A stretch of 64,000 bases of DNA from Thermophilibacter provencensis (GTDB lineage Bacteria > Actinomycetota > Coriobacteriia > Coriobacteriales > Atopobiaceae). Under the pieces are notes generated by a model. That model did no database searches. It was given only the letters and a program-made list of their open reading frames with translations, and was not told the origin of the DNA. The position numbers and the translations under genes are program-made. Below are positions 1 to 64,000 of the stretch, one piece after another (the first letter of the stretch is position 1; each line of letters starts with the position of its first letter). Location of the stretch: assembly GCF_030372065.1 (NCBI RefSeq), contig NZ_JAUDEA010000001.1, positions 1 to 64,000 on the forward strand, written 5' to 3'.

Positions 1-2
1 GC

Positions 3-2186
3 TGCTGCGCGCTGGGCGCGCTCACTCTCGTGCCGCTCCTGAGCCTCTTTCGCCGCGGCGCCTGGGAGGCGCCGTGCCTCGTGATGCTCATCGTCGCGCT
101 GGGCGTGGGCTCGGCCGTCCCCGCGGAGCTGCGCGCCCGGCGCGCGGCTCGTCCCCTGCGGGCGGGCGCATCGGCGCTTCTCGCGCTTGCCCTTGTTACG
201 TCTGGGCTCATGGTGACGTCCTCCGTCTTTGAGGCGCGGCGCGGCTTCACGCTCCTCGAGTCAACGGCCGAGCTCACTCACGCCGCAGACGCCCCCGGGG
301 AGACGGAGAACGCCGGCGAGGAGGCCGCGCCGCTCGAGGCTCTTGTCGCCATTGTGACCGACGGCGCAAACCAGCTCGCCGGGGCGCAGACGGATGCCGA
401 GAGCGAGGCCTGGGACCTCGTGATCGTGCTCGGGGGCACCGCGGTCTCGGCCGTGGCCGCGCTGCTCGCGGGCTCAAGGGAGCTGCGCTGCTGCACGGCG
501 CTCATCCCCCTTGGCATTGCCGTGGCGGACCAGCTGGTCATGGGTGCCGTGCGACCGGTTTGGACGGCGGCGGTCGTGGCGCTGGGCCTGCTGCTCGCGC
601 GCGGGGCGGGACGCCCCTCGCGCGGCGCCCTGCGGCTGGGGGTCGTGGTGCTTCTTGCCTGCGGGCTTGCCGCATCCGGCTCGGCGATTGCCTGGGGCGC
701 CGGAGCAACCGAGAGCCGCCTGGGCCAAGGCGACGAGGGCGGCAGTGTGCCGGCCGCCGAGCAGTCTGACGTACCGCGCATCGAGACGCTCGTGGACCTC
801 TCGGCAAACCTCACGAGAAACTCCTCCACCGTGGCGCTCACCTACACCACGTCAGTGGGCAGACCTCTCTACCTGCGCCTTGGCGTGCTCGACCGCTTTG
901 ATGGCAGCGAGTGGCGCTTCTCGGACAAGGGGTCGGCGCTCTACGAGGAGGTCAACTGGAGCCTTTACGACGGCATCATTGGCTACGCGCGCGGCGAGGG
1001 AACCACGTTCGTAACGACCATCTGGACCGACGGGGATGCGGTCCCCGCGCCGCCGGGAACGCGCGCGGTGCGCAGCCTCGACGAGCGGACCTACGTGATG
1101 AACGGCACCTACGTGGAGCCCCTGCGGGATGCCACGGAGGCGGACGTGTTCGTGCAGAGCCTCGAGCAAATCAGGGGGTCCGGCGCCCCGGTGGACCTCA
1201 CCGGCGGCGACCACGCGGCAGAGCTTGAGGTGTTTGGCTCGGTGCCCGAGAGCGTGAGCGCCGTCGTGGAGGCGGCGCGCGCGGACGGCATAGAGGGAAG
1301 CGACTACGTCGGGCGCGCCGAGGCGGTGCGCTGGCTCATGGCGTACTTCTCGTCCGAGGACTTCACCTACTCCGCAGCGGCGCCGGGCGGCGACGGGAAG
1401 GACAACCTCAGCGCCATCGGCGACTTCCTCACGCAGAAGCGCGGGTACTGCACGCACTACGCCACGGCGTTCACGGTGCTCGCTCGGCTGCTCGGCGTTC
1501 CCGCGCGCGTGGTGATGGGCTATATGCCCTCGGACGCAACGGACGAGAGCGGCAACTACGAGGTCACGATGCGCCAGCTCCACTCGTGGAGCGAGGTGTG
1601 GATCGACGGCATCGGCTGGGTGGGCGTTGACGTGACGCCAGCCGCCACGAGCGAGGGCGTGGCGGTGGACGACCTTCCCACCGAGCCGCAGGTACAGCCG
1701 GATGAGAGCCCCGTGGACGAGACCCCGCAGGTGCCTGAGGCCGATGCCCCCGAGCCGCCCGACGAGCAGGATGGCCAGGAGCCCTCCGCCGGCGAGAACG
1801 AGGCCTGCCAGGACGTGTCCGAGCTGCCGGGCTGGGTGGCGCCGCTGGGTGGCGCCGTGCTTGCGGCCGGCGTGGGGGCGCTCGCGGTCCTTCTCGCCCG
1901 CCGTGCGCGACTCGCCCGGCTGCGACGCGGGGACTGGGACTACGCCTGGCGCCGCGTCTGCCGCACCGCTCGCAGGGCACGCCTCTCCTGGGGACCGGAG
2001 GCCACCGAGAAGGACGTTGCGGAAGTTATCTGCAACACGCTCTCGGACGAGGGGCTTGCGCGGGCCGTGCGCCACGTGGCGAGAAACGCCTGCCTCACGC
2101 GCTACGGAAGCGGCGCGCCCGCAACGGGCGCCGAGAAGCTCCCCGACCTTCTCGCCCGCCTCAAGGGCGCGCTGCGACAGAAATGA
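3..2186 (+). CDS. Transglutaminase-like membrane protein (TgpA/DUF3488 type), 5' end outside window
   Basis: The reading frame is open to the left edge, so the true start lies upstream; the first internal candidate is a GTG at 30. Residue numbers here count from that GTG. The N-terminal third is a series of hydrophobic segments. An extracytoplasmic region follows with a transglutaminase core: catalytic Cys in YCTHYATAF near residue 474, His in QLHSW near 518 and Asp in GVDVTP near 534. A Pro/Glu-rich linker, one membrane segment near 605-625 and a basic cytoplasmic tail finish the protein, as in TgpA-type proteins of actinobacteria. These often sit beside a MoxR ATPase and a DUF58 protein, which would be off the window to the left. 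The physiological substrate is unknown. Confidence 0.85.
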   Translation, partial: CCALGALTLVPLLSLFRRGAWEAPCLVMLIVALGVGSAVPAELRARRAARPLRAGASALLALALVTSGLMVTSSVFEARRGFTLLESTAELTHAADAPGETENAGEEAAPLEALVAIVTDGANQLAGAQTDAESEAWDLVIVLGGTAVSAVAALLAGSRELRCCTALIPLGIAVADQLVMGAVRPVWTAAVVALGLLLARGAGRPSRGALRLGVVVLLACGLAASGSAIAWGAGATESRLGQGDEGGSVPAAEQSDVPRIETLVDLSANLTRNSSTVALTYTTSVGRPLYLRLGVLDRFDGSEWRFSDKGSALYEEVNWSLYDGIIGYARGEGTTFVTTIWTDGDAVPAPPGTRAVRSLDERTYVMNGTYVEPLRDATEADVFVQSLEQIRGSGAPVDLTGGDHAAELEVFGSVPESVSAVVEAARADGIEGSDYVGRAEAVRWLMAYFSSEDFTYSAAAPGGDGKDNLSAIGDFLTQKRGYCTHYATAFTVLARLLGVPARVVMGYMPSDATDESGNYEVTMRQLHSWSEVWIDGIGWVGVDVTPAATSEGVAVDDLPTEPQVQPDESPVDETPQVPEADAPEPPDEQDGQEPSAGENEACQDVSELPGWVAPLGGAVLAAGVGALAVLLARRARLARLRRGDWDYAWRRVCRTARRARLSWGPEATEKDVAEVICNTLSDEGLARAVRHVARNACLTRYGSGAPATGAEKLPDLLARLKGALRQK

Positions 2187-2218
2187 CGGGGCGGAGGAAT
2201 TCTGCCCTCCGCCCCGTC
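2185..2218. terminator. Bidirectional terminator-like hairpin between convergent genes
   Basis: A perfect 13-bp inverted repeat (GACGGGGCGGAGG and its complement) with an 8-nt loop. It begins inside the stop codon of the transglutaminase gene and lies about 40 bp before the stop of the convergent secreted-protein gene. There is no clear T run, so termination in either direction is inferred from the stem strength and position. Confidence 0.6.
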
Positions 2219-2259
2219 GCGACAACCCGGAACCGCTCCGCTCGGCGCGCCCGGAGTGA

Positions 2260-3972
2260 CTACTCCTCGGCAAAGCCGTACCAGGCGATGCCCTCCGGCT
2301 TCCAGCCAAGGGCGGTGAGCTTCTCCTCCTCGCTCTTGTCGGCGGTATAGAGGTGCGTAGCCCTCTGCTCGAACGGGTTGAAGAGGCGATAGAGCGGGAT
2401 GGCGTCCGTTGCGTTCTTGCTGGCAGACAGCCAGGCAACGCCCTCTTTCTGCCAGCCCAGCGCCTCGAGCTTGTCGTACTCGTCGGTGTCCATGGTGTAG
2501 TGGTGATCGTCGCTGAACGGGTTGAACAGACGATAGACGGGCTCGCCCGTGGTGGGGGCAACCCACGCCACGCCCTCGCCCGTCCAGCCGATGCCCACGA
2601 GCCCGTCATACTCGCCCTTGTCGGCGGTGAAGAGGTGCTCGCCGGTGTACTGGTTGTAGAGGCGATAGAGCGTCTCGTTCTCGGTGTTTACGTTGACCGC
2701 AAAGGTCGAGAGGTCAGAGATCTTGACGGTGGCGTAGCCGTTCGTGATGGGCGCGCTCATTGGCGCGAGCGTGCCGTTGTCATTGAAGTGGGTGACCGTG
2801 GCGTCACGCCCCTCGTACGTAAGGCCAACCGGGAAGGAAATCTCGAGGGAACCAAAGCCGTCGTGGACTATCTGGCCGTTCACGTAGAGCTCGATCGTAT
2901 AGGCGGCAAACTGGGTCCCGTAGTTTGCCACGGAGCCCTGTTGCTTGTCGGTGAGCTCGGTCTCGTTGGCAACGATCATGACGCTCGCGCCCTCGGGGAC
3001 GTTCTCGCCCTTGGCCTGTCCCTTGACGATAATGTTGGCGTCACCATAGACCTGGACGTACTCCTTGCTGGAGAGGTACCACACGTAGACGTCAAACGGC
3101 TCGTCGGAGGAGCTGGTCGCCCAGGCGCGCTTGCCAAAGGCATCCTCGTCAACGAGGTCGAATCCGTCCGTGTCCCAGCTCAGGCGCTGACGGAAGTAGC
3201 CCTTGTGGCGGTCGGCGCCATAGCGCATGAGGAAGGGCCCGTTGTCCGCGCCGAGGTCGCCGTCGTAGATGAAGACGGTCTCGTTCCAGGTGCTGCCATC
3301 GAGCGTGTCGTGGAAGCGAACGGCCACCTGGTCGCGCGCAAACTGCGCGTAGAGGTTGATCGTGGTCCCGCGCTTGGTGGAGGCAACATACGCCACCGTG
3401 TCGTCGACGGGCTGCTTTCCCTCCTTGTCGAGGCTCCAGAAGACAAAGGAGACGCCCTCGCGGTCGCGCAGGTACGAGTGGAGCGAGAGGCCCGAGCACT
3501 TCTCGAGGGTCTGCGTGGTTCCGTCGTTGGTGTCATGGATGATGACGGTGCGTACGGGCTCATAGCCATACTGGGCGTAGAGGACGACGGTCTTGGCGCC
3601 CTCCTCGCTGGCCTCCCAGAGGCTGTTCTCGTTCTCGTCGTAGAGATAGTTCTTCGTGCCGGCGGCGTCCCACGTCAGGCCCTCGCAGCGATAGTCGGCG
3701 ATCTTCTCGCTGAGGTCCTCGGCCGGCGACAGGGAGAAGTTGCTAGAGCCATACTCGCTTGTGAACGGTATGTTCCAGACCTCGTCGTTCACGTTGTTGT
3801 GGACCTCAACCATGACCCGGTAGGCGGCGGTCTGCGCAGTCGCGCCAGCGAGCTCGTGCGCGGCGGCTGCCGACGGGACCGCCTCCTCGGCGTGGGCGAG
3901 CGTGCCGCCCCCGAGCGCCAGAGCCGCCCCCAGGGCAACCGAGAGTGCCCCGTGCAAAAGCGTCCTCCTCAT
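2260..3972 (-). CDS. Secreted protein with Listeria-Bacteroides-type repeats and three C-terminal DUF5648-like repeats
   Basis: The start is the ATG at 3972, preceded by AAGGGGAAGT; an upstream in-frame extension lacks a signal sequence. The product is 570 aa. Residues 1-30 form a signal peptide (MRRTLLHG, hydrophobic stretch, then AHAEE). The middle holds beta-rich modules of the InlB/Listeria-Bacteroides type, recognisable by TVVLYAQYGYEP and TINLYAQFARD. The last 135 residues are three tandem modules of the form YRLYNxYTGEHLFTAD...LGWxxEGVAW, which match the DUF5648 pattern. No LPXTG or membrane anchor is seen, so surface attachment or release is open. The CAP-domain protein at 14659-16422 carries the same C-terminal triple module. 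Confidence 0.8.
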   Translation of the reverse strand: MRRTLLHGALSVALGAALALGGGTLAHAEEAVPSAAAAHELAGATAQTAAYRVMVEVHNNVNDEVWNIPFTSEYGSSNFSLSPAEDLSEKIADYRCEGLTWDAAGTKNYLYDENENSLWEASEEGAKTVVLYAQYGYEPVRTVIIHDTNDGTTQTLEKCSGLSLHSYLRDREGVSFVFWSLDKEGKQPVDDTVAYVASTKRGTTINLYAQFARDQVAVRFHDTLDGSTWNETVFIYDGDLGADNGPFLMRYGADRHKGYFRQRLSWDTDGFDLVDEDAFGKRAWATSSSDEPFDVYVWYLSSKEYVQVYGDANIIVKGQAKGENVPEGASVMIVANETELTDKQQGSVANYGTQFAAYTIELYVNGQIVHDGFGSLEISFPVGLTYEGRDATVTHFNDNGTLAPMSAPITNGYATVKISDLSTFAVNVNTENETLYRLYNQYTGEHLFTADKGEYDGLVGIGWTGEGVAWVAPTTGEPVYRLFNPFSDDHHYTMDTDEYDKLEALGWQKEGVAWLSASKNATDAIPLYRLFNPFEQRATHLYTADKSEEEKLTALGWKPEGIAWYGFAEE

Positions 3973-4113
3973 ACTTCCCCTTTCCTCGGAATCCACAGCG
4001 TTGATTCCTTCATAGGGCGAGAAGCTTTTCAGGTCAAGTTAAGCTCTAGGAACGGCACTCCTTGCTCGAGAAGCGTCAGGCGAGACGATCATTGGTCGAA
4101 TCTCTCGCAGAAA

Positions 4114-4147
4114 GCGGGGGCGGAGGGTTCTTGCCCCCCGCCCCCGC
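4114..4147 (-). terminator. Probable htpG terminator
   Basis: A GC-rich inverted repeat (GCGGGGGCGG paired with CCGCCCCCGC, nearly perfect over 14 bp) lies about 27 bp beyond the htpG stop codon. On the minus strand it is followed by TTTCT. It is the only hairpin between htpG and the secreted-protein promoter region. Confidence 0.6.
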
Positions 4148-4173
4148 CAAGGGACGTTTATGTGCCCGACAGG

Positions 4174-6198
4174 CTACATGAGCTCGCAGACCTGAGTGGC
4201 AAAGGCCACGGGGTCCTCGGGAAGGATGCCCTCGACGAGCAGGGCCTGGTTGTAGAGCAGGCCGGCGTAGAGCTTGACCTTCTCGGCGTCGCCCGCCTCC
4301 TGAGCGGCGCGCAGCTTCTCGAAGACCGGGTGCTTGGCGTTGACCTCGAGCACGCGGACGGCCTTGGGCGCCTGCTCGGCCTCGGGGCCGGCGGCGAGGA
4401 CCTTCTCCATCTCAAGGCTGAGCGGGCCCTCCGAGGTGATCACGGCGGGCGCGCCGTCGGCGGCAAGGCGCGTGGACACCGCGACCTTCTCGACCTGGCC
4501 CGCCAGCGCGTCCTTCATGGCGTCGAAGAGGCCCTCGTTTGCCTTGGTGGCCTCCTCGGCCTCCTTCTTCTCCTCATCGCTCGCGAGGTCCAGGTCGCCG
4601 GAGGTCACGTTCTTGAGCTCGACGGTGCGGTCCTCAAGCTCGGGCTCCGCGCCGTCGGCCACGGCCTTCTCGGCGGCCTCGCGCTCGGCGTCCGTCTCGT
4701 AGACCTTGGGCAGGCCCTTGGCCGTGAAGTCGCGCATGGTCTGGAAGCAGAACTCGTCCACGTCCTGCGTGGCCAGAAGCACGTCGTAGCCCTTGGCGAG
4801 GACGGCCTCCACCACGGGCATCTTGGCCAGGCGGTCGCGGTCGTCGCCGGCGGCGTAGTAGATGGCCTTCTGACCGTCCGCCATGGCGGCCACGTACTCC
4901 TGGAGCGTGACCATCTTCTGCTCGCGTGCGCTCCAGAAGAGCAGGAGACCCGCGAGCTCGTCCTTCTTCATGCCGTAGCTCGAGTAGATGCCGTACTTGA
5001 GGCCGCGGCCAAAGTTCTCGAAGAACTTCTCGTAGGCCTCGCGGTCGTCGTTGCGCATGGCCTCGAGCTCGCTCGTGATCTTCTTCTCAATACGGCGCGC
5101 CATCGCCTGGAGCTGGCGGGTCTGCTGGAGCGTCTCGCGGGAGATGTTGAGGGAGACGTCGGAGGAGTCCACCACGCCGCGGACAAAGTTGTAGTAGTCA
5201 GGCAGGAGGTCGGCGCACTTCTCCATGATGAGGACGTTGGAGCTGTAGAGCTCGAGGCCCTTCTCGTAGTCGCGGCTGTAGAGGTCAAAGGGCGCCTGGC
5301 CGGGGATGAAGAGCAGGGCGTCGTACTCGAGCGCGCCCTCGGCGTGCAGGCTGAAGGTGCGCGCCGGGTCTGCCCAGTCGTGGAAGGTGGACTTGTAGAA
5401 CTCGGCGTACTCCTCGTCGGTGACCTCGGAGGCGTGCTTCTTCCAGATGGGGGTCATCGAGTTGATGGTCTCGAGCTCGGTGTAGTCCTCCCACTCCGGC
5501 TTGTAGTCGTCGCCGGCGTCGGCGGGCTTCTCCTTCTCGCGGCTCTTGGTCACGAGCATCTTGACGGGATAGCGCACGTAGTTGCTGTACTTCTTGATGA
5601 GCTCGCGGAGCTTCCACTCGCTGAGGAACTCGTCGTAGCTGGCCTCCTCGACGTTGTCCTTGAGGGTGAGGATGACGTCGGATCCGCAGGCTGCGCGGTA
5701 GGCGGGGTCGTCGGCGGCAACGGGCTCGATCGTGTAGCCCTCAATGCCGTCGGAGGTCCAGCGGTTGCACTCGTCGGAGCCCCAGGCGCGCGTGACGACG
5801 GTGACCTCCTTGGCCACCATGAAGGCGGAGTAGAAGCCCACGCCAAAGCGGCCGATGATGTCCACCGCGTCGCCCTGGGCCTCGGCGTTTGCGGCCTTGA
5901 ACTCCTCCGAGCCGGAGTGGGCGATGGTGCCGAGGTTCTTCTCGAGCTCCTCGGCCGTCATGCCGATGCCGTTGTCGGAGACCGTGATGGTGCGGGCGTC
6001 CTTGTCAAAGGCCACGTTGATGGCGAGGTTAGCCTGGTCCACCCGCACGGAGCTATCCGTGAGGCTCTTGAGGTAGAGCTTGTCGATGGCGTCCGAGGCG
6101 TTGGAGATAAGCTCGCGCAGGAAGATCTCGCGGTTGGTGTAGATGGAGTTGATCATGAGGTCGAGGAGCTTCTTGCTCTCTGTCTTGAACTTGCGCAT
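4174..6198 (-). CDS. htpG: Molecular chaperone HtpG (Hsp90)
   Basis: A cytosolic ATP-dependent chaperone of 674 aa, slightly longer than the usual 620-640. The GHKL ATPase domain is at the N-terminus: NASDAIDKL (about 34-42), DNGIGM (about 95-100) and GRFGVGFYSAF (about 133-143). The middle domain carries the conserved NISRETLQ region, and the C-terminal dimerisation region ends in CELM. The ATG at 6198 has an upstream AAGGGAAG. A 674-residue length with an acidic segment in the C-terminal third (TSGDLDLASDEEKKE) is consistent with actinobacterial homologues. It stands alone as a single-gene unit. The promoter was not resolved; no CIRCE-like element was seen in the 94 bp upstream. Confidence 0.97.
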   Translation of the reverse strand: MRKFKTESKKLLDLMINSIYTNREIFLRELISNASDAIDKLYLKSLTDSSVRVDQANLAINVAFDKDARTITVSDNGIGMTAEELEKNLGTIAHSGSEEFKAANAEAQGDAVDIIGRFGVGFYSAFMVAKEVTVVTRAWGSDECNRWTSDGIEGYTIEPVAADDPAYRAACGSDVILTLKDNVEEASYDEFLSEWKLRELIKKYSNYVRYPVKMLVTKSREKEKPADAGDDYKPEWEDYTELETINSMTPIWKKHASEVTDEEYAEFYKSTFHDWADPARTFSLHAEGALEYDALLFIPGQAPFDLYSRDYEKGLELYSSNVLIMEKCADLLPDYYNFVRGVVDSSDVSLNISRETLQQTRQLQAMARRIEKKITSELEAMRNDDREAYEKFFENFGRGLKYGIYSSYGMKKDELAGLLLFWSAREQKMVTLQEYVAAMADGQKAIYYAAGDDRDRLAKMPVVEAVLAKGYDVLLATQDVDEFCFQTMRDFTAKGLPKVYETDAEREAAEKAVADGAEPELEDRTVELKNVTSGDLDLASDEEKKEAEEATKANEGLFDAMKDALAGQVEKVAVSTRLAADGAPAVITSEGPLSLEMEKVLAAGPEAEQAPKAVRVLEVNAKHPVFEKLRAAQEAGDAEKVKLYAGLLYNQALLVEGILPEDPVAFATQVCELM

Positions 6199-6276
6199 GC
6201 GACGCTTCCCTTCCGAGCGGGTTGTTAAACGAAGGGTAGTGTACCCGTTTCAGATAATCTTAGTCACCCACGCTTA

Positions 6277-6318
6277 GATGTTCATGACAATGGTGACAGG
6301 GTAAATTGTCATGACACT
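6277..6318. promoter_or_regulatory. Inverted repeat between htpG and the spermidine-synthase-like gene
   Basis: CATGACAAT and ATTGTCATG face each other across about 16 bp. The site lies upstream of htpG and directly after the stop of the spermidine-synthase-like gene, so it could be an operator for htpG or a weak terminator for the other gene. The sequence alone does not decide. Confidence 0.35.
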
Positions 6319-6322
6319 GGCA

Positions 6323-7189
6323 TCAGAGCTGAGTGTCACGCTCGTCCATGAGCACGGGGCCGAGAAACTCCGCGTCGTAGGGGATGGCGTCAGGCAGGTC
6401 AATCGGGGCGTCAGATGCCACGACGAGGTAGTTGTCCTCCGCCGCGTGCTCGTCGTCTGTTGCCAGGGCAATCTTCACGTTTGAGAAGGCAACGTTTGCG
6501 GTTGCCACAAACGAGCGGAGAAAGCTCACGTCCGCCCCACCGTCGCAGGAGACGACGTTTGCCAGCAAAACGCCGCCGGGCACGAGGGATCCTCTGGCCG
6601 CGCGCAGCGCCTCGAGCGTGGCAAGGGAGCGGACCGGCTCTGCACCCACAAAGGCATCGAGCACGATGGCGTCATAGGGCCCGGCGCCCCGGTCGAGAAA
6701 GGCTCGCCCGTCGTCACAGAAGACGCGCAGGTCGCCGCCAGAGGCACGGGCGAGCGAGACGGCCTCGTCCAGAAAGAACCACCGGCGGGCTGCGCGGATG
6801 ACGGCCGGGTCAATCTCCACCACGTCCACGCGCGTGCTGGGACGCTCCGAGGCCACGAGCTTGGGGAAGGCGAATCCCCCGCCGCCTATGGCAAGAACGC
6901 GGCGCGCCGTGGGCATGATCTCGAAGAGCCTGCCAAAGGAGCGGTAGTACTCAAAGACCGGCTCCATGCGACGGTCGTCGAGATAGGTGGCGGACTGGTA
7001 GACGCCACCGGTGCGCAGGACGCGAACGCGTGCGCCCTTCTCGTCCCGTATCGTGTAGACGAGAGCAAGGCCGGACATGGTTCGGATGACGTGCGGACCA
7101 ATGGCCGAAACGGAACAGGCAACGGAAGCGGCGGCTGCAACGCCCACGGCTGCCAGTGCCCCAGCTCGATGAAGTCCCCTGCCTCGCAT
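6323..7189 (-). CDS. Spermidine synthase-like protein with N-terminal membrane segment
   Basis: 288 aa. Residues 10-32 are hydrophobic and could anchor the protein or act as a signal peptide. The rest is a Rossmann methyltransferase-like fold of the spermidine synthase family: VLAIGGGGFAFP (SAM/dcSAM loop, about 94-105), VDVVEIDP (acidic residue at the end of strand 2), VFCDDGRAFL and YDAIVLDAF. Many proteins of this fold in bacteria are not proven aminopropyltransferases, so the enzyme activity is uncertain. It is divergent from yaaA with a 59-bp gap. The preceding frame has only a moderate SD. Confidence 0.75.
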   Translation of the reverse strand: MRGRGLHRAGALAAVGVAAAASVACSVSAIGPHVIRTMSGLALVYTIRDEKGARVRVLRTGGVYQSATYLDDRRMEPVFEYYRSFGRLFEIMPTARRVLAIGGGGFAFPKLVASERPSTRVDVVEIDPAVIRAARRWFFLDEAVSLARASGGDLRVFCDDGRAFLDRGAGPYDAIVLDAFVGAEPVRSLATLEALRAARGSLVPGGVLLANVVSCDGGADVSFLRSFVATANVAFSNVKIALATDDEHAAEDNYLVVASDAPIDLPDAIPYDAEFLGPVLMDERDTQL

Positions 7190-7248
7190 GCGGCCTCCTT
7201 CCCAACCCCATGATAGTAGCTGCTAGGATTGTTCCAGAGAGGAGCGAC

Positions 7249-8001
7249 ATGAAACTGAGGCTCATAACATCGCCGGCAAAGAAGATGCGCGTCGTCGACG
7301 CGCCACCGTGGCCCGTACGAAAACCCGCCCATCTTGAGCGGACCGCGCGGCTCATGGAGGCGGTTCGCGCGCTCACACGCAACGAGACCCAGGCGCTCTG
7401 GGCCTGTAGCGACCGCCTCGCCGACCTCAACTACGAGCGCTTTCTTCACATGGACCTCAGGCGCGACACCACCGCGGCAGCTATCGCGTACGAGGGAATC
7501 CAATACACGCACATGGCACCTGAGGTGATGGACGAGCGCGCCCTCGCGTGGCTCGACGATCACCTGCGCATCCTCTCCGGCTTCTACGGAATCCTGCGAC
7601 CGCTTGACGGGGTAGTCCCCTATCGCCTTGAGATGCAGGCACGCCTTGCCGTGGACGGAGCACGAAACCTCTACGAGTTCTGGGGGCCCAGCCTCTATGA
7701 ATCGCTGGCAGACGAGGGATGCGATGTCATCGTGAACGTGGCTTCCGTCGAGTACGCACGAGCCGTCACGCCCTGGGTCCGCACGGATGGCCCCCAGGCT
7801 CTCACCTGCCTCTTTGGCACCATGCGCAACGGGGCGTTCCGCCAACCCGCAACGGAGGCCAAGGCCGCCCGCGGGACCTTCATTCACTGGTGCGCGGAGC
7901 GCGGCGTTGAGGACGCAGGCGTGCTGCGCGGCTTCAACGAGCGCGGGTATGCTTTTGACGACGCCCTCTCGGACAAAACGACCCTCATATTCGTGCGATA
8001 A
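7249..8001 (+). CDS. yaaA: Peroxide stress protein YaaA (DUF328/UPF0246)
   Basis: 250 aa; begins MKLRLITSPAKKM, the typical N-terminus of the YaaA family, after the SD GAGAGGAG. Other family landmarks are ALWACSDRLADLNYERF, AIAYEGIQYTHM, LRILSGFYGILRPLD, VPYRLEMQ and the C-terminal AFDDALSDKTTLIFVR. YaaA of E. coli lowers free iron during peroxide stress and binds DNA; the same role is assumed here from family membership. The longer upstream frame is rejected because the SD and conserved start coincide at 7249. Confidence 0.92.
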   Translation: MKLRLITSPAKKMRVVDAPPWPVRKPAHLERTARLMEAVRALTRNETQALWACSDRLADLNYERFLHMDLRRDTTAAAIAYEGIQYTHMAPEVMDERALAWLDDHLRILSGFYGILRPLDGVVPYRLEMQARLAVDGARNLYEFWGPSLYESLADEGCDVIVNVASVEYARAVTPWVRTDGPQALTCLFGTMRNGAFRQPATEAKAARGTFIHWCAERGVEDAGVLRGFNERGYAFDDALSDKTTLIFVR

Positions 8002-8017
8002 GAGGCTCTCATTATGA

Positions 8018-8243
8018 AAAAGGGCCTTCGTGTAGCGCACGGTTAGCCCGAGAGGAAATCTGGCCCTTCGTGTAGCGCGATTTTGAGGGTCCCTTCGGTA
8101 TCGGACACCTTGCGAACAGGTAATTCTTCAAGTGTCCTAGATACGGTATCCGGAGAATCGGGTCAATTGCCTTGGTTTTACGCTACACGAAGGGGCAGAT
8201 TTCCTGCCAGACCGGTCGCGCGCTGCACGAAGGCCCGTTTTTC
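8018..8243. repeat. Long nested inverted-repeat element
   Basis: This fills most of the 338-bp gap between yaaA and the TerB_N gene. Each arm of about 65 nt holds two copies of CCTTCGTGTAGCG (outer at about 8026-8038, inner at about 8065-8077). The right side carries the complements (inner at about 8179-8192, outer at about 8222-8234), together with a shared GAAATCTG block. A smaller stem, GTATCGGACAC against GTGTCCTAGATAC, sits in the centre. No ORF of note is present. It may be a fold-back mobile element or a structured RNA. Confidence 0.8.
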
Positions 8244-8339
8244 GATCTAACGACCACCCGGTGGCACGTCGCGTTTCAGCGAAGGCTCTGAATCACACCC
8301 CATGCCCGCTCCGGTTAAGATGAGTCATCGGGAGGAACC

Positions 8340-9878
8340 ATGAGGGACATCGACGCGATCATCGAGCAGATCATTGCGGCGAGCCGCGCCAAGGCCGGCC
8401 ACGCGTTTGCCAGCTCGCGCGTCTATTCCGACGAGCCAATCATCATGCGCGGATCTCAGCTCGCAAGCTACGTTCCTGAGCCAATTCGTCAGATGCGCGC
8501 GCTCGCGCGACGCCCCGAGGCACGCAGCTGGTCGGACGCGCGCCTCTTCGTCGAGCAGGCCCGCCTCATGGCGGGCTACACTGACGACTTCCCCTACGAG
8601 GGAACGTTCTCGAGCTACTTCCCCACCTACGCCGTCATGGGCGACCGCCAGCTGCGCGGGTACTTCACCTGGCGCACCCGTGTGAGAGATGGGCACGTCG
8701 AGAAGACCTCAGCGTCATTTGCCTACGTATACCTCTACGAGCTCATAAATGGCATAGGTGCCGAACCTGGGGAGCCGGCCTTCCGCGCCATCGAGGCCTT
8801 TTGGCAGGCATATCGCACGTTTGAGCCCACCATGGACCGCTATGTTCGCCCGTGGCTCGTCGATTACGTGGTGTACCACGGCCTCGACGCCACGCTCGCC
8901 ACGCCCTACCTTAACTCGGAACACGACCGCGCCGTCTGTGCACTTGCCAAGGTCGAGAAGTCCGCGCTGCTTGCAGCCCCCACAAGGGGACGCCGAAAGG
9001 AGACGAGAGACTTCGGCGCGCTCCTCGCCTCCGGCACAGGGCTCATCGACGCGCTCGACCTGCTCTCGACCTACAGAATCCGCGAGTCGCGCCTCTACCG
9101 CGATGACCCCGACGCGCTCACCACAGTCACCTTTGCCGTGTTCGAGCAGCTCGCTCGCTACTATCACGGCAGCCGGACGCAGGGCCTCACGGAGAGCCTC
9201 TTCGGCGTGCGCCACGCCATGCCCCACCTCATGTTTGCCTCAGCCGTCTTCTACCCGGGCGCAAAACATGAAGACTGCGTTTTTGAGCTGGACGAGACCT
9301 GCCGCTTTACCTGCCAGAATGGCATCTGGTCCTGCGACGCGCTCCATGACGGTGGCGCCCGGAGCGCAAAGCTGGGCCAGATCCTTCGCGCCGTGGACCG
9401 TCAGCTGCGCCTTGCGCTCGACTACCCGCACCCGCTCAAGGAGCACGGCGACCCCAAATACCTCATCAAGATCATTGACCGCGAGGCCCAGGACTACCTC
9501 GCGTGGCGCCGGGCCCATGCGCCGCGCCGCATTGAGATCGACCTCTCCAAGCTTGCCGGCATCCGCGCGGGAGCCGCCCTAACGCGCGAGGCGCTGCTCG
9601 TGGACGAGGAGCGCGAGGAGGAAGTTGTCGCACCGGAGCCTCATCAGGGGGACGAGAAGGACACTTCCCTCAACCTTACCCCCGCCGAGCTGGCGCTTGT
9701 TCGCACCCTGCTCGAGGGCGGACAGCCGGATCCGGCTAACGTCGACCTCCTCGTCGACTCGATCAACGAGAAGCTCTTCGACCTCGTTGGCGACACGGTC
9801 GTGGAATTTGACGACTCGGGCGCACCCACGCTCATCGAGGACTACGTCGAGGACGTGCGCGAGGCGCTCGGCGCGTAA
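8340..9878 (+). CDS. TerB_N / TerB_C domain protein
   Basis: 512 aa, ATG after GGGAGGAACC. The N-terminal half matches the TerB_N pattern: YAVMGDRQLRGYFTWRTRVRDG (about 99-120) followed by FAYVYLYELINGIG (about 126-139). The C-terminal 100 residues are acidic and end in LIEDYVEDVREALGA, resembling TerB_C. TerB-type domains are predicted partners in membrane-linked stress and phage-defence machines. The next gene is a BrxD-like ATPase and an SF2 helicase follows at 12267, so a joint DNA-defence or processing role is inferred. The gene has its own SD and no obvious co-transcription signal with the hairpin element upstream. Confidence 0.8.
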   Translation: MRDIDAIIEQIIAASRAKAGHAFASSRVYSDEPIIMRGSQLASYVPEPIRQMRALARRPEARSWSDARLFVEQARLMAGYTDDFPYEGTFSSYFPTYAVMGDRQLRGYFTWRTRVRDGHVEKTSASFAYVYLYELINGIGAEPGEPAFRAIEAFWQAYRTFEPTMDRYVRPWLVDYVVYHGLDATLATPYLNSEHDRAVCALAKVEKSALLAAPTRGRRKETRDFGALLASGTGLIDALDLLSTYRIRESRLYRDDPDALTTVTFAVFEQLARYYHGSRTQGLTESLFGVRHAMPHLMFASAVFYPGAKHEDCVFELDETCRFTCQNGIWSCDALHDGGARSAKLGQILRAVDRQLRLALDYPHPLKEHGDPKYLIKIIDREAQDYLAWRRAHAPRRIEIDLSKLAGIRAGAALTREALLVDEEREEEVVAPEPHQGDEKDTSLNLTPAELALVRTLLEGGQPDPANVDLLVDSINEKLFDLVGDTVVEFDDSGAPTLIEDYVEDVREALGA

Positions 9879-9903
9879 AGAACCACAACGGCGTCCCCAC
9901 CAT

Positions 9904-9917
9904 CGAACACATGTGCT
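9904..9917 (+). promoter_or_regulatory. SOS-box-like palindrome over the brxD-like promoter
   Basis: CGAACACATGTGCT resembles the Gram-positive LexA box CGAAC-N4-GTTCG with two or three mismatches on the right half. It overlaps the upstream edge of a TAGAAT -10 hexamer that precedes the ATPase gene by about 35 bp. LexA control is an inference. Confidence 0.35.
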
Positions 9918-9954
9918 AGAATCTTCTCCCTAGACACGGCGAGAGGAGCAGGGC

Positions 9955-11250
9955 ATGGGAGACGCACCGAGAGTGCCCAAGCGCATAGCGGCGGTCATCA
10001 TCAACTCCCTCAAGGGAGGCGTGGTGCCGCGCATTGGCCTCCCCTACGTCACCGTGGGCCGCGAGCGCGAGATTGGCGCGCTCCTGCACGACCTTGACCT
10101 CGTGGCGGACGGCGGAGCGAGCTTCCGCTTCCTCGTGGGACGCTACGGCGCCGGCAAGAGCTTCCTGCTCCAGACCATCCGCACGCACGCCATGGGCAAG
10201 GACTTTGTGGTGGCTGACGCGGACCTCTCCCCCGAGCGCCGCCTCCAGGGCGGGCAGGGCCAGGGACTTGCCACGTACCGCGAGCTTGTCCGTAACCTCT
10301 CCACCAAGACCCGGCCCGAGGGCGGGGCGCTTCAGCTCGTGCTCGACCGCTGGGTGGCGGCGCTGCGCGAGACGCCGGACGCGGAGGCAGCGCTCGCCGC
10401 GCAGCTCGGGCCCATCCAGGAGCTCGTCTGCAGCTTTGACTTCACGCAGGTCCTCAAGATGTACTACCGCGCGAGCCTCGAGGGAGACGACGAGCGCAAG
10501 GCCAGCGTCATCAAGTGGCTGCGCGGCGAGTTCCGCACCAAGACCGAGGCCCGCGCGGAGCTGGGCGTCAACGCCTGCATCACGGACGAGACCTGGTACG
10601 AGTACCTCAAGCTCTTTGCGCAGTTCCTCGTGGGCGCCGGCTACCAGGGCCTCATCGTCCTCATCGACGAGCTGGTGAACCTCTACAAGATTCCCAACGC
10701 CACCTCGCGCCAGTACAACTACGAGAAGATCCTCACCATGTACAACGACACGCTCCAGGGCAAGGCACACCACCTAGGAATCATCATGGGCGGCACGCCG
10801 CAGTCCATCGAGGACCGTCGCCGCGGGGTCTTCTCCTACGAGGCGCTGCGCAGCCGCCTCACGCAGGGGCGATTTGCGAGCGCGGGCCTCGCCGACCTCC
10901 TGGCCCCCGTCATTCACCTCGAGCCGCTCACGTATGAGGAGCTCCTTGTACTCATCGAGAAGCTCGCGGAGATTCACGCGGGCTACTTCGGCTACGAGCG
11001 CAGCCTCACCGAAGAGCAGCTCGTGGGCTTCCTTAAGGTGGAGTTTGGGCGCGTGGGCGCAGACACCCACCTCACGCCGCGCGAGGTCATCCGCGACTTC
11101 ATCGAGCTTCTCGACATCGTGTACCAGAACCCGGGCACCAACGTTGCCGCGCTTCTCAAGACGGATGCGTTCTCCGGCGCCGTGGCCGCCCCCGTTGCCG
11201 CCGCAGGCGAGAAGGACGTCGACGCCGCCTACGCCGAGTTCACCATCTAG
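9955..11250 (+). CDS. BrxD-like P-loop ATPase (DUF2791, BREX ATP-binding domain)
   Basis: 431 aa, ATG after GAGAGGAGCAGGGC. It begins with RIAAVIINSLKGGVVPRIGLPYVTVGRE as in the DUF2791/BrxD family. The Walker A motif is GRYGAGKS (about 62-69) and the Walker B is LIVLIDELVN (about 232-241). A conserved MGGTPQSIEDRRRGVFSYEALRSRL segment follows at about 280-304. BrxD proteins occur in BREX type 2 and related phage-defence loci, usually next to an Lhr-like helicase. Here the neighbours are a TerB_N protein upstream and an SF2 helicase downstream, with no PglX methylase or PglZ in sight. It ends 4 bp into the convergent lipoprotein gene. Confidence 0.85.
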   Translation: MGDAPRVPKRIAAVIINSLKGGVVPRIGLPYVTVGREREIGALLHDLDLVADGGASFRFLVGRYGAGKSFLLQTIRTHAMGKDFVVADADLSPERRLQGGQGQGLATYRELVRNLSTKTRPEGGALQLVLDRWVAALRETPDAEAALAAQLGPIQELVCSFDFTQVLKMYYRASLEGDDERKASVIKWLRGEFRTKTEARAELGVNACITDETWYEYLKLFAQFLVGAGYQGLIVLIDELVNLYKIPNATSRQYNYEKILTMYNDTLQGKAHHLGIIMGGTPQSIEDRRRGVFSYEALRSRLTQGRFASAGLADLLAPVIHLEPLTYEELLVLIEKLAEIHAGYFGYERSLTEEQLVGFLKVEFGRVGADTHLTPREVIRDFIELLDIVYQNPGTNVAALLKTDAFSGAVAAPVAAAGEKDVDAAYAEFTI

Positions 11251-12164
11251 ACGCCGCCGTCCTCGTCCCACACCTTCTCGACGACGCCGCGCTCGCCCAC
11301 CGCGTATGCGGAGTAGATCGGCTTGTCCTGCGCCGTCGCGCTGACCTCAAGATAGCGGGGCTCACCCCCGTTATCAGCAAGCTCGTAGTAGACGACGCCA
11401 TCCCCCATCCACGACACGCAGCAGGGCCGCCCAAAGCGCTCCTCGAAGTCACCGATGGTCTTCTCGCCCTCGTCGAGAAACGCCGCAGCCTCACCTGTGC
11501 CAGAGATGACGTCCCCAGCCTCGTAGCGCAGGGGGTCGTCGTTCACGAGACGCGTCTCCCACTCCAGGGGATAGCTCAGCCGGAGGTGCAGCCCCGGACC
11601 CTCGGGCCAGTCCGTCTCCCGTGCGTCGTAGAGCATCGCCGAGTATGCGCTCTCGGACCACACGATGATCGTGGAGACGCCCTCCTCGTCCTCGTCAAAG
11701 TCACTCTCGCTCACGAGCGTCATGAAGCACCAGTAGTTCTTGCCATCGAGGGCAAACGAGAAGTCGGTCGAGAGCTCAATGCGGTGCCCTCCGTCATCGA
11801 CCTTCTCAGACTCCATGGGGCGCGTCACTGAGTGAGTGTCCAGATACTCAACGTGGCCAGAGCAGCTCTCCACGAGCTCTCTGGCCCGCCCGTCAAGATC
11901 ATCGGACCCTGCGCGGACCTCGGGCGAGAAGAGCCCCACGATCGCGTCCTCGTCTCCCGCCTCGAGCGCAGCGAGAAGCGCCTCCGCCGCATCGAGGCAT
12001 GCCTGCCCCCGCGGGCTCACGTACTCCTCTCCCGTCACGAGGCTTCCGACATAGCGGACGAGGGAGTCGGCGCCCTCCGCGCATCCCGCGCACGGGACAG
12101 TCGCGAGCGCGACGAGCAGGCACGCAGCCAGGCGTCTGATACGACCCCGCCCTCTTCCGAACAT
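11247..12164 (-). CDS. Putative lipoprotein of the DUF5104 kind
   Basis: 305 aa from the ATG at 12164, which follows GGAGGCAGATC; eight further in-frame codons upstream lack an SD. A signal sequence ends in the lipobox-like ATVPCAGC (Cys near residue 27). The mature part has a region CLDAAEALLAALEAGDEDAIVGLFSPEVR typical of DUF5104 and related snoaL-like lipoproteins. No enzymatic residues are recognised. It lies antisense between the BrxD-like ATPase and the helicase and so splits that set; its 3' end overlaps the ATPase stop by 4 bp. Confidence 0.7.
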   Translation of the reverse strand: MFGRGRGRIRRLAACLLVALATVPCAGCAEGADSLVRYVGSLVTGEEYVSPRGQACLDAAEALLAALEAGDEDAIVGLFSPEVRAGSDDLDGRARELVESCSGHVEYLDTHSVTRPMESEKVDDGGHRIELSTDFSFALDGKNYWCFMTLVSESDFDEDEEGVSTIIVWSESAYSAMLYDARETDWPEGPGLHLRLSYPLEWETRLVNDDPLRYEAGDVISGTGEAAAFLDEGEKTIGDFEERFGRPCCVSWMGDGVVYYELADNGGEPRYLEVSATAQDKPIYSAYAVGERGVVEKVWDEDGGV

Positions 12165-12237
12165 GATCTGCCTCCAAAGCTTCGGCAACGTGCAATTTTA
12201 TTTTATCAGGTCACCGAGGGCCTCTCTCTGGTAGTAT

Positions 12238-12250
12238 GAAACACATGTTC
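12238..12250 (+). promoter_or_regulatory. SOS-box-like palindrome upstream of the helicase
   Basis: GAAACACATGTTC has a good right half (GTTC) and a weaker left half compared with CGAAC-N4-GTTCG. It lies 17 bp before the helicase GTG, shortly downstream of an AT-rich stretch suitable for a -10. Compare 9904-9917 and 20637-20648. Confidence 0.35.
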
Positions 12251-12266
12251 TATTCAAGGGAGGACC

Positions 12267-14651
12267 GTGGGCGTCTTTGACCGATATGCGCCGTTCGTTC
12301 AGGACTTCATCTTTGCGCACGAGTGGGAGAACCTGCGCGGGATTCAGGTTGCCGCCGGCGAGGCCATCTTTGACACGCAGGACCACGTGCTGCTGTGCGC
12401 CTCCACGGCGTCCGGCAAGACAGAGGCCGCGTTCTTCCCCATCCTCACGGAGTTCTGGGAGGACCCGCCCGCGTCGGTGGGCGCCCTGTACATCGGGCCC
12501 ACCAAGGCGCTGATCAACGACCAGTTCTACCGCCTCGAGGAGCTCTGCGAGGAGGCGGGCATACCCGTCTGGCACTGGCACGGGGACGTCTCCTCCTCGC
12601 ACAAGGCCAAGCTCATGAAGCGCCCGTCGGGCATCCTGCAGATCACGCCTGAGTCCCTTGAGGCCATGCTCGTGCGCCGGCACGCCGCCGTGGCCAAGCT
12701 CTTCTGCGACCTGCGCTACGTGGTCATCGACGAGGTCCACGCGCTGCTGCGCCAGGATCGCGGCGGCCAATGCCTCTGCCTCATCGAGCGACTGTCGAGA
12801 ATAGCGGGCGTGGAGCCGCGGCGCATCGGGCTTTCCGCCACCATCGGCGACCCCGAGGCTGTCGGCGCGTTTCTCGCCGCGGGAACCGGACGCAACACCG
12901 TCATCCCCCGCATTGAGGAGCCCCCGCGCACCTGGCGCATCTCGATGGAGCACTTCTACAACACTGATCCCCAGGCGGATGATGGCGGCGCGCGCAGCTC
13001 CGGCAACACGGTCGAGGCAGATGTCGTGTCCGTGGAGCCTCGGGACGGGCGGGCACTATCCCCGTGCTCAGACAGCTTCGGCGCAAAGGACGCGCCCGCA
13101 GAACTGCGCGCGGGAATAGTGCCCGCCCGTCCCGAGGCGCGTACGGATACCGCACCGGTCAATGCGGACCCGGGCATGGGCTACATCTTCGAGCACACGC
13201 GGGGCCACAAGTGCCTGATCTTCTCCAACTCCCGCGAGGAGGCCGAGGAGGTCTGCACCACGCTGCGTGCGTACTGCGAGTTTAACGGGGAGCCGGACCG
13301 CTTTCTCATCCACCACGGCAACCTCTCGGCTGCCATCCGAGAGAGCGCCGAGGAGCAGATGCGAGACGACGCCTCTGAGGCGAGCATCGTCGCCACGTCA
13401 ACGCTGGAGCTGGGGGTGGACATTGGCCGGCTGGAGCGGGCGTTCCAGATTGACGCGCCGTTCACCGTCTCGAGCTTCCTGCAGCGCATGGGTCGCACGG
13501 GGCGCAGGGAGCGGCCGCCCGAGATGTGGTTCGTCATGCGGGAGGACCAGCCCGAGCCCCGTACGCTCCTGCCCGAGACCATCCCCTGGAAGCTCCTCCA
13601 GGGGATAGCGCTCGTACAGCTTTACCGAGAAGAGCACTGGGTGGAGCCCCCGCGCCTCGATCGCCTCCCCTACAGCCTGCTCTGCCACCAGACGCTCGCC
13701 ATCCTCACCTCCGAGGGCGAGCTCTCCCCCGCCCAGCTCGCAAGCCGCGTACTCACGCTCACGTACTTCCACCGCGTGAGCGCGGATGACTTCCGCGAGC
13801 TGCTGCGCCACCTCATCCGCAACGACTTTGTGGAGCAGACCGAGGGCGGCGGCCTCATCGTGGGGCTTGCCGGCGAGCGCGTAACGAGCTCGTACAAGTT
13901 CTTTGCCGTCTTCCAGGAGAACGTCGAGTACACGGTTCGCTCGGGCTCGGAGGAGATCGGCACGCTCTGCGCCCCGCCGCCACCCGGCGAGAAGGTGGCC
14001 ATTGCGGGTCACGTGTGGATTGTCGACGAGGTGGACCACGAGCGACACCTGCTCTACGTGACCCAGGTCAAGGGCAAGGTTCCCGCCTACTTTGGCGAGG
14101 TTGCCGGAGACGTGAACACCCACGTGCTCGAGCGCATGCGCCGCGCCCTGGAGGAGCACGCCGCCTACCCCTACCTCATGCCGCACGCCCGGGCGCGCCT
14201 GCGCCAGGCCCGCCACGTGGCGGAGAGCTCGCACCTCACGGACGGCCCCCTCGTGTGTCTGGGCGAGAACGACAAGGAGCAGACCATGTGGTGCCTGCTC
14301 CCGTGGCTGGGAAGCTACGCGTTTCTGGCACTGGAGCGCCTCATCAAGATCAAGTGCGCCGACGAGCTGGGCATCAAGGCCTTCAGCTCGTCTCGGCCCT
14401 ACTTCATCACGTTTGTGATGCGAGAGGACGAGCGCGCGTTCTTCTCGGTGGTGTGCGACGCGGCAGAGCGGCTGGAGGACCCCAACGAGCTCCTCTACCC
14501 CGCCGAGGTCCCCTACTTTGAGAAGTACGACGAGCTTGTGCCGGAGAGCCTCATCCGCAAGGGGTTTGCCGAGGGCGTGCTCGACGTGGCGGGCATGAAG
14601 GAGCGCGTCGCAGAGTGGGGGCGCCGACTCCTTGAGGCCGGCCGCGCGTAG
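12267..14651 (+). CDS. SF2 DEAD/DEAH-box helicase, Lhr/BrxHI-like
   Basis: 794 aa from a GTG at 12267, preceded by AAGGGAGGACC. Helicase domain 1 has CASTASGKTEAA (Walker A, about 45-56), DEVHALL (Walker B, about 155) and GLSATIGDP (motif III). Domain 2 has KCLIFSNSREEAEE, STLELGVDIG and QRMGRTGRR. A long C-terminal region (about 420-794) without an obvious nuclease follows, as in Lhr-like helicases. Residues about 257-291, between the two RecA domains, are encoded by an inverted-repeat insertion (see 13037-13138) and have no helicase motif. The likely partners are the TerB_N protein and the BrxD-like ATPase. Function in phage defence is inferred from the family company. Confidence 0.85.
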   Translation: MGVFDRYAPFVQDFIFAHEWENLRGIQVAAGEAIFDTQDHVLLCASTASGKTEAAFFPILTEFWEDPPASVGALYIGPTKALINDQFYRLEELCEEAGIPVWHWHGDVSSSHKAKLMKRPSGILQITPESLEAMLVRRHAAVAKLFCDLRYVVIDEVHALLRQDRGGQCLCLIERLSRIAGVEPRRIGLSATIGDPEAVGAFLAAGTGRNTVIPRIEEPPRTWRISMEHFYNTDPQADDGGARSSGNTVEADVVSVEPRDGRALSPCSDSFGAKDAPAELRAGIVPARPEARTDTAPVNADPGMGYIFEHTRGHKCLIFSNSREEAEEVCTTLRAYCEFNGEPDRFLIHHGNLSAAIRESAEEQMRDDASEASIVATSTLELGVDIGRLERAFQIDAPFTVSSFLQRMGRTGRRERPPEMWFVMREDQPEPRTLLPETIPWKLLQGIALVQLYREEHWVEPPRLDRLPYSLLCHQTLAILTSEGELSPAQLASRVLTLTYFHRVSADDFRELLRHLIRNDFVEQTEGGGLIVGLAGERVTSSYKFFAVFQENVEYTVRSGSEEIGTLCAPPPPGEKVAIAGHVWIVDEVDHERHLLYVTQVKGKVPAYFGEVAGDVNTHVLERMRRALEEHAAYPYLMPHARARLRQARHVAESSHLTDGPLVCLGENDKEQTMWCLLPWLGSYAFLALERLIKIKCADELGIKAFSSSRPYFITFVMREDERAFFSVVCDAAERLEDPNELLYPAEVPYFEKYDELVPESLIRKGFAEGVLDVAGMKERVAEWGRRLLEAGRA
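13037..13138. repeat. In-frame inverted-repeat insertion inside the helicase gene
   Basis: Two perfect 23-nt arms (13037-13059 and 13116-13138; left arm starts GCCTCGGGACGGGCGGGC) enclose 56 nt. The unit is 102 nt, a multiple of three, and keeps the helicase frame open. It encodes a low-complexity linker (PRDGRALSPCSD...IVPARPEA). The inner edge CACTATYCCCG resembles the inner edges of the elements at 38126 and 60565. Confidence 0.85.
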
Positions 14652-14658
14652 GCGATCC

Positions 14659-16422
14659 TCACTTCTTCACGCCGTACCAGCCCACGCCCTCGTCATGCCA
14701 GCCAAGCCTCACGAGCATGTCGCGCTCCTCAGCGGAGGTGGTGTAGTTGTGGGTGCCCACCTGCGCGTAGGGGTTGAACTGCCGGTAGAGCGGCACGCCC
14801 TTGGCGTCGTCTGAGTACCAGCCCACGCCCTCCTTGGACCAGCCGAGCCTTCCAAGGTCGGAGTACTCCTTGAAGCTCGTCGTGTAGTGGTGGTCACCAC
14901 CGGCAACGTACGGGTTGTAGAGGCGCCAGACCGGCGTCTGCGAGCCCTTGGGGGCGATCCAGCCCACGCCCTCGTAGGTCCAGCCAATGGCAACGAGCCC
15001 GTCACGCTCGTCCCTGCTCTCGGTGTAGAGGTGCTCGCCGGTATACGGGTTATAGAGACGGTGCATCGGCACGGTGGGGCCCTGGTCCGTTGTGTCATGC
15101 TGGCCGGAGCTCGAGGTCGTGCCCTTGATCGCGAAGGTGGTCGTGAGCGTCCCCGTGTAATTTCCCTTTCCGGTCACGGTGATCTTTGCCGTGCCGGGCT
15201 GCACGTTGTTGGAGTAGGACACGGTATAGCCGCTGGGCGGGACGGAATCGCCGCTGGCGAGACGAACGCTCACGTACGGCTCGATCGCCTTTCCGGTGTA
15301 GCGCTGCTCAGAGACGGCCGAGACGGAGCCGCCGCTCAGGCTCCGGGGCAAGATCTTGTACGTGACCGTCTTTGTGCCCATGACCTCTCCCCAGCCGCGA
15401 AGGGTGATGGTGACCGTTCCGGCATTGGTGTAGTCGGACTTGTCGAACGGGTAGTCGATGACGTAGTCCTCGCCCTCCTCGAGCACCCTGCCGTTGAGGG
15501 TCACGACCGGGTGAACCTTGATGGCGCTGCCCGTGTACGTCTGATCGGGGATTGGGGCCACCGCTGCCGCAGAGATGTCCGGGGCTATGGTGAACGTCTT
15601 GCTCCAGCTGTAACCGCCCGGCGACGTTGCCGTGATGGTCGCCGACGAGCCGGGACGGTTCTGTGCCGTCACCTTACCGTTCTTATCGACCGTCAGGACC
15701 GACGGGTTGGACGAGGTCCATATGTAGCCGGAGGCCCTGGTGGAGACGTTTGCGTACGTCCACTTTGGATTGCGCATCTTCATAGTCAAAGTGAAAGTCG
15801 CGCCTGCGAAAAGCGTATCCGAGCTCGAGCTCGAAGAAATGCTGGTATACGACGCCGGGACCAGACTGCGGTTCACCTCAACCGTAAAGAATCTGGTAAT
15901 GGATCCGCCTCCCGAGGTAGTGCCACCTCCTACCGACTCAGCAAAGTTCTGACACCAGTACGTAGTGCTTCCAATCGTGACGCACCCGATGCCAACGTAG
16001 CGATACTCCTTCTTGAGCATATTCTTCCGGTGGCCCTCGCTGTTCATCCACTGATCGGTGACGGCCTGTGCCGTAGAGTTTCCCGCCGCGATGTTCTCGC
16101 CCCACCAGCCGGACACCGGTGTCTGGAGAGCCGTATCCCACTTCTCGCCGTTCGGACGAACGTGATCGAAATAAAGCGCGGTTTCCGCGGCGCGCACGAC
16201 CGCCGTGTTCTGGAGGGCAGAGCTCATCGTAAGGGGACTCGCCCCAACCTTTGCGCGCTCGGCGTTCATCAGCTTGAGCTGCTCCTCGGCCCGAGCGTAG
16301 TCGACCGTCCCCTCAAAAGACACGGTGTCAGTTGAGCTGGCCGCTCGAGCGATCGTGGGCGCAAACGTAAGGACGAGCACCATTCCCAGTGCAAGGGCAA
16401 GGCAACGCAGCAGCTTTCTCAT
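14659..16422 (-). CDS. Secreted CAP/SCP-domain protein with Ig-like modules and DUF5648-like repeats
   Basis: 587 aa, ATG after GGGAGAAGCC. The signal peptide is at 1-28. The CAP domain lies at about 38-168 (LMNAERAKVGASPLT, FDHVRPNGEKWDTAL, WWGENIAAG, QWMNSEGHRKNML) and keeps the paired His/Glu residues of the SCP fold. A Big_2-like Ig module follows at about 195-285 (YIWTSSNPSVLTVDKNGKVT), then two beta modules with YTGxAI at about 290-440. Three DUF5648-like repeats at about 450-587 end in VGWYGVKK. It is probably released or held non-covalently on the cell surface. Its stop lies 7 bp after the helicase stop in convergent orientation. Confidence 0.87.
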   Translation of the reverse strand: MRKLLRCLALALGMVLVLTFAPTIARAASSTDTVSFEGTVDYARAEEQLKLMNAERAKVGASPLTMSSALQNTAVVRAAETALYFDHVRPNGEKWDTALQTPVSGWWGENIAAGNSTAQAVTDQWMNSEGHRKNMLKKEYRYVGIGCVTIGSTTYWCQNFAESVGGGTTSGGGSITRFFTVEVNRSLVPASYTSISSSSSSDTLFAGATFTLTMKMRNPKWTYANVSTRASGYIWTSSNPSVLTVDKNGKVTAQNRPGSSATITATSPGGYSWSKTFTIAPDISAAAVAPIPDQTYTGSAIKVHPVVTLNGRVLEEGEDYVIDYPFDKSDYTNAGTVTITLRGWGEVMGTKTVTYKILPRSLSGGSVSAVSEQRYTGKAIEPYVSVRLASGDSVPPSGYTVSYSNNVQPGTAKITVTGKGNYTGTLTTTFAIKGTTSSSGQHDTTDQGPTVPMHRLYNPYTGEHLYTESRDERDGLVAIGWTYEGVGWIAPKGSQTPVWRLYNPYVAGGDHHYTTSFKEYSDLGRLGWSKEGVGWYSDDAKGVPLYRQFNPYAQVGTHNYTTSAEERDMLVRLGWHDEGVGWYGVKK

Positions 16423-16627
16423 GGCTTCTCCCGGTCGCGGCCTGAGGTTAGCGCGATTATATCGGCGAAGCGCAGGTATCTGAAAGGGGAGGGTGCATTT
16501 CTCTTTGTCTGGGCAGCAGAGAGCGCTCGACGTACTTGGAGCACCTTAGCAAAGGATTAGCAATCGCTTCATGCGACGTTATGGCGGACGCCCCTAGGCT
16601 TGGCTGAGCCACGTCGAAGGGGGAATC

Positions 16628-17317
16628 ATGAACATGACTCGCATCGCGCCGCGCAGGTACCTCAATCGCAGGAGGGCCCGTCGCATTCCGCTTGTGCTCG
16701 GGGCCGCCGAGGCGCTGGTGGTCGCACTCGCCGTCGCGCTCTGGTTTGTGGTGGCCTCGACCGCACGTGGCACCGGGCAGGCGGGCGGCTCGGCGCCGGC
16801 CCACTCCACGTCGCGCGCGGAGTGGCGCGCAGGGGAGGTCCCCTACCTCTACCAGACCGACCCGCAGTGGGCGGGCCACCCCTACGCCGGGGGCACCGTC
16901 GAGAAGAACGGCTGCGGTCCCACGTGCCTCTCGATGGTCTACGTGGCGCTCACCGGGCGCGACGACCTCGACCCCTCCGCCATGGCCGACTTTTCCGAGC
17001 GCGGCGGCTACACGACCGACGGGATGACGGCATGGGCCCTCATGACCGACGGCGCGGCCGAGCTTGGGCTCGTCTCAGAGGAGCTGCCCGCCAGCACGGG
17101 CGCCGTGCGCGAGGCGCTCCTCGCGGGGAGGCCCGTCATCTGCAGCGTGGGGCCAGGAGACTTCACCACCACGGGCCACTTCATCGTGCTCTCGCGCCTG
17201 ACCGAGAGCGGCGAGGTCATCGTGCACGACCCCAACAGCGCCGAGCGCAGCGCGCGTCCCTGGGACCTCGAGCGCGTGCTCGACCAGTGCCTGAACCTGT
17301 GGGCCTTCTCAGTGTGA
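16628..17317 (+). CDS. C39-like papain-family cysteine peptidase, membrane anchored
   Basis: 229 aa; ATG after AAGGGGGAATC. One membrane segment is at about 20-43. The peptidase domain begins VPYLYQTDPQWAGHPY and has the catalytic Cys in EKNGCGPTCLSM (about 94-105), His in TGHFIVLSR (about 182-190) and an Asp/Asn in VIVHDPNS, as in peptidase_C39_2 proteins. It probably acts outside the membrane, perhaps on peptidoglycan-linked or surface peptides; the substrate is unknown. The 3' end overlaps the convergent histidine kinase gene by 9 bp. Confidence 0.85.
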   Translation: MNMTRIAPRRYLNRRRARRIPLVLGAAEALVVALAVALWFVVASTARGTGQAGGSAPAHSTSRAEWRAGEVPYLYQTDPQWAGHPYAGGTVEKNGCGPTCLSMVYVALTGRDDLDPSAMADFSERGGYTTDGMTAWALMTDGAAELGLVSEELPASTGAVREALLAGRPVICSVGPGDFTTTGHFIVLSRLTESGEVIVHDPNSAERSARPWDLERVLDQCLNLWAFSV

Positions 17318-18499
17318 GAGCGGCAGCTCGACGGTGAAGGTGGTCCGGCCGTTCTCGCTCGCGGCGGAGATGGAGCCGCCGTGCAGCTCCACGATCTCGC
17401 GGGCGATGGCAAGGCCGAGGCCGGCGCCGCCGGTGGCGCTCCCGCGGGACTCGTCCAGCCGGAAGAACCGGTCGAAGATCGCGCGGAGCTTGTGCGAGGG
17501 GATGGTCGCGCCCGTGTCGGACACGGTGACGACGACGCTCCCCTCCCCGGCCACGGCCCCGACCTCCACGGGCGTCCCCTCGTCGCTGTAGGCGATCGCG
17601 TTGCGCAGCAGGTTGCCGAAGACGCGCGCGAGGCGGGCGGCATCGGCAGTGACCATGAGCGGCTCGCCGGGCTCCTCGACGGTCCGCACGCTCCCCTCCA
17701 CCGTCACGCGCGCCACGTTGCCGTGGGCGGCAAGCGCCGGGTAGAACTCGTCGGCGAGCTGGACGAGAAGACCCGCGAGGTCCACCGGGGCAAGCTCGAG
17801 CTCTATGTGCGTGAGGCTGTAGCGCGTGATGTCGAAGAACTCGTTGACCAGACGCTCGAGCCGGCACGCCTTGTCGAGCGCGACGCCCGTGTAGCGGGCG
17901 CGCTGCGCATCGGGCATGTCGGGCACCTCGTCGAGCAGCGAGAGGTATCCGATCACCGAGGTGAGCGGCGTCTTGAGGTCGTGCGCGAGGTAGGTCACGA
18001 GGTCGCTTCTGCGGGCGGACTCGTCTGCGAGCTGGCGCTCCTTCTCGGCCGCCGCGCGCTTGGCATCCGACGCCACGAGCGCGAGCTCCTCCCAGCCGGC
18101 CGGAAACGCCTCGTGGACCTCCAGGTCATGGTCAAGAAAGACGCGCAACAGCTCGGCGGCGCGGGCGCGCTCCTCGCGACGGGCGCGGCGGGCCGACAGG
18201 ACGGCAGCGGCCGCACACCCCACGGCGAGAAGAACGATGCCGCAGATGCCCAGCTGCAGGAAGAAGTACTTGATGCCGGAGACGTCCAGCACCATCTCCG
18301 GCCAGATGCCAAATTCGTTCAGGTTGTTGGTGTTCAGAATCTGCGGGGCCAGCCAGTCCATGAACGAGCCGTTCCAAGCCTTGTCCACAAAGCCGAAGAC
18401 CGTGTAGAACGCCGCGGACGCAACCAGGATGGCGCCCGCCACCATCGCGACGGTCAGGACGATTGACCGGGCCCCGCCGCTCTTCTCGCTAGCGCTCAA
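17309..18499 (-). CDS. Sensor histidine kinase (VanS/ResE-like)
   Basis: About 396 aa if translated from the TTG at 18499, which overlaps the regulator stop by 11 bp and follows GGGGTACAAGA; an ATG further in (near 18445) is possible. Two membrane segments (about 12-35 and 75-98) flank a short extracytoplasmic loop. The HisKA H-box is YLAHDLKTPLTSVIGYLSLL. The ATPase has an N-box NLLRNAIAY, a G1-type segment with VSDTGATIP, FDRFFRLDES and the G2 box GGAGLGLAIAREIVELHGG. It pairs with the OmpR-type regulator just upstream in the same operon. VanS-like architecture does not by itself imply glycopeptide resistance, and no van ligases are nearby. Confidence 0.9.
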   Translation of the reverse strand: MSASEKSGGARSIVLTVAMVAGAILVASAAFYTVFGFVDKAWNGSFMDWLAPQILNTNNLNEFGIWPEMVLDVSGIKYFFLQLGICGIVLLAVGCAAAAVLSARRARREERARAAELLRVFLDHDLEVHEAFPAGWEELALVASDAKRAAAEKERQLADESARRSDLVTYLAHDLKTPLTSVIGYLSLLDEVPDMPDAQRARYTGVALDKACRLERLVNEFFDITRYSLTHIELELAPVDLAGLLVQLADEFYPALAAHGNVARVTVEGSVRTVEEPGEPLMVTADAARLARVFGNLLRNAIAYSDEGTPVEVGAVAGEGSVVVTVSDTGATIPSHKLRAIFDRFFRLDESRGSATGGAGLGLAIAREIVELHGGSISAASENGRTTFTVELPLSH

Positions 18500-19202
18500 T
18501 CTTGTACCCCAATCCCCAGACGGTCTTGATGTAGCGAGGGTCCTCGAAGGAGTCCCCCATCTTCTCGCGCAGGTGCCGCACGTGCACCGTGATGGAACCC
18601 GAGCCCCGCTCGTAGTACTCGTCGCCAAAGATGCGCTGGTAGAGGTCGCGCGCGGAGACGACCGCTCCGTCTGCCTCGAGCAGGATCCGCAGGAGGGAGA
18701 ACTCCGTCGGCGTGAGCGCGAGCGGGCGCTCGTTCAGGGTCGCCTCATGGGCCGGAACGTCGAGCACAAGGCCGCGGCAGGCGATGACGCCGTCCTTCTC
18801 GCCATGCGCCCCGCCCGCCGCGTTGTACGTGGTATAGCGCCTGAGCTGCGCCTTCACGCGCGCCACGAGCTCGAGGGGCAGGAAGGGCTTGGTCACGTAG
18901 TCGTCCGCGCCCAGGGTGAGGCCGGCTATCTTGTCCGCCTGCTCGCCGCGGGCCGTGAGCATGATCACCGGGTAGCTGTGGCGCGCGCGAATGGCACGAC
19001 AGACCTCAAGGCCGCTCGCGCCGGGCAGCATGACGTCGAGAACGGCAAGGTCCACCTGCGGCGCATCGTCATCCGTCACGCGAGCGACCGCCGCCGCGCC
19101 GTCCGCGAGCGTCTCGACCTCGAAGCCCTCCGCCTCGAGGTAGACGCGCACGAGCTCGCAGATCTCCGGCTCGTCGTCCACCACCAACACGCGTGCGCCC
19201 AT
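18489..19202 (-). CDS. OmpR/VanR-family response regulator
   Basis: 237 aa from ATG 19202, after GGGAGGGGCGC. The receiver domain has ARVLVVDDEPEI (acidic pocket), phospho-Asp in LAVLDVMLPGASG, Thr in VIMLTARG and Lys in DYVTKPFLPLELVAR. The C-terminal winged helix holds LALTPTEFSLLRILLEADG and TVHVRHLREKMGD...YIKTVWGLGYKIE. It is translationally coupled to the kinase gene. A short intergenic stretch of 86 bp separates it from the RelE-type toxin gene, and it holds one copy of the GAGAAGGAC motif at 19238. Confidence 0.95.
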   Translation of the reverse strand: MGARVLVVDDEPEICELVRVYLEAEGFEVETLADGAAAVARVTDDDAPQVDLAVLDVMLPGASGLEVCRAIRARHSYPVIMLTARGEQADKIAGLTLGADDYVTKPFLPLELVARVKAQLRRYTTYNAAGGAHGEKDGVIACRGLVLDVPAHEATLNERPLALTPTEFSLLRILLEADGAVVSARDLYQRIFGDEYYERGSGSITVHVRHLREKMGDSFEDPRYIKTVWGLGYKIER

Positions 19203-19288
19203 GCGCCCCTCCCCTCGTATCGGCCACAAGGATACGCGAGAAGGACGCGGCAGTTCCTAACGTTTGCTTAAGGGCGCGAGACGGGCAA

Positions 19289-19594
19289 TCAGACGTAGCG
19301 CGCGTAATCCTGCAGCGAGTGGAATATGTGGGCGATCACGATCCTGTTATCGCGGTATGCGTACAGGACGACGTAGCGCATGACGGGCATCACGCGATAG
19401 CCGCGGGCGGCAACCTCCGGCATCTGGCTGAGCGGATGCATCTCCGGATGCTCGCAGGCGAGAAGGACCTTGGACTCGAACTCCTCGACAAAGCGCAGGG
19501 CGGCCTTCTTGCTGTCGAGCTCGATTGGCAGGTAGCGCACGATCTCCTCGAAGTCCACCTGGGCACGAGGAAGAAGGACGTAGTCACAGGCCAT
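19289..19594 (-). CDS. RelE/ParE-type toxin
   Basis: 101 aa beginning MACDYVLLPRAQVDFEEIVRYL, the usual alpha-helical start of the RelE/ParE superfamily, and ending with the beta-strand block YRVMPVMRYVVLYAYRDNRIVIAHIFHSLQDY. The family either cleaves mRNA on the ribosome or inhibits gyrase; the sequence does not settle which. It overlaps the antitoxin gene by 11 bp, so the two are translated together. Confidence 0.88.
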   Translation of the reverse strand: MACDYVLLPRAQVDFEEIVRYLPIELDSKKAALRFVEEFESKVLLACEHPEMHPLSQMPEVAARGYRVMPVMRYVVLYAYRDNRIVIAHIFHSLQDYARYV

Positions 19595-19853
19595 ACCTCT
19601 CCCTCACGCTCGAGACGAACGCAGGGCCGTCGGCGAAATCGCCCTCTTCGTACGACCTGTCCGCGTCTGCGAGCACGCGCAGGAGGCGTGCCTTGGCAAC
19701 CTCCTCCCGCATGAGGTCATAGTCCTCGGCGCGCATGACCACGAACTCGCTGTAGCCGTTCTTCGTGACGGTGATTGGCTCGGAAGACTCCCTCACGAGC
19801 TTGGCAAACGCCGCCGTGTCCTTCATGTCGCGAACGGGAACGCAGATTGCCAT
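19584..19853 (-). CDS. Phd/YefM-family antitoxin
   Basis: 89 aa. The N-terminus IPVRDMKDTAAF-like segment followed by ITVTKNGYSEFVVMRAEDYDLM is the Phd/YefM DNA-binding fold. The C-terminal tail (SYEEGDFADGPAFVSSVRERYGL) should wrap the toxin. It stands first in the operon with the RelE/ParE toxin. An inverted repeat in its promoter (19884-19903) is the likely autoregulatory operator. Confidence 0.88.
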   Translation of the reverse strand: MAICVPVRDMKDTAAFAKLVRESSEPITVTKNGYSEFVVMRAEDYDLMREEVAKARLLRVLADADRSYEEGDFADGPAFVSSVRERYGL

Positions 19854-19883
19854 ATCAGACGCCTCTTCTCATGCGCGTATGAC

Positions 19884-19903
19884 CGTGGCCTAATAATACC
19901 ACG
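19884..19903 (-). promoter_or_regulatory. Probable operator and -10 of the Phd/RelE operon
   Basis: CGTGG and CCACG flank TATTATTAGG on the coding (minus) strand, placing a TATTAT -10 hexamer inside a 20-bp inverted repeat. This is the usual arrangement for autorepression by a Phd-type antitoxin. It is about 30 bp upstream of the start codon. Confidence 0.5.
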
Positions 19904-19966
19904 TCAGCATAGACAAACCAGACGGAGCCAGGAGCAAATCCTTCTCAACGAAGTAAACGATGTGGA

Positions 19967-20311
19967 CTACAGTGCAGCGGCAATCTTGGAGAAGGGCTTT
20001 ATCTTCCTGAGCTCGGGCTCGAGCTTGCGTCGGGCCACCTCGATGTCGTACGCCGCCTGCGCACGCAGCCAATACCCGTCAGACAGGCCAAAGAAGCGAC
20101 AGAGCCTCAGGTCAGTATCGGCAGTTACGGAACGGCGCCCCAACACGATCTGTCCGATGCGCTGTGCGGGTATACCCGTCTCCTTGGCAAGACGGTACTG
20201 CGAGATGCCCATGGGCACGAGGAACTCGTCGCGCAGCAGCTCGCCCGGAGTAATTGGAGAAGCCATCTCTCCCTCGTGAACAGGCTCAGTGATAGTCGAC
20301 GATTTCGACAT
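19967..20311 (-). CDS. higA: HigA-family antitoxin (XRE helix-turn-helix)
   Basis: 114 aa from the ATG at 20311, which has GGGAGG eight bases upstream; a GTG three codons earlier is too close to the SD. The sequence SPITPGELLRDEFLVPMGISQYRLAKETGIPAQRIGQIVLGRRSVTADTDLRL is the classic HigA/VapI helix-turn-helix. It overlaps the toxin gene by 26 bp. As usual for higBA the toxin gene comes first, and HigA is expected to repress the shared promoter. Confidence 0.92.
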   Translation of the reverse strand: MSKSSTITEPVHEGEMASPITPGELLRDEFLVPMGISQYRLAKETGIPAQRIGQIVLGRRSVTADTDLRLCRFFGLSDGYWLRAQAAYDIEVARRKLEPELRKIKPFSKIAAAL

Positions 20312-20564
20312 CCTCGGCACCTCCCTCGACCCACCGAAAACAGACTCGGAACTGGTCGTTGATGCGGATGCTGAATTGCCCAGCTCTATCTCCGCTCAGT
20401 GCCTCGAGACGATTTCCCGGCGGTATTCTGAGGTCAGACAGCTCGTTTGCGATTTGCAGCTGACGAATCTTTCTCAGTGCAACACGCTCGAACGCCACAA
20501 ACCGTGCAACGCGAAATCCCGACGAGAGCCGCTCGGTATCCTTGTCTGCAAATGACCTAATCAT
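20286..20564 (-). CDS. higB: HigB-family toxin (RelE superfamily)
   Basis: 92 aa from the ATG at 20564 (SD AGGCGAT). Conserved HigB blocks are MIRSFADKDTERL, ALRKIRQLQIANELSDLRIPPGNRLEALSGDRAGQFSIRINDQFRVCFRW and the C-terminal VEIVDYH. HigB toxins are ribosome-dependent mRNA endonucleases. The gene is divergent from alkD and their starts are 100 bp apart, so the SOS-like palindrome at 20637 may affect both directions. Confidence 0.92.
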   Translation of the reverse strand: MIRSFADKDTERLSSGFRVARFVAFERVALRKIRQLQIANELSDLRIPPGNRLEALSGDRAGQFSIRINDQFRVCFRWVEGGAEDVEIVDYH

Positions 20565-20636
20565 AGTATCGCCTCGCGTTACTATTGTCAATGTCAATTT
20601 CGCCGCCACAGACCCTGTGGTAGGCTTATTATATAG

Positions 20637-20648
20637 GAACACGTGTTC
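20637..20648 (+). promoter_or_regulatory. SOS-box-like perfect palindrome in the alkD promoter
   Basis: GAACACGTGTTC is a perfect 12-bp palindrome. Extended as GGAACACGTGTTCG it matches nine of the ten fixed positions of CGAAC-N4-GTTCG. It follows directly on AT-rich TATTATATA, so a bound repressor would block the alkD promoter. LexA binding is inferred from the box and the DNA-repair function of the gene. Confidence 0.55.
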
Positions 20649-20664
20649 GTTTCAAAGGAGTCAC

Positions 20665-21387
20665 ATGAGGAGAGAGACATCGAAGGACGGCTCTGCTGAT
20701 TGCATCCGGCGTGAGCTCGAGGCGCTCGCCGACCCCGCGTACCGCGACTTCCAGGCCAAGCTCGTGCCGACCGTCGACCCCGCGCGCATCCTCGGCGTGC
20801 GCACGCCGGCGCTGCGCAGCTACGCCCGCAGGTTCGCACGCGAGCAGCCAGCTGAGGCGTGCGCCTTCCTCGCGGCGCTCCCGCATGAGACCTACGACGA
20901 GAACAACCTGCACGGCGAGCTCATCGGCAGAATGGCGAAGATGCCGACGGAGGCGTTCGAGCTGCTCGACGCCTTCCTCCCCTTCGTTGACAACTGGGCG
21001 ACCTGCGACCTGATCCGCGTCCCCGCCTTCAGGCGCGACCTGCCGGCGGTGCTCGAGCGCATACGCGACTGGATTGCCGCCGAGCCGGAGTACACGGTGC
21101 GCTTTGGGGTGGTCCAGCTCATGACGCTCTTCCTGGACGACGCCTTCGAGCCCGAGCACCTTGCGCTTATCGCTGGCATCGATCGCCCCGAGTACTACGT
21201 CAACATGGCGCGCGCCTGGTACTTCTCGTTCGCGCTCGTCAAGCAGCCCGCGGCGACGCTTCCCCTCTTTGAGCAGCGACCAATCGCCCTCGACGCTTGG
21301 ACACACAACAAGGCGCTTCAGAAGGCCCGCGAGAGCCGCCGCATCGCACCGGAGCAGAAGGCATACCTGCAATCGCTCAAGGTTTGA
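20665..21387 (+). CDS. DNA alkylation repair protein, AlkD family
   Basis: 240 aa from the ATG at 20665, after AAAGGAGTCAC. It is a HEAT-like repeat glycosylase of the AlkD type: ILGVRTPALRSYARRFARE, ETYDENNLHGELIGRM, FVDNWATCDLIR and YYVNMARAWYFSFALVKQ are characteristic. AlkD enzymes excise N3- and N7-alkylated purines. The W of DNWATCD and the following D are in the usual catalytic region. A longer frame upstream is rejected on SD grounds. The SOS-like box in the promoter fits damage induction. Confidence 0.93.
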   Translation: MRRETSKDGSADCIRRELEALADPAYRDFQAKLVPTVDPARILGVRTPALRSYARRFAREQPAEACAFLAALPHETYDENNLHGELIGRMAKMPTEAFELLDAFLPFVDNWATCDLIRVPAFRRDLPAVLERIRDWIAAEPEYTVRFGVVQLMTLFLDDAFEPEHLALIAGIDRPEYYVNMARAWYFSFALVKQPAATLPLFEQRPIALDAWTHNKALQKARESRRIAPEQKAYLQSLKV

Positions 21388-21446
21388 CGCACCAAGGTCA
21401 CGAGCTGAGGAATAGAATGGGCGAGAAGAACGTCGAGGGGAGATTC

Positions 21447-21947
21447 ATGAGAGCCCGAACTACCATCGCCGCCCTGCTCGCCGCGAGTGTTGCGCTGCCC
21501 CTCACGGGGTGCTTCGGGCTGCCCGGCCTCGATGACGTCGCCGGTCAGGCGGAGGACGTCGCCTCGCAGGCGCAGGAGCTTGCCGACACGCTCTCGAACG
21601 TCGATTGGGGCAAGGTCTGCCGCCTTGTGGTGAAGGACGCCCAGACTGACGAGGTCATTCGCGAGGTGACCGACCAGACGGAGATCGAGAAAGCCTTTGA
21701 GCCGTTCTCTGGGGAGAGCGGCATCGCCACGGAGCCGGACGCCGACGCAGAGTACGTCTTCGAGCTGTGGGAGCCGGAGACGCAGAAGCTCGGGCAAAGC
21801 GCCGACGACCTCAAGGAGTACAAGGGCCTCGAGGTCACCACCTACGAGGGCTCACCCGTTGTGGGGCTCGAGGTGAGCCCCATCGGCCTCAAGCTCTACC
21901 TCACGTCGCAGGCCGCCGCCAACGCGCTGCGTGCGCTCGCGGGGTAG
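21447..21947 (+). CDS. Small putative lipoprotein
   Basis: 166 aa from the ATG at 21447 (SD GAGGGGAGATTC); an alternative ATG at 21417 also has an SD, but 21447 gives a clean signal peptide MRARTTIAALLAASVALPLTGC with the lipobox Cys near residue 22. The mature protein starts with a short amphipathic stretch (DDVAGQAEDVASQAQELADTL) and then one small alpha/beta domain. No known family was recognised. It follows alkD by 60 bp in the same direction. Confidence 0.65.
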   Translation: MRARTTIAALLAASVALPLTGCFGLPGLDDVAGQAEDVASQAQELADTLSNVDWGKVCRLVVKDAQTDEVIREVTDQTEIEKAFEPFSGESGIATEPDADAEYVFELWEPETQKLGQSADDLKEYKGLEVTTYEGSPVVGLEVSPIGLKLYLTSQAAANALRALAG

Positions 21948-21950
21948 AGG

Positions 21951-22334
21951 CTACGCGCCGGCAATCTCGCGCTGAACGCGCTTGGGCAGCTTGGAAAAGA
22001 CGAGGTCGTAGCTCATGTCGCAGAGGTCGAGCACGAGGTCCCCGGGAAGGCCGGCGTCAAGGTCGAGCGAGACCCACGTGCGTCCGTCGGAGTAGTAGCC
22101 GGGCAGCACGGCCTCCGGGTGCTCGGCGCTCAGCTCCAGGATGCAGTCGGGGTCGCACTTGAGCGAGAGCAGGTGGCGCCCCGCGTAGGGCGGCTTGGCG
22201 TCGGGAGAGGCGACGAACTCGCAGGCGAACTGCCTGCCGCCGACCCAGTAGACCATCCATCCCCACTTCTCGTGGAGGGCCTTGGTGGCGCCGGGGCGCG
22301 AGAGCAGGCGGGCGTCTATGCGCGAGAGGTCCAT
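21951..22334 (-). CDS. MmcQ/YjbR-family protein
   Basis: 127 aa from the ATG at 22334, after AAAGGAGGCGCGCC. Family signature: KWGWMVYWVGGRQFACEF, LLSLKCDPDC, HPEAVLPGYYSDGRTWVSLDL and a C-terminal helix DMSYDLVFSKLPKRVQ. MmcQ/YjbR proteins have a CyaY-like fold that binds DNA; their role is not defined. The stop lies 4 bp from the stop of the convergent lipoprotein gene. Confidence 0.9.
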   Translation of the reverse strand: MDLSRIDARLLSRPGATKALHEKWGWMVYWVGGRQFACEFVASPDAKPPYAGRHLLSLKCDPDCILELSAEHPEAVLPGYYSDGRTWVSLDLDAGLPGDLVLDLCDMSYDLVFSKLPKRVQREIAGA

Positions 22335-22368
22335 GGCGCGCCTCCTTTGGTCGGGCTCACGCTCCCGA

Positions 22369-22923
22369 TTATATCGGGCGTGCCGCCGACCCTGACGCAC
22401 CCATGGGATAATGAAGGCGGCCGGAGCGCGGGCGAAGGGCGCCCTCGTCACGCCCGCCGAGCGGGAGCACCATCACGGCCTCCCCGTCGTCGCCGGAGAC
22501 CTCCCGGAAGTCGAGCCGCTCGTAGAGGCGCGCGGCGGGGTTGGAGCGCTGCACCGAGAGCGACAGCGCGGGGTGGCCGAGCTCCGAGCACCGCTCGATG
22601 AGGGCGGAGAGCAGGGCGGTCCCCACCCCGCGGCCGCGATGGCCCGGCAGGACGGCGACGGCGAGCTCCGGCACGCCTTCCCCCGCGAAGCCGTAGCCGC
22701 GCATGAGGCGCGTCCAGGCGGCCCCCACGACCTCACCGCCCTCCTCGGCGCAGACGGCGACGTCGCCGGTTCGGCCGAAGCCCTCGACGTAGGCGCGCAG
22801 CGCCGGGTCCGCGGTCACGGAGCGCGGCGGGCGCGGCTCGCCCGGCTCGGTGTGGATCGCCTGGTACAGGAACTCGTCCAGCAGCCCGTACTCGCCGGGC
22901 AGCATCTCCCTGATTTTCGACAT
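22369..22923 (-). CDS. GNAT-family N-acetyltransferase
   Basis: 184 aa; ATG after GGAGGGACAGCT. The acetyl-CoA binding motif A is ELAVAVLPGHRGRGVGTALLSALIERC (about 86-112), followed by LSLSVQRSNPAARLYERLDFREVSGDDGEAVMV. The N-terminal LPGEYGLLDEFLYQAIH is common to one Gram-positive GNAT subgroup. The last 25 residues (RDEGALRPRSG...) extend past the usual domain end and may be a drifted tail. The substrate is unknown. Confidence 0.88.
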   Translation of the reverse strand: MSKIREMLPGEYGLLDEFLYQAIHTEPGEPRPPRSVTADPALRAYVEGFGRTGDVAVCAEEGGEVVGAAWTRLMRGYGFAGEGVPELAVAVLPGHRGRGVGTALLSALIERCSELGHPALSLSVQRSNPAARLYERLDFREVSGDDGEAVMVLPLGGRDEGALRPRSGRLHYPMGASGSAARPI

Positions 22924-23121
22924 AGCTGTCCCTCCATCCGATAGCTAAAGCATTGGGCGTCATCGGCTAGAGGTCTGTCGTCATGCGCGCCTCCTCGTGA
23001 GGGGACGATCGGGGTGATTCTACCCGCAGAGGGGCGCATGGATGCACGGAAACGTGAAGGCGCCCCGTGGGAGGCTCCCTCGGGACGCCCGGTGGCCTCG
23101 TCGGTTCCGGCGACGCCGCGC

Positions 23122-23949
23122 CTACCCGCGGCGGTACCTCCGCCCGATTGCCCAGAACGCGAGGAGCGAGATTGCGCCGCCCGAAACGGCAATCCAGCCG
23201 CGCGGCGAGGCGAGGCCGCCCGTCGCGGCGCCGAGGGCAATGGCTCCCACGACCCAGAGCGCCGGCAAGATGGCCGCCGTCCACATCGGGCGGGCGTAAC
23301 GGCCCAGCATCCGTGCCGCCACCAGCGCCGCGATAACGCCAACCGCCGCCGCGAGCCCGATGAACCCCCGCATATCGAGCATCAGGTCGCCCAGCACGAG
23401 CACGCCGATGCCCACGGCGAGCCCCACGAACACCTGGAGCACCAACCGCATGACGTTGGCAGAGGCGCTCTCCTGCGCCGCCTCCACGGGGTCGCCGGAT
23501 GCCGCGCCCAGAAGCTCAGCCGCGCTCTTGGCCTCCCGGCCCTCCCCGCCGCGCCGCGCGACAAGGGCGACCACGGCGGACGCCAGCACCAGCACCGCCA
23601 ACAGCAGGCGCAGCACCGGCTCCAGGTACGCGCGCCCCACCACCGCCGTGATGGCGAGCACGGCGATGACGGCGACCTCCACCGCCCCCAGCGCCATCGC
23701 GAAGGCCCTCGTCCGCTGCTCGTCCTTCTCGACCATCTCGCGCATCTCATCCACGTCCCCTCTCACCATCTCGTCGATCGTGGTGCCAAAGAGGTTCGCG
23801 AGGAGGAGCATGCTCTAGACGTCGGGCAGGGTCCTGCCCTGCTCCCAGCGCGAGATTGCCTGCCGCGTCACGTAGAGCCTGCGCGCCATCTCCTCCTGCG
23901 TGATGCCCGCCTCCTTGCGAATGGCAGCGATGACGTCTTTGATGGCCAT
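23122..23949 (-). pseudogene. XRE regulator with membrane domain, split by an in-frame amber codon
   Basis: From the ATG at 23949 (SD AAGGAGG) the frame encodes a helix-turn-helix (TQEEMARRLYVTRQAISRWEQGRTLPDV) and then meets TAG at 23815-23817. The same frame continues at once with SMLLLANLFGTTIDEMVRGDV, the normal continuation of such regulators, followed by about 200 residues with six or so membrane segments. The usual codon here would be GAG, one base from TAG. So either a recent nonsense mutation or a sequencing error has split one gene. Reinitiation at the ATG at 23811 could still give the membrane part. No frameshift is needed elsewhere. Confidence 0.75.
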
Positions 23950-24144
23950 GGAGTTCCTCCTTGCTCGGGTCTTTCGGTAAGGCCATTGTCACCGGGCGTT
24001 CGATGCCGCACAAGAAACGGCCTGTTGCGTGGCCACTCAACGCACAGCATAAGGATGCTGTTTGGAACGCACCGGAGCGAAAGTGCCCGGATGTATGTGC
24101 ACGATAAGTCCCCTTGCGCCCGAACCGCGCACTACGGAAGATGA

Positions 24145-24468
24145 CTACGAGAGACCCAATACGAGCGCGAGCTTTTCTGTCACCTCGTCCATCCGTTCTC
24201 TCTCCAAGACACCAATTCGCTTGCCCAACATACTGCGGCTGACGGAAGCAATTTTGTCCGTCATCACATAACTCGTTCGCTCGAGTCCATTATCTTTGGA
24301 CGGCTCGACTCGTACGCGCGTCGGTATATTGGAGCTCTCGAACGTTGTCATCAGGCAGAGCACAACGGAATCGAAACCACTTATCTTGTCGCTCTGCACA
24401 ATGACGACTGGACGCGCTTTGCTCGCGTAGAGGTCATCCCTCATCGTCCAAATCTCACCGCGCATCAC
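24145..24468 (-). CDS. PemK/MazF-family toxin
   Basis: 107 aa. MMRGEIWTMRDDLYASKARPVVIVQSDKISGFDSVVLCLMTT matches the PemK/MazF barrel (RGEIW start, RPVVIVQ strand). The C-terminal half has VMTDKIASVSRSMLGKRIGVLERERMDEV, the typical end. MazF-like toxins cut single-stranded RNA. It overlaps the preceding RelB/DinJ-type antitoxin by 14 bp. Pairing MazF with a DinJ-like rather than MazE-like antitoxin is less common. Confidence 0.9.
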   Translation of the reverse strand: MMRGEIWTMRDDLYASKARPVVIVQSDKISGFDSVVLCLMTTFESSNIPTRVRVEPSKDNGLERTSYVMTDKIASVSRSMLGKRIGVLERERMDEVTEKLALVLGLS

Positions 24469-24700
24469 TCATCATCCTCAAGGCGAGCCGATTGGAAAAC
24501 TCCGCTGCTTCCTGCTCAGAAGTGAAAGCCTCGACCTCGGGCTCTGCCAAGCGCACTTCAAACGGGAAACCACGATGTGCGTTAAACGCGGAAACGAAGA
24601 TGCGCATAGCATCCGCAGGCGTAGTACCCAATAGCCGCGTTATCTCGCGAAAACGCGCCGCCTCAGCATCTTCAACACGCGTAGCAAGTTGCGAACTCAT
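24455..24700 (-). CDS. RelB/DinJ-family antitoxin
   Basis: 81 aa from the ATG at 24700 (SD TTGGAGGCTGCT). It has the ribbon-helix-helix start TRVEDAEAARFREITRLLGTTPADAMRIFVSAFNAHRGFPFEVRL, a close fit to DinJ, then an acidic C-terminal region expected to bind the toxin. The longer frame to 24814 lacks an SD. It lies 110 bp downstream of the hypothetical gene ending at 24811 and may share its transcript. Confidence 0.85.
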   Translation of the reverse strand: MSSQLATRVEDAEAARFREITRLLGTTPADAMRIFVSAFNAHRGFPFEVRLAEPEVEAFTSEQEAAEFSNRLALRMMSDAR

Positions 24701-24810
24701 AGCAGCCTCCAACATTCTGTTGAGATTCGCTATGAATTGTACCCAGATTGTCATATCTATCATTCCAAACTCTGCGAACGCGCTCCACTTCGCCACTTGA
24801 GAACCTAGCT

Positions 24811-26175
24811 TCATACCAGCGTCGCCTCATCTTCCAACAGCCACTCGATCTTGTCGCCAAAGGCGGCTATGTCCTCGTCATACACATGCATGAAATCGAG
24901 AATGGTCCCACAGCTCTTTGGGAACATGCCCTCGCAATACACGGGGATGACGTCGCGAGGAACCACACCTATGAGATCCTCCCCTTTGAAGCGAGCGAGG
25001 ATCGCGCGTGCGTCTCTCAGGACAGCAGGAAGCCCCGCGCGCTTGAGCGCAACATAGAAACGCACGGATTCAACCGCCCGATTCCATGCCTTACCGGCCA
25101 CTACGTAGTAGTAGCCCCATGATTGCTCTGCAGCTCTGAATTCCTCGTCAGAGAGCTCTCCGACGCGGTGTCGAAACTCCGCCTCCCGTCCGTCATGACA
25201 CACAAAGAGACTCACGTGCGTGGAGTTGCCGCCCCGGCACACCTCCCATGGGTGTCCGCCCCTGCGGGCCCGGTCGAAGAACCACGCATCCCAGGCCGCA
25301 GGACTGGTTAGGTCGATGCCTGACCCAGAGCAGAGCCCCATCCCCTTGCCGGTCAAACCCTCATCGCGCCCGTCCGCATAACGGATGTAGAGCTCATCGA
25401 GCGGAAGGCGCTCACCGCCTTTTCCGCAGACGTCGTACCCACATGCCTCGTAACCGAGCGCGCAAGCAGCAAGGAAATCGTTGCCCGTCATCGAGGCCAA
25501 GCGACCAATCGAGCCTGCGTCCTCCGCATTCGCAGTGGCATATTCGCAGAACGCACGATATGTGCCCTCATCCATACCGTTAAAGATGGCATCCCGTTCT
25601 TCTGGTCGCGCAGTCCAGACCACATTTCGCTCGACCACGCCAGCGCGCAGGCAATACGGAAGCTGCTCGGCAACGGCTGCGTTATACGACCCCTCCCGCA
25701 GCGCGCGCATGCTTTCGCATGCAGAACGAGCCAGCAGGTCGAGCAGAATGACCGCGTGTTCTTCGAGCCAATCTAAGTCAGCGGGTTTTTTCTGGGAGTC
25801 AGCGCAGAGCACCATCACGTTACCAACCGACACCGCCCGACAGAGTTCGTTCTCAACCACAACGAGCTCATACCACGAATAGTCGTCGGGGTATTCATTT
25901 TCCCACAGCTCGACATATTCCTCGCGCGAAGAAACCTCCCCCTCGGCAAGCAGTTCCTCGTAATCGCCGAAGTCATCCAAGCTCCCACGCGATATTTTGA
26001 GCCAGATGGACTTCACCTCATCGTTGTCAGCCAAAGGCTTGAGGTCAGCAAGGACGTCGACGAGTCGGTCAAGCGCATCGAGCACCTTTCTCGTCTGAGC
26101 GGAGGGATTCTTGTATCCCCTACCGAAAGCCCTAAGAAGCCTATCGATTTCGGGAGCAACGAGCTTCCATTCCAT
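24811..26175 (-). CDS. Hypothetical protein, 454 aa
   Basis: Start ATG 26175 with GGAGG five bases upstream. A cytosolic, acidic protein with no signal peptide or membrane segment. The first 150 residues are helical and charge-rich. A conserved-looking central block reads WDAWFFDRARRGGHPWEVCRGGNSTHVSLFVCHD (about 298-331), with paired Trp, His and Cys residues suggesting a folded, perhaps catalytic, domain. I do not recognise the family. It sits just upstream of a toxin-antitoxin pair in an accessory region. Codon use is less GC-extreme than in neighbours, which hints at transfer. Confidence 0.65.
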   Translation of the reverse strand: MEWKLVAPEIDRLLRAFGRGYKNPSAQTRKVLDALDRLVDVLADLKPLADNDEVKSIWLKISRGSLDDFGDYEELLAEGEVSSREEYVELWENEYPDDYSWYELVVVENELCRAVSVGNVMVLCADSQKKPADLDWLEEHAVILLDLLARSACESMRALREGSYNAAVAEQLPYCLRAGVVERNVVWTARPEERDAIFNGMDEGTYRAFCEYATANAEDAGSIGRLASMTGNDFLAACALGYEACGYDVCGKGGERLPLDELYIRYADGRDEGLTGKGMGLCSGSGIDLTSPAAWDAWFFDRARRGGHPWEVCRGGNSTHVSLFVCHDGREAEFRHRVGELSDEEFRAAEQSWGYYYVVAGKAWNRAVESVRFYVALKRAGLPAVLRDARAILARFKGEDLIGVVPRDVIPVYCEGMFPKSCGTILDFMHVYDEDIAAFGDKIEWLLEDEATLV

Positions 26176-26709
26176 GCACGCCTCCAATTCACATGGCGCT
26201 CCTGATAAAGCATAGATTCATAAGCTGATCGCAAGCTGCGGCACAAAGACCGAGTGCCTAACGAACCAGCGCGCAAACCCGCACGCCGCTCTTCTCGTCA
26301 AAATGATTGATGGACTTCTTGGCCATAGCTGAACCCCCGCCTCACTCGCGGCAAATTAACCTGCATAGACTGTGAGTCCGGACTCTTGGGGTGCCGGAAG
26401 ACGGGGGCGCGTGCCCGCCCGGGGGCTTCAAGTGTGACCAGTCCCTGCTACCCCTGATCACCCGCCGGCACGTACCATTGGGGGCCTCCGTGCCGCTCTT
26501 GTCGCTCCCGTACCTTGCTGAGAGTATAGCACAAGAAGAAACATTTGTTCGTATCAATTTGATACTCTGCCGCGTCTCTTTCCGAGCAGCCCGTTCTTCT
26601 CGTCCACGACTCTGAACTGCGAGAATGCGAGAAGAACCATCAGGAGACCCGTCAGGCAAGGGACGCGCGCCACATAACCTCGCGCGCCTGTGCTACGATT
26701 CGTCCGACC
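26176..26709. other. Gene-poor 0.5-kb stretch with several palindromes
   Basis: No convincing gene. A 22-codon minus-strand ORF (MAKKSINHFDEKSGVRVCALVR, near 26325-26257) may be a gene remnant. The part from about 26365 to 26520 is GC-rich with GAGTCCGGACTC and a GTGCCGG/CCGGCAC pairing, of unknown role. GAAACATTTGTTC at 26538-26550 resembles the SOS-like boxes elsewhere in the window and is followed by the palindrome GTATCAATTTGATAC (26551-26565). At 26593-26637 the motif GTTCTTCTCG faces its complement CGAGAAGAAC across 25 bp. Confidence 0.5.
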
Positions 26710-26758
26710 CAACGGGTCTCTGACGAGGGCAGCCGTACCAGAATCGCAAAGACGGCGC
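26710..26758 (+). ncRNA. Guanidine-III riboswitch (ykkC-III class)
   Basis: The segment reads TGACGAGGGCAGCCGTACC, then a short variable part and AAGACGGCGC. It matches the ykkC-III core (GACGAGG-N3-GCCGUACC...AAGACGGCGC) in which GCCGU pairs with ACGGC to form the pseudoknot. The following gene begins like SugE, an SMR guanidinium exporter, which is the usual target. The start codon is about 20 bp downstream, so control is likely at translation initiation (SD GGGAGG). Confidence 0.82.
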
Positions 26759-26777
26759 ATCTATCTGGGAGGTTGTC

Positions 26778-26927
26778 ATGGATTGGGTCATCTTGGTCGT
26801 GTCGGGCGCGATGGAGGCCGTGTGGGCCCAGGCCCTCGACCGCTCCGAGGGCTTCACGCAGCCCGTCCCCTCGATCGTGTTTCTCGTCGCGCTCGCGGCG
26901 CCACGAGCCATGTGCCAACTACCATAA
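26778..26927 (+). pseudogene. Truncated SMR-family (SugE/Gdx-like) guanidinium exporter
   Basis: An ATG after GGGAGGTTGTC opens a 49-codon frame. Residues 1-40 (MDWVILVVSGAMEAVWAQAL, then DRSEGFTQP...FLVAL) match the first membrane helix, including the essential Glu near residue 13, and the start of the second helix of SugE-type transporters, which are about 105 aa. The frame then runs into the antisense of the neighbouring DMT transporter gene (APRAMCQLP, stop). More than half the protein is missing, so it cannot be a working exporter alone. Confidence 0.85.
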
Positions 26928-27765
26928 GGACGAGCGCGAGGACAAACGTCGGCGCAAGCGGCGTGCGGAACAGAGCGAACGCCAGCGCACTGCCAATGAA
27001 GGGGTTCACCGCGTAGAACGCGCTCGTTCGCGCCGCCCCCAGGTCGCGCTGGGCGCGCACGTAGCAGGCAATCGACAGCCCGTATGAGACAAACCCGAGC
27101 AGGAGCGCAAGCCCCGCGTCAACGAGCGTCGGCAGGGCGTCGCCCGCGCAGAGCGCCACGACAAGCGCGCCGGCACCCGAGCCCCACCCCTTGATGACGA
27201 CAATATGAACCGGATCGCAGTCCGACAACCTATTCGTGCAGTTGTTCTCGATGCCCCAGCACAGACATGCTGCAAGCGTGAGAAGCGAGCCGACGGAGAA
27301 CCCCCACGCCCCTGCGTCCCAGGACAAGAGGACACATGCCAGGGAGATGACTCCAATGCCGACTGCCACACGACCCCCTACCCGCTCCCCGAACACGAGG
27401 CGGGCGATAAGGGCGGTCGCCACGATCTCAAAGTTGTTCAGCAGCGACACGCTTTCCGCCGACGAGAGGGACAGTCCGGCCATAAGGAGCAACGGCGCCG
27501 CTACGTCGAGAGCGACCATCGCAGCCACATAGGGGGCGTCCGCGCGCTCGAGGGGCCGTCCGCGAACCTCGCCCTCACCTCCGCGTGCGCCGCTCGCGAG
27601 CGAAAGCATCGTCATGCCAGCGCCCGCGCCAAGATACAGCAGCGCCGCCATCATGTTCGGCGCGACGTCGGCAAGCAGCACCTTGGAAAACGGCGTGCTC
27701 AGAGCATAGAGCGCTGCCGCGGCGAGCGCGAAGGCAACGCTTCGCCCTGTACGACCGGACAACAC
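26854..27765 (-). CDS. EamA/DMT-family transporter
   Basis: 303 aa from a GTG at 27765 (SD GGGGAGGCGTTGC). About ten hydrophobic helices in two EamA halves; typical blocks are ALYALSTPFSKVLL, SSAESVSLLNNFEIVATALIARLVFGER and GAARTSAFYAVNPFIGSALAF. EamA transporters export metabolites such as amino acids; the substrate is not predictable. The last 13 residues after WLVAP are encoded by the antisense of the truncated SMR gene, so the natural C-terminus was replaced by a deletion that joined the two convergent genes. All ten helices appear intact. Confidence 0.9.
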   Translation of the reverse strand: MLSGRTGRSVAFALAAAALYALSTPFSKVLLADVAPNMMAALLYLGAGAGMTMLSLASGARGGEGEVRGRPLERADAPYVAAMVALDVAAPLLLMAGLSLSSAESVSLLNNFEIVATALIARLVFGERVGGRVAVGIGVISLACVLLSWDAGAWGFSVGSLLTLAACLCWGIENNCTNRLSDCDPVHIVVIKGWGSGAGALVVALCAGDALPTLVDAGLALLLGFVSYGLSIACYVRAQRDLGAARTSAFYAVNPFIGSALAFALFRTPLAPTFVLALVLMVVGTWLVAPRARRETRSRGRAA

Positions 27766-27875
27766 GCAACGCCTCCCCGATTCTGAACGACCTGCTCAAC
27801 CTGTTTCAACAGTAAAGCAGGCAATACAACACCGCAAACTGTCAAGAGAAGTAAGGAGGAGCGCATAAGCTCCCG

Positions 27876-29057
27876 TCACAGACCTCGCAATCGCAGAGCA
27901 TTCGCAAGTACGTCCCGATAGCGCGGCTCATCGCCCGCGAGCTCACGCCACCCAGAGGACGCGACGCGCTCGGCAAACGCCTGGCGCATGAGCGATGCTA
28001 CTTCGTCCGACTGTCGGGACTTGTGAGCTGCCCAGGCTTCTCCAGCTTGGGCGGGGTCGAGGCGATCGGCCATGCGGTCCCAGAGCGGAGAGCCGGACGG
28101 GTCCGAGCACGCCGAGACGGCCGCCAGATCCTCTGAGGCCCGAGCAAGGGCGTCGAGCGCAGCGTCCTTCTCGCCAGCCTTGCGCAGCACCTCCGCAACC
28201 TCAAGGGACATTGTTGCCGAGAAAAACGGGTTCACCGTGCCCATGTCAAGCGCCTGGAAGACCGCTTCGGCGGCATTGCCAGCCGCGAGCGCAAATGCCG
28301 CATCATCTCGCATCCCCACCTCCTGCATGAGCGACGAGAGCACGAAGCTCGCCGCGCGCAGGCGCTCTGCCTGCAGGAGCCCGAGAGCCTCGTCGTCACG
28401 GGCGAGCTTGCGATAGGCGGAGGCCAGAAGCATCGTCGAGGCGCTCGAGTCCTGACGGCGCACGAGCGGCTCCAAGAGCGAAGCAGCCTCCGCGTAGCGA
28501 CCTGCCTGGAAGAGCGTCGTGGCCTTCTGCTGCTGCGCGAGATAGAGGGTCGAGGGGTCCGTCGCCACCTCGAGCACGCGACCGAGCAGGGTGAGCGCCT
28601 CGTCGGCGAGGTCGTCGGCATCAAGCGGGGCATCGGGCGAGCCGTCCTTCTCGCCCGCGGGCGTAAACGGCGTTGCCATGTCGCCCGCCCAGACCGTGAG
28701 GAGCGACGCCAGCATGAGCAGCAGGTTCACGTCCGAGTAGTGCTCCGAGGCAAGCGCGCGCAGTCGCTCGTGCGCGGCGCCAAGGTCCTTCTCGCCCAGC
28801 GCGCAGACCTCGGCGTAGAGCGCGGCAGATTCCTCGCTCGTAAACTCGTCGCGCCAGTCGAAGAGCTCGTCCAGGGTGAGCGAGAAGTACGCGGCGATGC
28901 GCGGCAGCAGGCTCACGTCCGGGAGGCTCTGGCCGAGCTCCCACTTGCTCACGGCGGCCTTGGAGACGCCGAGGTGGGCGGCCAATGCCTCCTGCGTGAC
29001 GCCCGCGCGGCGCCGCTCTCGTGCGATCGTACGGCCAATGTTGATGCTCTCGCTCAT
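27876..29057 (-). CDS. XRE-family regulator with TPR-like C-terminal region
   Basis: 393 aa, SD CGAGGGGGAGCC. The N-terminal helix-turn-helix is IGRTIARERRRAGVTQEALAAHLGVSKAAVSKWELGQSLPDVSLLPRIAAYFSLTLDELF. The rest is alpha-helical with repeated LLxxAxxYxxLxRxxEA-like units, such as AGRYAEAASLLEPLVRR, and resembles tetratricopeptide repeats. Such proteins may sense peptides, as RRNPP regulators do, but no ligand is evident. The gene carries three copies of GTCCTTCTC. It stands alone between the DMT transporter and a toxin-antitoxin pair. Confidence 0.88.
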   Translation of the reverse strand: MSESINIGRTIARERRRAGVTQEALAAHLGVSKAAVSKWELGQSLPDVSLLPRIAAYFSLTLDELFDWRDEFTSEESAALYAEVCALGEKDLGAAHERLRALASEHYSDVNLLLMLASLLTVWAGDMATPFTPAGEKDGSPDAPLDADDLADEALTLLGRVLEVATDPSTLYLAQQQKATTLFQAGRYAEAASLLEPLVRRQDSSASTMLLASAYRKLARDDEALGLLQAERLRAASFVLSSLMQEVGMRDDAAFALAAGNAAEAVFQALDMGTVNPFFSATMSLEVAEVLRKAGEKDAALDALARASEDLAAVSACSDPSGSPLWDRMADRLDPAQAGEAWAAHKSRQSDEVASLMRQAFAERVASSGWRELAGDEPRYRDVLANALRLRGL

Positions 29058-29177
29058 GGCTCCCCCTCGACGTTGCAGCCGGCTTTCACCTCCAGTATGT
29101 GGTCGAGCGTCAGTGGAATCAAAGGAGCGATGGTTGACATCTCTCGCACGCGGTCAACCGAGGCTCGACGCCGCGCA

Positions 29178-29663
29178 CTAAAGCCGCACGAACATGCGGC
29201 GAGAATCGCTCGCCAGGCGCTGGAACCCAAAGTGAGCGTAGAAGCCCTCCGCGCGCTCGTCGGCCGGGTCGACGACAAGCGCCCGCGATGCGACGATGCG
29301 AGACGCCGCAGCCGCGCGGCGAATGGCGTCCTGCAGCAGACGGGCTCCCGCCGACTCCCCCTGGTAGCGCTCGTCAACGGCAAGCTGGCCAAGCAGCGTG
29401 CAGGGGATCGGGTTCGGGGCGTTTCGGCGCAACGAGCCGGCAAGCGTCCCAACGCGCGCAACCGCATGGGTGCTCAGGGCATAGAAGCCACAGATCTCAC
29501 CGGTAGCGAGGGACAGCACGTACACCCGCGCCGTTCCGTCGCGCATCGCGCGGTGCGCGCGCTCCTTGAGCCAGGTGTCATTGTCGTTGTTGCCGGAGCT
29601 AAACCCGCTCACGTCGTCATCGTCGCGAAGCGGGCGGATACGACGAAACGCTAGTCCTCCCAT
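29178..29663 (-). CDS. GNAT-family toxin-like acetyltransferase (TacT/AtaT type)
   Basis: 161 aa. The start ATG lies within the antitoxin gene (13-bp overlap), the usual coupling of toxin-antitoxin pairs. Family features are LATGEICGFYALSTHAV, PNPIPCTLLGQLAVDERYQGESAGARLLQDAIRRAAAASR (acetyl-CoA motif, about 85-124) and AEGFYAHFGFQRL with the Tyr used by TacT-like toxins. Such enzymes acetylate the amino acid on charged tRNA and stop translation. These toxins are normally joined to DUF1778 antitoxins; here the partner is DinJ-like. Confidence 0.85.
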   Translation of the reverse strand: MGGLAFRRIRPLRDDDDVSGFSSGNNDNDTWLKERAHRAMRDGTARVYVLSLATGEICGFYALSTHAVARVGTLAGSLRRNAPNPIPCTLLGQLAVDERYQGESAGARLLQDAIRRAAAASRIVASRALVVDPADERAEGFYAHFGFQRLASDSRRMFVRL

Positions 29664-29941
29664 GAGAACTCGCGATCGAGCAGCTCGCGGGTGGCCGCGG
29701 GAACGGCAGAGTCAAGCGCGCTCGCAAAGCGCCCGTAGTCATCCGCGGAGAGGTAGGTCGTAGTCTCGTCGCTCACCTGCCGACGAACCTCAAACGGGAA
29801 GCCGCCGCACTCGTTGAACATGTGGACGAAGACCTTGATGGCAGCGGACGGCGTCAGGCCCAGAGCAGCGGTGTTCCTGACAAAGGCGTCCTTCTCCTCT
29901 GTGCTCAGCTTGGTATTGAGCGACGTCATTGTCGTTGCCAT
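29651..29941 (-). CDS. RelB/DinJ-type antitoxin paired with a GNAT toxin
   Basis: 96 aa from the ATG at 29941 (SD GGGGAGGTTCT). The ribbon-helix-helix region reads SLNTKLSTEEKDAFVRNTAALGLTPSAAIKVFVHMFNECGGFPFEVRR, a DinJ/RelB match. The C-terminal half (SADDYGRFASALDSAVPAATRELLDREFSWED) is acidic and should bind the toxin. It leads a two-gene operon. Upstream on the coding strand is a plausible promoter with TATAAA near 29990. Confidence 0.85.
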   Translation of the reverse strand: MATTMTSLNTKLSTEEKDAFVRNTAALGLTPSAAIKVFVHMFNECGGFPFEVRRQVSDETTTYLSADDYGRFASALDSAVPAATRELLDREFSWED

Positions 29942-30038
29942 AGAACCTCCCCTTCCGCTTGTCCAAGTGTCATTGGTTGATTCCATTTATACCACGTTAG
30001 ACCACATTGTAATCCCTATTGATTGGTAATTGGCTGGC

Positions 30039-31415
30039 TCACGCCCCACCCAGCAGCACGCGCGAGCACTCGCGGACGCAGAGCAGGTAGTACAGGGCGA
30101 GAAGCCCGAGCGTACCCACGACCGAGCAGGCCGCGATGGCGAGAAACACCTCGTCAGGCACGCCGCGCGCGAGCTGGCGCACCAGCATGAGCCCAAAGCA
30201 GTCGTGCGCCACCGCAAGCGCCGCGGGCAGCGCAAAGGCAACGCCCACCTGCGCCCGCACGGCACCGCGCGCCTCCCGCTCGTCCGTCCCGAGCGCCATG
30301 AGCGTGGCGTAGGCGCGCCGGCCGTCTGCGGCCTGGCTCACCTGCTGCAGCGCGAGCACCGCAGCGGCCGCCACGAGAAACGCCTCCCCGTAGAAGATTC
30401 CCACGTAGCCGATTGGCGCGAGCGACGCCTCCGAGAGCGCCCCCGGGTCCTCGAGCCCGGCTGCGCGCTGCCCAACCGAGAAGAGAAGCCCCGCGCAGAT
30501 CATGCAGACCGCGCAGGCCACGAGCACGCACGTGCACGAGAGCGCCTGGCACCCCGTGGACACGTGGCCCTCCACCTGCCGCAGCGTGAAGGCGCGCATG
30601 CCCTCCCAGTAGCGGGAGCCACGACGCACGCGACCGGGCACGCCCGTCGCCACCAGACGAAAGACGAGCGAGGTGGCCACGTAGGCAGCCCATCCCATCG
30701 GCAGGATCGCGAGCACAAAGAGCCCGGGCTGGGCCACGCACGTGCCCCACACCACGGCGAGAAGGACCACGGCCAGCGCCGCCTGCACGCGCGTCACGCC
30801 GCGATGCGTCGCAAAGGCGAGCCGCTCCGGGGCGCGGTCCCGCTCGAGAAGCTCCACGAGCGGCCGGCGCAGCACGTCCACCACGGAGAGCGCGATCGCC
30901 AGCCCCTCGATCCCGGCAAACCACGAGAGCGCGTCGAGCGCGGCCGCGGGCGAGAAGGACCAGGCGAGCCGCCACGGCACGCCAAAGACGAACGCCGCCA
31001 CCGCACCAAAGGCCGGCGACGCCGCCGCTCCGAGCGCAAGTCCCGCCGCCAGCGCCGCGAGCCCCACGAGCGCGCTCTCCACCGCGAGGATCGCCGCAAG
31101 CGCCGGCGCGCGCATGCCGAGCAGCGCGTACGTCCCAAACTCCCGCGAGCGCCGGCGCACGATGAAGCGCGTGGCGTAGGCCACGAGCACGGCGAAGACC
31201 AGCACAACGAAGACCGAGAAGGCGCCCGTGATGTCGCGCGCCTTGTGGATGACCTCGAGCTGCGTGCCCGTGAGCGGCATCGCCATGAGGTAGTCGCCCG
31301 AGGCGTTGAACGAGTAGAGCAGGCACGTGGCAAAGGAGAGCGTGACGAGGTAGACCGAGTAGTCGCGCGCGCAGCGCGAGACGTTGCCGAGCGCGACGCG
31401 CAGGGTGACGGGCAT
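30039..31415 (-). CDS. FtsX-like ABC transporter permease without adjacent ATPase
   Basis: 458 aa, SD AAAGGAGCCGCC. Starts MPVTLRVALGNVSRCARDYSVYLVTLSF, as in BceB/YxdM-like permeases, and has about eight membrane segments. The FtsX/MacB-type pattern FIVRRRSREFGTYALLGMR follows the second helix. These permeases work with a dedicated ATPase for antimicrobial-peptide sensing or export. Such an ATPase gene would normally lie just upstream, but the upstream neighbour is a divergent XRE regulator, so the permease is either orphaned or uses an ATPase encoded elsewhere. Confidence 0.85.
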   Translation of the reverse strand: MPVTLRVALGNVSRCARDYSVYLVTLSFATCLLYSFNASGDYLMAMPLTGTQLEVIHKARDITGAFSVFVVLVFAVLVAYATRFIVRRRSREFGTYALLGMRAPALAAILAVESALVGLAALAAGLALGAAASPAFGAVAAFVFGVPWRLAWSFSPAAALDALSWFAGIEGLAIALSVVDVLRRPLVELLERDRAPERLAFATHRGVTRVQAALAVVLLAVVWGTCVAQPGLFVLAILPMGWAAYVATSLVFRLVATGVPGRVRRGSRYWEGMRAFTLRQVEGHVSTGCQALSCTCVLVACAVCMICAGLLFSVGQRAAGLEDPGALSEASLAPIGYVGIFYGEAFLVAAAAVLALQQVSQAADGRRAYATLMALGTDEREARGAVRAQVGVAFALPAALAVAHDCFGLMLVRQLARGVPDEVFLAIAACSVVGTLGLLALYYLLCVRECSRVLLGGA

Positions 31416-31669
31416 GGCGGCTCCTTTCGGGCGGCGTCAGTAACGAGCCCATCGTCCTTCTCGCCCGCCCGGCGCGCCATCGCCCGGACTTATGCTCCCC
31501 TAACGGTTTTGCAAGGTTACCTGTCGGCGCGCGCCGCCAACCCCCAGCTCACCTGCTGTAAACTGGGACTCTACCAACGGTCGAGCCAACTCAACTGGCG
31601 GTCGGTTGAGCGCGGGGCGCTGTCGCGTGACGATGGCCCTGCCAGACGGATTCCAGCGAAAGGACCATC

Positions 31670-32080
31670 ATGACCAAGCAGACCTTCGGCGCCACCATCT
31701 CCGCCCTGCGCAAGGAGAGGGGCCTGACGCAGCTCGAGCTTGCCCAACAGATGGGCGTCACGGACAAGGCGGTCTCAAAGTGGGAGCGTAACCTGTCGTT
31801 CCCGGACGTGGCGTCGCTGCCTAAGCTCGCCGAGGTGCTCGGCACCTCGGCGGACGAGCTGCTCGAGGTGAAGACAGCGGCGCAGGAGGAATCGGCGACC
31901 TCCAAGGTGCCCGCGCTCGTTGAGCTCGTCCTCAAGGCGGTCGCGCTCGCCATGGGCGTAGGCGTGACCGCGCTCACCATCATGGACGAGGTGGAGCCGA
32001 GAAACGCGCTCGGGCTCCTGGGCATTGGAGTCGCGTGCCTGGCGCTCGTCCAGCTCATGCACACCCCCGAGCAGGAGTGA
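31670..32080 (+). CDS. XRE-family regulator with C-terminal membrane segments
   Basis: 136 aa, ATG after AAAGGACCATC. The HTH is FGATISALRKERGLTQLELAQQMGVTDKAVSKWERNLSFPDVASLPKLAEVLGTSADELL. The C-terminus has two hydrophobic stretches (VLKAVALAMGVGVTALTIM and GLLGIGVACLALVQLM). It is divergent from the FtsX-like permease with 254 bp between starts. A palindromic GGGACTGTCCC hairpin overlaps its stop codon. It probably regulates the neighbouring permease or itself. Confidence 0.88.
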   Translation: MTKQTFGATISALRKERGLTQLELAQQMGVTDKAVSKWERNLSFPDVASLPKLAEVLGTSADELLEVKTAAQEESATSKVPALVELVLKAVALAMGVGVTALTIMDEVEPRNALGLLGIGVACLALVQLMHTPEQE

Positions 32081-32105
32081 TACAAAGGGACTGTCCCCTC
32101 GCATC
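32079..32105. repeat. GGGACTGTCCC hairpin, decayed copy, at the XRE gene stop
   Basis: Centre T at 32092. The inner five bases on each side (GGGAC/GTCCC) pair perfectly, while the outer arms (GATACAAA and TCGCATC) keep about half their pairing. The TGA of the XRE gene overlaps its left edge. Other copies: 38235, 56623, 61850. Confidence 0.75.
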
Positions 32106-32107
32106 AG

Positions 32108-32217
32108 TCGCCCTAGCGGGAAAGTACGCCCCGGGCCTTCCGGCGGAGACCGTAGACGCCGAGGTCGCGCGCCTCTTCGCGCGGACCACGATCGCCGACC
32201 TTCTCGCCCAGCTCTAG
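32108..32217 (+). pseudogene. Possible C-terminal gene remnant
   Basis: An open frame directly after the hairpin encodes LAGKYAPGLPAETVDAEV and then ARLFARTTIADLLAQL before TAG, with codon use like a real gene but no start or SD. It could be the tail of a gene lost by deletion at the hairpin. I cannot name the family. Confidence 0.25.
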
Positions 32218-32336
32218 GCCGTTTCCGCGCAGCCGCGCCCAACGAGTCCGCGGCTCGTCGCAAGGAGGCCAACTCAACCACAAAGGGCCGGGACCGTCGC
32301 TGGCGGCCCCGGCCTCTCCGCCTCTCCTCGCTGCGC

Positions 32337-32681
32337 CTACGCGCCGAGCCTCTCCTTGAGGGAGATCAGCTCGCGATAAGTGTCGGCGAAGTTCAGCGCC
32401 ATGAGCTTGCAGGTCTCGGCGCTCGCCATCTGGTCCTCGGCGTGGAGGAGCAGAAGCGGCAGCGTCTCCTTGCTCTCACCGGACGCCTCGGCCTGGAGCA
32501 GCCTCATGTGCACCTCATGCCCGCCGTTGTACGCCTCGTCACCCTGCTTGACCAGGTCGGCCGCCGCGTCGAAGTCGCCCTCCTTGGCCTTGGCGATCGA
32601 GTTGACGTAGCAGGACTTTGCGGTGCCCACGTAGCTGATGATCTCGAAGCAGATCTGCTCGAGCTCGTCCATGTCTTCCAT
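32337..32681 (-). CDS. PTS lactose/cellobiose-family IIA component
   Basis: 114 aa, ATG after GGAGGCTGAG. An all-helical IIA of the Lac family: LEQICFEIISYVGTAKSCYVNSIAKAKEGDFDAA and the phosphorylated His in LLLLHAEDQMASAETCKLMA (about 80). It passes phosphate from HPr to IIB at the membrane. It is last in the operon GH1-IIC-IIB-IIA, about 17 bp after the IIB gene. Confidence 0.94.
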   Translation of the reverse strand: MEDMDELEQICFEIISYVGTAKSCYVNSIAKAKEGDFDAAADLVKQGDEAYNGGHEVHMRLLQAEASGESKETLPLLLLHAEDQMASAETCKLMALNFADTYRELISLKERLGA

Positions 32682-32698
32682 CTCAGCCTCCTAGCTGA

Positions 32699-32998
32699 CT
32701 AGCCGAGCATCTTCTTGACGTCATCGAGAATCTTAGCGGCATTCATGCGACCGTAGTCGACCATCGGGATGACGGCGACGGGGATACGCCCCTCGACGGC
32801 CTTCTCGAAATCGCCCTTCGCGTAGCCAATCTGAGGTCCAAGGAGGATGACGTCGGCCTCGTTGATGTGGTCCATGGCCTCGTTCATCGGGCGCGCCTCG
32901 ATTGCGACCTCCTCGCCGCGAGCCGCAGCCTCCTTCTGCATCTTCTGGACGAGCAGGCTCGTGGACATGCCCGCGTTGCAGCACAGCATGATCTTCAT
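32699..32998 (-). CDS. PTS cellobiose-family IIB component
   Basis: 99 aa from the ATG at 32998 (SD AAAGGACAGATC); a longer frame upstream has no SD. Begins MKIMLCCNAGMSTSLLVQKM with the phospho-accepting Cys near residue 7 in the CCNAGMSTS loop typical of CelA-type IIB. The C-terminus has DVILLGPQIGYAKGDFEK and VAVIPMVDYGRMNAAKILDDV. It phosphorylates the sugar bound to IIC. Confidence 0.94.
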   Translation of the reverse strand: MKIMLCCNAGMSTSLLVQKMQKEAAARGEEVAIEARPMNEAMDHINEADVILLGPQIGYAKGDFEKAVEGRIPVAVIPMVDYGRMNAAKILDDVKKMLG

Positions 32999-33160
32999 GA
33001 TCTGTCCTTTCCGACCGGCGTACCGGTCCTTGCATCCGACGACCGCCAGATGACGGTCACCGCTTCTTGACATGGGACCCCCTCGGGACACCTCCCGGGG
33101 GGCACCCTCTGCGGACAAGCTGGTATGGCCCGTCCGCAGAGAGCAGGGGGAACTACGCGA

Positions 33161-34543
33161 CTACTCCTGAGCTATCTCGAACTGCTTGCGCTGCGCGGTC
33201 TCCGACGCCTTCATAAAGGGCAGGTAGATCAGCGTGAAGATTACCAGCAGCACGATCTGGAGAATGCCCGCGCGGATATCACCACCCGTGGACAGGACGC
33301 CCGAGGCAATGATTGGCGTGGTCCAGGGCACCTGGATGCAGGTGGGGTTGACCAGGCCGACGGCCGTGGCGAAGTAACCGACGAGAATACCGATGATGGT
33401 GTTCAGCACGAACGGCACCATGAGCGGGATGTTGAACACGATCGGGTAGCCGTAGATGACCGGCTCGTTGATGTTGAAGACGGCAGGCAGGATGCCGAGC
33501 TTGGCCACCTCGCGGGAGGGACGCCACTTGCCCCAGATGAACGTTGCGATGAGCAGCGCCAGCGTGCAGCCCGAGCCGCCCATGAGCGCGTAGACGTTGA
33601 TGACGTTCATGTTGAGCCACAGGTCCGGGTTGGCGATGACCGCGTCGATGCCGCCGGCGCTGTACACGCTCGTCGCCTCGACGAGCACGATGGTGAGGAT
33701 GGGCTCGACGAGCACGCCGTTGATGGTGGACTGGTGGATGCCGAGGGTGAACAGGAACACGCCGAGCGAGTAGATCACCACGAGGCCGACCGGGTTGGTG
33801 GTAAGGGAGCGCAGCGGAGTCTGGATGAAGGTGTTAATGAGAGCAGTGACGTCAGTCTGGAAGCCTGCGTAGAGAACCATCGAGAGCACGCCGAAGGCGC
33901 CCAGGGTGAGCAGCATCGGGATCAGGACGTTGAAGGACTTCTCGACCGCGGGCGGCACGCCCTCGGGCATCTTGATGCGCAGCTTCTCGATGCCCGAGAC
34001 CTTGATGAAGAGCGTGGGCGCAAACAGGCCGATGATGATGGCGGTGAACATGCCGTTGGTGCCAGTGTAGTTCGTGATGAACGCGCTCGAGACCTGGGCG
34101 GTGGTCACCTCTTCGGCCACGTAGAGCGGCGATGACGTAGCAAGGTTGGCAGCCACCGTCTGCGGCATCATGATGAAGAAGACCGCGAGCGCCACCACTA
34201 CGCATGAGACGGGGTTGTCGAAGCGCTTGTTGTTCGCGAAGCTGTAGCCCACCATGGCGCATAGCAGGATGGCTGAGATGGAGAGCGCACCCTGCGTGAG
34301 CGAGTTGCCCCAGTACTGGGCCGTGGCGAGCACGTCGGCGTTCGGGAAGAGCCCGGGGTTGCTCGGGTCCGCGCTCCACAGGAACGTGAAGACCACGTTG
34401 TTGAGCAATGCGGCGATGCCGGCAAGGATGAAGATCGGCATGATGGTGGCGAAGCCATCGCGCAGGCTGCGCAGGTGCACCTGGTTGCCGACCTTGGCGG
34501 AGACTTCCGCGAACTTGTCGAGGAAGCTTTGTCCGTTGGCCAT
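33161..34543 (-). CDS. PTS cellobiose/beta-glucoside-family IIC permease
   Basis: 460 aa from the ATG at 34543 (SD AGGAGTGAAAGAC). About ten membrane helices with the conserved Lac-family region NINEPVIYGYPIVFNIPLMVPF near the substrate site and ALMGGSGCTLALLIATF. The N-terminus FLDKFAEVSAKVGNQVHLRSLRDGFATIMPIFILAG is diagnostic. The following GH1 enzyme suggests the transported sugar is a beta-glucoside such as cellobiose, arriving in the cell as the 6-phosphate. Confidence 0.95.
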   Translation of the reverse strand: MANGQSFLDKFAEVSAKVGNQVHLRSLRDGFATIMPIFILAGIAALLNNVVFTFLWSADPSNPGLFPNADVLATAQYWGNSLTQGALSISAILLCAMVGYSFANNKRFDNPVSCVVVALAVFFIMMPQTVAANLATSSPLYVAEEVTTAQVSSAFITNYTGTNGMFTAIIIGLFAPTLFIKVSGIEKLRIKMPEGVPPAVEKSFNVLIPMLLTLGAFGVLSMVLYAGFQTDVTALINTFIQTPLRSLTTNPVGLVVIYSLGVFLFTLGIHQSTINGVLVEPILTIVLVEATSVYSAGGIDAVIANPDLWLNMNVINVYALMGGSGCTLALLIATFIWGKWRPSREVAKLGILPAVFNINEPVIYGYPIVFNIPLMVPFVLNTIIGILVGYFATAVGLVNPTCIQVPWTTPIIASGVLSTGGDIRAGILQIVLLVIFTLIYLPFMKASETAQRKQFEIAQE

Positions 34544-34676
34544 GTCTTTCACTCCTAACTGAACTGTTGGAAACATTAGCCGTGCCATCGCGCCCCTCTC
34601 CAGGGGGGCGCGTATCCGATGACCGAACCAGGGGGGAGGGAGCCCGGGACCGTTCCTCCCGATCCGGACCAAGGAC

Positions 34677-36077
34677 CTACTTCACCACGTGCGTCGTGGT
34701 GACCTCCTTGAGCCAAGCGGCTGATTTCTTGGGCCTGCGCTCGTAGTTCTCCATGAGGTCGACCTCGACGAAGCCATAGCGGTTCTTGAAGGCGTTCGCC
34801 CAGGACCAGTTGTCAATGAGGCCCCAGTAGTGGTAGCCGCGGCACTTGGCGCCGTCGTCGATCGCGCGGGCGATCCAGGAGAGGTGGTCGCGCACAAAGT
34901 CGACGCGGTAGTCGTCCTGGATCTGGCCGCTCTCGTCGCGGTTCTTGTACTCGCCCTCGATACCGATGCCGTTCTCGGACACGAACCACTCGAGGTCGGG
35001 GTACTCGTCACGGCACTTCATGCCGAAGTCGTAGATGCCCTTGGGGTAGATCTCCCAGCCGCGGCTCTCGTTCATGACGCGCTCGGGCCAGACGTAGGGC
35101 TCGGCAAAGAGAGGATTGCCCCACTCGTCATGATCGCGGCTCGGCGCCTGCACGCGACAGGGCTGGTAGTAGTTGCAGCCGAGCCAGTCCACGACGCCCG
35201 AGCGCAGGACCTCCTCGTCACCGGGGCGAGCCGGGACCGGCGTCCCAAGGCGGGCGAGGGTCTCGAGCACGTCCGCGGGCAGGCTGCCCTTGGTCGCGAG
35301 GTCGAGCCACCAGCGCGTGGTGAGGCCGTCGTTCATGCGCAGCGCCTCGAGGTCGGCCTCGCTCGGGTCCTCCTTGGTGTAGGAGGGGCTGAAGTTGCAC
35401 ACGATGCCAATCCTCGCGTCCGGACGGAGCGCGCCCTCCTCGCGCGCCGCGCGGTAGCGGGCGACGCCGAGCGCGTGCGCGATCGAGATGTTGTACTGCG
35501 CCACCACGGCCTCGCGGAAGCTGTGGTGCTGCGGGTACCAGCCACCGTGCCAGTAGCGGTTCTCGGGCTCGACGCTCGGCTCGTTGAACGTGAACCAGTA
35601 CCGGACCTCCTTGCCGAACTCGTGGAGCGCCTTCTCGACGTAGTTCGCGTACGCCTCGCAGGTCTCGCGGCTCTCCCAGCCGCCGCGGCGGAAGAGGAAG
35701 GTGGGGAGGTCAAAGTGGTAGAGGGTCACGAAGGGCTCGAGCCCTTCTTCGCGCGCCGCGCGGAAGAGCTCGTGGTACCAGGCCGCGCCCTCGGGGTTGA
35801 CGTTGCCGTCGGCATCGAGCAGGCGGCTCCACTGGATCGACGTGCGGAAGCTGTCGAGCCCGAGGCCCTTGAGGATGGCAAGGTCCTCCTTGTAGTGGTG
35901 CATGAAGTCGTTGCCCACGTAGGAGCCCACGCGGTTGTAGAACGCCTCGATGTCCTCGTTGGACCAGGTGTCCCACACGTTCTCAAGCTTGCCGCCTACG
36001 TTCCAGCCTCCTTCCGTCTGCGGGCCGGACATAGCCGCCCCGAAGAAGAAGTTCTCGGGCAGGGTCAGTTCTGCCAT
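34677..36077 (-). CDS. GH1 6-phospho-beta-glucosidase
   Basis: 466 aa, ATG after GGAGGCGTC. Glycoside hydrolase family 1: LPENFFFGAAMSGPQTEG at the N-terminus, acid/base Glu in YWFTFNEPS (about 165) and nucleophile Glu in WFVSENGIG (about 370). The C-terminal YGFVEVDLMENYERRPKKSAAWLKEV is usual. It cleaves phosphorylated beta-glucosides delivered by the PTS. First gene of the GH1-IIC-IIB-IIA operon, divergent from its probable GntR regulator. Confidence 0.94.
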   Translation of the reverse strand: MAELTLPENFFFGAAMSGPQTEGGWNVGGKLENVWDTWSNEDIEAFYNRVGSYVGNDFMHHYKEDLAILKGLGLDSFRTSIQWSRLLDADGNVNPEGAAWYHELFRAAREEGLEPFVTLYHFDLPTFLFRRGGWESRETCEAYANYVEKALHEFGKEVRYWFTFNEPSVEPENRYWHGGWYPQHHSFREAVVAQYNISIAHALGVARYRAAREEGALRPDARIGIVCNFSPSYTKEDPSEADLEALRMNDGLTTRWWLDLATKGSLPADVLETLARLGTPVPARPGDEEVLRSGVVDWLGCNYYQPCRVQAPSRDHDEWGNPLFAEPYVWPERVMNESRGWEIYPKGIYDFGMKCRDEYPDLEWFVSENGIGIEGEYKNRDESGQIQDDYRVDFVRDHLSWIARAIDDGAKCRGYHYWGLIDNWSWANAFKNRYGFVEVDLMENYERRPKKSAAWLKEVTTTHVVK

Positions 36078-36385
36078 GACGCCTCCGTTTCCTCGCTCGT
36101 CCTGCGCGGCTCTTTGTCGCGCTTTGTTAGTTGAATTGTAGCGCTCTTATTTTCTCTATGTAGCGGATTTATTACCGACAAAGACGGGAACAAAGGAAGA
36201 TAATGGATTACGTCAGACGAGAATCACGTCGATGAGCTGGGGTTTTACAGCCGACCAGCCCGACGGGGCACAACGCGCACGAACCCGCACCCTCTTGCCT
36301 GACCGTAAAATCAAACCGCTCGCGGGCGAAACAAGACCGTTCGCGGAGCGCATCGAGGACCGCGGGAGGCACGAGGGAGGCCGCC
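36078..36385. promoter_or_regulatory. Divergent control region of the beta-glucoside operon and GntR gene
   Basis: A 308-bp gap with an AT-rich middle (about 36120-36210), unusual for this GC-rich window. On the minus strand TACAAT near 36139-36144 could be the operon -10. CTTTGTC (about 36111) and GACAAAG (about 36177) form a wide inverted repeat flanking it, a candidate operator. No gene is seen in it. Confidence 0.45.
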
Positions 36386-37156
36386 ATGCTCAAGTACGAG
36401 ACGATTGCCCAGAACATCCAGAGCCGCATCGAGAGCGGCGACCTCGCCCCCAACGACAAGCTGCCGACGGTCGTCGACCTCTGCGACCGCTACGGCGTGA
36501 GCAAGATCACCGTCAAGCGCGCCTTCGAGATCCTCACCGAGAAGGGCCTCATCGCCAGCAAGCGCGGGTCGGGCACCTACGTGAAGAACACCACCGAGCT
36601 CTTTGACACGGGGAGCGTCGACCCGTTGCTCGTGGGCGAGGACGGCACGCGGGAGGACACGTTCGGGTTCACCAGGTCCGACCAGCCGATCGGCTTCACC
36701 GCCTCGCACAGCGCGCGCGGGAGGAGCGTGAGCTCGGTGGTCTACGACTTCTCGGTCACGAACCCGCCCGAGAGCGTCGCGCGGCACCTGAACATCTCCC
36801 CCTACGACTTCACCTACTACTTCTGCCGGGTGCGCTGCCTCGAGGGCGAGCCCATCACGATTGAGTACACGTACATGCCGATCGACGTGACACCCGGTCT
36901 CAAGCGCGACCAGCTCTATCACTCCGTCTATGCGTTCGTGCAGGACACGCTCGGGCTGAAGATCTCGAGCTTCCACCGTATCATCCGTGCCGTGGGCGCG
37001 ACCGAGGAGGAGGCCGAGCGCCTGCAGCTCGACACGAGCGCTCCGCTGCTCGAGATCTCCCAGGTCGGCTTCCTCGATGACGGAACACCCTTCGAGTTCT
37101 CCGTCGCACGCAGCAACGGCAAGCGCTCCGAGCTGCGCGACGTGAACGTCATATAG
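36386..37156 (+). CDS. GntR-family regulator, HutC/UTRA type
   Basis: 256 aa; ATG after GGGAGGCCGCC. The winged helix is YETIAQNIQSRIESGDLAPNDKLPTVVDLCDRYGVSKITVKRAFEILTEKGLIASKRGSGTYV. The UTRA effector domain follows (PYDFTYYFCRVRCLEGEPITIEYTYMPI and LLEISQVGFLDDGTPFEFSVARSNG). UTRA regulators of this kind sense sugar phosphates. Position between the PTS/GH1 operon and a ROK kinase suggests it controls both. Confidence 0.93.
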   Translation: MLKYETIAQNIQSRIESGDLAPNDKLPTVVDLCDRYGVSKITVKRAFEILTEKGLIASKRGSGTYVKNTTELFDTGSVDPLLVGEDGTREDTFGFTRSDQPIGFTASHSARGRSVSSVVYDFSVTNPPESVARHLNISPYDFTYYFCRVRCLEGEPITIEYTYMPIDVTPGLKRDQLYHSVYAFVQDTLGLKISSFHRIIRAVGATEEEAERLQLDTSAPLLEISQVGFLDDGTPFEFSVARSNGKRSELRDVNVI

Positions 37157-37182
37157 GCGAAAGACGAAGGCAGGAGAGAGAC

Positions 37183-38091
37183 ATGAAGAGGCTGGCGGTT
37201 CTCGACGTAGGCGGCTCTGCGATCAAGTACTGCACTATGAGCGACTCGGGACTCGAGGACAAGGGCCAGGTGCCCACCCCCGACGGAAAGAGTCACGACC
37301 CCGAGGCGTTTCTCGAGACCATCGAGGGCATCCTCAGCCGCATGGGCGACGTCGAGGGTCTGGCCCTCTCCATGCCCGGGGAAATCGACGCGAGCCGGAA
37401 GTACATCCGGACGGGCGGCGCGCTGCTCTACAACTACGACGTCGACGTGACGGAGTGGGAGAGGCGCTTCGGCCTCACGATCGAGGTCGAGAACGACGCG
37501 CGCTGCTCGGCGATCGCCGAGCTCGCCCGCGGCAACCTGCAGGGCGTGGACTGCGGCGTGGTGCTTGCGTTTGGGACGGGCATCGGCGGCGGGGTCGTCG
37601 CCGGCGGCAAGGTCCTGCGAGGGGCGCACCTCTTTGCGGGGGAGGCGTCGAAGGTTCTCACCTCCTGGCCCGAGGACCCCCGGGACCCCATCGCGAGCGA
37701 CCAGCTCTGGTCGTCCTCCTGCTCGACGAAGTCCCTCTGCCAGCGCGTCGCCCGGGCAAAGGGGGTCGACAGCTGCGACGGGCGGCAGCTCTTCGGCTGG
37801 CTCGGGGACGGGGACGAGGTCGTCGCCGGGGTGTTCCGCCAGGTGTGCGACGAGATTGCCGTGCAGATTCACAACATCCAGTGCTGGCTCGACCCCGAGC
37901 GCATCTGCCTCGGCGGTGGCATCAGCCAGAACCCGCTCTTCGTGGAGGGCGTGAGGGACGCGCACCGACGCTTCAACGCCTCGTTCGGCGACGTTTTCCC
38001 CGAGACGGACATCGTGGCGTGCCGGTTCTTCAACGATGCCAACCTCATCGGCGCCTTCGAGCACTTCCTTGCCATGCAGCGGTCACGCTAA
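37183..38091 (+). CDS. ROK-family sugar kinase
   Basis: 302 aa; ATG after AGGAGAGAGAC, 26 bp after the regulator gene. ATP phosphate-1 motif LAVLDVGGSAIKY, catalytic Asp in VENDARCSAIAE (about 105), then VVLAFGTGIGGGVVAGGKVLRGAHLFAGEAS. The ROK zinc motif CxCGxxGC is absent, as in the beta-glucoside kinase (BglK-like) subgroup. It may phosphorylate glucose or a beta-glucoside released by or escaping the PTS/GH1 pathway. It ends shortly before the inverted-repeat element at 38126. Confidence 0.88.
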   Translation: MKRLAVLDVGGSAIKYCTMSDSGLEDKGQVPTPDGKSHDPEAFLETIEGILSRMGDVEGLALSMPGEIDASRKYIRTGGALLYNYDVDVTEWERRFGLTIEVENDARCSAIAELARGNLQGVDCGVVLAFGTGIGGGVVAGGKVLRGAHLFAGEASKVLTSWPEDPRDPIASDQLWSSSCSTKSLCQRVARAKGVDSCDGRQLFGWLGDGDEVVAGVFRQVCDEIAVQIHNIQCWLDPERICLGGGISQNPLFVEGVRDAHRRFNASFGDVFPETDIVACRFFNDANLIGAFEHFLAMQRSR

Positions 38092-38125
38092 CGCGCAGGC
38101 GCGCCCCGGTTACGTACGCTCCCGG

Positions 38126-38231
38126 CGGTTACGTACACTGTTGCGACTTCCATATCGAGAAGCCCAACGCCCCGACCTGGGGTTTCTCGCCAAACGGCAA
38201 GACATGAGATTTTGAATAGTGTACGTAACCG
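38126..38231. repeat. 106-bp fold-back element, copy 1
   Basis: The 14-nt ends CGGTTACGTACACT (38126-38139) and AGTGTACGTAACCG (38218-38231) are perfect complements. The interior contains CAACGCCCCGACCTGGGG and TTTCTCGCC, closely matching the interior of the element at 60565-60667 although the ends differ. An extra copy of the left end with one change lies at 38107-38120. The element abuts the GGGACTGTCCC hairpin at 38235. Confidence 0.8.
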
Positions 38232-38234
38232 ACC

Positions 38235-38277
38235 GCGCATGATCCAAAAGGGGACTGTCCCCTTTTGGATCATGCGC
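38235..38277. repeat. GGGACTGTCCC hairpin, perfect 43-bp palindrome
   Basis: Two perfect 21-nt arms (38235-38255 and 38257-38277) flank a single T at 38256; the core is GGGGAC-T-GTCCCC and the outer arms read GCGCATGATCC. It covers the stop codon of the frameshifted flavodoxin-like gene (TGA at 38272-38270 on the minus strand). Such a stem could terminate transcription or fold as a cruciform. Confidence 0.9.
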
Positions 38278-38985
38278 ACCGCCCGCAGTCGGAGCAGCCG
38301 TTGCAGATGAGACGCTGGCCGCACGTCTCGCAGCGCTCGCGGAAATGAGGCCGATAGAGCTCCTCGGCGGGAATCGGCAGACCGAGCGGGTCGTGCAGGT
38401 GCCACTCGATCGAACGGCCCGCGCGGCTCACACCGGACTTGTACGCCTGCTCGCTCTGCAGCCGGTGGTCGCGCAGGCGTCGGTCTTCTCGATGTCGTCC
38501 TTGTTGAGCACGCCCGGCACCAACACCTCGCCGACCATATCCCACTTGTTGAGGGCGCAGGTGCGCTCCATGGGCACGCGCACGCCGTCGAGCGCCGTCG
38601 GATCCTCCTCCTCGCAGCAGGCGATGAGCGCGCACTCCTTGCCGGCAATGTCCTTGCCGCCCACCACGAGCGAGTAGATACGGTCGATGACGGCCTTGAT
38701 CTGCGCGGGAATCGAGTACCAATTCACGGGCGTGGCGAAGACGAGCACGTCGGCTTCGAGAATCGCCGGAGCGATGGTGTTGAAGTCGCCATTGAAGCCG
38801 CAGGCCTTGCCGGCGCTGTAGCAGGTCTCGCACGCGTGACATCCGCCGATCTTCATGAACGCGGCGTCGAAGCGCGTGACCTCGTGACCGAGCTTCTCGG
38901 GGGCATCCACGAATGCGTCCACCATCGCGAAGCTGTTGCCGCCCTTGCGCGGGCTGCCAGTGATGACAACGACCTTCTTGCCCAT
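38270..38985 (-). pseudogene. Flavodoxin/NADPH-dependent FMN reductase-like protein, frameshifted near its C-terminus
   Basis: From the ATG at 38985 (SD GGAGAGGAGC) the frame encodes a flavodoxin-like fold: VVVITGSPRKGGNSFAMVDAF (FMN phosphate loop), GCHACETCYSAGKACGFNGDF and FATPVNWYSIPAQIKAVIDRIYSLV. The original frame stops at 38428 soon after DDIEKTDAC. A neighbouring frame continues from about 38475 with HRLQSEQAYKSGVSRAGRSIEW and a Cys-rich end (CETCGQRLICNGCSDCGRC), which looks like the true C-terminus. A single-base indel near 38475, real or from assembly, explains this. The divergent neighbour is an HxlR regulator, the usual partner of such redox genes. Confidence 0.7.
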
Positions 38986-39039
38986 GATTGCTCCTCTCCT
39001 CTTTTGGCGACCCCTCGCCTTCCGGACATAATCGTAGGA

Positions 39040-39100
39040 GAATGCTTGTGCGATAATAAGTACGTATAGCAAAGTTTAGTACTTACCTTAAGTAAAGTGA
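39040..39100. promoter_or_regulatory. Divergent promoter with HxlR-type operator candidate
   Basis: The AT-rich stretch between the flavodoxin-like gene and the HxlR gene holds AAGTACG, TAGTACTTA and TTAAGTAAAG, giving overlapping inverted repeats around TACTTA/TAAGTA. HxlR regulators bind such imperfect dyads between divergent genes. Confidence 0.45.
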
Positions 39101-39106
39101 GGAAGC

Positions 39107-39436
39107 ATGAACTGCCACATCTCGGAGGCACAACTGGGCGAGACGGGCTTCTCGTACACCCTGTCGCTCATCAGCGGCAAGTACAAGATGACGATCCTCT
39201 ACGCGCTCATGGAGTTCGGCGTGGTGCGCTTCAACGAGCTGCAGCGCTACATCGGCACCATCTCGTACAAGACGCTCTCCTCCACGCTCAAGCAGCTCGA
39301 GGCCGACGGGCTCGTTCACCGCGAGGAGTACCCGCAGATCCCGCCCAAGGTGGAGTACAGCCTCACGGGGCGCGGACGCTCCCTCGTGCCGGTGCTCGAC
39401 CTCATGTGCGAGTGGGGCGAGCAGCACCGCCGGTAG
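39107..39436 (+). CDS. HxlR-family transcriptional regulator
   Basis: 109 aa; ATG after GAGGAAGC. Winged helix of the HxlR type: TLSLISGKYKMTILYALMEFGVVRFNELQRYIGTISYKTLSSTLKQLEADGLVHREEYPQIPPKVEYSLTGRGRSL. A Cys near residue 3 may serve for redox or electrophile sensing. Divergent from the flavodoxin-like gene and upstream of the flavin-reductase-like gene, both plausible targets. Confidence 0.93.
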   Translation: MNCHISEAQLGETGFSYTLSLISGKYKMTILYALMEFGVVRFNELQRYIGTISYKTLSSTLKQLEADGLVHREEYPQIPPKVEYSLTGRGRSLVPVLDLMCEWGEQHRR

Positions 39437-39535
39437 CCGCGGCGCCCGGGCGCTAACCCCAAAGACAGTACTGGCACGCGCTGCGGGCGGGCCGTATGCT
39501 GCGGGTAACGCAAGGTCCCGTGAAAGGAGCGCACC

Positions 39536-40096
39536 ATGAAGAGGAGCCTGGGCAACGCGGGCGAGCTGTTCCCGCAGTCGGTGTTCATCATCGCGAGCTA
39601 CGACGAGGACGGCGTGCCCAACGCCATGAACGCCGCGTGGGCGGGCGAGTGCAGCCGCCACGAGGTCTGCTTCAACATCGGCGACCACAAGACCACGGCC
39701 AACATCGTCAGGAAGGGCGCCTTCACCGTGGCTCCGGCCGACGCCGCCAACGTGGTCACGGCCGACTACTTTGGCATCGCCACCGGCAACAAAGTCAACA
39801 AGGCCGAGAAGAGCGGGCTCACGTTCATCCGCTCCGAGCATGTGGACGCGCCCGTGATCGAGGAGTACCCGCTCACCATGGAGTGCGAGGTCACCGCGAT
39901 CGACGGCGACGAGCACGGCGCGCGCGTGGTGGGCAGGATCGTGAACGTGCTCGTGGACGAGGACATCCTCGACGCCGACGGCAAGGTCGACTTCTCCGCG
40001 TGGCGCCCGCTCGTCTACGACGCCTCCCACATGACCTACCGCGTGGTGGGCGAGGAGGTCGGAGGCGCCTGGAACGTGGGCAAGCCGCTCGTGTAA
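39536..40096 (+). CDS. Flavin reductase-like (FMN-binding split barrel) protein
   Basis: 186 aa, SD AAAGGAGCGCACC. N-terminus FPQSVFIIASYDEDGVPNAMNAAWAGECSRHEVCFNIGDHKTTANIV is the flavin_reduct/split-barrel pattern; DYFGIATGNKVNKAEKSGLTF follows. These proteins bind FMN and act as flavin reductases or electron carriers. It probably serves with the flavodoxin-like protein under the HxlR regulator 100 bp upstream. Confidence 0.9.
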   Translation: MKRSLGNAGELFPQSVFIIASYDEDGVPNAMNAAWAGECSRHEVCFNIGDHKTTANIVRKGAFTVAPADAANVVTADYFGIATGNKVNKAEKSGLTFIRSEHVDAPVIEEYPLTMECEVTAIDGDEHGARVVGRIVNVLVDEDILDADGKVDFSAWRPLVYDASHMTYRVVGEEVGGAWNVGKPLV

Positions 40097-40179
40097 GCCG
40101 CGCGCCCGCGCAACCGGCTCAGCGCGTCCGGTGAGCCCTGGCCGAGAAGCCCCTTCTCACCATGCGGGCGGAAGGGCGC

Positions 40180-41013
40180 CTAGTACCAGTCGTGCTTCTC
40201 GCCGCGGTCGAGCGCGTCGATGCGGCCCATCTCCTCGTCCGTCAGGCTGAAGTGGTAGAGCTCGGCGTTCTCGCGGATGTGGTCGGGGTCGCTGGAGCCG
40301 GGTATCACCACGACGCCCTTCTGCAGGTTCCAGCGGAGGATGGCCTGCGCCGGGGACACGCCGTGCGCCGCGGCGACCTCCGCGATCACGGGGTCCCCGA
40401 AAAGCTCCGCGGTGTGGCCGCGCCCTCCGAGCGGGTACCAGCCCTGCACCACGATCCCCCGCTCCTGGATGAAGGGGATCACGTCGTTCTCCTGGTAGTA
40501 GGGGTGAATCTCGTTCTGCACGAGCGCGGGGGGCGTCTCCACCCGCGGGAGGAAGTCGGTCAGCTCCTCCACGTACCAGTTGGACAGGCCGACCGAGCGG
40601 ATGGCGCCCGCGTCCACGAACCGCTCCATGGCCTGGTAGGCCAAGACGTCGTTGCGGTCGGGGTGGTGCAGGAGCATGAGGTCCACGTAGCCGATGTTCA
40701 GCCGGTCGATGCACGCCTGGATGGCGAGCTCGGGGTCTGCCATCTCGGAGCCGGGGTAGATCTTGGTGGTGACGAACAGCTCCTCGCGCGTGACCACGCC
40801 CTCGTCGATGGCCGCGCGGACGGCCTGGCCCACCTCCTCCTCGTTGCCGTAGGCCGAGGCGGTGTCGAAGAGCCGCGCCCCGGCGTCAATGGCGGCGCGC
40901 ACCGAGGAGACGCACTCCTCGCCGTGCAGGCTGTAGGTACCAAGGCCGTTCAGCGGCAGCGCGTAGCCGCTGTTGAGCATGACCGTCCTGGTGTCGAAGT
41001 TGAAGACGCCCAC
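40180..41013 (-). CDS. Aldo/keto reductase
   Basis: 277 aa from a GTG at 41013 with GGAGG seven bases upstream. AKR signature: GLGTYSLHGEECVSSVRAAIDAGARLFDTASAYGNEEEVGQAVR with catalytic Asp and Tyr, Lys in LFVTTKIYP and His in LMLLHHPD. The NADP-binding end has LRWNLQKGVVVIPGSSDPDHI. Likely reduces a small aldehyde or ketone. Part of a cassette with the hydrolase and small protein downstream of a LysR gene. Confidence 0.94.
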   Translation of the reverse strand: MGVFNFDTRTVMLNSGYALPLNGLGTYSLHGEECVSSVRAAIDAGARLFDTASAYGNEEEVGQAVRAAIDEGVVTREELFVTTKIYPGSEMADPELAIQACIDRLNIGYVDLMLLHHPDRNDVLAYQAMERFVDAGAIRSVGLSNWYVEELTDFLPRVETPPALVQNEIHPYYQENDVIPFIQERGIVVQGWYPLGGRGHTAELFGDPVIAEVAAAHGVSPAQAILRWNLQKGVVVIPGSSDPDHIRENAELYHFSLTDEEMGRIDALDRGEKHDWY

Positions 41014-41082
41014 GTCGGAGCCTCCTTGCGTCGTAGGTGTGGTCGCGGCGGGACCCGCGCGCGGCGGGCCCCGTCACGGCCT

Positions 41083-42096
41083 TTAGGCCAGGTACTGGGC
41101 GAAGAAGCCCTCCAGCTTGTCCCAGGGGATGGCGCCCTTCTCGCCCCCGTCGTAGAGGTCGGTGTGCGTGGCGCCGGGGATGACGAGCAGCTCCTTGTTC
41201 TCCGGCACGGGGTTGCCCTCCATCAGGTGCTCGAAGGCCTCCTTGCCGAAGTAGAAGGAGTGCGCGGCGTCGCCGTGCATGACGAGGACCGCGGAGCGGA
41301 TCTCGTTTGAGTAGCGCAGAATGGGCTGGTTCATGAAGGACATGCAGCCGATCACGTTCCAGCCGCCGTTGGAGTTCAGCGAGCGCGCGTGGTAGCCGCG
41401 CGACGTCTTGTAGTAGTCGAAGTAGTCCCTCACGTAGAAGGGGGCGTCCTCCGGCAGCGGGTCCACCACGCCGCCGCCGAGCGCGTAGGTGCCCGCCTCA
41501 TAGTCCGCGAGGCGCTGGGCGTTCAGGGCGACGCGCTTGGCGTGTCGGGCCTCCTCCGAGTCCTCGGCGTCGAAGTAGCCGTTGGCGTTCACGCGCGTCA
41601 TGTCGTACATGGTGGAGGCGACGGTCGCCCTCACGCGCGTGTCGAGGGCCGCCGCGTTGAGCGCCAGGCCGCCCCAGCCGCAGATGCCCAGGATGCCGAT
41701 GCGCCTGGCGTCGACGTCCTCGCGGCAGGAGAGGTAGTCCACCGCCGCCTGGAAGTCCTCGGTGTTGATGTCCGGCGAGGCCATGTAGCGCGGCTCGCCC
41801 GAGCTCTCCCCCGTGAAGCTAGGGTCGAAGGCGATGGTCAAGAAGCCGCGCTCGGCGAGCGTCTGGGCGTAGAGGCCCGCGCACTGCTCCTTCACCGCGC
41901 CAAACGGTCCGCACAGCGCGATCGCGGGAAGCGTGCCGTCCTCGCCGGCTCGCGAGCGATCGCGCGGCACGTAGACGTCCGCCGCCAGCGTGAAGCCGTA
42001 GCGGGTGCGAAACTCCGTCTTGCCGTGCTCGACCCTGTCGCTTGCCGGGAACGTCTTGTCCCACTCGCTCGTCATGCTCAGCGTCTGCTCTGCCAT
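41083..42096 (-). CDS. Alpha/beta hydrolase (dienelactone hydrolase-like)
   Basis: 337 aa, SD AAAGGGGCAACACC. The N-terminal FRTRYGFTLAADVYVPRD and GTLPAIALCGPFGAVKEQCAGLYAQTLAERGFLTIAFDPSFTGES precede the nucleophile elbow GILGICGWGGLALNAAA, in which Cys rather than Ser occupies the elbow centre, as in dienelactone hydrolases. Asp and His are expected in VLVMHGDAAHS and IPGATHTDLYD. The substrate is unknown. Same strand as the aldo/keto reductase, about 70 bp upstream of it. Confidence 0.85.
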   Translation of the reverse strand: MAEQTLSMTSEWDKTFPASDRVEHGKTEFRTRYGFTLAADVYVPRDRSRAGEDGTLPAIALCGPFGAVKEQCAGLYAQTLAERGFLTIAFDPSFTGESSGEPRYMASPDINTEDFQAAVDYLSCREDVDARRIGILGICGWGGLALNAAALDTRVRATVASTMYDMTRVNANGYFDAEDSEEARHAKRVALNAQRLADYEAGTYALGGGVVDPLPEDAPFYVRDYFDYYKTSRGYHARSLNSNGGWNVIGCMSFMNQPILRYSNEIRSAVLVMHGDAAHSFYFGKEAFEHLMEGNPVPENKELLVIPGATHTDLYDGGEKGAIPWDKLEGFFAQYLA

Positions 42097-42120
42097 GGTG
42101 TTGCCCCTTTCCTTGAGCGC

Positions 42121-42333
42121 CTACGTCCGTTCTTCCTCCATGCGTCTGATCAGGTAATCGAGGCAGTCGACGCGCGCCTGGCTCTCGTGAAGGGCATCCA
42201 TCAGGTCGCACCGGTGCCTCCGGAGCGCCCTGACCGCGTCGTCGACCCGATGGCTCTCGCAGAGCCGGCGGACCGCCTCCGACGTCCCCTCGTCGCATCC
42301 CGCGTCCCTGAGCGTCTGCGCCAGATCGTCCAT
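42121..42333 (-). CDS. Small conserved-looking hypothetical protein
   Basis: 70 aa from the ATG at 42333, with a plausible SD AGAGGCAAC. The sequence is alpha-helical and charged: DDLAQTLRDAGCDEGTSEAVRRLCESHRVDDAVRALRRHRCDLMDALHESQ with a C-terminal coiled-coil-like VDCLDYLIRRMEEE. It resembles small proteins that accompany LysR/AKR cassettes in Firmicutes and Actinobacteria, but I cannot assign a function. First gene of the minus-strand cassette, divergent from the LysR gene. Confidence 0.6.
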   Translation of the reverse strand: MDDLAQTLRDAGCDEGTSEAVRRLCESHRVDDAVRALRRHRCDLMDALHESQARVDCLDYLIRRMEEERT

Positions 42334-42446
42334 GTTGCCTCTCACCTCCCTGTCCGACTTCGTTATACGTCGGCCGAGAGGGGTGCGCTAATGGCTATTC
42401 TGTATATCGTGATATGAAGAAACGGAATGTCACGAGCGGGGGTCCC

Positions 42447-43451
42447 ATGGAGCTGAGAACGATGCGCTACTTCCTGGCCGTCGCGCGCGAGGAGAACATG
42501 ACCCGCGCCGCCGAGCAGCTCCACGTGACCCAGCCGACCCTCTCCAAGCAGCTGAAGTCCCTGGAGCGGGAGCTCGGCAAGAAGCTGTTCGTCCGTCGCA
42601 GCTTCTCCATCCGCCTCACCGAGGAGGGGATGCTCCTGCGCAAGCGCGCGGAGGACCTCGTGAGCATGGCCGACAAGATCGCCGAGGAGTTCCACGGACT
42701 CGACGAGGTGCTCGGCGGCGACATCTACCTGGGGCTCGCGGAGTCCTACCAGATCCGCCGCCTGGCCGCGGTCATCCGCTCGCTCAGGGCCCTGTACCCC
42801 AACCTGCGCTACCACATCACGAGCGGCGACACCGAGCAGGTGACCGAGAAGCTCGACCGCGGTGTCATCGACTTCGCCGTGCTCGCCCAGGAGCCGGACA
42901 CCGCCAAGTACCACGCCCTGCCGCTCCCCGAGCCGGACGTGTGGGGCCTGGTCGTGCCCGCCGGCCACCCGCTGGCGTCGAGGGACGCCGTCACCTTCGA
43001 CGACCTCGTGGGCCTGCCGCTGTTCTGCTCGGAGCAGGGCTGGGACGACGACATCGCGCGCTGGTGCGGCGAGGGCCGCGACCGCCTGCGCCTGGAGGGG
43101 TCCTTCCGCCTGTCCTACAACGGGTCGCTCTTCGTGAGGGAGGGCCTCGGCTGCCTGCTCACCTTAGACCACCTCGTGGACACGAGCCCCGGAAGCGGGC
43201 TGGTCTTCCTGCCCCTCGCGCCGCGGCTGGAGACGCGGATCCAGCTCATCTGGAGGCGCTACCAGGTGTTCAGCCCCATCGCCGAGCGGTTCTTGGAGGC
43301 GGCGCGCAAGGCGTTCTCGGACGACGTCCGGATGCGGGGCGTGATCGGAGAGCACTTCGACGACGTCCAGCGTGCCGCAGAAGATGCAATGGCCTCTGTT
43401 ACGCTGGAGCAAGTCATTGCGCAATATCGTGAGCGGGTCGACGCTCTCTAA
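42447..43451 (+). CDS. LysR-family transcriptional regulator
   Basis: 334 aa from the ATG at 42447, where the conserved MELRTMRYFLAVAREENMTRAAEQLHVTQPTLSKQLKSLERELGKKLF begins; an ATG at 42414 would add 11 residues. The co-inducer domain shows the usual LGLAESYQIRRLA and VVPAGHPLASRDAV blocks. It is divergent from the hydrolase/aldo-keto reductase cassette, which it probably regulates. Confidence 0.92.
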   Translation: MELRTMRYFLAVAREENMTRAAEQLHVTQPTLSKQLKSLERELGKKLFVRRSFSIRLTEEGMLLRKRAEDLVSMADKIAEEFHGLDEVLGGDIYLGLAESYQIRRLAAVIRSLRALYPNLRYHITSGDTEQVTEKLDRGVIDFAVLAQEPDTAKYHALPLPEPDVWGLVVPAGHPLASRDAVTFDDLVGLPLFCSEQGWDDDIARWCGEGRDRLRLEGSFRLSYNGSLFVREGLGCLLTLDHLVDTSPGSGLVFLPLAPRLETRIQLIWRRYQVFSPIAERFLEAARKAFSDDVRMRGVIGEHFDDVQRAAEDAMASVTLEQVIAQYRERVDAL

Positions 43452-43460
43452 GGAGGTCCC

Positions 43461-43811
43461 ATGGCGCGCAAGCCGATCGCGGAGATGTCGTTCTCGCAGG
43501 TCTATCCCCTGCTCGTGCAGAAGGCCGAGCGCAAGGGACGCACGCGCGCGGAGGTCGACGCTGCGTGCTGCTGGCTCACCGGCTACGACGAGGCGGGTCT
43601 CGCCCGGCAGCTTGAGCGCGGCGTCACCTACCGGGAGCTCTTCGACGAGGCGCCGAAGCTCAACCCCAACCGCACGCTCATCACCGGCAAGGTCTGCGGC
43701 GTGGACGTGGCCACGATCGAGGACCCGGTGGAGCAAAACGCCCGCTACCTGGACAAACTCGTCGACGAGCTCGCCCGCGGCCGCGCCCTGGAGAAGATCC
43801 TGCGGAGCTAG
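43461..43811 (+). CDS. DUF2200 family protein
   Basis: 116 aa; ATG after AAGGAGGTCCC, 9 bp after the LysR stop. Begins KPIAEMSFSQVYPLLVQKAERKGRTRAEVDAACCWLTGYDEAGL, the standard DUF2200 N-terminus, followed by FDEAPKLNPNRTLITGKVCGVDVATIEDPVEQNARYLDKLVDEL. Small cytosolic protein of unknown function. Co-transcribed with the LysR gene. Confidence 0.9.
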   Translation: MARKPIAEMSFSQVYPLLVQKAERKGRTRAEVDAACCWLTGYDEAGLARQLERGVTYRELFDEAPKLNPNRTLITGKVCGVDVATIEDPVEQNARYLDKLVDELARGRALEKILRS

Positions 43812-43832
43812 CGCCGAGCGGCTCACGCGTTA

Positions 43833-44660
43833 TCAGCCGCGGTAGCGCCACATGTGGTCCACGGGACCGGAGCCGCGGCCCAAGTTCAGGCCGGAAGAGA
43901 GCGCGCCGGTGAGGTAGTCCTTCGCGTGCAACACCGCCTCGGGCAGCGCGAGACCCTCCGCCAGGCCGCAGGCGATGGCGCTCGAGAGCGTGCAGCCCGT
44001 GCCATGGGTGTTCCCGGTCTCCACGCGCGGGGCTCGCAGCCACGTCACGCGCGGGGCGCCCTCGTCATCGACGGCCGACTCCACCAGCACGTCGTTGGCG
44101 TCCGCCACGCCGTGCCCGCCCTTGACGAGCACGGCGCAGCCCAGGCGCTCCGCAAGCGCGAGCGCGGCCGTCTCCTGCTCGTCCTCGTTTCGCACCGGCT
44201 CGCCGAGCAGCGCCTCCGCCTCGGGGATGTTGGGCGTGACCACGCGTGCGAGCGGCAGCAGACGCCTCACGAGCGCCCCCGCCGCACCGTCGTCTATGAG
44301 GCGCGCGCCCGAGGTGGCCACCATCACCGGGTCCACGACCACGTTCTCGGCGCCCCAGCGCTCGAGCCGTTCTGCAATGGCCTCGACGATCGCCGCGGAG
44401 GACACCATGCCCACCTTGACCGCGGCGGGCGGGATGTCCTCGAAGACGGCGTCGATCTGCTCGGCCACCATCTGGGACGTGGCCTCCATGACGTCGCGCA
44501 CGCCACAGGTGTTCTGCGCCGTGAGCGCGGTTATCGCGGTCTCGGCAAAGAGCCCGTGCGCGGCGATGGTCTTGATGTCCGCTTGGATGCCCGCACCGCC
44601 GCTCGAGTCCGAGCCGGCGATGGCGAGCACCGCGGGAACGCTCCAGCTCCCCATGTCCAT
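43833..44660 (-). CDS. thiD: Hydroxymethylpyrimidine (phosphate) kinase ThiD
   Basis: 275 aa; SD GGGGGTCTC. Ribokinase-fold enzyme phosphorylating HMP and HMP-P in thiamine synthesis. Signatures: [70 protein letters not shown] and the anion hole/catalytic Asp in [14 protein letters not shown]. Last gene of the thiamine operon, 8 bp after thiE. Confidence 0.96.
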
Positions 44661-44668
44661 GAGACCCC

Positions 44669-45364
44669 CTATCTCGACTCCACGGCGTCCTCGGCAAGGC
44701 GGCGCAGCTCGCGCGTCGCGGCCTCGATGTCCTCGGCGGCAAAGATAGCCGAGACCACCGCCGCGCCGGCGGCGCCCGTCCCCGCGAGCGAGGGCAGCGT
44801 GCGCGCGCTCACGCCCCCGATGGCCGTCACCGGAATGTCCACGGCGGCGCAGATGCGCGCGAGGTCCTCGAGGGACACGGCCACGGTGTCGGACTTGGTG
44901 GACGTTCCAAACAGCGCCCCCACGCCCAGGTAGTCCGCTCCGGCAGCCTGCGCGGCGAGCGCCTCATCCACCGTGTGGGCGGAAACCCCCACGATGGCGT
45001 CCGGCCCGAGCGCCTCGCGCGCGGCGGCGCACGCCGTGTCAGACTGCCCCACGTGCACGCCGTCCGCGCCGCTGCGCCGGGCCGCCTCCACGTCGTCGTC
45101 AATCACGAGGGGCACGCCGGCCGCGTGGCAGAGGGGCAGGAGCTGGCGCGCCTCCGCCACAATCTCGTCCGTCGAGAGGCCCTTCTCGCGGAGCTGTACG
45201 AAGGTGGCTCCGCCCGCAACCGCCGCGCGGACGCAGTCCACGAGCGAACGCCCCCTGAGCCAGGAGCGATCCGTCACCGCGTAGAGCAGCATGCCGCGGC
45301 GGATGTCGGCGGGCGAGAAGGACCCGCGGAAGACGGGTCCCACTTTTATGTGATTGGCGTCCAT
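44669..45364 (-). CDS. thiE: Thiamine-phosphate synthase ThiE
   Basis: 231 aa from the ATG at 45364 (SD AAAGGAGACG). TIM barrel joining HMP-PP and thiazole phosphate: [81 protein letters not shown] and [10 protein letters not shown]. All usual phosphate and pyrophosphate ligands are visible. A longer upstream frame has no SD. It follows the TenI-like gene by 23 bp. Confidence 0.95.
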
Positions 45365-45387
45365 GAGGGGCGTCTCCTTTCCTGGGC

Positions 45388-45951
45388 TCACGCCATTGCG
45401 TCGGACATGCGAACGGCACCGGCGGCACCGGCGGCGCGGACGGTAGGCTCGGTGGCGTCGGTGATGCCGCCGAGGGCGAGCACCGGCACGTGGGCCGCAG
45501 CGATGACCTGCTCGAGAAACGCGACCCCGCGGCCCGGGAGTGGCTTGCACGACGGCGCAAAGACGGGGCTCGCCACAAGGTAGTCAGCGCCGAGCCCCTC
45601 GGCAACCGCCACCTCGTCCACCTCGTGCACGTTGGTACCGACGAGGTCAAACCCCTCCGGGCGGCCGTCACGCTCAAGCGCGGGCAGCGGCAGGTGCAGG
45701 CGCGACGCGCCGGCCTCACGGGCGGCGAGCACGTGGCCGTGGGCGATAAAGGCGACGCCCGCGCGGTCGCAGGCCGCCATGACCTCGCGGGCAAGCGCAG
45801 CGTACGCACCGTCGTCCAGGTCCTTCTCGCGCATGATGAGCGCGTCGTAGGCACCGGCGACCCGCGCCACCTGCTCGGGCAGCGGCCGCGCGCAGCGGCG
45901 CCGGTCCGTCATGGCAACGCGCAGGAAGCCGCCATCAAAGAGCGATCCCAT
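45388..45951 (-). CDS. TenI-like thiamine phosphate synthase-family protein
   Basis: 187 aa from the ATG at 45951 (SD GAGGGCGCCT), 8 bp after thiH. Same barrel as ThiE but shorter: FLRVAMTDRRRCARPL, DALIMREKDLDDGAYAALAREV, RLHLPLPALERD, VGTNVHEVDEVAVAEGLGADYLVASPVFAP and LALGGITD. The pyrophosphate-binding SxxxS-like loop of ThiE is weak, so it is more likely a TenI-type thiazole tautomerase than a second synthase. Tautomerase activity would follow the ThiG product in this operon. Confidence 0.8.
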   Translation of the reverse strand: MGSLFDGGFLRVAMTDRRRCARPLPEQVARVAGAYDALIMREKDLDDGAYAALAREVMAACDRAGVAFIAHGHVLAAREAGASRLHLPLPALERDGRPEGFDLVGTNVHEVDEVAVAEGLGADYLVASPVFAPSCKPLPGRGVAFLEQVIAAAHVPVLALGGITDATEPTVRAAGAAGAVRMSDAMA

Positions 45952-45959
45952 AGGCGCCC

Positions 45960-47228
45960 TCACACCAGAACGTGGTCGTTCATGACCGGCTCGAGCCCCA
46001 TGTCGCGCATGGCGGTGCACATCTCGGCCAGGCTGCGGCTGTCGTCGATCTCAAACTGGTCGTCGCCCTCCTCAGCCTGGTGCGTATGCTCGCCGATGCC
46101 CGTGGACACGCCGGCCGAGACCTTGGTGGCCGTGATCGTGGCCACGTGGTCGCGGAAGCGCGCCGACTCGCGCGACGAGACCGTGACGCCGGCAAAGGGC
46201 ATGAACAGGCGGTAGGCGCAGATGACCTGCAGGAGCTGCGCCTCGCTCACGTGCGGCCCGTTGGGCGTGACGGCGCCCGCGGCGGGACGCAGGCGCGGGC
46301 ACGAGAAGGAGATCTCCGCGTGCGGGTAGGCCCGGCTCACGTAGTAGGCGTGCAGCGCGCAGGCGAGCGCGTCGTGGCGAAACTCCGAGAGGCCCAGCAG
46401 CGGAGCGAAGGCCACGCCGCGCATGCCGCCCCTGAGCGCGCGCTCCTGCGCCTCGAAGCGGTAGGGCATGATGCGCTTGCGGCCGCGAACGTGGAGCTTG
46501 GCGTAGCGCGCCGGGTCATAGGTCTCCTGGAACACGGTCACGAAGTCCGCGCCAGCCTCGTGCAGGCGCGCGTAGTCGGCCACGTTGGCGGGGTACACCT
46601 CGACGCCAACGTTCCTGAAGCGCGCGGCCGCGAGCTCGCAGGCGCGTGCGATGTAGTCCACGTCCGACGTCACCGGGTCCTCGCCGGTGAGCAGCAAGAT
46701 CTCCTCCTGGCCCGTGGCGGCGATGGCGTCGAGCTCGGCGATGGTCTGCCCCTCGTCCAGGCGGGCGCGACGGATGCCGCTCTCGCAGTTGAAGCCGCAG
46801 TACACGCAGCGGTTCTCGCAGTAGTTTGCCAGGTAGAGCGGCGTGAAGAACTGGATGTTGGTGCCAAACCAGCGCACGCGCTCGGCACGGGCCCGCTCGG
46901 CCATCTCCTCGAGGAAGGGCTCTGCCGCGGGCGACACGAGCACACCGAAGTCGGTGGGCTCCACCACGTCAGCGTCGAGCACGCGGCGCACGTCGGCGGC
47001 GGTCACGGCGTCGGGATCGTAAGCCTCCACGGCGTCGAGCACGCGGTCGAACATGCCGTTGTCCAGGACGTCCATGTCGGGCAGGAAGGTCATGGGGTCC
47101 AGGCCGTAGTCGGTGCGGATGGCGCGCGCCATGTCCTTCTCGTCCATGGAGACGATGCGGCGGCAGCGCTTGCCCACCGGCATGGTCTCAGGCCCCGCGA
47201 CCTGCACGTTCTTCTCGTCCGCGCTCAT
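45960..47228 (-). CDS. thiH: 2-iminoacetate synthase ThiH
   Basis: 422 aa; start ATG 47228 forms an ATGA overlap with the thiG stop, SD GGGGGAGGAGGCCCG. Radical SAM enzyme cleaving tyrosine to dehydroglycine for thiazole formation: the 4Fe-4S motif is [17 protein letters not shown] (about 133-149), with [13 protein letters not shown] and [16 protein letters not shown] downstream and the BATS domain at the C-terminus. Use of ThiH rather than ThiO fits an anaerobe. Confidence 0.96.
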
Positions 47229-48037
47229 CGGGCCTCCTCCCCCAGAAATCCGGTGAGCGGGCTCGAGGCCTCGCCCGCGCCGGCGAGTACGCGACCAGGA
47301 CCCGCAAGGAACGCCGCGCGACCGGCCCGCACCGCGTCGCCAAAGGCGCGCGCCATGAGCGGGATGTTGCCGGCGGTGGCCACGGCCGTGTTGGCCATGA
47401 CGGCAGCCGCGCCCATCTCCATGGCCTCGCACGCCTGCGACGGGCGCCCGATGCCCGCGTCCACGATCACCGGCAGGTCAATCTCCTCTATGAGGATGCG
47501 GATGAAGTCCCGCGTCACCAGGCCGCGGTTGGAGCCGATGGGCGCGCCGAGCGGCATGACGGCGGCCGCGCCCGCGCTCACCAGGTCGCGCGCGACGTTG
47601 AGGTCGGGGTACATGTACGGCAGCACCGTGAAGCCCTCGCTCGCCAGCATGTCGGTGGCGCGGACGGTCTCTGCGTTGTCGGGCAGGAGGTAGCGCGCGT
47701 CGCGGATGACCTCGACCTTGATGAAGTCGCCGCAGCCAAGCTCGCGCGCGAGGCGGGCGATGCGCACGGCCTCCTCGGCCGTGCGGGCGCCCGAGGTGTT
47801 GGGCAGAAGCGTCACGCCCTCGGGCACGGCATCGAGGATGCTCCCCTCCTGATTGGTGTTGGCGCGGCGCACGGCAAGGGTCACAATCTGCGCGCCTGCG
47901 TCCTCCACGGCCGCCCTGACCACGTCGAGTCTGAACTTGCCCGACCCCAGGATGAAGCGCGACGCAAACTCCTTGCCGCCGAGGGTCCAGGTGTCTGCGG
48001 TGGGCGCGACGGCGCCCGATGCGATGTGCTCTGTCAT
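47225..48037 (-). CDS. thiG: Thiazole synthase ThiG
   Basis: 270 aa; SD AAAGGAAGCACC. TIM-barrel enzyme making the thiazole ring: [70 protein letters not shown] and [27 protein letters not shown]. The Lys that forms the Schiff base with DXP is in the FIKVEVI strand. Translationally coupled to thiH. Confidence 0.97.
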
Positions 48038-48129
48038 GGTGCTTCCTTTCGTTGATGGGCGCCACGGGCACTGGGCCCCGCAAAACAGGTCGGCCCGCGG
48101 CGCGCTTGGTTGCCAGATAGCCGTGGATG

Positions 48130-48795
48130 TCAGCAGCCCTCAAGCCCCAGGACGATTCTCACGGCGAGAAGAGCCTGCTGGGCGGCGCAGAGCGCGACGC
48201 GCGGGGCGAGAAGCGCCCCGGTCGCCCCGACGTCCGACGCGCCGTCGCCGCAGACGTAGAAGCGCCGGCTCACCCGCCTCGTGACGATCTCGCTCGCCGG
48301 GCCCGCGCCCGCCATGCCGTTGCCAGCGACGAGCACGGGACCCTCGGGCAGGGTGAGGAGCTCCTCGGCGAGAAGCGCCTTGGCCTCGGGGTCGTCGAAG
48401 GCCTCGCAGACGATGTCGCACCCCTCGAAGATCCCCCGGGCGTTCTCGGGCGTGACGCGGGTGCGCAGCGCACGCACGCGCGTGCCCGAGCCGATGGCGA
48501 GGAGCTGCTCGGCGAGCGCCTCGACCTTGGGACGGCCCAGATGCTCGCGGAAGTAGTGCTGACGGTTGAGGTTGCCCTCGTCAACCACGTCAAAGTCGGC
48601 GACAACGAGCTCGCCCACCCCGCTGCGCGCAAGCATGACGGCGATGTTGGAGCCGAGCCCGCCCGCCCCTGCGATCCCGATGCGCGCCGCGCGCAGGCGC
48701 TCCCGCGCCTCGTGCCCGATACGGCGCTCGAGGGCGTCGGGGAGAGCGTCCCCCACGACGGCACCGCCCCTCTCGACGTCCCTCTCCCCCGCCAT
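48130..48795 (-). CDS. thiF: ThiS adenylyltransferase ThiF
   Basis: 221 aa; its ATG overlaps the thiS stop codon by one base (TGATG). E1-like fold with [41 protein letters not shown] (nucleotide loop and Arg finger), [13 protein letters not shown] and [14 protein letters not shown]. The zinc-binding Cys pairs of E. coli ThiF are not obvious, as in the short Gram-positive/clostridial ThiF form. It activates the ThiS C-terminus for sulfur transfer. Confidence 0.93.
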
Positions 48796-48992
48796 CAGCC
48801 GCCTCCCACGAAGCGGACGACCTCGAGCGCGTCCTCGGCCGTCAGCCGGCGGACATCGAACTCGGCGCGGGGAAGAATCTCCCCGTTGAGCTCGCACGCC
48901 ACGCGGGCACGCTCGTATCCCATCTGCTCCAGCACCTCGGCGACGGTCCGGCCGTCGGCCTCGGGCGCGGTCCTGCCGTTTATCTGTGCCAT
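48795..48992 (-). CDS. thiS: Sulfur carrier protein ThiS
   Basis: 65 aa ubiquitin-like protein ending in VRFVGGG, with the terminal Gly-Gly that becomes the thiocarboxylate. Internal blocks GRTVAEVLEQMGYERARVACELNGEILPRAEF are typical. It sits between thiC and thiF and overlaps the thiF start. Confidence 0.95.
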   Translation of the reverse strand: MAQINGRTAPEADGRTVAEVLEQMGYERARVACELNGEILPRAEFDVRRLTAEDALEVVRFVGGG

Positions 48993-49001
48993 GGCAGCCC
49001 C

Positions 49002-50363
49002 CTATTCCAGGTCGAGGTCGATCGTGGTGCCCTCGAAGACCTTGTTCACCGTGCGGACGGCGCACATCTTGCCGCACATGGTGCAGGTCCCCTCCGTCGA
49101 GGCGGGCGAGGCCTCGTGGCGCGCACGGGCCGTGTCCGGGTCGAGCGCGTAGTCCCACATCTCGCCCCAGGCCAGGCGCCGCCGGGCGTCGCCCATGCGG
49201 TCGTCCGCCTCGCGCGCGCCGGGCACGCCCTTGGCGATGTCCGCCGCGTGCGCGGCAATCCGGGTGGCGATAAGACCGTCGAGTACGTCCTTTGCGTCGG
49301 GCAGGCAGAGGTGCTCGGCCGGCGTCACGTTGCAGAGGAAGTCTGCCCCGGCGCTCGCCGAGATGGCCCCGCCGATGGCCGCCGTGATGTGGTCGTAGCC
49401 CACGCCCACGTCCGTCACGAGCGGGCCGAGCACGTAGTACGGCGCGCCGTGGCAGAGGCGCTTCTCCATCGTCACGTTGGCGGCGATCTCGTTGATGGCC
49501 ATGTGGCCCGGGCCCTCGATCATGACCTGCACTCCCGCGTCCCAGGCGCGCTTCGTGAGCTTGCCGAGCTCGATCATCTCGGCCGTCTCGGCGGCGTCGT
49601 TGGCGTCGAAGAGGCAGCCCGGCCGGCACGAGTCGCCCAGCGAGATGGTCACGTCGTACTCGTGGCAGATCTCGAGCACCTCGTCGTAGTGCTCGCAGAA
49701 GGGGTTCTCGTTGCCCGTGACCTCCATCCAGCCAAACAGCAGCGACCCGCCACGGCTGACGATGTTCATGAGGCGCCCGGTCTCCTTGAAGGTCTCGATC
49801 ACGCGACGGTTGATGCCGCAGTGGATGGTGAGGAAGTCCACGCCGTCCTCCGCATGAGCGCGGACCGTGGCGAGAAGGTCCTCGGCGGTGAGCTCCACGA
49901 GCGGCTTCTCCATGTAGCCGATGGCGTCGTACATGGGGACGGTGCCCACCATGAGCGGCGTGCGCTCCACGAGCTGCTGCCGGAAGAAGCGGGTCTTGCC
50001 CGAGTTGGAAAGGTCCATGATGGCGTCCGCGCCGTACTTCTCGGCCGTCCCGACCTTCTCCCACTCCATGCTGGCGTCCGCCACGTCCCCGGAGATGCCG
50101 AGGTTGACGTTGACCTTGGTGGAGAGGCCCGTGCCCACGCCGCGCGGCACGAGGCCCTTCTCGAGATGGCGAACGTTGGCCGGGATGGCGATGCGCCCCG
50201 CCGCCACGCCCGCGCGGACGAACTCCGGGTCTCGGCGCTCCGCCTCCGCCACGGCGCGCATCTCGGGCGTGATCTGCCCGGCGCGGGCGTAGTCGAGCTG
50301 CGTGACGAGGTTCTTCTCGCCGCGCGGTGTCTGTCCGCCCAAGTTCTCTACAGCTGTGCTCAT
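49002..50363 (-). CDS. thiC: Phosphomethylpyrimidine synthase ThiC
   Basis: 453 aa from the ATG at 50363 (SD CGGAGGGAG). Non-classical radical SAM enzyme converting AIR to HMP-P. Landmarks: NVNLGISGD, GADAIMDLSNSG, IHCGINRRVIE, SRGGSLLFGWM, SLGDSCRPGC, MIEGPGHMAINEI and the C-terminal cluster motif CTMCGKMCAVR. Short form without the N-terminal extension of proteobacterial ThiC. First gene of the thiamine operon, under the TPP riboswitch. Confidence 0.97.
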   Translation of the reverse strand: MSTAVENLGGQTPRGEKNLVTQLDYARAGQITPEMRAVAEAERRDPEFVRAGVAAGRIAIPANVRHLEKGLVPRGVGTGLSTKVNVNLGISGDVADASMEWEKVGTAEKYGADAIMDLSNSGKTRFFRQQLVERTPLMVGTVPMYDAIGYMEKPLVELTAEDLLATVRAHAEDGVDFLTIHCGINRRVIETFKETGRLMNIVSRGGSLLFGWMEVTGNENPFCEHYDEVLEICHEYDVTISLGDSCRPGCLFDANDAAETAEMIELGKLTKRAWDAGVQVMIEGPGHMAINEIAANVTMEKRLCHGAPYYVLGPLVTDVGVGYDHITAAIGGAISASAGADFLCNVTPAEHLCLPDAKDVLDGLIATRIAAHAADIAKGVPGAREADDRMGDARRRLAWGEMWDYALDPDTARARHEASPASTEGTCTMCGKMCAVRTVNKVFEGTTIDLDLE

Positions 50364-50371
50364 GCGCAAAA

Positions 50372-50462
50372 CTCCCTCCGTTGGCATTACCCATGTCAGG
50401 TTCCTCGGGTCGGGGCGGGCGCGCCCCCTCTCAGCCTGCCGTCCTGCAAGCTCCCCGCGCTA
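50372..50462 (-). ncRNA. TPP riboswitch
   Basis: On the minus strand the leader reads GCTGAGAGGGGG, then GGAACCTGACATGGGTAATG and CCAACGGAGGG, the conserved TPP aptamer core (CUGAGA ... ACCUGAU-like ... GGGUAAUGCC). P1 closes with GGGGAG and the CTCC-complement at the 3' side. It ends 8 bp before the thiC start and overlaps the SD (GGAGGGAG), so TPP binding should hide the SD and lower translation of the operon. Confidence 0.95.
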
Positions 50463-50592
50463 TGCGATTGTTCCGGCGGCGCGAAGTCCGCCTGCGGCAA
50501 GTATAGCGCTCCCCCAGGACGTGCGCTCGCGCAGGCAAAAGGTGGCCGCAGCGGGGCAAACGGCGTGTCGAGAAAAACTTTGGCCTTCTCGC

Positions 50593-50640
50593 TTGCACTG
50601 TGTATATGTGTGTATATATTGTACTTATCGAGTATACACG
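50593..50640 (+). promoter_or_regulatory. Promoter and operator of the YtrA-type regulator operon
   Basis: TTGCAC (50593-50598), 16 bp, then TATATT (50615-50620) form a good sigma-70 promoter. GTGTATA (50600-50606) and TATACAC (50633-50639) form an inverted repeat that spans the -10 region, a likely site for autorepression by the following regulator. The AT-rich block stands out in the GC-rich surroundings. Confidence 0.65.
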
Positions 50641-50689
50641 GTGGGCCCGCGGGAGACGTCCTGGCGGGCAAGCACGGAAGGATCGCAGC

Positions 50690-51058
50690 TTGGACATCAT
50701 CATCTCGAACTCGAGCGGCAAGCCCATCTACGAGCAGATCACGGACCAGATCAAGGCCGCGATCGTCAAGGGCGAGCTCGCCGAGGGCGAGCAGCTCCCC
50801 AGCATCAGGGCCCTCGCCAACAGCCTGCGCGTGAGCGCCATCACCACCAAGCGCGCCTACGCGGACCTGGAGGCAACGGGGCTCATCGAGACGGTGCAGG
50901 GCAAGGGCAGCTTCGTCGCCGGCGGAAACGCCGACCTCATCCGCGAGGAGCAGATGAGGGAGGTCGAGGGGCTTCTCGCCAAGGCCGTCGAGCGCGGGCG
51001 GGCCTGCGGCCTCACCGACGCCGAGCTCACCGAGATGCTCGCCCTCGTACTGGAATGA
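50690..51058 (+). CDS. GntR-family regulator, YtrA type
   Basis: 122 aa from a TTG at 50690 (SD GGAAGGA, seven-base spacing); the frame to 50600 is open but begins inside the promoter. Residues 4-75 are the winged helix (GKPIYEQITDQIKAAIVKGELAEGEQLPSIRALANSLRVSAITTKRAYADLEATGLIETVQGKGSFVAG). The short C-terminal helical dimer region without an effector domain marks the YtrA subfamily, which normally represses its own ABC transporter operon. Confidence 0.92.
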   Translation: MDIIISNSSGKPIYEQITDQIKAAIVKGELAEGEQLPSIRALANSLRVSAITTKRAYADLEATGLIETVQGKGSFVAGGNADLIREEQMREVEGLLAKAVERGRACGLTDAELTEMLALVLE

Positions 51059-51059
51059 T

Positions 51060-51083
51060 GTGCAGGGGGCCATCCCCTTGCAC
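51060..51083. repeat. Short hairpin directly after the YtrA stop codon
   Basis: GTGCAGGGG and CCCCTTGCAC pair around GCCAT, starting one base after the TGA. The GGGG-N5-CCCC centre resembles the GGGACTGTCCC family but with another loop. It separates the regulator from the ABC ATPase SD, so it may tune expression of the transporter genes. Confidence 0.6.
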
Positions 51084-51098
51084 GGGAAGGACGTCACC

Positions 51099-51986
51099 AT
51101 GAGCGCACTCATCGAGGCGAAGGGCCTCACCAAGCACTACGAGGGGTTCTCCCTCGAAAACGTCAACCTCGCCGTGGAGGAGGGCGAGGTCGTGGGATTC
51201 ATCGGCCAGAACGGCGCCGGCAAGTCAACCACCATCAAGGCCCTTCTCGGCCTCTTCCCCACCGACGGCGGCACCTCGAGCGTGCTCGGCGTTTCCAGCG
51301 AAGAGCTCTCTCGCGCGTCCGGCGCGGCAGTGAAGGAGCAGGTCGGCGTGGTCTTTGACGCGATCTCGCTCCCGGAGCACCTCAAGGTCGCCGACGTGGG
51401 ACGCATCTACGAGCGCACCTACGCCACCTGGGACGCGCACCGCTTCGAGCGTCTGACCGCAGATTTTGGTCTGGACGCCAAGAAGACGGTGAAGGAGCTC
51501 TCGCGCGGCATGGGCATGAAGCTCTCCCTGGCCTGCGCCCTCGCGCACGACCCGCAGGTCCTCATCCTCGACGAGGCCACGGCCGGCCTCGACCCGATGG
51601 CGCGCGACGAGGCGCTCGATCGCCTGCGCGACTTCGTGGCGCGCCCCGGCCGCGCGATCCTCATGAGCAGCCACATCACGAGCGACCTCGAGCGCATCGC
51701 CGACCGCATCGTCTGCATCGACGCCGGGCGCATCGTCTTCGACCTGCCCAAGGACGTCATAACCGACGAAATGGGAGTCGCGCGCTGCCGCGTGGCCGAC
51801 CTCGAGAAGATCGCGGACGCGGGCATCATCTCCGACGCCGAGCTGCGCTACCTGCGCCACGACTACGGCATCGACGTGCTCGTTCCCGACCGCTTTGCCT
51901 TTGCGGAGAGCTTCCCGGAGATCCCGGTCGACCGCATGACCATAGACGACTACATGACCCTCACCCTGAAGGGCGGCGTCCGATAA
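51099..51986 (+). CDS. ABC transporter ATP-binding protein (YtrB-like)
   Basis: 295 aa from the ATG at 51099 (SD GGGAAGGACGTCACC). Walker A is GFIGQNGAGKSTTIKALLGLF, followed by signature ELSRGMGMKLSLACALAHDPQ and Walker B VLILDEATAGLDPMA, then MSSHITSDLERIADR. The C-terminal extension is typical of export ATPases regulated by YtrA-type repressors, which respond to cell-wall antibiotics in Bacillus. The stop overlaps the permease start (TAATG). Confidence 0.94.
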   Translation: MSALIEAKGLTKHYEGFSLENVNLAVEEGEVVGFIGQNGAGKSTTIKALLGLFPTDGGTSSVLGVSSEELSRASGAAVKEQVGVVFDAISLPEHLKVADVGRIYERTYATWDAHRFERLTADFGLDAKKTVKELSRGMGMKLSLACALAHDPQVLILDEATAGLDPMARDEALDRLRDFVARPGRAILMSSHITSDLERIADRIVCIDAGRIVFDLPKDVITDEMGVARCRVADLEKIADAGIISDAELRYLRHDYGIDVLVPDRFAFAESFPEIPVDRMTIDDYMTLTLKGGVR

Positions 51987-52711
51987 TGAGGCGCGCGTTC
52001 CTCCTTGAGATGACGGTCTTTCGCGACTACGCACGGCAGCTCGTGGGCCTGGGGCTTCTCGTGAGTCTGTGCATCGGCCTTGGCATGCAGACGCCACTCG
52101 CAATGCCGGTGACGCTCACCTGCATGTTCTTCATGATGAGCGCGATGGGCCTGGCCGCCTACGACCAGCTCAACCACTGGGAGCTCTTCCGGCTGACGCT
52201 GCCGCTCTCCCGCCGCGACGTGGTGCTCGGCCGCTATGCCGCCATCGTGGCGTTTGGCCTGCTCGGCATGGTCGTGGGCCTCGTTGCGGCGCTCGCGGCG
52301 ACTGCCGTCGTCTCGGCGGTGGGCCTGCCCGGCGAAGTCGGCGAGGCGTTCGCCTTTGACCCGAACATGCTCTCCGTCATGGCTGTCGTCACCTGCTTCA
52401 CCCTGCTCATTGGCTCCGTGGTGGCGAGCATCGTGACGCCACTCTACTTCCGCTTGGGCCAGACGCGCGCCACGCAGATCCTGCCCACGGTGATCGTGCT
52501 TCTCTTCGTGGTGCCCGTGGTCATCCTCGGCAACAGCGGCATGCTGGACGGCGGCATCCCGGGCATGGAGCTCGTCTCCGCCGCGCTCGAGGCGCTCGAC
52601 ACGCCGGCCGGCATGGCCGTGGGCTGCGTGGTTCTTATCGCCCTGTCCGCCGTGGCGCTCGCGATCTCCGCCGCCGTCTCGCTCAAGCTCTACGAGAGGC
52701 GCGAGCTCTAG
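51986..52711 (+). CDS. ABC-2 type transporter permease
   Basis: 241 aa with six membrane helices (about 20-38, 48-62, 85-110, 128-150, 165-180, 205-228). Sequence RQLVGLGLLVSLCIGLGMQTPL and LPLSRRDVVLGRYAAIVAFG match ABC2_membrane_5-like permeases found with YtrA regulators. It forms the membrane partner of the preceding ATPase; the exported compound is unknown. Confidence 0.88.
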   Translation: MRRAFLLEMTVFRDYARQLVGLGLLVSLCIGLGMQTPLAMPVTLTCMFFMMSAMGLAAYDQLNHWELFRLTLPLSRRDVVLGRYAAIVAFGLLGMVVGLVAALAATAVVSAVGLPGEVGEAFAFDPNMLSVMAVVTCFTLLIGSVVASIVTPLYFRLGQTRATQILPTVIVLLFVVPVVILGNSGMLDGGIPGMELVSAALEALDTPAGMAVGCVVLIALSAVALAISAAVSLKLYERREL

Positions 52712-52835
52712 GGCTAGCGAGAAGAATAGATGCGTCCCCAAGGTACGGGCTTCGTAAGCATCGCCCTGGCTGCCCCCGGCGCGCCGTGGCGCGTCCTAGA
52801 CTGAGGGCGCTATCGCCAATTGGATTGGAACACGC

Positions 52836-53987
52836 ATGCCCTTCTCGCCAGCAGACATCCTGGAAACCGCACGCCCATGGATCGTCGCATGGGGCGTGCC
52901 CGTTGCCTACCTTGTCCTGTGCGTCGCAATGAACCGCGTGAGCAAACGGCTCGATCCGCCGATTCCTGGCGAGATTTCCGCAACCGCCGACGTCCCCGAG
53001 CTGCACCCGGTGCTGCTCGGCGCGCTGCGCTGCCACGAGGAGAGCGAGCTCTCCAACAAGGGCAACGCCTACGAAGTCGCCCTCGCAGCGGTCGTTCGCA
53101 TGCTGGGACACGGAGCCGCGACCTTCACGGCGCGCGGCCACGCAACGGGCGTTATTTCGACGTCCGACGAGGACGAGGACGCGGGGCCCATTGTCACAAA
53201 AAAGCGCCGCAGGGACCAATTCAACCTCAAGGAGAGGCTGATTCACTCCTACGGCGCTCACCTGCGCCTCGCGGTCGAGGCAGCTGGACTGAGCCGCTAC
53301 GACCTTGACGCGCTCGAGATTGTCATGCCACCGGACACCGTGAACGCGAACGTTGAGGAGCTCTGCAAGCACGCGAGAAACGCCGATCAGTACCCTCAGC
53401 TGGGCTGCTTCCTCAAGGGTTACGCAGACGACCTCTGCTCGGCGGGGCTCGCCCATAGACCAAACCCGCTCGTCTACCTTGTATTCAACCCTCTCGTCAG
53501 CATACTCGCCTGCCTCTGGTGCGTGTTCGGGCCGGCCGCCGCGCTCACCGACCCAAGCCCCGCACTCGCAGGTGTGTCGGTTGTCCTGATCGTTGCGGTC
53601 ATGATCTTTCGTGCATTCTTCGTTGACCTGGGGCTGAGGCTCACTCCGGCGGGCTGCCAGGTGCTCGCCCATGCGTCAGCGAACGTCAGCTGGGCCGCGA
53701 CGGCGCGCAACGGCGACGCGTCCTTGGTACGGGAGCTCGCTGACGAGCAAGTTGCCGACCTGCTTGCGGTCCTTCTCGCCATGGGTCGCCGAGACCTGGC
53801 AGGCGACCTGGCCGATCAGCTCGTTTACGTGAAGGGGGAGGGCGATCCGGACGCGCGCGGCACGTCCATGGCAGAGAGCTTCTGCGCGCGGCGGCGCTAC
53901 ATAGACGCCTCAACTATGAGGCAGGACCTCTCCCCTGTCGACCTGCTGATCAAACAGACTGACGATATGGTCGACAGCATGAGCTAG
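52836..53987 (+). CDS. Hypothetical membrane protein
   Basis: 383 aa; ATG after TTGGAACACGC, a weak SD. One membrane segment at about 15-33 and a helical pair at about 212-262 (LVYLVFNPLVSILACLWCVFG and AGVSVVLIVAVMIFRAFFVDL). The region ELHPVLLGALRCHEESELSNKGNAYEVALAAVVRML resembles the conserved start of the cytosolic part of DUF2207 proteins, but the match is weak. No enzyme motif is seen. Stands alone between the YtrA operon and the DUF364 gene. Confidence 0.6.
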   Translation: MPFSPADILETARPWIVAWGVPVAYLVLCVAMNRVSKRLDPPIPGEISATADVPELHPVLLGALRCHEESELSNKGNAYEVALAAVVRMLGHGAATFTARGHATGVISTSDEDEDAGPIVTKKRRRDQFNLKERLIHSYGAHLRLAVEAAGLSRYDLDALEIVMPPDTVNANVEELCKHARNADQYPQLGCFLKGYADDLCSAGLAHRPNPLVYLVFNPLVSILACLWCVFGPAAALTDPSPALAGVSVVLIVAVMIFRAFFVDLGLRLTPAGCQVLAHASANVSWAATARNGDASLVRELADEQVADLLAVLLAMGRRDLAGDLADQLVYVKGEGDPDARGTSMAESFCARRRYIDASTMRQDLSPVDLLIKQTDDMVDSMS

Positions 53988-53996
53988 GCCGTGGCG

Positions 53997-54794
53997 TCAG
54001 CGCGCGAGCGTCGCGCGGCCACGGGGCGTGGCGACGAGCACGTGCTCGAGGGCGCCGGAGCCGTGGAGCGGGGCGCCGCAGGTCACGACCTCGCGGGCCA
54101 GCGCCGCGTCGGCAACCACGCTGCCGGCGACGAGGTCCGCACCCGCCTCCAGCACCGGCGCGCAGATCGTGGCCGAGGGGCCCACGACGCAGGTGAGCGC
54201 GTCGCGCGCGAGCTCGAGCAGCCGGGGCATGGTCTTGTTGGCGAGCGTCATGCCCGTCATGACGACGAGGTCCGCGCCCGGAAGCAGGTACTCGCAGGCA
54301 GTGTCCGGCAGGTCCGTGTCCGCGCGGGCGGTGCGCTCCAGCACGGCAACGTCCGCGTGCTCCGCGATGGCCGCGAGGTGCGGGAAGTGGCCGACCACCA
54401 CCGTGCGGGGACGCGAGCCGTCGTTCTTCTCCGCCGCCACGCGCGCTGCGACCGGGACGAGAAACACAAACGGGTCCGTGCTCTCCGCATCCTTGATCAG
54501 GCCCAGCGCGTCCAGACGCTCGCGCTGGTTGTGCCAGGCGTTGAGCGCCGCGACGCCCACCGACGCCACCTCGAAGTCCCACGACTTTGCGCAGGCAGCA
54601 AGCTCGCGCAGCGGCCTGTCTGACCAGCCGCGCCCCATGCGCAGGCGCGCACCGCCGCGATGGAGCGCCGCCACGCCCGTCCCGCACTCGGCCTCGACAA
54701 GGCAGTGGTGAGCGCCCATGGCCACGTGCCGCACGAGGACGTCCTCAGGAATCTGGGCAATCATCTGATCGTAGAGCGACCACGCATCTGTCAT
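53997..54794 (-). CDS. DUF364 protein (DUF4213 N-terminal), metal-chelatase-like
   Basis: 265 aa from the ATG at 54794, where GGAGG has a five-base spacing (an ATG one codon earlier is possible). N-terminal DUF4213-like region (SLYDQMIAQIPEDVLVRHVAMGAHHCLVEAECGTGVA) and the DUF364 Rossmann part with VVVGHFPHLAAIAEHADVAVLER, AGADLVVMTGMTLANKTM and VVGPSATICAPVLEAGADLVAGSVV. The family is linked to heavy-metal or molybdenum handling by gene neighbourhood. Divergent from the THEP1 gene and near the FecCD-type transporter, which supports that link. Confidence 0.85.
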   Translation of the reverse strand: MTDAWSLYDQMIAQIPEDVLVRHVAMGAHHCLVEAECGTGVAALHRGGARLRMGRGWSDRPLRELAACAKSWDFEVASVGVAALNAWHNQRERLDALGLIKDAESTDPFVFLVPVAARVAAEKNDGSRPRTVVVGHFPHLAAIAEHADVAVLERTARADTDLPDTACEYLLPGADLVVMTGMTLANKTMPRLLELARDALTCVVGPSATICAPVLEAGADLVAGSVVADAALAREVVTCGAPLHGSGALEHVLVATPRGRATLAR

Positions 54795-54840
54795 CATTTC
54801 CTCCAGGTCTAGTTGTCGTGGTTTGGCGGTTGGAGACGAC

Positions 54841-55377
54841 ATGCTGTTCATTCTCACCGGAGACATCCGGACGGGCAAGACCACGTGGCTCGAGGCACGC
54901 GTTCGCGAGCTCGAGGCGGCGGGCGTGCCCGTGCGCGGCGCACTCGCGCCCGGCGTGTGGCGCGACGGCGAGAAGGTTGGGATCGAGAACGTGCTCTTGC
55001 CCACACGCGAGCGCGTTCTTCTTGCCACGCCGGTCAGGCATGGGTGCTCGGCCGGCCTAGGCTGGGAGTTTGACGCCACGGCGCTCGCGCGCGTGAACGA
55101 GCACCTGGCTGGACTGTCGTCTGACTCGGGGGGCGCTCCCGGCCTTCTCGTCATCGATGAGATTGGCCCCCTTGAGCTGCGGCGCGGCAGCGGTCTCACC
55201 GAGGGGCTCGCCCTTCTTGCTGCCGGGCCCACTCCCACCTGGCCGAACGCCCTCGTGGTCGTGCGCTCTTCGCTCGCCGAGGAGGCTGCCGCTCACCTGA
55301 GCCCCGCTTGGCACTCCGTCGAGCTCATCCGGCCGGATGAGGCCGGTGCGGAGCGCCTTCGAGGTGCCATTCTCTAG
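54841..55377 (+). CDS. THEP1-family nucleoside-triphosphatase
   Basis: 178 aa from the ATG at 54841 (SD GGAG, spacing five to six); a TTG at 54823 is less likely. P-loop ILTGDIRTGKTTWLEARV and Walker B-like LLVIDEIGPLELRRGSGL define the NTPase_1/THEP1 family, which hydrolyses NTPs in vitro. It is frequent beside molybdenum and metal-uptake genes in anaerobes. The role in the cell is not known. Confidence 0.88.
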   Translation: MLFILTGDIRTGKTTWLEARVRELEAAGVPVRGALAPGVWRDGEKVGIENVLLPTRERVLLATPVRHGCSAGLGWEFDATALARVNEHLAGLSSDSGGAPGLLVIDEIGPLELRRGSGLTEGLALLAAGPTPTWPNALVVVRSSLAEEAAAHLSPAWHSVELIRPDEAGAERLRGAIL

Positions 55378-55403
55378 AGCGGCTTGTCAGGCCCGCCTAA
55401 AAT

Positions 55404-55488
55404 TAACGGGCACAGGTCGACCTCAGAGAAACTGCCAACTGGGAAAACGAAGTCCCCGACAGCAAAATGAAGTCACCTGTGCCCGTTA
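55404..55488. repeat. 85-bp fold-back element
   Basis: Ends TAACGGGCACAGGT (55404-55417) and ACCTGTGCCCGTTA (55475-55488) pair perfectly over 14 bp, with AT-rich flanks AAAAT/TTTTT that extend the stem. The 57-nt interior holds CTCAGAGAAACTGCC but shows no ORF. It lies between the convergent THEP1 and substrate-binding protein genes and could also serve as a bidirectional terminator. Confidence 0.75.
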
Positions 55489-55508
55489 TTTTTGCCCCTC
55501 GCCGGATA

Positions 55509-56606
55509 CTACTCCCGCACGGCGCCGCGCATCAGGGCGTCGTACTCCTCGTCCGTGAGGTCGTGACCGTAGAAGAGCTGGTAGTACTCCCCCACCACGT
55601 CGCGCAGGTCGTCGTCAAAGCGGTCCGGGTAGCACAGGCGCGCGTACCACTGCAGGCCAATGATCTGGTTGACAGACGCCGGCATGGAGATCCAGTTGTA
55701 CGGCACGCTCGGCGCGCGGAAGTAGTTGCCGGACTTGATAGCCGTCATCTCCGCCCAGGCGGGATCGTCGCCAACGGTGTCATAAATCGAGTCGCCAACA
55801 AAGACGATGAGCTCGGGGTCCCAGAGCGCAATCTGCTCGAGACCGATCTCGTTGCCCTTGCCGCTGGACGACGGGTTGTCCACCACCACGACGTTCTCGG
55901 AGCACAGGTCAATGATGCCGGACTGGAAGCCGCCGCGCGCCATCGCGTTGGTGCCCGTGTCACCGAGCAGGTACGCCGCGCGCGGGCGCTCGTCCTCGGG
56001 GACCTCCGCCACGACGGACTCCACCTCGGCAACGGCGTCGCGGCAGTACTCCGCGAGCTCAGCGGCCTTCTCGGAATTCAGGATGTCCGCAAGCTGGTCG
56101 TAGAGGTCAGCGTAGCTGTGGAGGTCGGTCGAGTCGATGTGCACGCACGGGATGCCAATCTGGTCCTGCAGCGTGTCCAGCTCCTCGGTGAGCGAGTCCT
56201 TGGCCTCACCGATGTCGATGATCAGCTGCGGGTCCGCCGCGGCCACCGCCTCACGGTTGAAGTCGCCCTTGCCACCGTAAATCTGACCAAAGACGGGCAG
56301 GTCAGCCAGGTCCTCGCCCAGATAGGCAAGCTGCTCGTCCGTGAGCTCGCCGGAGAGGCCGACCATCTTCTCGGGCGCCACCGTGAGCAGCACCTGCTGC
56401 GCCACCGGCCCGGACGCCGCGATGCGCTCGACCTCGGCAGGGATCTCCACCTCGCGCCCGAGCGAATCCGTAACCACGCGCGTGGTCGCCTGCTCCTCCG
56501 CGGGCTGCTGCTCGGACTGCTGCGCGGCCGGCTCGCCGCCACACGCCCCAAGCGACACCGCCACCGCAAGCGCCGCAAGCGCCGACAAGAACGTTCTTCT
56601 CCTCAT
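55509..56606 (-). CDS. ABC transporter substrate-binding lipoprotein (FecCD-transporter type)
   Basis: 365 aa; its ATG overlaps the ATPase stop (ATGA). Lipobox SLGAC with Cys near 22, then a Gln/Glu-rich linker and a TroA/BtuF-like two-lobed fold (VVTDSLGREVEIPAEVERIAASGPVAQQVLLTVAPEKMVGLS). Such proteins bind chelated iron, cobalamin, or molybdate/tungstate. The operon begins with a YqeB-XdhC fusion behind a ModE-like operator, so molybdate or tungstate is the best guess. The three cognate genes are complete. Confidence 0.88.
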   Translation of the reverse strand: MRRRTFLSALAALAVAVSLGACGGEPAAQQSEQQPAEEQATTRVVTDSLGREVEIPAEVERIAASGPVAQQVLLTVAPEKMVGLSGELTDEQLAYLGEDLADLPVFGQIYGGKGDFNREAVAAADPQLIIDIGEAKDSLTEELDTLQDQIGIPCVHIDSTDLHSYADLYDQLADILNSEKAAELAEYCRDAVAEVESVVAEVPEDERPRAAYLLGDTGTNAMARGGFQSGIIDLCSENVVVVDNPSSSGKGNEIGLEQIALWDPELIVFVGDSIYDTVGDDPAWAEMTAIKSGNYFRAPSVPYNWISMPASVNQIIGLQWYARLCYPDRFDDDLRDVVGEYYQLFYGHDLTDEEYDALMRGAVRE

Positions 56607-57421
56607 CTCTTCCCCCTTCCCGATGTTACGAAGGGACTGTCCCCTCGTAACATTTCCGTAGGTACGCAGGCGCGCACCTTATCGTCATAAAGTGAGCTGA
56701 CCTCCACGGGCAGACCGTAGAGCTCGCTCAGGAGCGGCCCCGTGATGACGTCGGCCGGGGAGCCGCACGCGCGCACGCGCCCGTTGTCAAGCGCAAGAAC
56801 CGTATCCGCGTAGAGATACGCCAAGTCGGGCGCGTGCGTGGACGCGATCACCGAGAGCCCCTCGCTCGCCAGGCGACGCACCACCGCCATCACGCGCGCC
56901 GTGTTGCCAAAGTCAAGCGCGCTCGTGGGCTCGTCCATCACAATCGAGCGCGCGTTCTGCGCGATGGCGCGGGCGATAAGGACAAGCTGCCGCTCACCGC
57001 CCGAGACCTGCATGAAGCTTCGGTGCGCGAGGTGCGCCACGCCCACGCGCTCGAGCGCCTCCTCGGCGCGGGCACGGTCGGACGCGGCGGGCGCGCGCAG
57101 CGGCCCCAGGCGTGACGCCGCGCTCATGAGCACCACGTCGAGCACCTCGTAGTCAAAGACCTGTGCGTGGCTCTGGGGCACAAAGGCCATCTCGCGGGCG
57201 CGCTCGGCCACGGAGAGCTCGTCGAGCGGCCGGCCGTTCACGAGGATGGTCCCCGCGCGCGGGCGCTCGAGGCCCAGGATGCAGCGGAAGAGCGTGGTCT
57301 TGCCCACGCCGTTGGGCCCGAGCACGCACGCGAGCTCGCCGTCCGCAACGGAGAGGTCAACGCCTTCGAGAACCGCATGGTCGCCGTAGGAGAAGCTGAG
57401 GCCGGTAATTTCAAAGCTCAT
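56603..57421 (-). CDS. ABC transporter ATP-binding protein (FecE/MolC-like)
   Basis: 272 aa. Walker A LGPNGVGKTTLFRCILGL, Q-loop FVPQSHAQVFDYEVLDVVLM, signature QVSGGERQLVLIARAIAQ and Walker B SIVMDEPTSALDFG. The C-terminal residues MLRGDSPFVT are encoded by the palindromic element at 56623-56653, so the natural C-terminus has been replaced or extended. Start SD is weak; the 60-bp gap to the permease gene is flanked by a 17-bp direct repeat. Confidence 0.94.
   Translation of the reverse strand: MSFEITGLSFSYGDHAVLEGVDLSVADGELACVLGPNGVGKTTLFRCILGLERPRAGTILVNGRPLDELSVAERAREMAFVPQSHAQVFDYEVLDVVLMSAASRLGPLRAPAASDRARAEEALERVGVAHLAHRSFMQVSGGERQLVLIARAIAQNARSIVMDEPTSALDFGNTARVMAVVRRLASEGLSVIASTHAPDLAYLYADTVLALDNGRVRACGSPADVITGPLLSELYGLPVEVSSLYDDKVRACVPTEMLRGDSPFVTSGRGKR
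56623..56653. repeat. GGGACTGTCCC hairpin at the ATPase gene 3' end
   Basis: Centre T at 56638; 15-nt arms ATGTTACGAAGGGAC and GTCCCCTCGTAACAT with one mismatch. It codes for the last residues of the ATPase and lies 17 bp before the substrate-binding protein start on the minus strand. The arm sequence is the same as in the copy at 61850-61878. Confidence 0.9.
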
Positions 57422-57422
57422 G

Positions 57423-57498
57423 TCAGCCGCGCCCCCTCTCGCCCGCCGCGTGGCCGGAGCGCCAGGTTCTTCTCGCCCGCATCAGCCGCGCCCCCTCT
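57423..57498. repeat. 17-bp direct repeat flanking the permease-ATPase spacer
   Basis: TCAGCCGCGCCCCCTCT occurs at 57423-57439 and again at 57482-57498, offset by 59 bp. The second copy carries the permease stop; the first sits directly upstream of the ATPase start. The spacer contains one GTTCTTCTC motif. The pattern looks like a duplication or insertion that created the spacer. Confidence 0.7.
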
Positions 57499-58498
57499 TC
57501 ACGATGAGCCACAGGAAGAACGGCGCGCCCACCACGGACGTGAGGATGCCGATGGGAATCTCTGCCGTGAGCGCAAGGCGCGCGATGTCGTCCACCACCA
57601 GCAGAAACGTCGCGCCCGCGAGCATGCTGGCCGGCAGGAGGTGCCGGTAGTCGCTGCCCACGAGGCCACGCGCAAGGTGCGGCACCACGAGTCCCACCCA
57701 GCCGATGAGTCCCGAGACCGCCACGCTCGCAGCGGTCACAAGGGCCGAGAAGAGCACGGCCACGGCGCGCACGCGCGGGGCGTTGACGCCCATGGAGAGC
57801 GCCTCGTCGTCGGACATCGTGAGGACGTTGAGGTGCCAGCGCATGGCCATGAGGCCGGCAAGGCCAATCGCGATGGGCGCGGCCGCCAGCGCGAGGTCCG
57901 CCGCCTTGGCGCCGCTGAAGGAGCCGAGCAGCCAGAACGTGATGGCCTGCAGCTGGTTGGACGGGTCGGCGACAAGCTTGGTGTAAGAGACGCCGGCCTC
58001 AAAGAGCGACTTCACCATGATTCCGGCGAGCACCGTCACAAGGATGCGGTTGCCGCGCGCCCGCCCGCTCACCAGAAGGACGATGCCCACGGCAATGAGC
58101 GAGGTCACAAAGGCCGAGGTAGAAATCGCAAGCGAGCCCGCGCCGGCAAGGATGGCCACGCACGCGCCCAGCGCCGCGCCCTGAGAGGCGCCGAGAAAAT
58201 CCGGCGAGACGAGCGGGTTCTGGAAGATGCCCTGAAAGGCCGCGCCAGCCGCCGAGAGGCTCGCGCCCACGAGAATCACGAGTAGGATGCGCGGCAGGCG
58301 CACGTTGAAGAAGAGCGTCTCCTGCTGCGCGGAGAAGTCGCCGAGGCCGGGTGCCACGCGCGAGGCAAGCAGCTCGAGCGCGTCTGCCGGGCCGATGGGA
58401 TAGCGCCCCAGCGCCAAAGATACGAGCACGGCGGCAACCAGCAGCACGCCGAGAAGGGCGATGACGCGGCCGGAATGCCTGCGCAGGGCGGCGCTCAT
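57482..58498 (-). CDS. FecCD-family ABC transporter permease
   Basis: 338 aa, about nine to ten helices. Conserved regions: LGRYPIGPADALELL, FNVRLPRILLVILVGASLSAAGAAFQGIFQNPLVSPDFLGASQGAALGA, SLFEAGVSYTKLVADPSNQLQAITFWLLGSFSGAK and LIGWVGLVVPHLARGLVGSDYRHLLPASMLAGATFLLVVDDIAR. The ATG overlaps the YqeB-XdhC stop (ATGA), so the transporter is translated with the fusion protein. Confidence 0.95.
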   Translation of the reverse strand: MSAALRRHSGRVIALLGVLLVAAVLVSLALGRYPIGPADALELLASRVAPGLGDFSAQQETLFFNVRLPRILLVILVGASLSAAGAAFQGIFQNPLVSPDFLGASQGAALGACVAILAGAGSLAISTSAFVTSLIAVGIVLLVSGRARGNRILVTVLAGIMVKSLFEAGVSYTKLVADPSNQLQAITFWLLGSFSGAKAADLALAAAPIAIGLAGLMAMRWHLNVLTMSDDEALSMGVNAPRVRAVAVLFSALVTAASVAVSGLIGWVGLVVPHLARGLVGSDYRHLLPASMLAGATFLLVVDDIARLALTAEIPIGILTSVVGAPFFLWLIVKRGRG

Positions 58499-60390
58499 GC
58501 TCGCTCGCCCTTCCCCGGCCCCTCGCCGCGTCGCTCGGCGCGACGGCGGACGAGCTGCGCCGTGATGGCAAGCGCGATCTCCGATGGCGTGACGGCACCG
58601 ATGGCCAGGCCAATGGGCATGGCAACGGCGTCGATGCGCTCTTGCGGCACGCCGGCAGCGGCGAGATGCTCGCGCGCGAGGGCGGCCTTGCGGCGACTGC
58701 CAATGCAGCCCACGTAGGCGGGCTGGATGTCGCGGGTCAGCACGGCGAGAAGAACCGTCTCGTCGTAGGCGTGCCCGTGCGTGAGAACGACGACGGAGTC
58801 GTACGGGGCAATGGTGGCGCTTGCAGCAAGCTCGTCAAACGAGCCGCAGGTCACGGACGCTGCCTGCGGCAGGCGCTCGCACGTGGCAAGCTCCGGGCGG
58901 TCGTCGTAGACGTGGACCTCAAATCCCGCGGCGGCGGCAAGCCCCACCAGGGCCGCACCCACATGCCCGGCGCCAAAGACGTGCAGGCGGCTCGTCGCGG
59001 AGGCGGTCTCGCGGTAGGTCATTGTCGTCTCGTCCCAGCTGGGGTGAGCGGGGCACGGCGCTGCGGAAAGGGTCAGCGTTGGCGCAGCTGGGCTGTCCCA
59101 GCGCTCCTCCACGGACACGGCCTCCCCGCGCTCGAGCGCATCTCGCACGGAAAGAAGAATGGGCAGGTCGTCGGCTGTGAGCGTGCGGACGGCGAGTAGG
59201 GCGTCCCCACCGCAGGCCATCGCGTCGCCAGTGTGGTACCACTCGAGGACGGGCGCGGAGCCAGCCTGAGCCGCGCGAGCGCGCTCGATGGCGAGCTGCT
59301 CGATCGCTCCCCCGCCAACGGTGCCGATGAGCTGGCCGTCCGCCGTCACGGCAAGGCGCGCGCCCTCGTGGCGCGGCATCGACCCGCTTGTGGCGAGCAG
59401 GCTCGCCAGCCCAACGTGGCGGCCGACGGCGAGCTCGGCCACAAGCGCGGAGACGAAGCCCGCGTCCGAGAACGAGCCGTTTAGGGGCGGCGTGTGGACG
59501 GTTTTCTCGGTAGAAACGTCCGGAACCTGCCCGCTAGTGGCTGCGGGCGGCGTGCGGACGGTTTCGGCGCCGGAAACGTCCGGAACCCGCCCGTTCTTCT
59601 CGGCAAGCACACCAGAGAGGGCGAGAATGGCCTCCAAAACGCCACCGCCCACAGCGAGCGCCTTGTCAGACGAGCTCTTGATGTACTCCGGGTGGCAGCG
59701 CGGGTCAACGTCACCGGACTTCATGCCCTTGCGCACGGGAACGCCCGCCTGCAGGAGCCCCCGCACCACGCCGTCGATAGTGGCGCGCATGGGCTCGCCG
59801 GCCACCGTGGCGCACACGTCACCGGCCGCCACCTGCGCGCCGATCTCCACGCACGGCTCGAAGACGCCGTCCGCCGGCGCGCGCATCACACGCTCCCCCG
59901 CGTAGCCACCGATGAGCCCGGGCACCGCCGTATTGGGGATCGGAGAGCCCTCGTAGTAAACGCGCCCCAGGTAGTGGCCGCGCATCGTCTCCACAGCGGC
60001 GTCGCAGTCCTCGCGCGCGGTGAATCCGGGCCCCACGCCGATCACAATGGGTGCCATGTCGCGCGCGGTGCCGAGGTTGCGCTTGGCCAGGATGGCGTCA
60101 ACCAGCACGTCCGGCGCGAGGCCGCGCACGCAGGAGGCCTCCGGGTCCACGAGCACAGCAACGTTGCCCGCGGCCACGACGGCACGCGCCGCAGCGGCGT
60201 CCGCGCAGAGCACACCGCGCACGTCCTCCACGCGGACTTCTCCCAGGCGGATGGCTTCCGAGAAGCACACGGTGCGCCGGATGGACGTGGGCACCGCGAG
60301 GTCGCACATCACGACCTGCATGCCCGCGCGGTACAGGCGCAGGGCGATGCCCGAGGCAATGTCCCCTGCTCCTCGAATCACGACCAACAT
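58495..60390 (-). CDS. YqeB (EF2563 family) - XdhC fusion, selenium-dependent molybdenum hydroxylase accessory protein
   Basis: 631 aa. Residues 1-262 are YqeB/EF2563-like (MLVVIRGAGDIASGIALRLYRAGM, VVIGVGPGFTAREDCDAAVETMRGHYLGRV), found only with selenium-dependent molybdenum hydroxylases. Residues about 304-631 are XdhC (SLLATSGSMPRHEGARLAVTADGQLIGTVGGGAIEQLAIERA, then the Rossmann LHVFGAGHVGAALVGLAA and GCIGSRRKAALAREHL). XdhC inserts sulfurated molybdenum cofactor. The joint, residues 264-303, is a 20-residue unit repeated twice, encoded by the 60-bp tandem repeat at 59481-59600. Normally the two are separate genes. First gene of the transporter operon, behind a ModE-like site. Confidence 0.9.
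   Translation of the reverse strand: MLVVIRGAGDIASGIALRLYRAGMQVVMCDLAVPTSIRRTVCFSEAIRLGEVRVEDVRGVLCADAAAARAVVAAGNVAVLVDPEASCVRGLAPDVLVDAILAKRNLGTARDMAPIVIGVGPGFTAREDCDAAVETMRGHYLGRVYYEGSPIPNTAVPGLIGGYAGERVMRAPADGVFEPCVEIGAQVAAGDVCATVAGEPMRATIDGVVRGLLQAGVPVRKGMKSGDVDPRCHPEYIKSSSDKALAVGGGVLEAILALSGVLAEKNGRVPDVSGAETVRTPPAATSGQVPDVSTEKTVHTPPLNGSFSDAGFVSALVAELAVGRHVGLASLLATSGSMPRHEGARLAVTADGQLIGTVGGGAIEQLAIERARAAQAGSAPVLEWYHTGDAMACGGDALLAVRTLTADDLPILLSVRDALERGEAVSVEERWDSPAAPTLTLSAAPCPAHPSWDETTMTYRETASATSRLHVFGAGHVGAALVGLAAAAGFEVHVYDDRPELATCERLPQAASVTCGSFDELAASATIAPYDSVVVLTHGHAYDETVLLAVLTRDIQPAYVGCIGSRRKAALAREHLAAAGVPQERIDAVAMPIGLAIGAVTPSEIALAITAQLVRRRAERRGEGPGKGERA
59481..59600. repeat. 60-bp tandem repeat with internal palindrome at the YqeB/XdhC joint
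   Basis: Two copies in exact 60-bp register. The second contains GGCGGCGTGCGGACGGTTTC and GGAAACGTCCGGAACC, which fold on each other; the first is diverged in the loop (TTCTCGGTAG). In frame they encode GRVPDVSGAETVRTPP and GQVPDVSTEKTVHTPP. Confidence 0.9.
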
Positions 60391-60407
60391 CTGAGAAACC
60401 CCCTCTT

Positions 60408-60437
60408 CAGCGTTATATTTTTGAAAATGTAACGCTG
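60408..60437 (-). promoter_or_regulatory. ModE-like operator upstream of the YqeB-XdhC/transporter operon
   Basis: The dyad contains CGTTATAT, eight bases, then ATGTAACG, flanked by complementary bases (CAG/CTG). The ModE site of the E. coli modABC promoter has the same half-sites with the same eight-base spacing (CGTTATAT-N8-ACATAACG). It lies between a TAGAAT -10 candidate (about 60445-60450, minus strand) and the start codon, a repressing position. No modE gene is in the window. Confidence 0.6.
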
Positions 60438-60564
60438 TACGTCATTCTAGGTCTTTCTTCTGGTTAGTATACCTCACAAAAAGTTTGGCCCTTTCGCAAT
60501 GCGGCGAGCGGCCCGACTGCCAACCCCAGCGGTTGCCCTGCCCCGCCAAGCGGCGCTGCCTGGA

Positions 60565-60667
60565 GGGTATGTACACTATTGCAGTTTTGATGTGCTTCTC
60601 GCAACGCCCTGACCTGCGGTTCTTCTCGCCGGTCTGCCGAGAAAGACTTTAAACTGTGTACATACCC
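60565..60667. repeat. 103-bp fold-back element, copy 2
   Basis: Ends GGGTATGTACAC (60565-60576) and GTGTACATACCC (60656-60667) are perfect complements and the stem continues with AGTTT/AAACT. The interior CAACGCCCTGACCTGCGG and TTCTTCTCGCC matches the element at 38126-38231. It occupies the 287-bp gap between the YqeB-XdhC promoter and the desulfurase stop. Confidence 0.8.
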
Positions 60668-60677
60668 CAACGCGCAG

Positions 60678-61826
60678 TCACCCCGCGGCAATCTCGCGGA
60701 CCGCGGCGGCTGCCACATCAACCTCTTCTTCCGTGTTAAACCAGCCGCAGCTCAGTCGAACAATGCCCCGCCGCTCGGTCCCCAGGGCGCGATGCATGAG
60801 CGGCGCGCAGTGAGCACCGGCGCGACAGGCTATCCCCCAGCCCGCGGACAGCGCGTCGGCAACCTCGGCGGAGTCCAGGCCGTCCACGTTGAGCGCCACG
60901 ATGGAGCCGCAGCGCTCGGGCGCCACAGGCCAGCCGCCGTAGACCGTCACGCCCGGCACGTCGCGCACACCCTCCCACAGTCGCCGCGCCAGCTCGTGCT
61001 CGCGAGCGCCCACCGCCGCGGGCCCACCGTTCTTCTCGATAAACGCTATTCCGGCAGCTAGGCCCGCAAGGCCGTGCGCGTTGAGCGTCCCCGCCTCCAT
61101 GCGCGTGGGCCACTCCTGCGGATGTCGGCGCTCAAATGAGTGCACGCCGGAGCCGCCCTCGGCCCACGGCCGCATGCCTATGCCCTCTGCCACCGCCATG
61201 CCACCCGTACCCTGCGGACCCATGATGCCCTTGTGCCCGGTGAAGCACACCACGTCAATGTCCATGGCAGTCATGTCCAGCGGCACGGCTCCGGCGGTCT
61301 GCGAGGCGTCTACCAGCACAAGAGCGCCCGCGGCATGCGCGATCTTGGCCACGCGGGCCACGTCCACGAGGTTGCCCGTCACGTTGGAGCCGTGCGTCAC
61401 CGCCACAAGGCGCGTGCCCGGCGTGACCAGGCGCTCAAGCTCCTCCATGTTGAGAAACCCGTGCGCGTCGCAGCCGGCGTAGGCAACCTCAACCCCCCGC
61501 TCGTCCGCAAGGCGCGCGAGCGGGCGCAGCACGGAATTGTGCTCGAGCACCGTGGTCACCACACGGTCCCCCGGCCCCACCAGCCCGGACAGCGCCGCGT
61601 TGAGGGCAGCGGTGGAGTTTGCCGAGAAGCACACGTGGTCGGCGCGCGGACAGCCCAGAAGAGCCGCCACCGCCTCGCGGCAGCGCAGCACCACGCGCCC
61701 CGCGTCGAGCGCGCCCGCCGAGGCCCCGCGGCCCGCGTTGCCAAGCGAGCCCATCGCCTCCACGACGGCGTCCACGACCTCCTGCGGCTTGCGCATCGTC
61801 GTCGCCGCGTTATCGAGATAGATCAT
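60678..61826 (-). CDS. Class V aminotransferase-type cysteine desulfurase (selenium/molybdenum cluster)
   Basis: 382 aa from the ATG at 61826 (a GTG nine bases upstream is possible). PLP enzyme: IYLDNAATTMRKPQEVVDAVVEAMG, internal aldimine Lys in VVCFTGHKGIMGPQGTGG, catalytic Cys in WGIACRAGAHCAPLMHRALGT. It belongs to the desulfurase subfamily that travels with YedF, DUF3343 and YqeB, where it may release sulfur or selenium for the molybdenum cofactor. Same strand as DUF3343, YedF and the dehydratase genes upstream. Confidence 0.93.
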   Translation of the reverse strand: MIYLDNAATTMRKPQEVVDAVVEAMGSLGNAGRGASAGALDAGRVVLRCREAVAALLGCPRADHVCFSANSTAALNAALSGLVGPGDRVVTTVLEHNSVLRPLARLADERGVEVAYAGCDAHGFLNMEELERLVTPGTRLVAVTHGSNVTGNLVDVARVAKIAHAAGALVLVDASQTAGAVPLDMTAMDIDVVCFTGHKGIMGPQGTGGMAVAEGIGMRPWAEGGSGVHSFERRHPQEWPTRMEAGTLNAHGLAGLAAGIAFIEKNGGPAAVGAREHELARRLWEGVRDVPGVTVYGGWPVAPERCGSIVALNVDGLDSAEVADALSAGWGIACRAGAHCAPLMHRALGTERRGIVRLSCGWFNTEEEVDVAAAAVREIAAG

Positions 61827-61849
61827 CGACCCCACGTCCTTCTCGCAAA

Positions 61850-61878
61850 TGTTACGAAGGGACTGTCCCTTCGTAACA
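61850..61878. repeat. GGGACTGTCCC hairpin forming the DUF3343 stop
   Basis: Perfect 14-nt arms TGTTACGAAGGGAC and GTCCCTTCGTAACA around a single T at 61864. The DUF3343 reading frame runs into it and ends at a TAA within its left arm. One GTCCTTCTC motif lies 6 bp away. Confidence 0.9.
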
Positions 61879-62127
61879 ACGGAACTCGAGGAGCTCGATC
61901 ACGGTCATGGCCTCCACGGGCACGCCGTCGGCGGCCAGCGCGGCAGCCAGCTCCTCGCGAGCCTCCGGCGCCGTCTTCCACGCCAGACCGCAGCCAGCGG
62001 AGATCTCGCCGGGCACCGGGATCATCCGCCCACCCAGGCCGCGCCGCTCGCAGCACTCCTCACATGACATCGCAGCCGCCGTGGTGGGAAACGTCACCAC
62101 CAGAGACGGCACCCGCACGCGCGCCAT
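61852..62127 (-). CDS. DUF3343 protein
   Basis: 91 aa. VVTFPTTAAAMSCEECCERRGLGGRMIPVPGEISAGCGLAWKT is the standard DUF3343 sequence, a small protein with a conserved Cys in SAGCGLAW, proposed to be a thiol or persulfide carrier in selenium-dependent molybdenum hydroxylase clusters. The last residues YEGTVPS are encoded by the palindromic element at 61850-61878, which also supplies the stop. Natural family members end near IELLEF. Confidence 0.88.
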   Translation of the reverse strand: MARVRVPSLVVTFPTTAAAMSCEECCERRGLGGRMIPVPGEISAGCGLAWKTAPEAREELAAALAADGVPVEAMTVIELLEFRCYEGTVPS

Positions 62128-62146
62128 CGCCCGTCGCCCGCCGGCC

Positions 62147-62788
62147 CTACGGCCTCACCACGAGGCTCGCGCCGGTGAGCCGCTGCGCGATCACGTACAT
62201 GTTGGTGACCTCGCCCACGGCCAGCGTGTCCGCAATGCCGTAGTGGTCGAGGCAGGTGCCGCAGGTGAGCACCTCCACGCCGGAGGCCGCAAGGCCGCGC
62301 AGGTCCTCGAGCGCCGCCGAGCCCTCGCAGCTGAGATGCGCGCCGCCGTTGTAGAGCAGCACGCAGGCCGGCAGCTCGTCGAGCTGCGTGAGCGAGTAGA
62401 CGAAGCTCCCCATGAGCTTCTTGCCGAGGACGTCGTCGCCGACGCCCATGCACTCGGAGGTGATCGCCACCACCACGTTCTTGCGCGCAGCTGCCGCGCC
62501 CGGCACCGGCACCTCGCACGTAGCCGACTCCGCCTCTGCGTCGCTCACGCCCAGCGCCACGGACGTGGTCACGGTCACGCGCCACTCCTTCTCGCCCAAC
62601 CGCTCGCTCGCCACCGTGCAGCCCTTGCCCTCGCCCATGCGCGTGAGGTTCTGCACCGCGATCTCGTTGTCCACAAGGGTCTCCACGCTGCCCGGGCCCG
62701 CGAGCGCGCCCAGCGCCTTGAGGGTTCGCACCACGGGGATGGGGCACGCCTCGCCCCGCGCGTCAATCGTGAGCACCGTCTCTGCCAT
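62147..62788 (-). CDS. yedF: Selenium metabolism protein YedF (TusA-DsrE-like)
   Basis: 213 aa from the ATG at 62788 (GGGAGACAAC upstream). N-terminal TusA/SirA fold with the Cys in DARGEACPIPVVRTLKALG (about 15). C-terminal DsrE-like half: VVAITSECMGVGDDVLGKKLMGSFVYSLTQLDELPACVLLYNGGAHLSCEGSAALEDLRGLAASGVEVLTCGTCLDHYG with two further Cys residues. Known to co-occur with selenium use (SelD); selD is not in the window. Likely partner of the desulfurase in moving selenium or sulfur. Confidence 0.93.
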   Translation of the reverse strand: MAETVLTIDARGEACPIPVVRTLKALGALAGPGSVETLVDNEIAVQNLTRMGEGKGCTVASERLGEKEWRVTVTTSVALGVSDAEAESATCEVPVPGAAAARKNVVVAITSECMGVGDDVLGKKLMGSFVYSLTQLDELPACVLLYNGGAHLSCEGSAALEDLRGLAASGVEVLTCGTCLDHYGIADTLAVGEVTNMYVIAQRLTGASLVVRP

Positions 62789-62860
62789 GTTGTCTCCCAT
62801 CCGGCCCGTCCGGGCCTCGCTCAGCGGGCGAGAAGAACCTCAACCCGCGTCTCGTACAGC

Positions 62861-63646
62861 CTACTCCAGCTCCTGCGCCACGAGCGCTGCGCCAATGGCG
62901 CCGGCGAAGCGCGCCTCCGGGCATGTGCTCACGCGCGCGCCGAGCTTCTCGCCCAGCAGCTCGACCACTAGCTCGTTGTCGCAGAGCCCGCCCGTGAGAT
63001 AGTACGGCGTCGCGCCACCCGCAGACCCCACGAGCGTTGCCACGCGGCCAACAACGCTCTCGATCACGCCGCGCGCGATGTTCTCCCGCGGCTCCCCGCG
63101 GCCCACGAGGCTGATGACCTCGCTTTCCGCAAACACGGTGCACATGCTCGTGATCTGCGTCGGCTCGCCCGCGCGCGCCAGCGCCGAGAGCTCGCCGTGG
63201 GACACGCCCAGACGATCCGCCATGATCTCCAGAAACCGACCGGTTCCCGCCGCGCACTTGTCGTTCATCACAAACTTGGCCACGCGAGCGCCGCGCAGGC
63301 GAATCACCTTGGTGTCCTGGCCGCCCACGTCGATCACGGTGCCGTCGGCCCCAAAGAGCCACGCGGCGCCGCGGCCGTGGCAGGTGATCTCGGTCACAAC
63401 CTTGTCCGCATACGGCACCGCCACGCGTCCGTAGCCCGTTGCCACCACGCGCGTGCCGAACGCGGAAAAGGGGCTGTCTCCCTTCCACGTCTCGAGCGCT
63501 GCGCGAGCGCGCCCGGCAGCATCCACGCTGGAGAAGCCCGTGGGCATGAGCTCGGTGCGCACGAGCTTACCGCCCGCATCCACCACGGCGACCTTCGTGG
63601 CCGTGGAGCCGATGTCAACGCCTATGCCCAGGCGCCCAGCCGGCAC
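62861..63646 (-). CDS. 2-hydroxyacyl-CoA dehydratase activator-type ATPase (BadF/HgdC family)
   Basis: 261 aa from a GTG at 63646. ASKHA-fold ATPase with GIGVDIGSTATKVAVVD, VIDVGGQDTKVIRL, two cluster Cys residues in MNDKCAAGTGRFLE (about 126-139) and TSMCTVFAESEV. A homodimer would share one 4Fe-4S cluster and drive electrons to its partner with ATP. The loop ETWKGDSPFSAFG near 52-64 is encoded by a decayed GGG-CTGT-CCC palindrome. Followed on the left by YedF and led on the right by a dehydratase-type subunit gene. Confidence 0.92.
   Translation of the reverse strand: MPAGRLGIGVDIGSTATKVAVVDAGGKLVRTELMPTGFSSVDAAGRARAALETWKGDSPFSAFGTRVVATGYGRVAVPYADKVVTEITCHGRGAAWLFGADGTVIDVGGQDTKVIRLRGARVAKFVMNDKCAAGTGRFLEIMADRLGVSHGELSALARAGEPTQITSMCTVFAESEVISLVGRGEPRENIARGVIESVVGRVATLVGSAGGATPYYLTGGLCDNELVVELLGEKLGARVSTCPEARFAGAIGAALVAQELE
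63464..63486. repeat. Decayed GGGACTGTCCC-like hairpin inside the activator gene
   Basis: GGAAAAGGGG-CTGTCT-CCCTTCC keeps most of its stem pairing. In frame it encodes WKGDSPF, the same GDSPF as at the end of the ABC ATPase (56623 copy). It falls in a variable loop of the activator family. Confidence 0.5.
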
Positions 63647-63661
63647 GTCCTTCTCGCCTCC

Positions 63662-64000
63662 CTACAGCGTCTCAATGAACGCGGCGATGCGCGTCTCGAG
63701 CTGACCCATATCACCGGCGGAGTAGTCGGTCTCCACCTTCATGTACGGGATGCCGGCGCCCTCAACGGCGCGCTCCACGCGCGCGGACTCAACGTTGAAG
63801 GTGTGGCACGCCGTGAGCACGCACTCGATCACGCCGTCCACCTGGTACTTCTTGGCCATCTCGAGCGTTGCGGCAAAGCGGTCGTCGTTGGGGGTCATGA
63901 CGGAGCAGTTGATCTTGAGGTAGCGCTCGGCAATGGCCCGCAGGATGTCTGGCGCGTCCTCGTCCACCATGAAGCGGTTGGTTCGCTCGCCAGAGCAGTC
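63662..64000 (-). CDS. 2-hydroxyacyl-CoA dehydratase-family subunit (HgdB/BcrC-like), 5' part outside window
   Basis: The frame runs off the right edge; 113 C-terminal residues are visible, beginning [19 protein letters not shown]. Typical family end: [83 protein letters not shown], in which Cys of LTACHTF is a cluster ligand. It stops 15 bp before the activator start and is its probable electron acceptor. In selenium clusters this pair lacks a matching CoA-transferase, so its substrate is unclear. Confidence 0.9.

Follow-up and report, generated by a model that had tools for sequence, protein, structure and literature searches.

An abundant, non-palindromic DNA word in Thermophilibacter provencensis and related Atopobiaceae as a candidate uptake-type 'self' sequence

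The 64-kb window, that is the whole stretch of T. provencensis DNA analysed here, contains 38 exact copies of the 9-mer GAGAAGRAC against 0.93 expected, a number that none of 100 dinucleotide shuffles of the window reached. The original prediction had given 32 positions (11 on the plus strand, 21 reverse) as a minimum and had estimated that chance would yield about one. All 32 are exact matches and the chance estimate is sound, but six further copies had escaped it, starting at 1887 (-), 5935 (-), 14438 (-), 18227 (+), 19460 (+) and 30759 (+).

The sites are found in and between genes and on both strands. Exact GAGAAGGAC sites in sense orientation lie at 2007..2015 (+), 9654..9662 (+), 11209..11217 (+), 23722..23730 (-), 28164..28172 (-), 28644..28652 (-), 28785..28793 (-) and 47133..47141 (-), and antisense ones at 1887..1895 (-, in a called gene), 19460..19468 (+), 30759..30767 (+), 30952..30960 (+), 45315..45323 (+) and 53769..53777 (-); those at 18792..18800 (-), 19238..19246 (+), 31454..31462 (-), 45820..45828 (-), 61836..61844 (-) and 63647..63655 (-) are intergenic. 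Exact GAGAAGAAC sites are in sense orientation at 5935..5943 (-), 16901..16909 (+), 21423..21431 (+), 47208..47216 (-), 50310..50318 (-), 59593..59601 (-) and 61029..61037 (-), antisense at 14438..14446 (-), 18227..18235 (+) and 58747..58755 (+), and intergenic at 57466..57474 (-), 60619..60627 (-), 62830..62838 (+) and in the close inverted pair formed by 26593..26601 (-) and 26629..26637 (+). Three exact matches lack the leading C, one of the GAGAAGGAC type (GGAGAAGGAC, 29888..29896, -) and two of the GAGAAGAAC type (54423..54431 and 56593..56601, both -).

Between 31463 and 45314, a stretch of ~13.9 kb is devoid of any GAGAAGRAC. It keeps other NN variants of the core described below, with 14 cores in 31500-45200. 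Among its 15 called genes, the ten searched against Pfam gave PTS IIB, IIC, GH1, GntR-UTRA, ROK, FMN reductase, aldo/keto reductase, alpha/beta hydrolase, LysR and phosphomethylpyrimidine kinase matches.

In the whole 2.23-Mb T. provencensis genome, we counted 1147 GAGAAGRAC (526 + 621), while the reversed control pattern occurs 57 times. The consensus of the signal is GG-CGAGAAG-R-A-C, i.e. GGCGAGAAGRAC, which by its letters is not self-complementary, and its near-invariant core, CGAGAAGNNC, is sharp in a single-change scan and is present in 3469 copies genome-wide; such numbers are close to the one copy per kb that characterizes uptake sequences. In a 455-kb sample (~20% of the genome, with genes called by our own gene caller), the 9-mer reaches 0.52 and the core 1.57 copies per kb. 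The preference for non-coding DNA that is typical of uptake sequences is also seen, 64 of the 238 nine-mers of this sample being located within its 74.6 intergenic kb. The proposal that about a quarter of the copies are intergenic agrees with the 67 out of 233 (29%) counted in 435 kb of the genome with this gene caller.

The word is present in all 31 genomes searched of the genus, which comprises Olsenella-like gut bacteria. In small samples, the core is common to related genera that have different NN preferences, and some genera of the family (Atopobiaceae) are without the word. The preferred NN is GA/AA in T. provencensis, CG/CC in genome G005 and AT/AC/TT in genome G031 of g2; sharing within a genus or family, with dialects, is a feature of uptake sequences. 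Together with the excess at the DNA rather than the codon level reported below, this distribution bears out the idea of a genome-wide signal. We also aligned the comEC region with those of seven named relatives, where core sites show a higher rate of identity than random 10-mers do (in L084, for example, 12/22 core sites, against a random 10-mer fraction of 0.26); the numbers are low, each comparison offering 2 to 7 CGAGAAGRAC sites in each direction, the alignable part consists mostly of conserved genes, and single-site conservation there was given no weight in our reading.

The arrangement of the sites was then considered with respect to their neighbours and to genes. In 164 kb, neither the core (CV 1.09 vs 1.00 +- 0.06) nor the 9-mer (CV 1.28 vs 0.98 +- 0.10) is spaced more evenly than random sites would be. 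There is no surplus of close opposed pairs either, since neighbours no more than 60 bp apart form 25 opposed and 28 direct pairs. Single-mismatch copies are more numerous than perfect ones for CGAGAAGRAC (213 perfect vs 556 single-mismatch overall, 61 vs 80 in intergenic DNA), for GGCGAGAAGRAC (80 vs 223) and for the core (715 vs 1824), although 12 shuffled words gave only 0-4 perfect for 20-88 single-mismatch copies, far below CGAGAAGRAC. A surplus of perfect copies, opposed pairs and even spacing, which the word lacks in these counts, are usual but not defining features of uptake sequences. The density of CGAGAAGRAC per kb is highest in gaps separating tandem genes (42 in 30.8 kb) and lowest in those separating convergent ones (2 in 7.8 kb), with 7 in 9.0 kb of divergent gaps and 7 in 22.1 kb of gaps longer than 1.2 kb. 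Its orientation between tandem genes is mixed (23 opposite, 19 same). Since opposed pairs are not enriched, convergent gaps are the poorest and orientation is mixed, the word is neither a terminator nor an oriented promoter element, and both candidates were rejected.

In T. provencensis, a putative flp gene for the major Tad pilin is split by a mobile insert of 8.55 kb (8553 bases) that contains one core, against 13.4 expected, and no 9-mer. The competence genes expected alongside an uptake sequence are present: ComEC was found in 31/31 and DprA in 30/31 genomes of the genus, ComEA adjoins ComEC in T. provencensis, and at least one T2SSE ATPase was found in 31/31 genomes of the genus. In T. 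provencensis, the T2SSE ATPase resides within a Tad-like locus and is the only match, of the shorter kind, among the 12 scored of 33 first-look candidates. In the family, ComEC and T2SSE ATPase are each found in 137/140 genomes, and because motif-poor genera are among them, these genes do not separate motif-rich from motif-poor lineages; their presence was discarded as a discriminator. Minor pilins resembling TadE and TadG, recognised by eye in genome G028, are candidate receptors only. In the actinobacterium Micrococcus luteus, Tad genes are needed for transformation (PMC4322843).

Several other readings of the word can be weighed against these data. A codon-pair or translational effect, with GAG-AAG-GAC/AAC as preferred codons in a GC-rich genome, is in line with the sense frame-0 copies of the 9-mer, whose number (96) is near the synonymous-shuffle expectation (84.6). 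However, GAGAAGRAC is found 63 times antisense to genes against 8.1 expected (within-gene synonymous shuffling, 435 kb), so that Glu-Lys-Asp/Asn codons, raised in the original prediction as a possible refutation, fail to account for it. In the genome sample, the antisense core numbers 247 against 43.1 or 40.6 in two codon-corrected estimates, and in the intergenic DNA of the 455-kb sample the 9-mer numbers 64 against 4.2 and the core 124 against 10.8. The proteins themselves are distorted: the tripeptide EK[D/N] is 4.5 times too common (102 vs 22.4 expected) while the reversed KE[DN] occurs 9 times, GEK[DN] peptides number 26 against 1.9, and no EK[DN] excess is seen in one genome from each of three motif-poor samples (1, 2 and 0 vs 3.9, 3.5 and 3.3). 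Most other members of the class remain at a 1- to 3-fold ratio. As the antisense and intergenic copies exceed codon-corrected expectation and the proteins are distorted, the signal is at the DNA level, and the word acts on DNA, not on protein; the codon-pair explanation is refuted by these counts and its probability is close to nil. A polar chromosome signal, either KOPS/SRS for FtsK/SpoIIIE or Chi for RecBCD/AddAB, might be suggested by the letters GAGAAGG, which are similar to those of the SRS of Bacillus, GAGAAGGG. Strand bias is a property of both KOPS and Chi, whereas three genomes of the genus are without strand polarity as judged by GC skew, weak here, and by within-stretch imbalance: the strand of positive GC skew carries 289 cores vs 288 in 18 T. 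provencensis stretches, 114 vs 134 in G028 and 81 vs 73 in G005 (10 stretches each), and no excess within-stretch imbalance appears in 6/6 chi-square tests (p 0.34 to 0.96), nor when the window is added (p 0.45 and 0.74). The small overall imbalance in T. provencensis (526/621 nine-mers, p 0.005; 1629/1840 cores, p 0.0004) goes with gene orientation, called coding DNA amounting to 114 vs 267 kb per strand in the sample. An apparent KOPS-type strand switch after 121 kb was an artefact of match listing, both strands being represented in each stretch. Since strand polarity is absent, the segregation and Chi-like options put forward for this word are contradicted, and we consider a polar signal very improbable; uptake sequences, for their part, have no orientation bias.

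The word could also mark self-DNA for a system of modification or defence (methylase, BREX-like or phosphorothioate), where an abundant modified word would tell self from foreign. Some such systems recognise non-palindromic words of this length, and the scarcity of the word in the mobile insert would suit them. Recognition sites of restriction systems are, however, usually avoided and not enriched 20-fold, and defence genes move often, so that a reach over a genus and several related genera would be unusual; this explanation is unlikely. Thousands of sharply defined cores on both strands, in and between genes, also fit with a non-polar site bound by a protein of the nucleoid, of repair or of recombination, or with an iterated word of the HIP1 type maintained by repair or mutational bias, HIP1 of cyanobacteria being likewise very abundant in and between genes. 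HIP1 is a palindrome and the present word is not, and we know of no other non-polar sites of comparable density apart from uptake words. Moreover, the differing NN preferences of the relatives and the scarcity of the word in one mobile insert fit better with a self-recognition signal than with a nucleoid or HIP1-like site, which makes the latter doubtful, if somewhat less so than a modification motif.

Altogether, an uptake option is the best fit among the four contained in the original prediction. We propose, with a probability of about 0.65, that the word serves as a 'self' sequence of the uptake type, comparable to the DUS and USS, and that its reader is probably a Tad-pilus competence system. 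We infer that a surface receptor, most likely a Tad/Flp minor pilin, would bind double-stranded DNA carrying the word, and that the pilus would pull the bound DNA in. ComEA and ComEC would then pass one strand to the cytoplasm, where DprA with RecA would recombine it. DNA bearing the word would be taken up and recombined more often, and the word would thereby accumulate genome-wide on both strands, pushing codon and even amino-acid choice, and stay rare in newly arrived DNA.

On a larger scale, the odds seem even that this is a third, independently evolved uptake-sequence system and the first outside Proteobacteria. It would occur in Atopobiaceae and in one or more genera of a sister family, work through a Tad/Flp pilus rather than a type IV pilus of the classical kind, and combine the common core CGAGAAGNNC with dialects of individual lineages that would act as gene-exchange barriers. 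Neisseriaceae and Pasteurellaceae are the only families to which a 2025 paper attributes uptake sequences, and in Veillonella such a word was sought and none of at least 10 bp at 100 copies was seen (PMC5397411). The open-licence literature includes work on Neisseria, Haemophilus-type bacteria and Veillonella, among others. In it, we found no report of an uptake sequence in Coriobacteriia, of natural transformation in Coriobacteriales or of the letters of the word and, in titles and abstract openings, no relevant one on natural competence in Atopobium or an overrepresented motif in Olsenella. If true, the proposal would be new for this branch of life and would mean that the recognition of self-DNA has arisen once more, with different machinery. 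As a third case, and one from Gram-positive bacteria of the gut, it would lead one to expect natural transformation in a group for which we found no report, could provide a genetic tool for commensals that are hard to engineer, and would make the co-evolution of receptor and genomic word testable in a new, dialect-rich family.

Compared with known systems, the word shares with KOPS/SRS, the loading sites of FtsK and SpoIIIE, a short purine-rich sequence of similar letters, but not their polarity. Like HIP1, it is very abundant in and between genes, but GGCGAGAAGRAC lacks HIP1's palindromy and is scarce in the insert. It differs from the USS of Pasteurellaceae in that no marked AT-rich flanking segments appear in its logo, perfect copies do not exceed single-mismatch ones and its sites are spaced no more evenly than at random; even spacing and close opposed pairs belong to both USS and DUS according to PMC1626085, and opposed pairs are not enriched here. 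From the DUS it also differs by its unrelated letters, by its host, an actinomycetote and not a proteobacterium, by its single T2SSE match of the shorter kind in a Tad-like locus (12/33 candidates scored) and by having, in place of a ComP-like receptor, only the minor pilins of G028 as candidates. Nonetheless, PMC1626085 describes both USS and DUS at ~1 per kb, without orientation bias, preferring non-coding DNA and shared by genus or family, and the present word has, like the USS, a 9-bp core, this density, this lack of bias and this non-coding enrichment. With the DUS of Neisseriaceae, as portrayed in PMC3630211, it has in common a length of about 10-12 bp, thousands of genic and intergenic copies on both strands, and an invariant inner core whose outer positions vary by lineage.

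All 32 positions of GAGAAGRAC listed in the original prediction are exact matches, and six further copies bring the total in the window to 38 compared with 0.93 expected. The predicted excess also holds genome-wide: the genome (2,232,826 bases in 35 contigs) contains 526 + 621 = 1147 copies and only 57 of the reversed pattern, the word read backwards, which served as control. When all 9-mers in 435 kb of this genome were counted against an order-3 Markov expectation, GGCGAGAAG, GTCCTTCTC and GTTCTTCTC ranked first, second and third. The genome is Olsenella-like and most probably belongs to the Atopobiaceae, judging from the nearest named relatives of its ComEC: Candidatus Olsenella pullicola (best segment 76% identical), Olsenella sp. 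An285, An290 and An270, and further uncultured Olsenella.

Alignment of CGAGAAG matches by their context gave GG-CGAGAAG-(R/V)-A-C. The tenth core position is C in 83-87% of matches, alike for intergenic, antisense and sense copies. The consensus GGCGAGAAGRAC has 31 intergenic copies, and 22 antisense copies where synonymous shuffling predicts 0.73. A change at any one of the eight core positions leaves 0 to 2 copies in intergenic DNA and 0 to 5 in antisense; the outer Gs, R and A are looser. The core was therefore defined as CGAGAAGNNC, eight fixed positions around a variable NN pair, with 3469 copies in the genome versus 500 of the reversed pattern.

The word acts at the DNA level, not at the codon level. 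Genes were called with a simple custom codon-model caller (~84% coding; not a curated annotation), and synonymous codons were shuffled within genes in a 455-kb sample. The core was found 342 times in sense versus 178 expected and 247 times in antisense versus 43.1, so that Glu-Lys-Asp/Asn codons, the alternative considered at the outset, are not enough. Intergenic DNA of this sample holds 126 cores in 74 kb; with gaps <30 bases left out, there are 124 cores versus 10.8 and 64 nine-mers versus 4.2 (order-3 Markov). The word even alters protein sequences. Indeed, EK[D/N] occurs 102 times and GEK[D/N] 26 times in the sample, compared with 22.4 and 1.9 expected from composition, the reversed-order peptides KE[D/N] and [D/N]KE occur 9 and 15 times, and CTT-CTC, a codon pair produced by one of the word's antisense readings, 207 times versus 90. 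No EK[D/N] excess was found in genera g31, g9 and g35 (G133), each sampled by one genome in which the motif is near background (1, 2 and 0 versus 3.9, 3.5 and 3.3).

GAGAAGRAC exceeds the control in 31/31 genomes of the genus; from the tabulated whole-genome counts, the ratio is at least 13 in 30 of them and 3.8 in G005 (330 versus 88). The comparison with sister genera proposed at the outset shows the excess in some but not in all: among 140 family genomes of 35 genera, g27 is comparable to the genus itself (3/3 genomes, 834-1388 versus 63-75), several genera are moderate and many are near background. The core is also raised in most genomes of g2, g13, g15, g20, g28, g29 and g34 (2806 versus 409 in G114, 1470 versus 189 in G090, more weakly 459 versus 142 in G032), and is not raised in g10 (75 versus 83) or in G061 of g18 (134 versus 121). 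Among 296 genomes of the class, GCGAGAAGNAC is raised in all four of g51, which belongs to a different family of the same order (G237, G291, G309 and G331; 160-230 versus 18-24). This suggests an old origin or a transfer of the system. Elsewhere outside the family, GCGAGAAGNAC reaches at most 69 copies per genome, mostly 1 to 3 times the control, a few higher ratios resting on small counts (e.g. 29 versus 4 in G236). In G075 (g24), the reversed control CNNGAAGAGC itself is unusually frequent (643 + 620, most other genomes having 100 to 600 in total), and this genome may carry another abundant word.

Codon-corrected antisense excess of the core was expressed as fold values for 15 of 27 sample groups. 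It is 6.1x in the own genome, 8.0x and 5.0x in the same-genus genomes G028 and G005, 5.6x in pooled named near relatives, 3.0x in g27 and in g29, 4.7x in named Tractidigestivibacter/Olsenella loci and 7.6x in oral Lancefieldella/Atopobium loci; from small samples of 13 to 25 antisense matches, it is 5.1x in g15, 12.7x in g2, and 7.7x and 4.5x in g51. Motif-poor genomes give 1.8x (g31), 1.4x (g9) and 1.3x (G133 of g35). Observed versus expected counts are 16 versus 3.2 in g5, 11 versus 1.9 in g13, 25 versus 7.3 in g20, 15 versus 4.3 in g34, 10 versus 3.9 in G138, 10 versus 2.6 in g24, 14 versus 2.3 in g28, 8 versus 2.9 in g19, 3 versus 2.1 in g32 and 0 versus 0.5 in g18. An initial g29 sample gave only 3 versus 2.2, and the high whole-genome ratio of g29 is therefore partly sense-strand coding. 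Three named loci left out of the pools have 10 versus 0.9 (L081), 2 versus 1.3 (L092) and 0 versus 0.9 (L093).

The leading NN pairs are GA and AA in the own genome and g27, GA, GG and AA in G028, GA and CG across the pool of named near relatives, AT, AC and TT in g2, and CC, TG and CT among the Tractidigestivibacter/Olsenella loci. G005 has CG and CC, and thus retains the core with the RA preference largely lost. These are likely lineage dialects, with modest counts and a contribution of base composition. In five named loci, Olsenella-like or related (L079, L083, L085, L086 and L088), GGCTTTGGC has 5 to 7 copies in ~22 kb, where 0.1 to 0.4 are expected. Other dispersed words were seen in G036 (GGGGTACTCCCC-like; L035-L037) and in G103 (GTTCCCGGGGAGT-like; L068-L070), each 9-mer being present 8 to 16 times in 60 kb.

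Segregation and Chi-like signals were among the functions originally proposed. KOPS/SRS and Chi, as known, are strand-polar. Here, the strand of positive GC skew and the other carry 289 and 288 cores in 18 stretches of the own genome. The corresponding numbers for the closed genomes G028 and G005, each covered by 10 stretches around it, are 114 and 134, and 81 and 73. Since GC skew is weak here, a skew-free test of imbalance within stretches was added: no excess appeared in 6/6 tests (p 0.34 to 0.96), nor in 23 own stretches including the window (p 0.45 for the core, 0.74 for the 9-mer). The slight overall imbalance across all own contigs (9-mers 526/621, p 0.005; cores 1629/1840, p 0.0004) is likely caused by gene orientation, as called coding DNA in the own sample is uneven between strands (114 versus 267 kb) and sense copies of the motif outnumber antisense ones. 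An apparent one-strand pattern among the listed matches was, per the sequence itself, an artefact of the listing. The missing polarity argues against KOPS/SRS or Chi as known. Of the functions originally proposed, uptake fits best.

Competence genes, for which the original prediction suggested a search, are present. ComEC is an open frame in 31/31 genus genomes and DprA is found in 30/31, the genome without a match being 81% complete; in the own genome, ComEA (SLBB and HHH) adjoins ComEC. A search in which 12 of 33 first-look candidates were scored found a single T2SSE ATPase there, alongside two T2SSF proteins and a ParA-like protein, a putative Tad locus named from its content. In Micrococcus luteus, transformation requires tad genes (PMC4322843). 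ComEC and T2SSE each occur in 137/140 family genomes, motif-poor ones among them, which counts against the machinery as support.

A putative major Tad pilin gene, flp, recognised by eye from GQGTTEYAILVGVLVV and from where it lies, is interrupted by an insert (~8.55 kb) that separates an N-part (G000 C1:319646-319729) from a C-part (C1:311002-311094); the region C1:311002-319729 corresponds to L118:7002-15777. A serine recombinase in the insert adjoins the N-part. The gene is uninterrupted in G028 and G005, and a third, weak flp-like match (E 0.08) lies elsewhere in the own genome. Judging from this split, the strain may fail to make a Tad pilus unless the insert departs or another pilin substitutes. 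Prophages insert in comK, and an insert in a putative competence-pilin gene resembles that.

The insert that interrupts the putative flp, ~8553 bases long, has 1 core versus 13.4 expected (Poisson P 2e-5) and no nine-mer. Window positions 31463-45314 (13.9 kb) have no GAGAAGRAC, yet 14 cores. The genes there include PTS, GH1, GntR, ROK and other accessory-looking ones (10 of the 15 called genes were compared with Pfam), with sugar uptake among their roles, and the stretch is possibly acquired. Both the insert and this stretch were picked after being noticed. At 24001-28000 of the window, GC drops to 0.594 (window mean 0.665), and this part was perhaps acquired.

According to PMC12616744 (2025), self-DNA uptake words are known only in Neisseriaceae and Pasteurellaceae, and we found no report of such a word in this bacterial group. 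We consider, with a probability of roughly two in three, that the word works like an uptake sequence, as a candidate and not a proven member of the kind. While the close opposed pairs, even spacing and perfect-to-mismatch ratio of USS and DUS are not matched here, the word resembles both, as described in PMC1626085 and PMC3630211, in its density, absence of orientation bias, preference for non-coding DNA, sharing across a family and invariant core with lineage variants.
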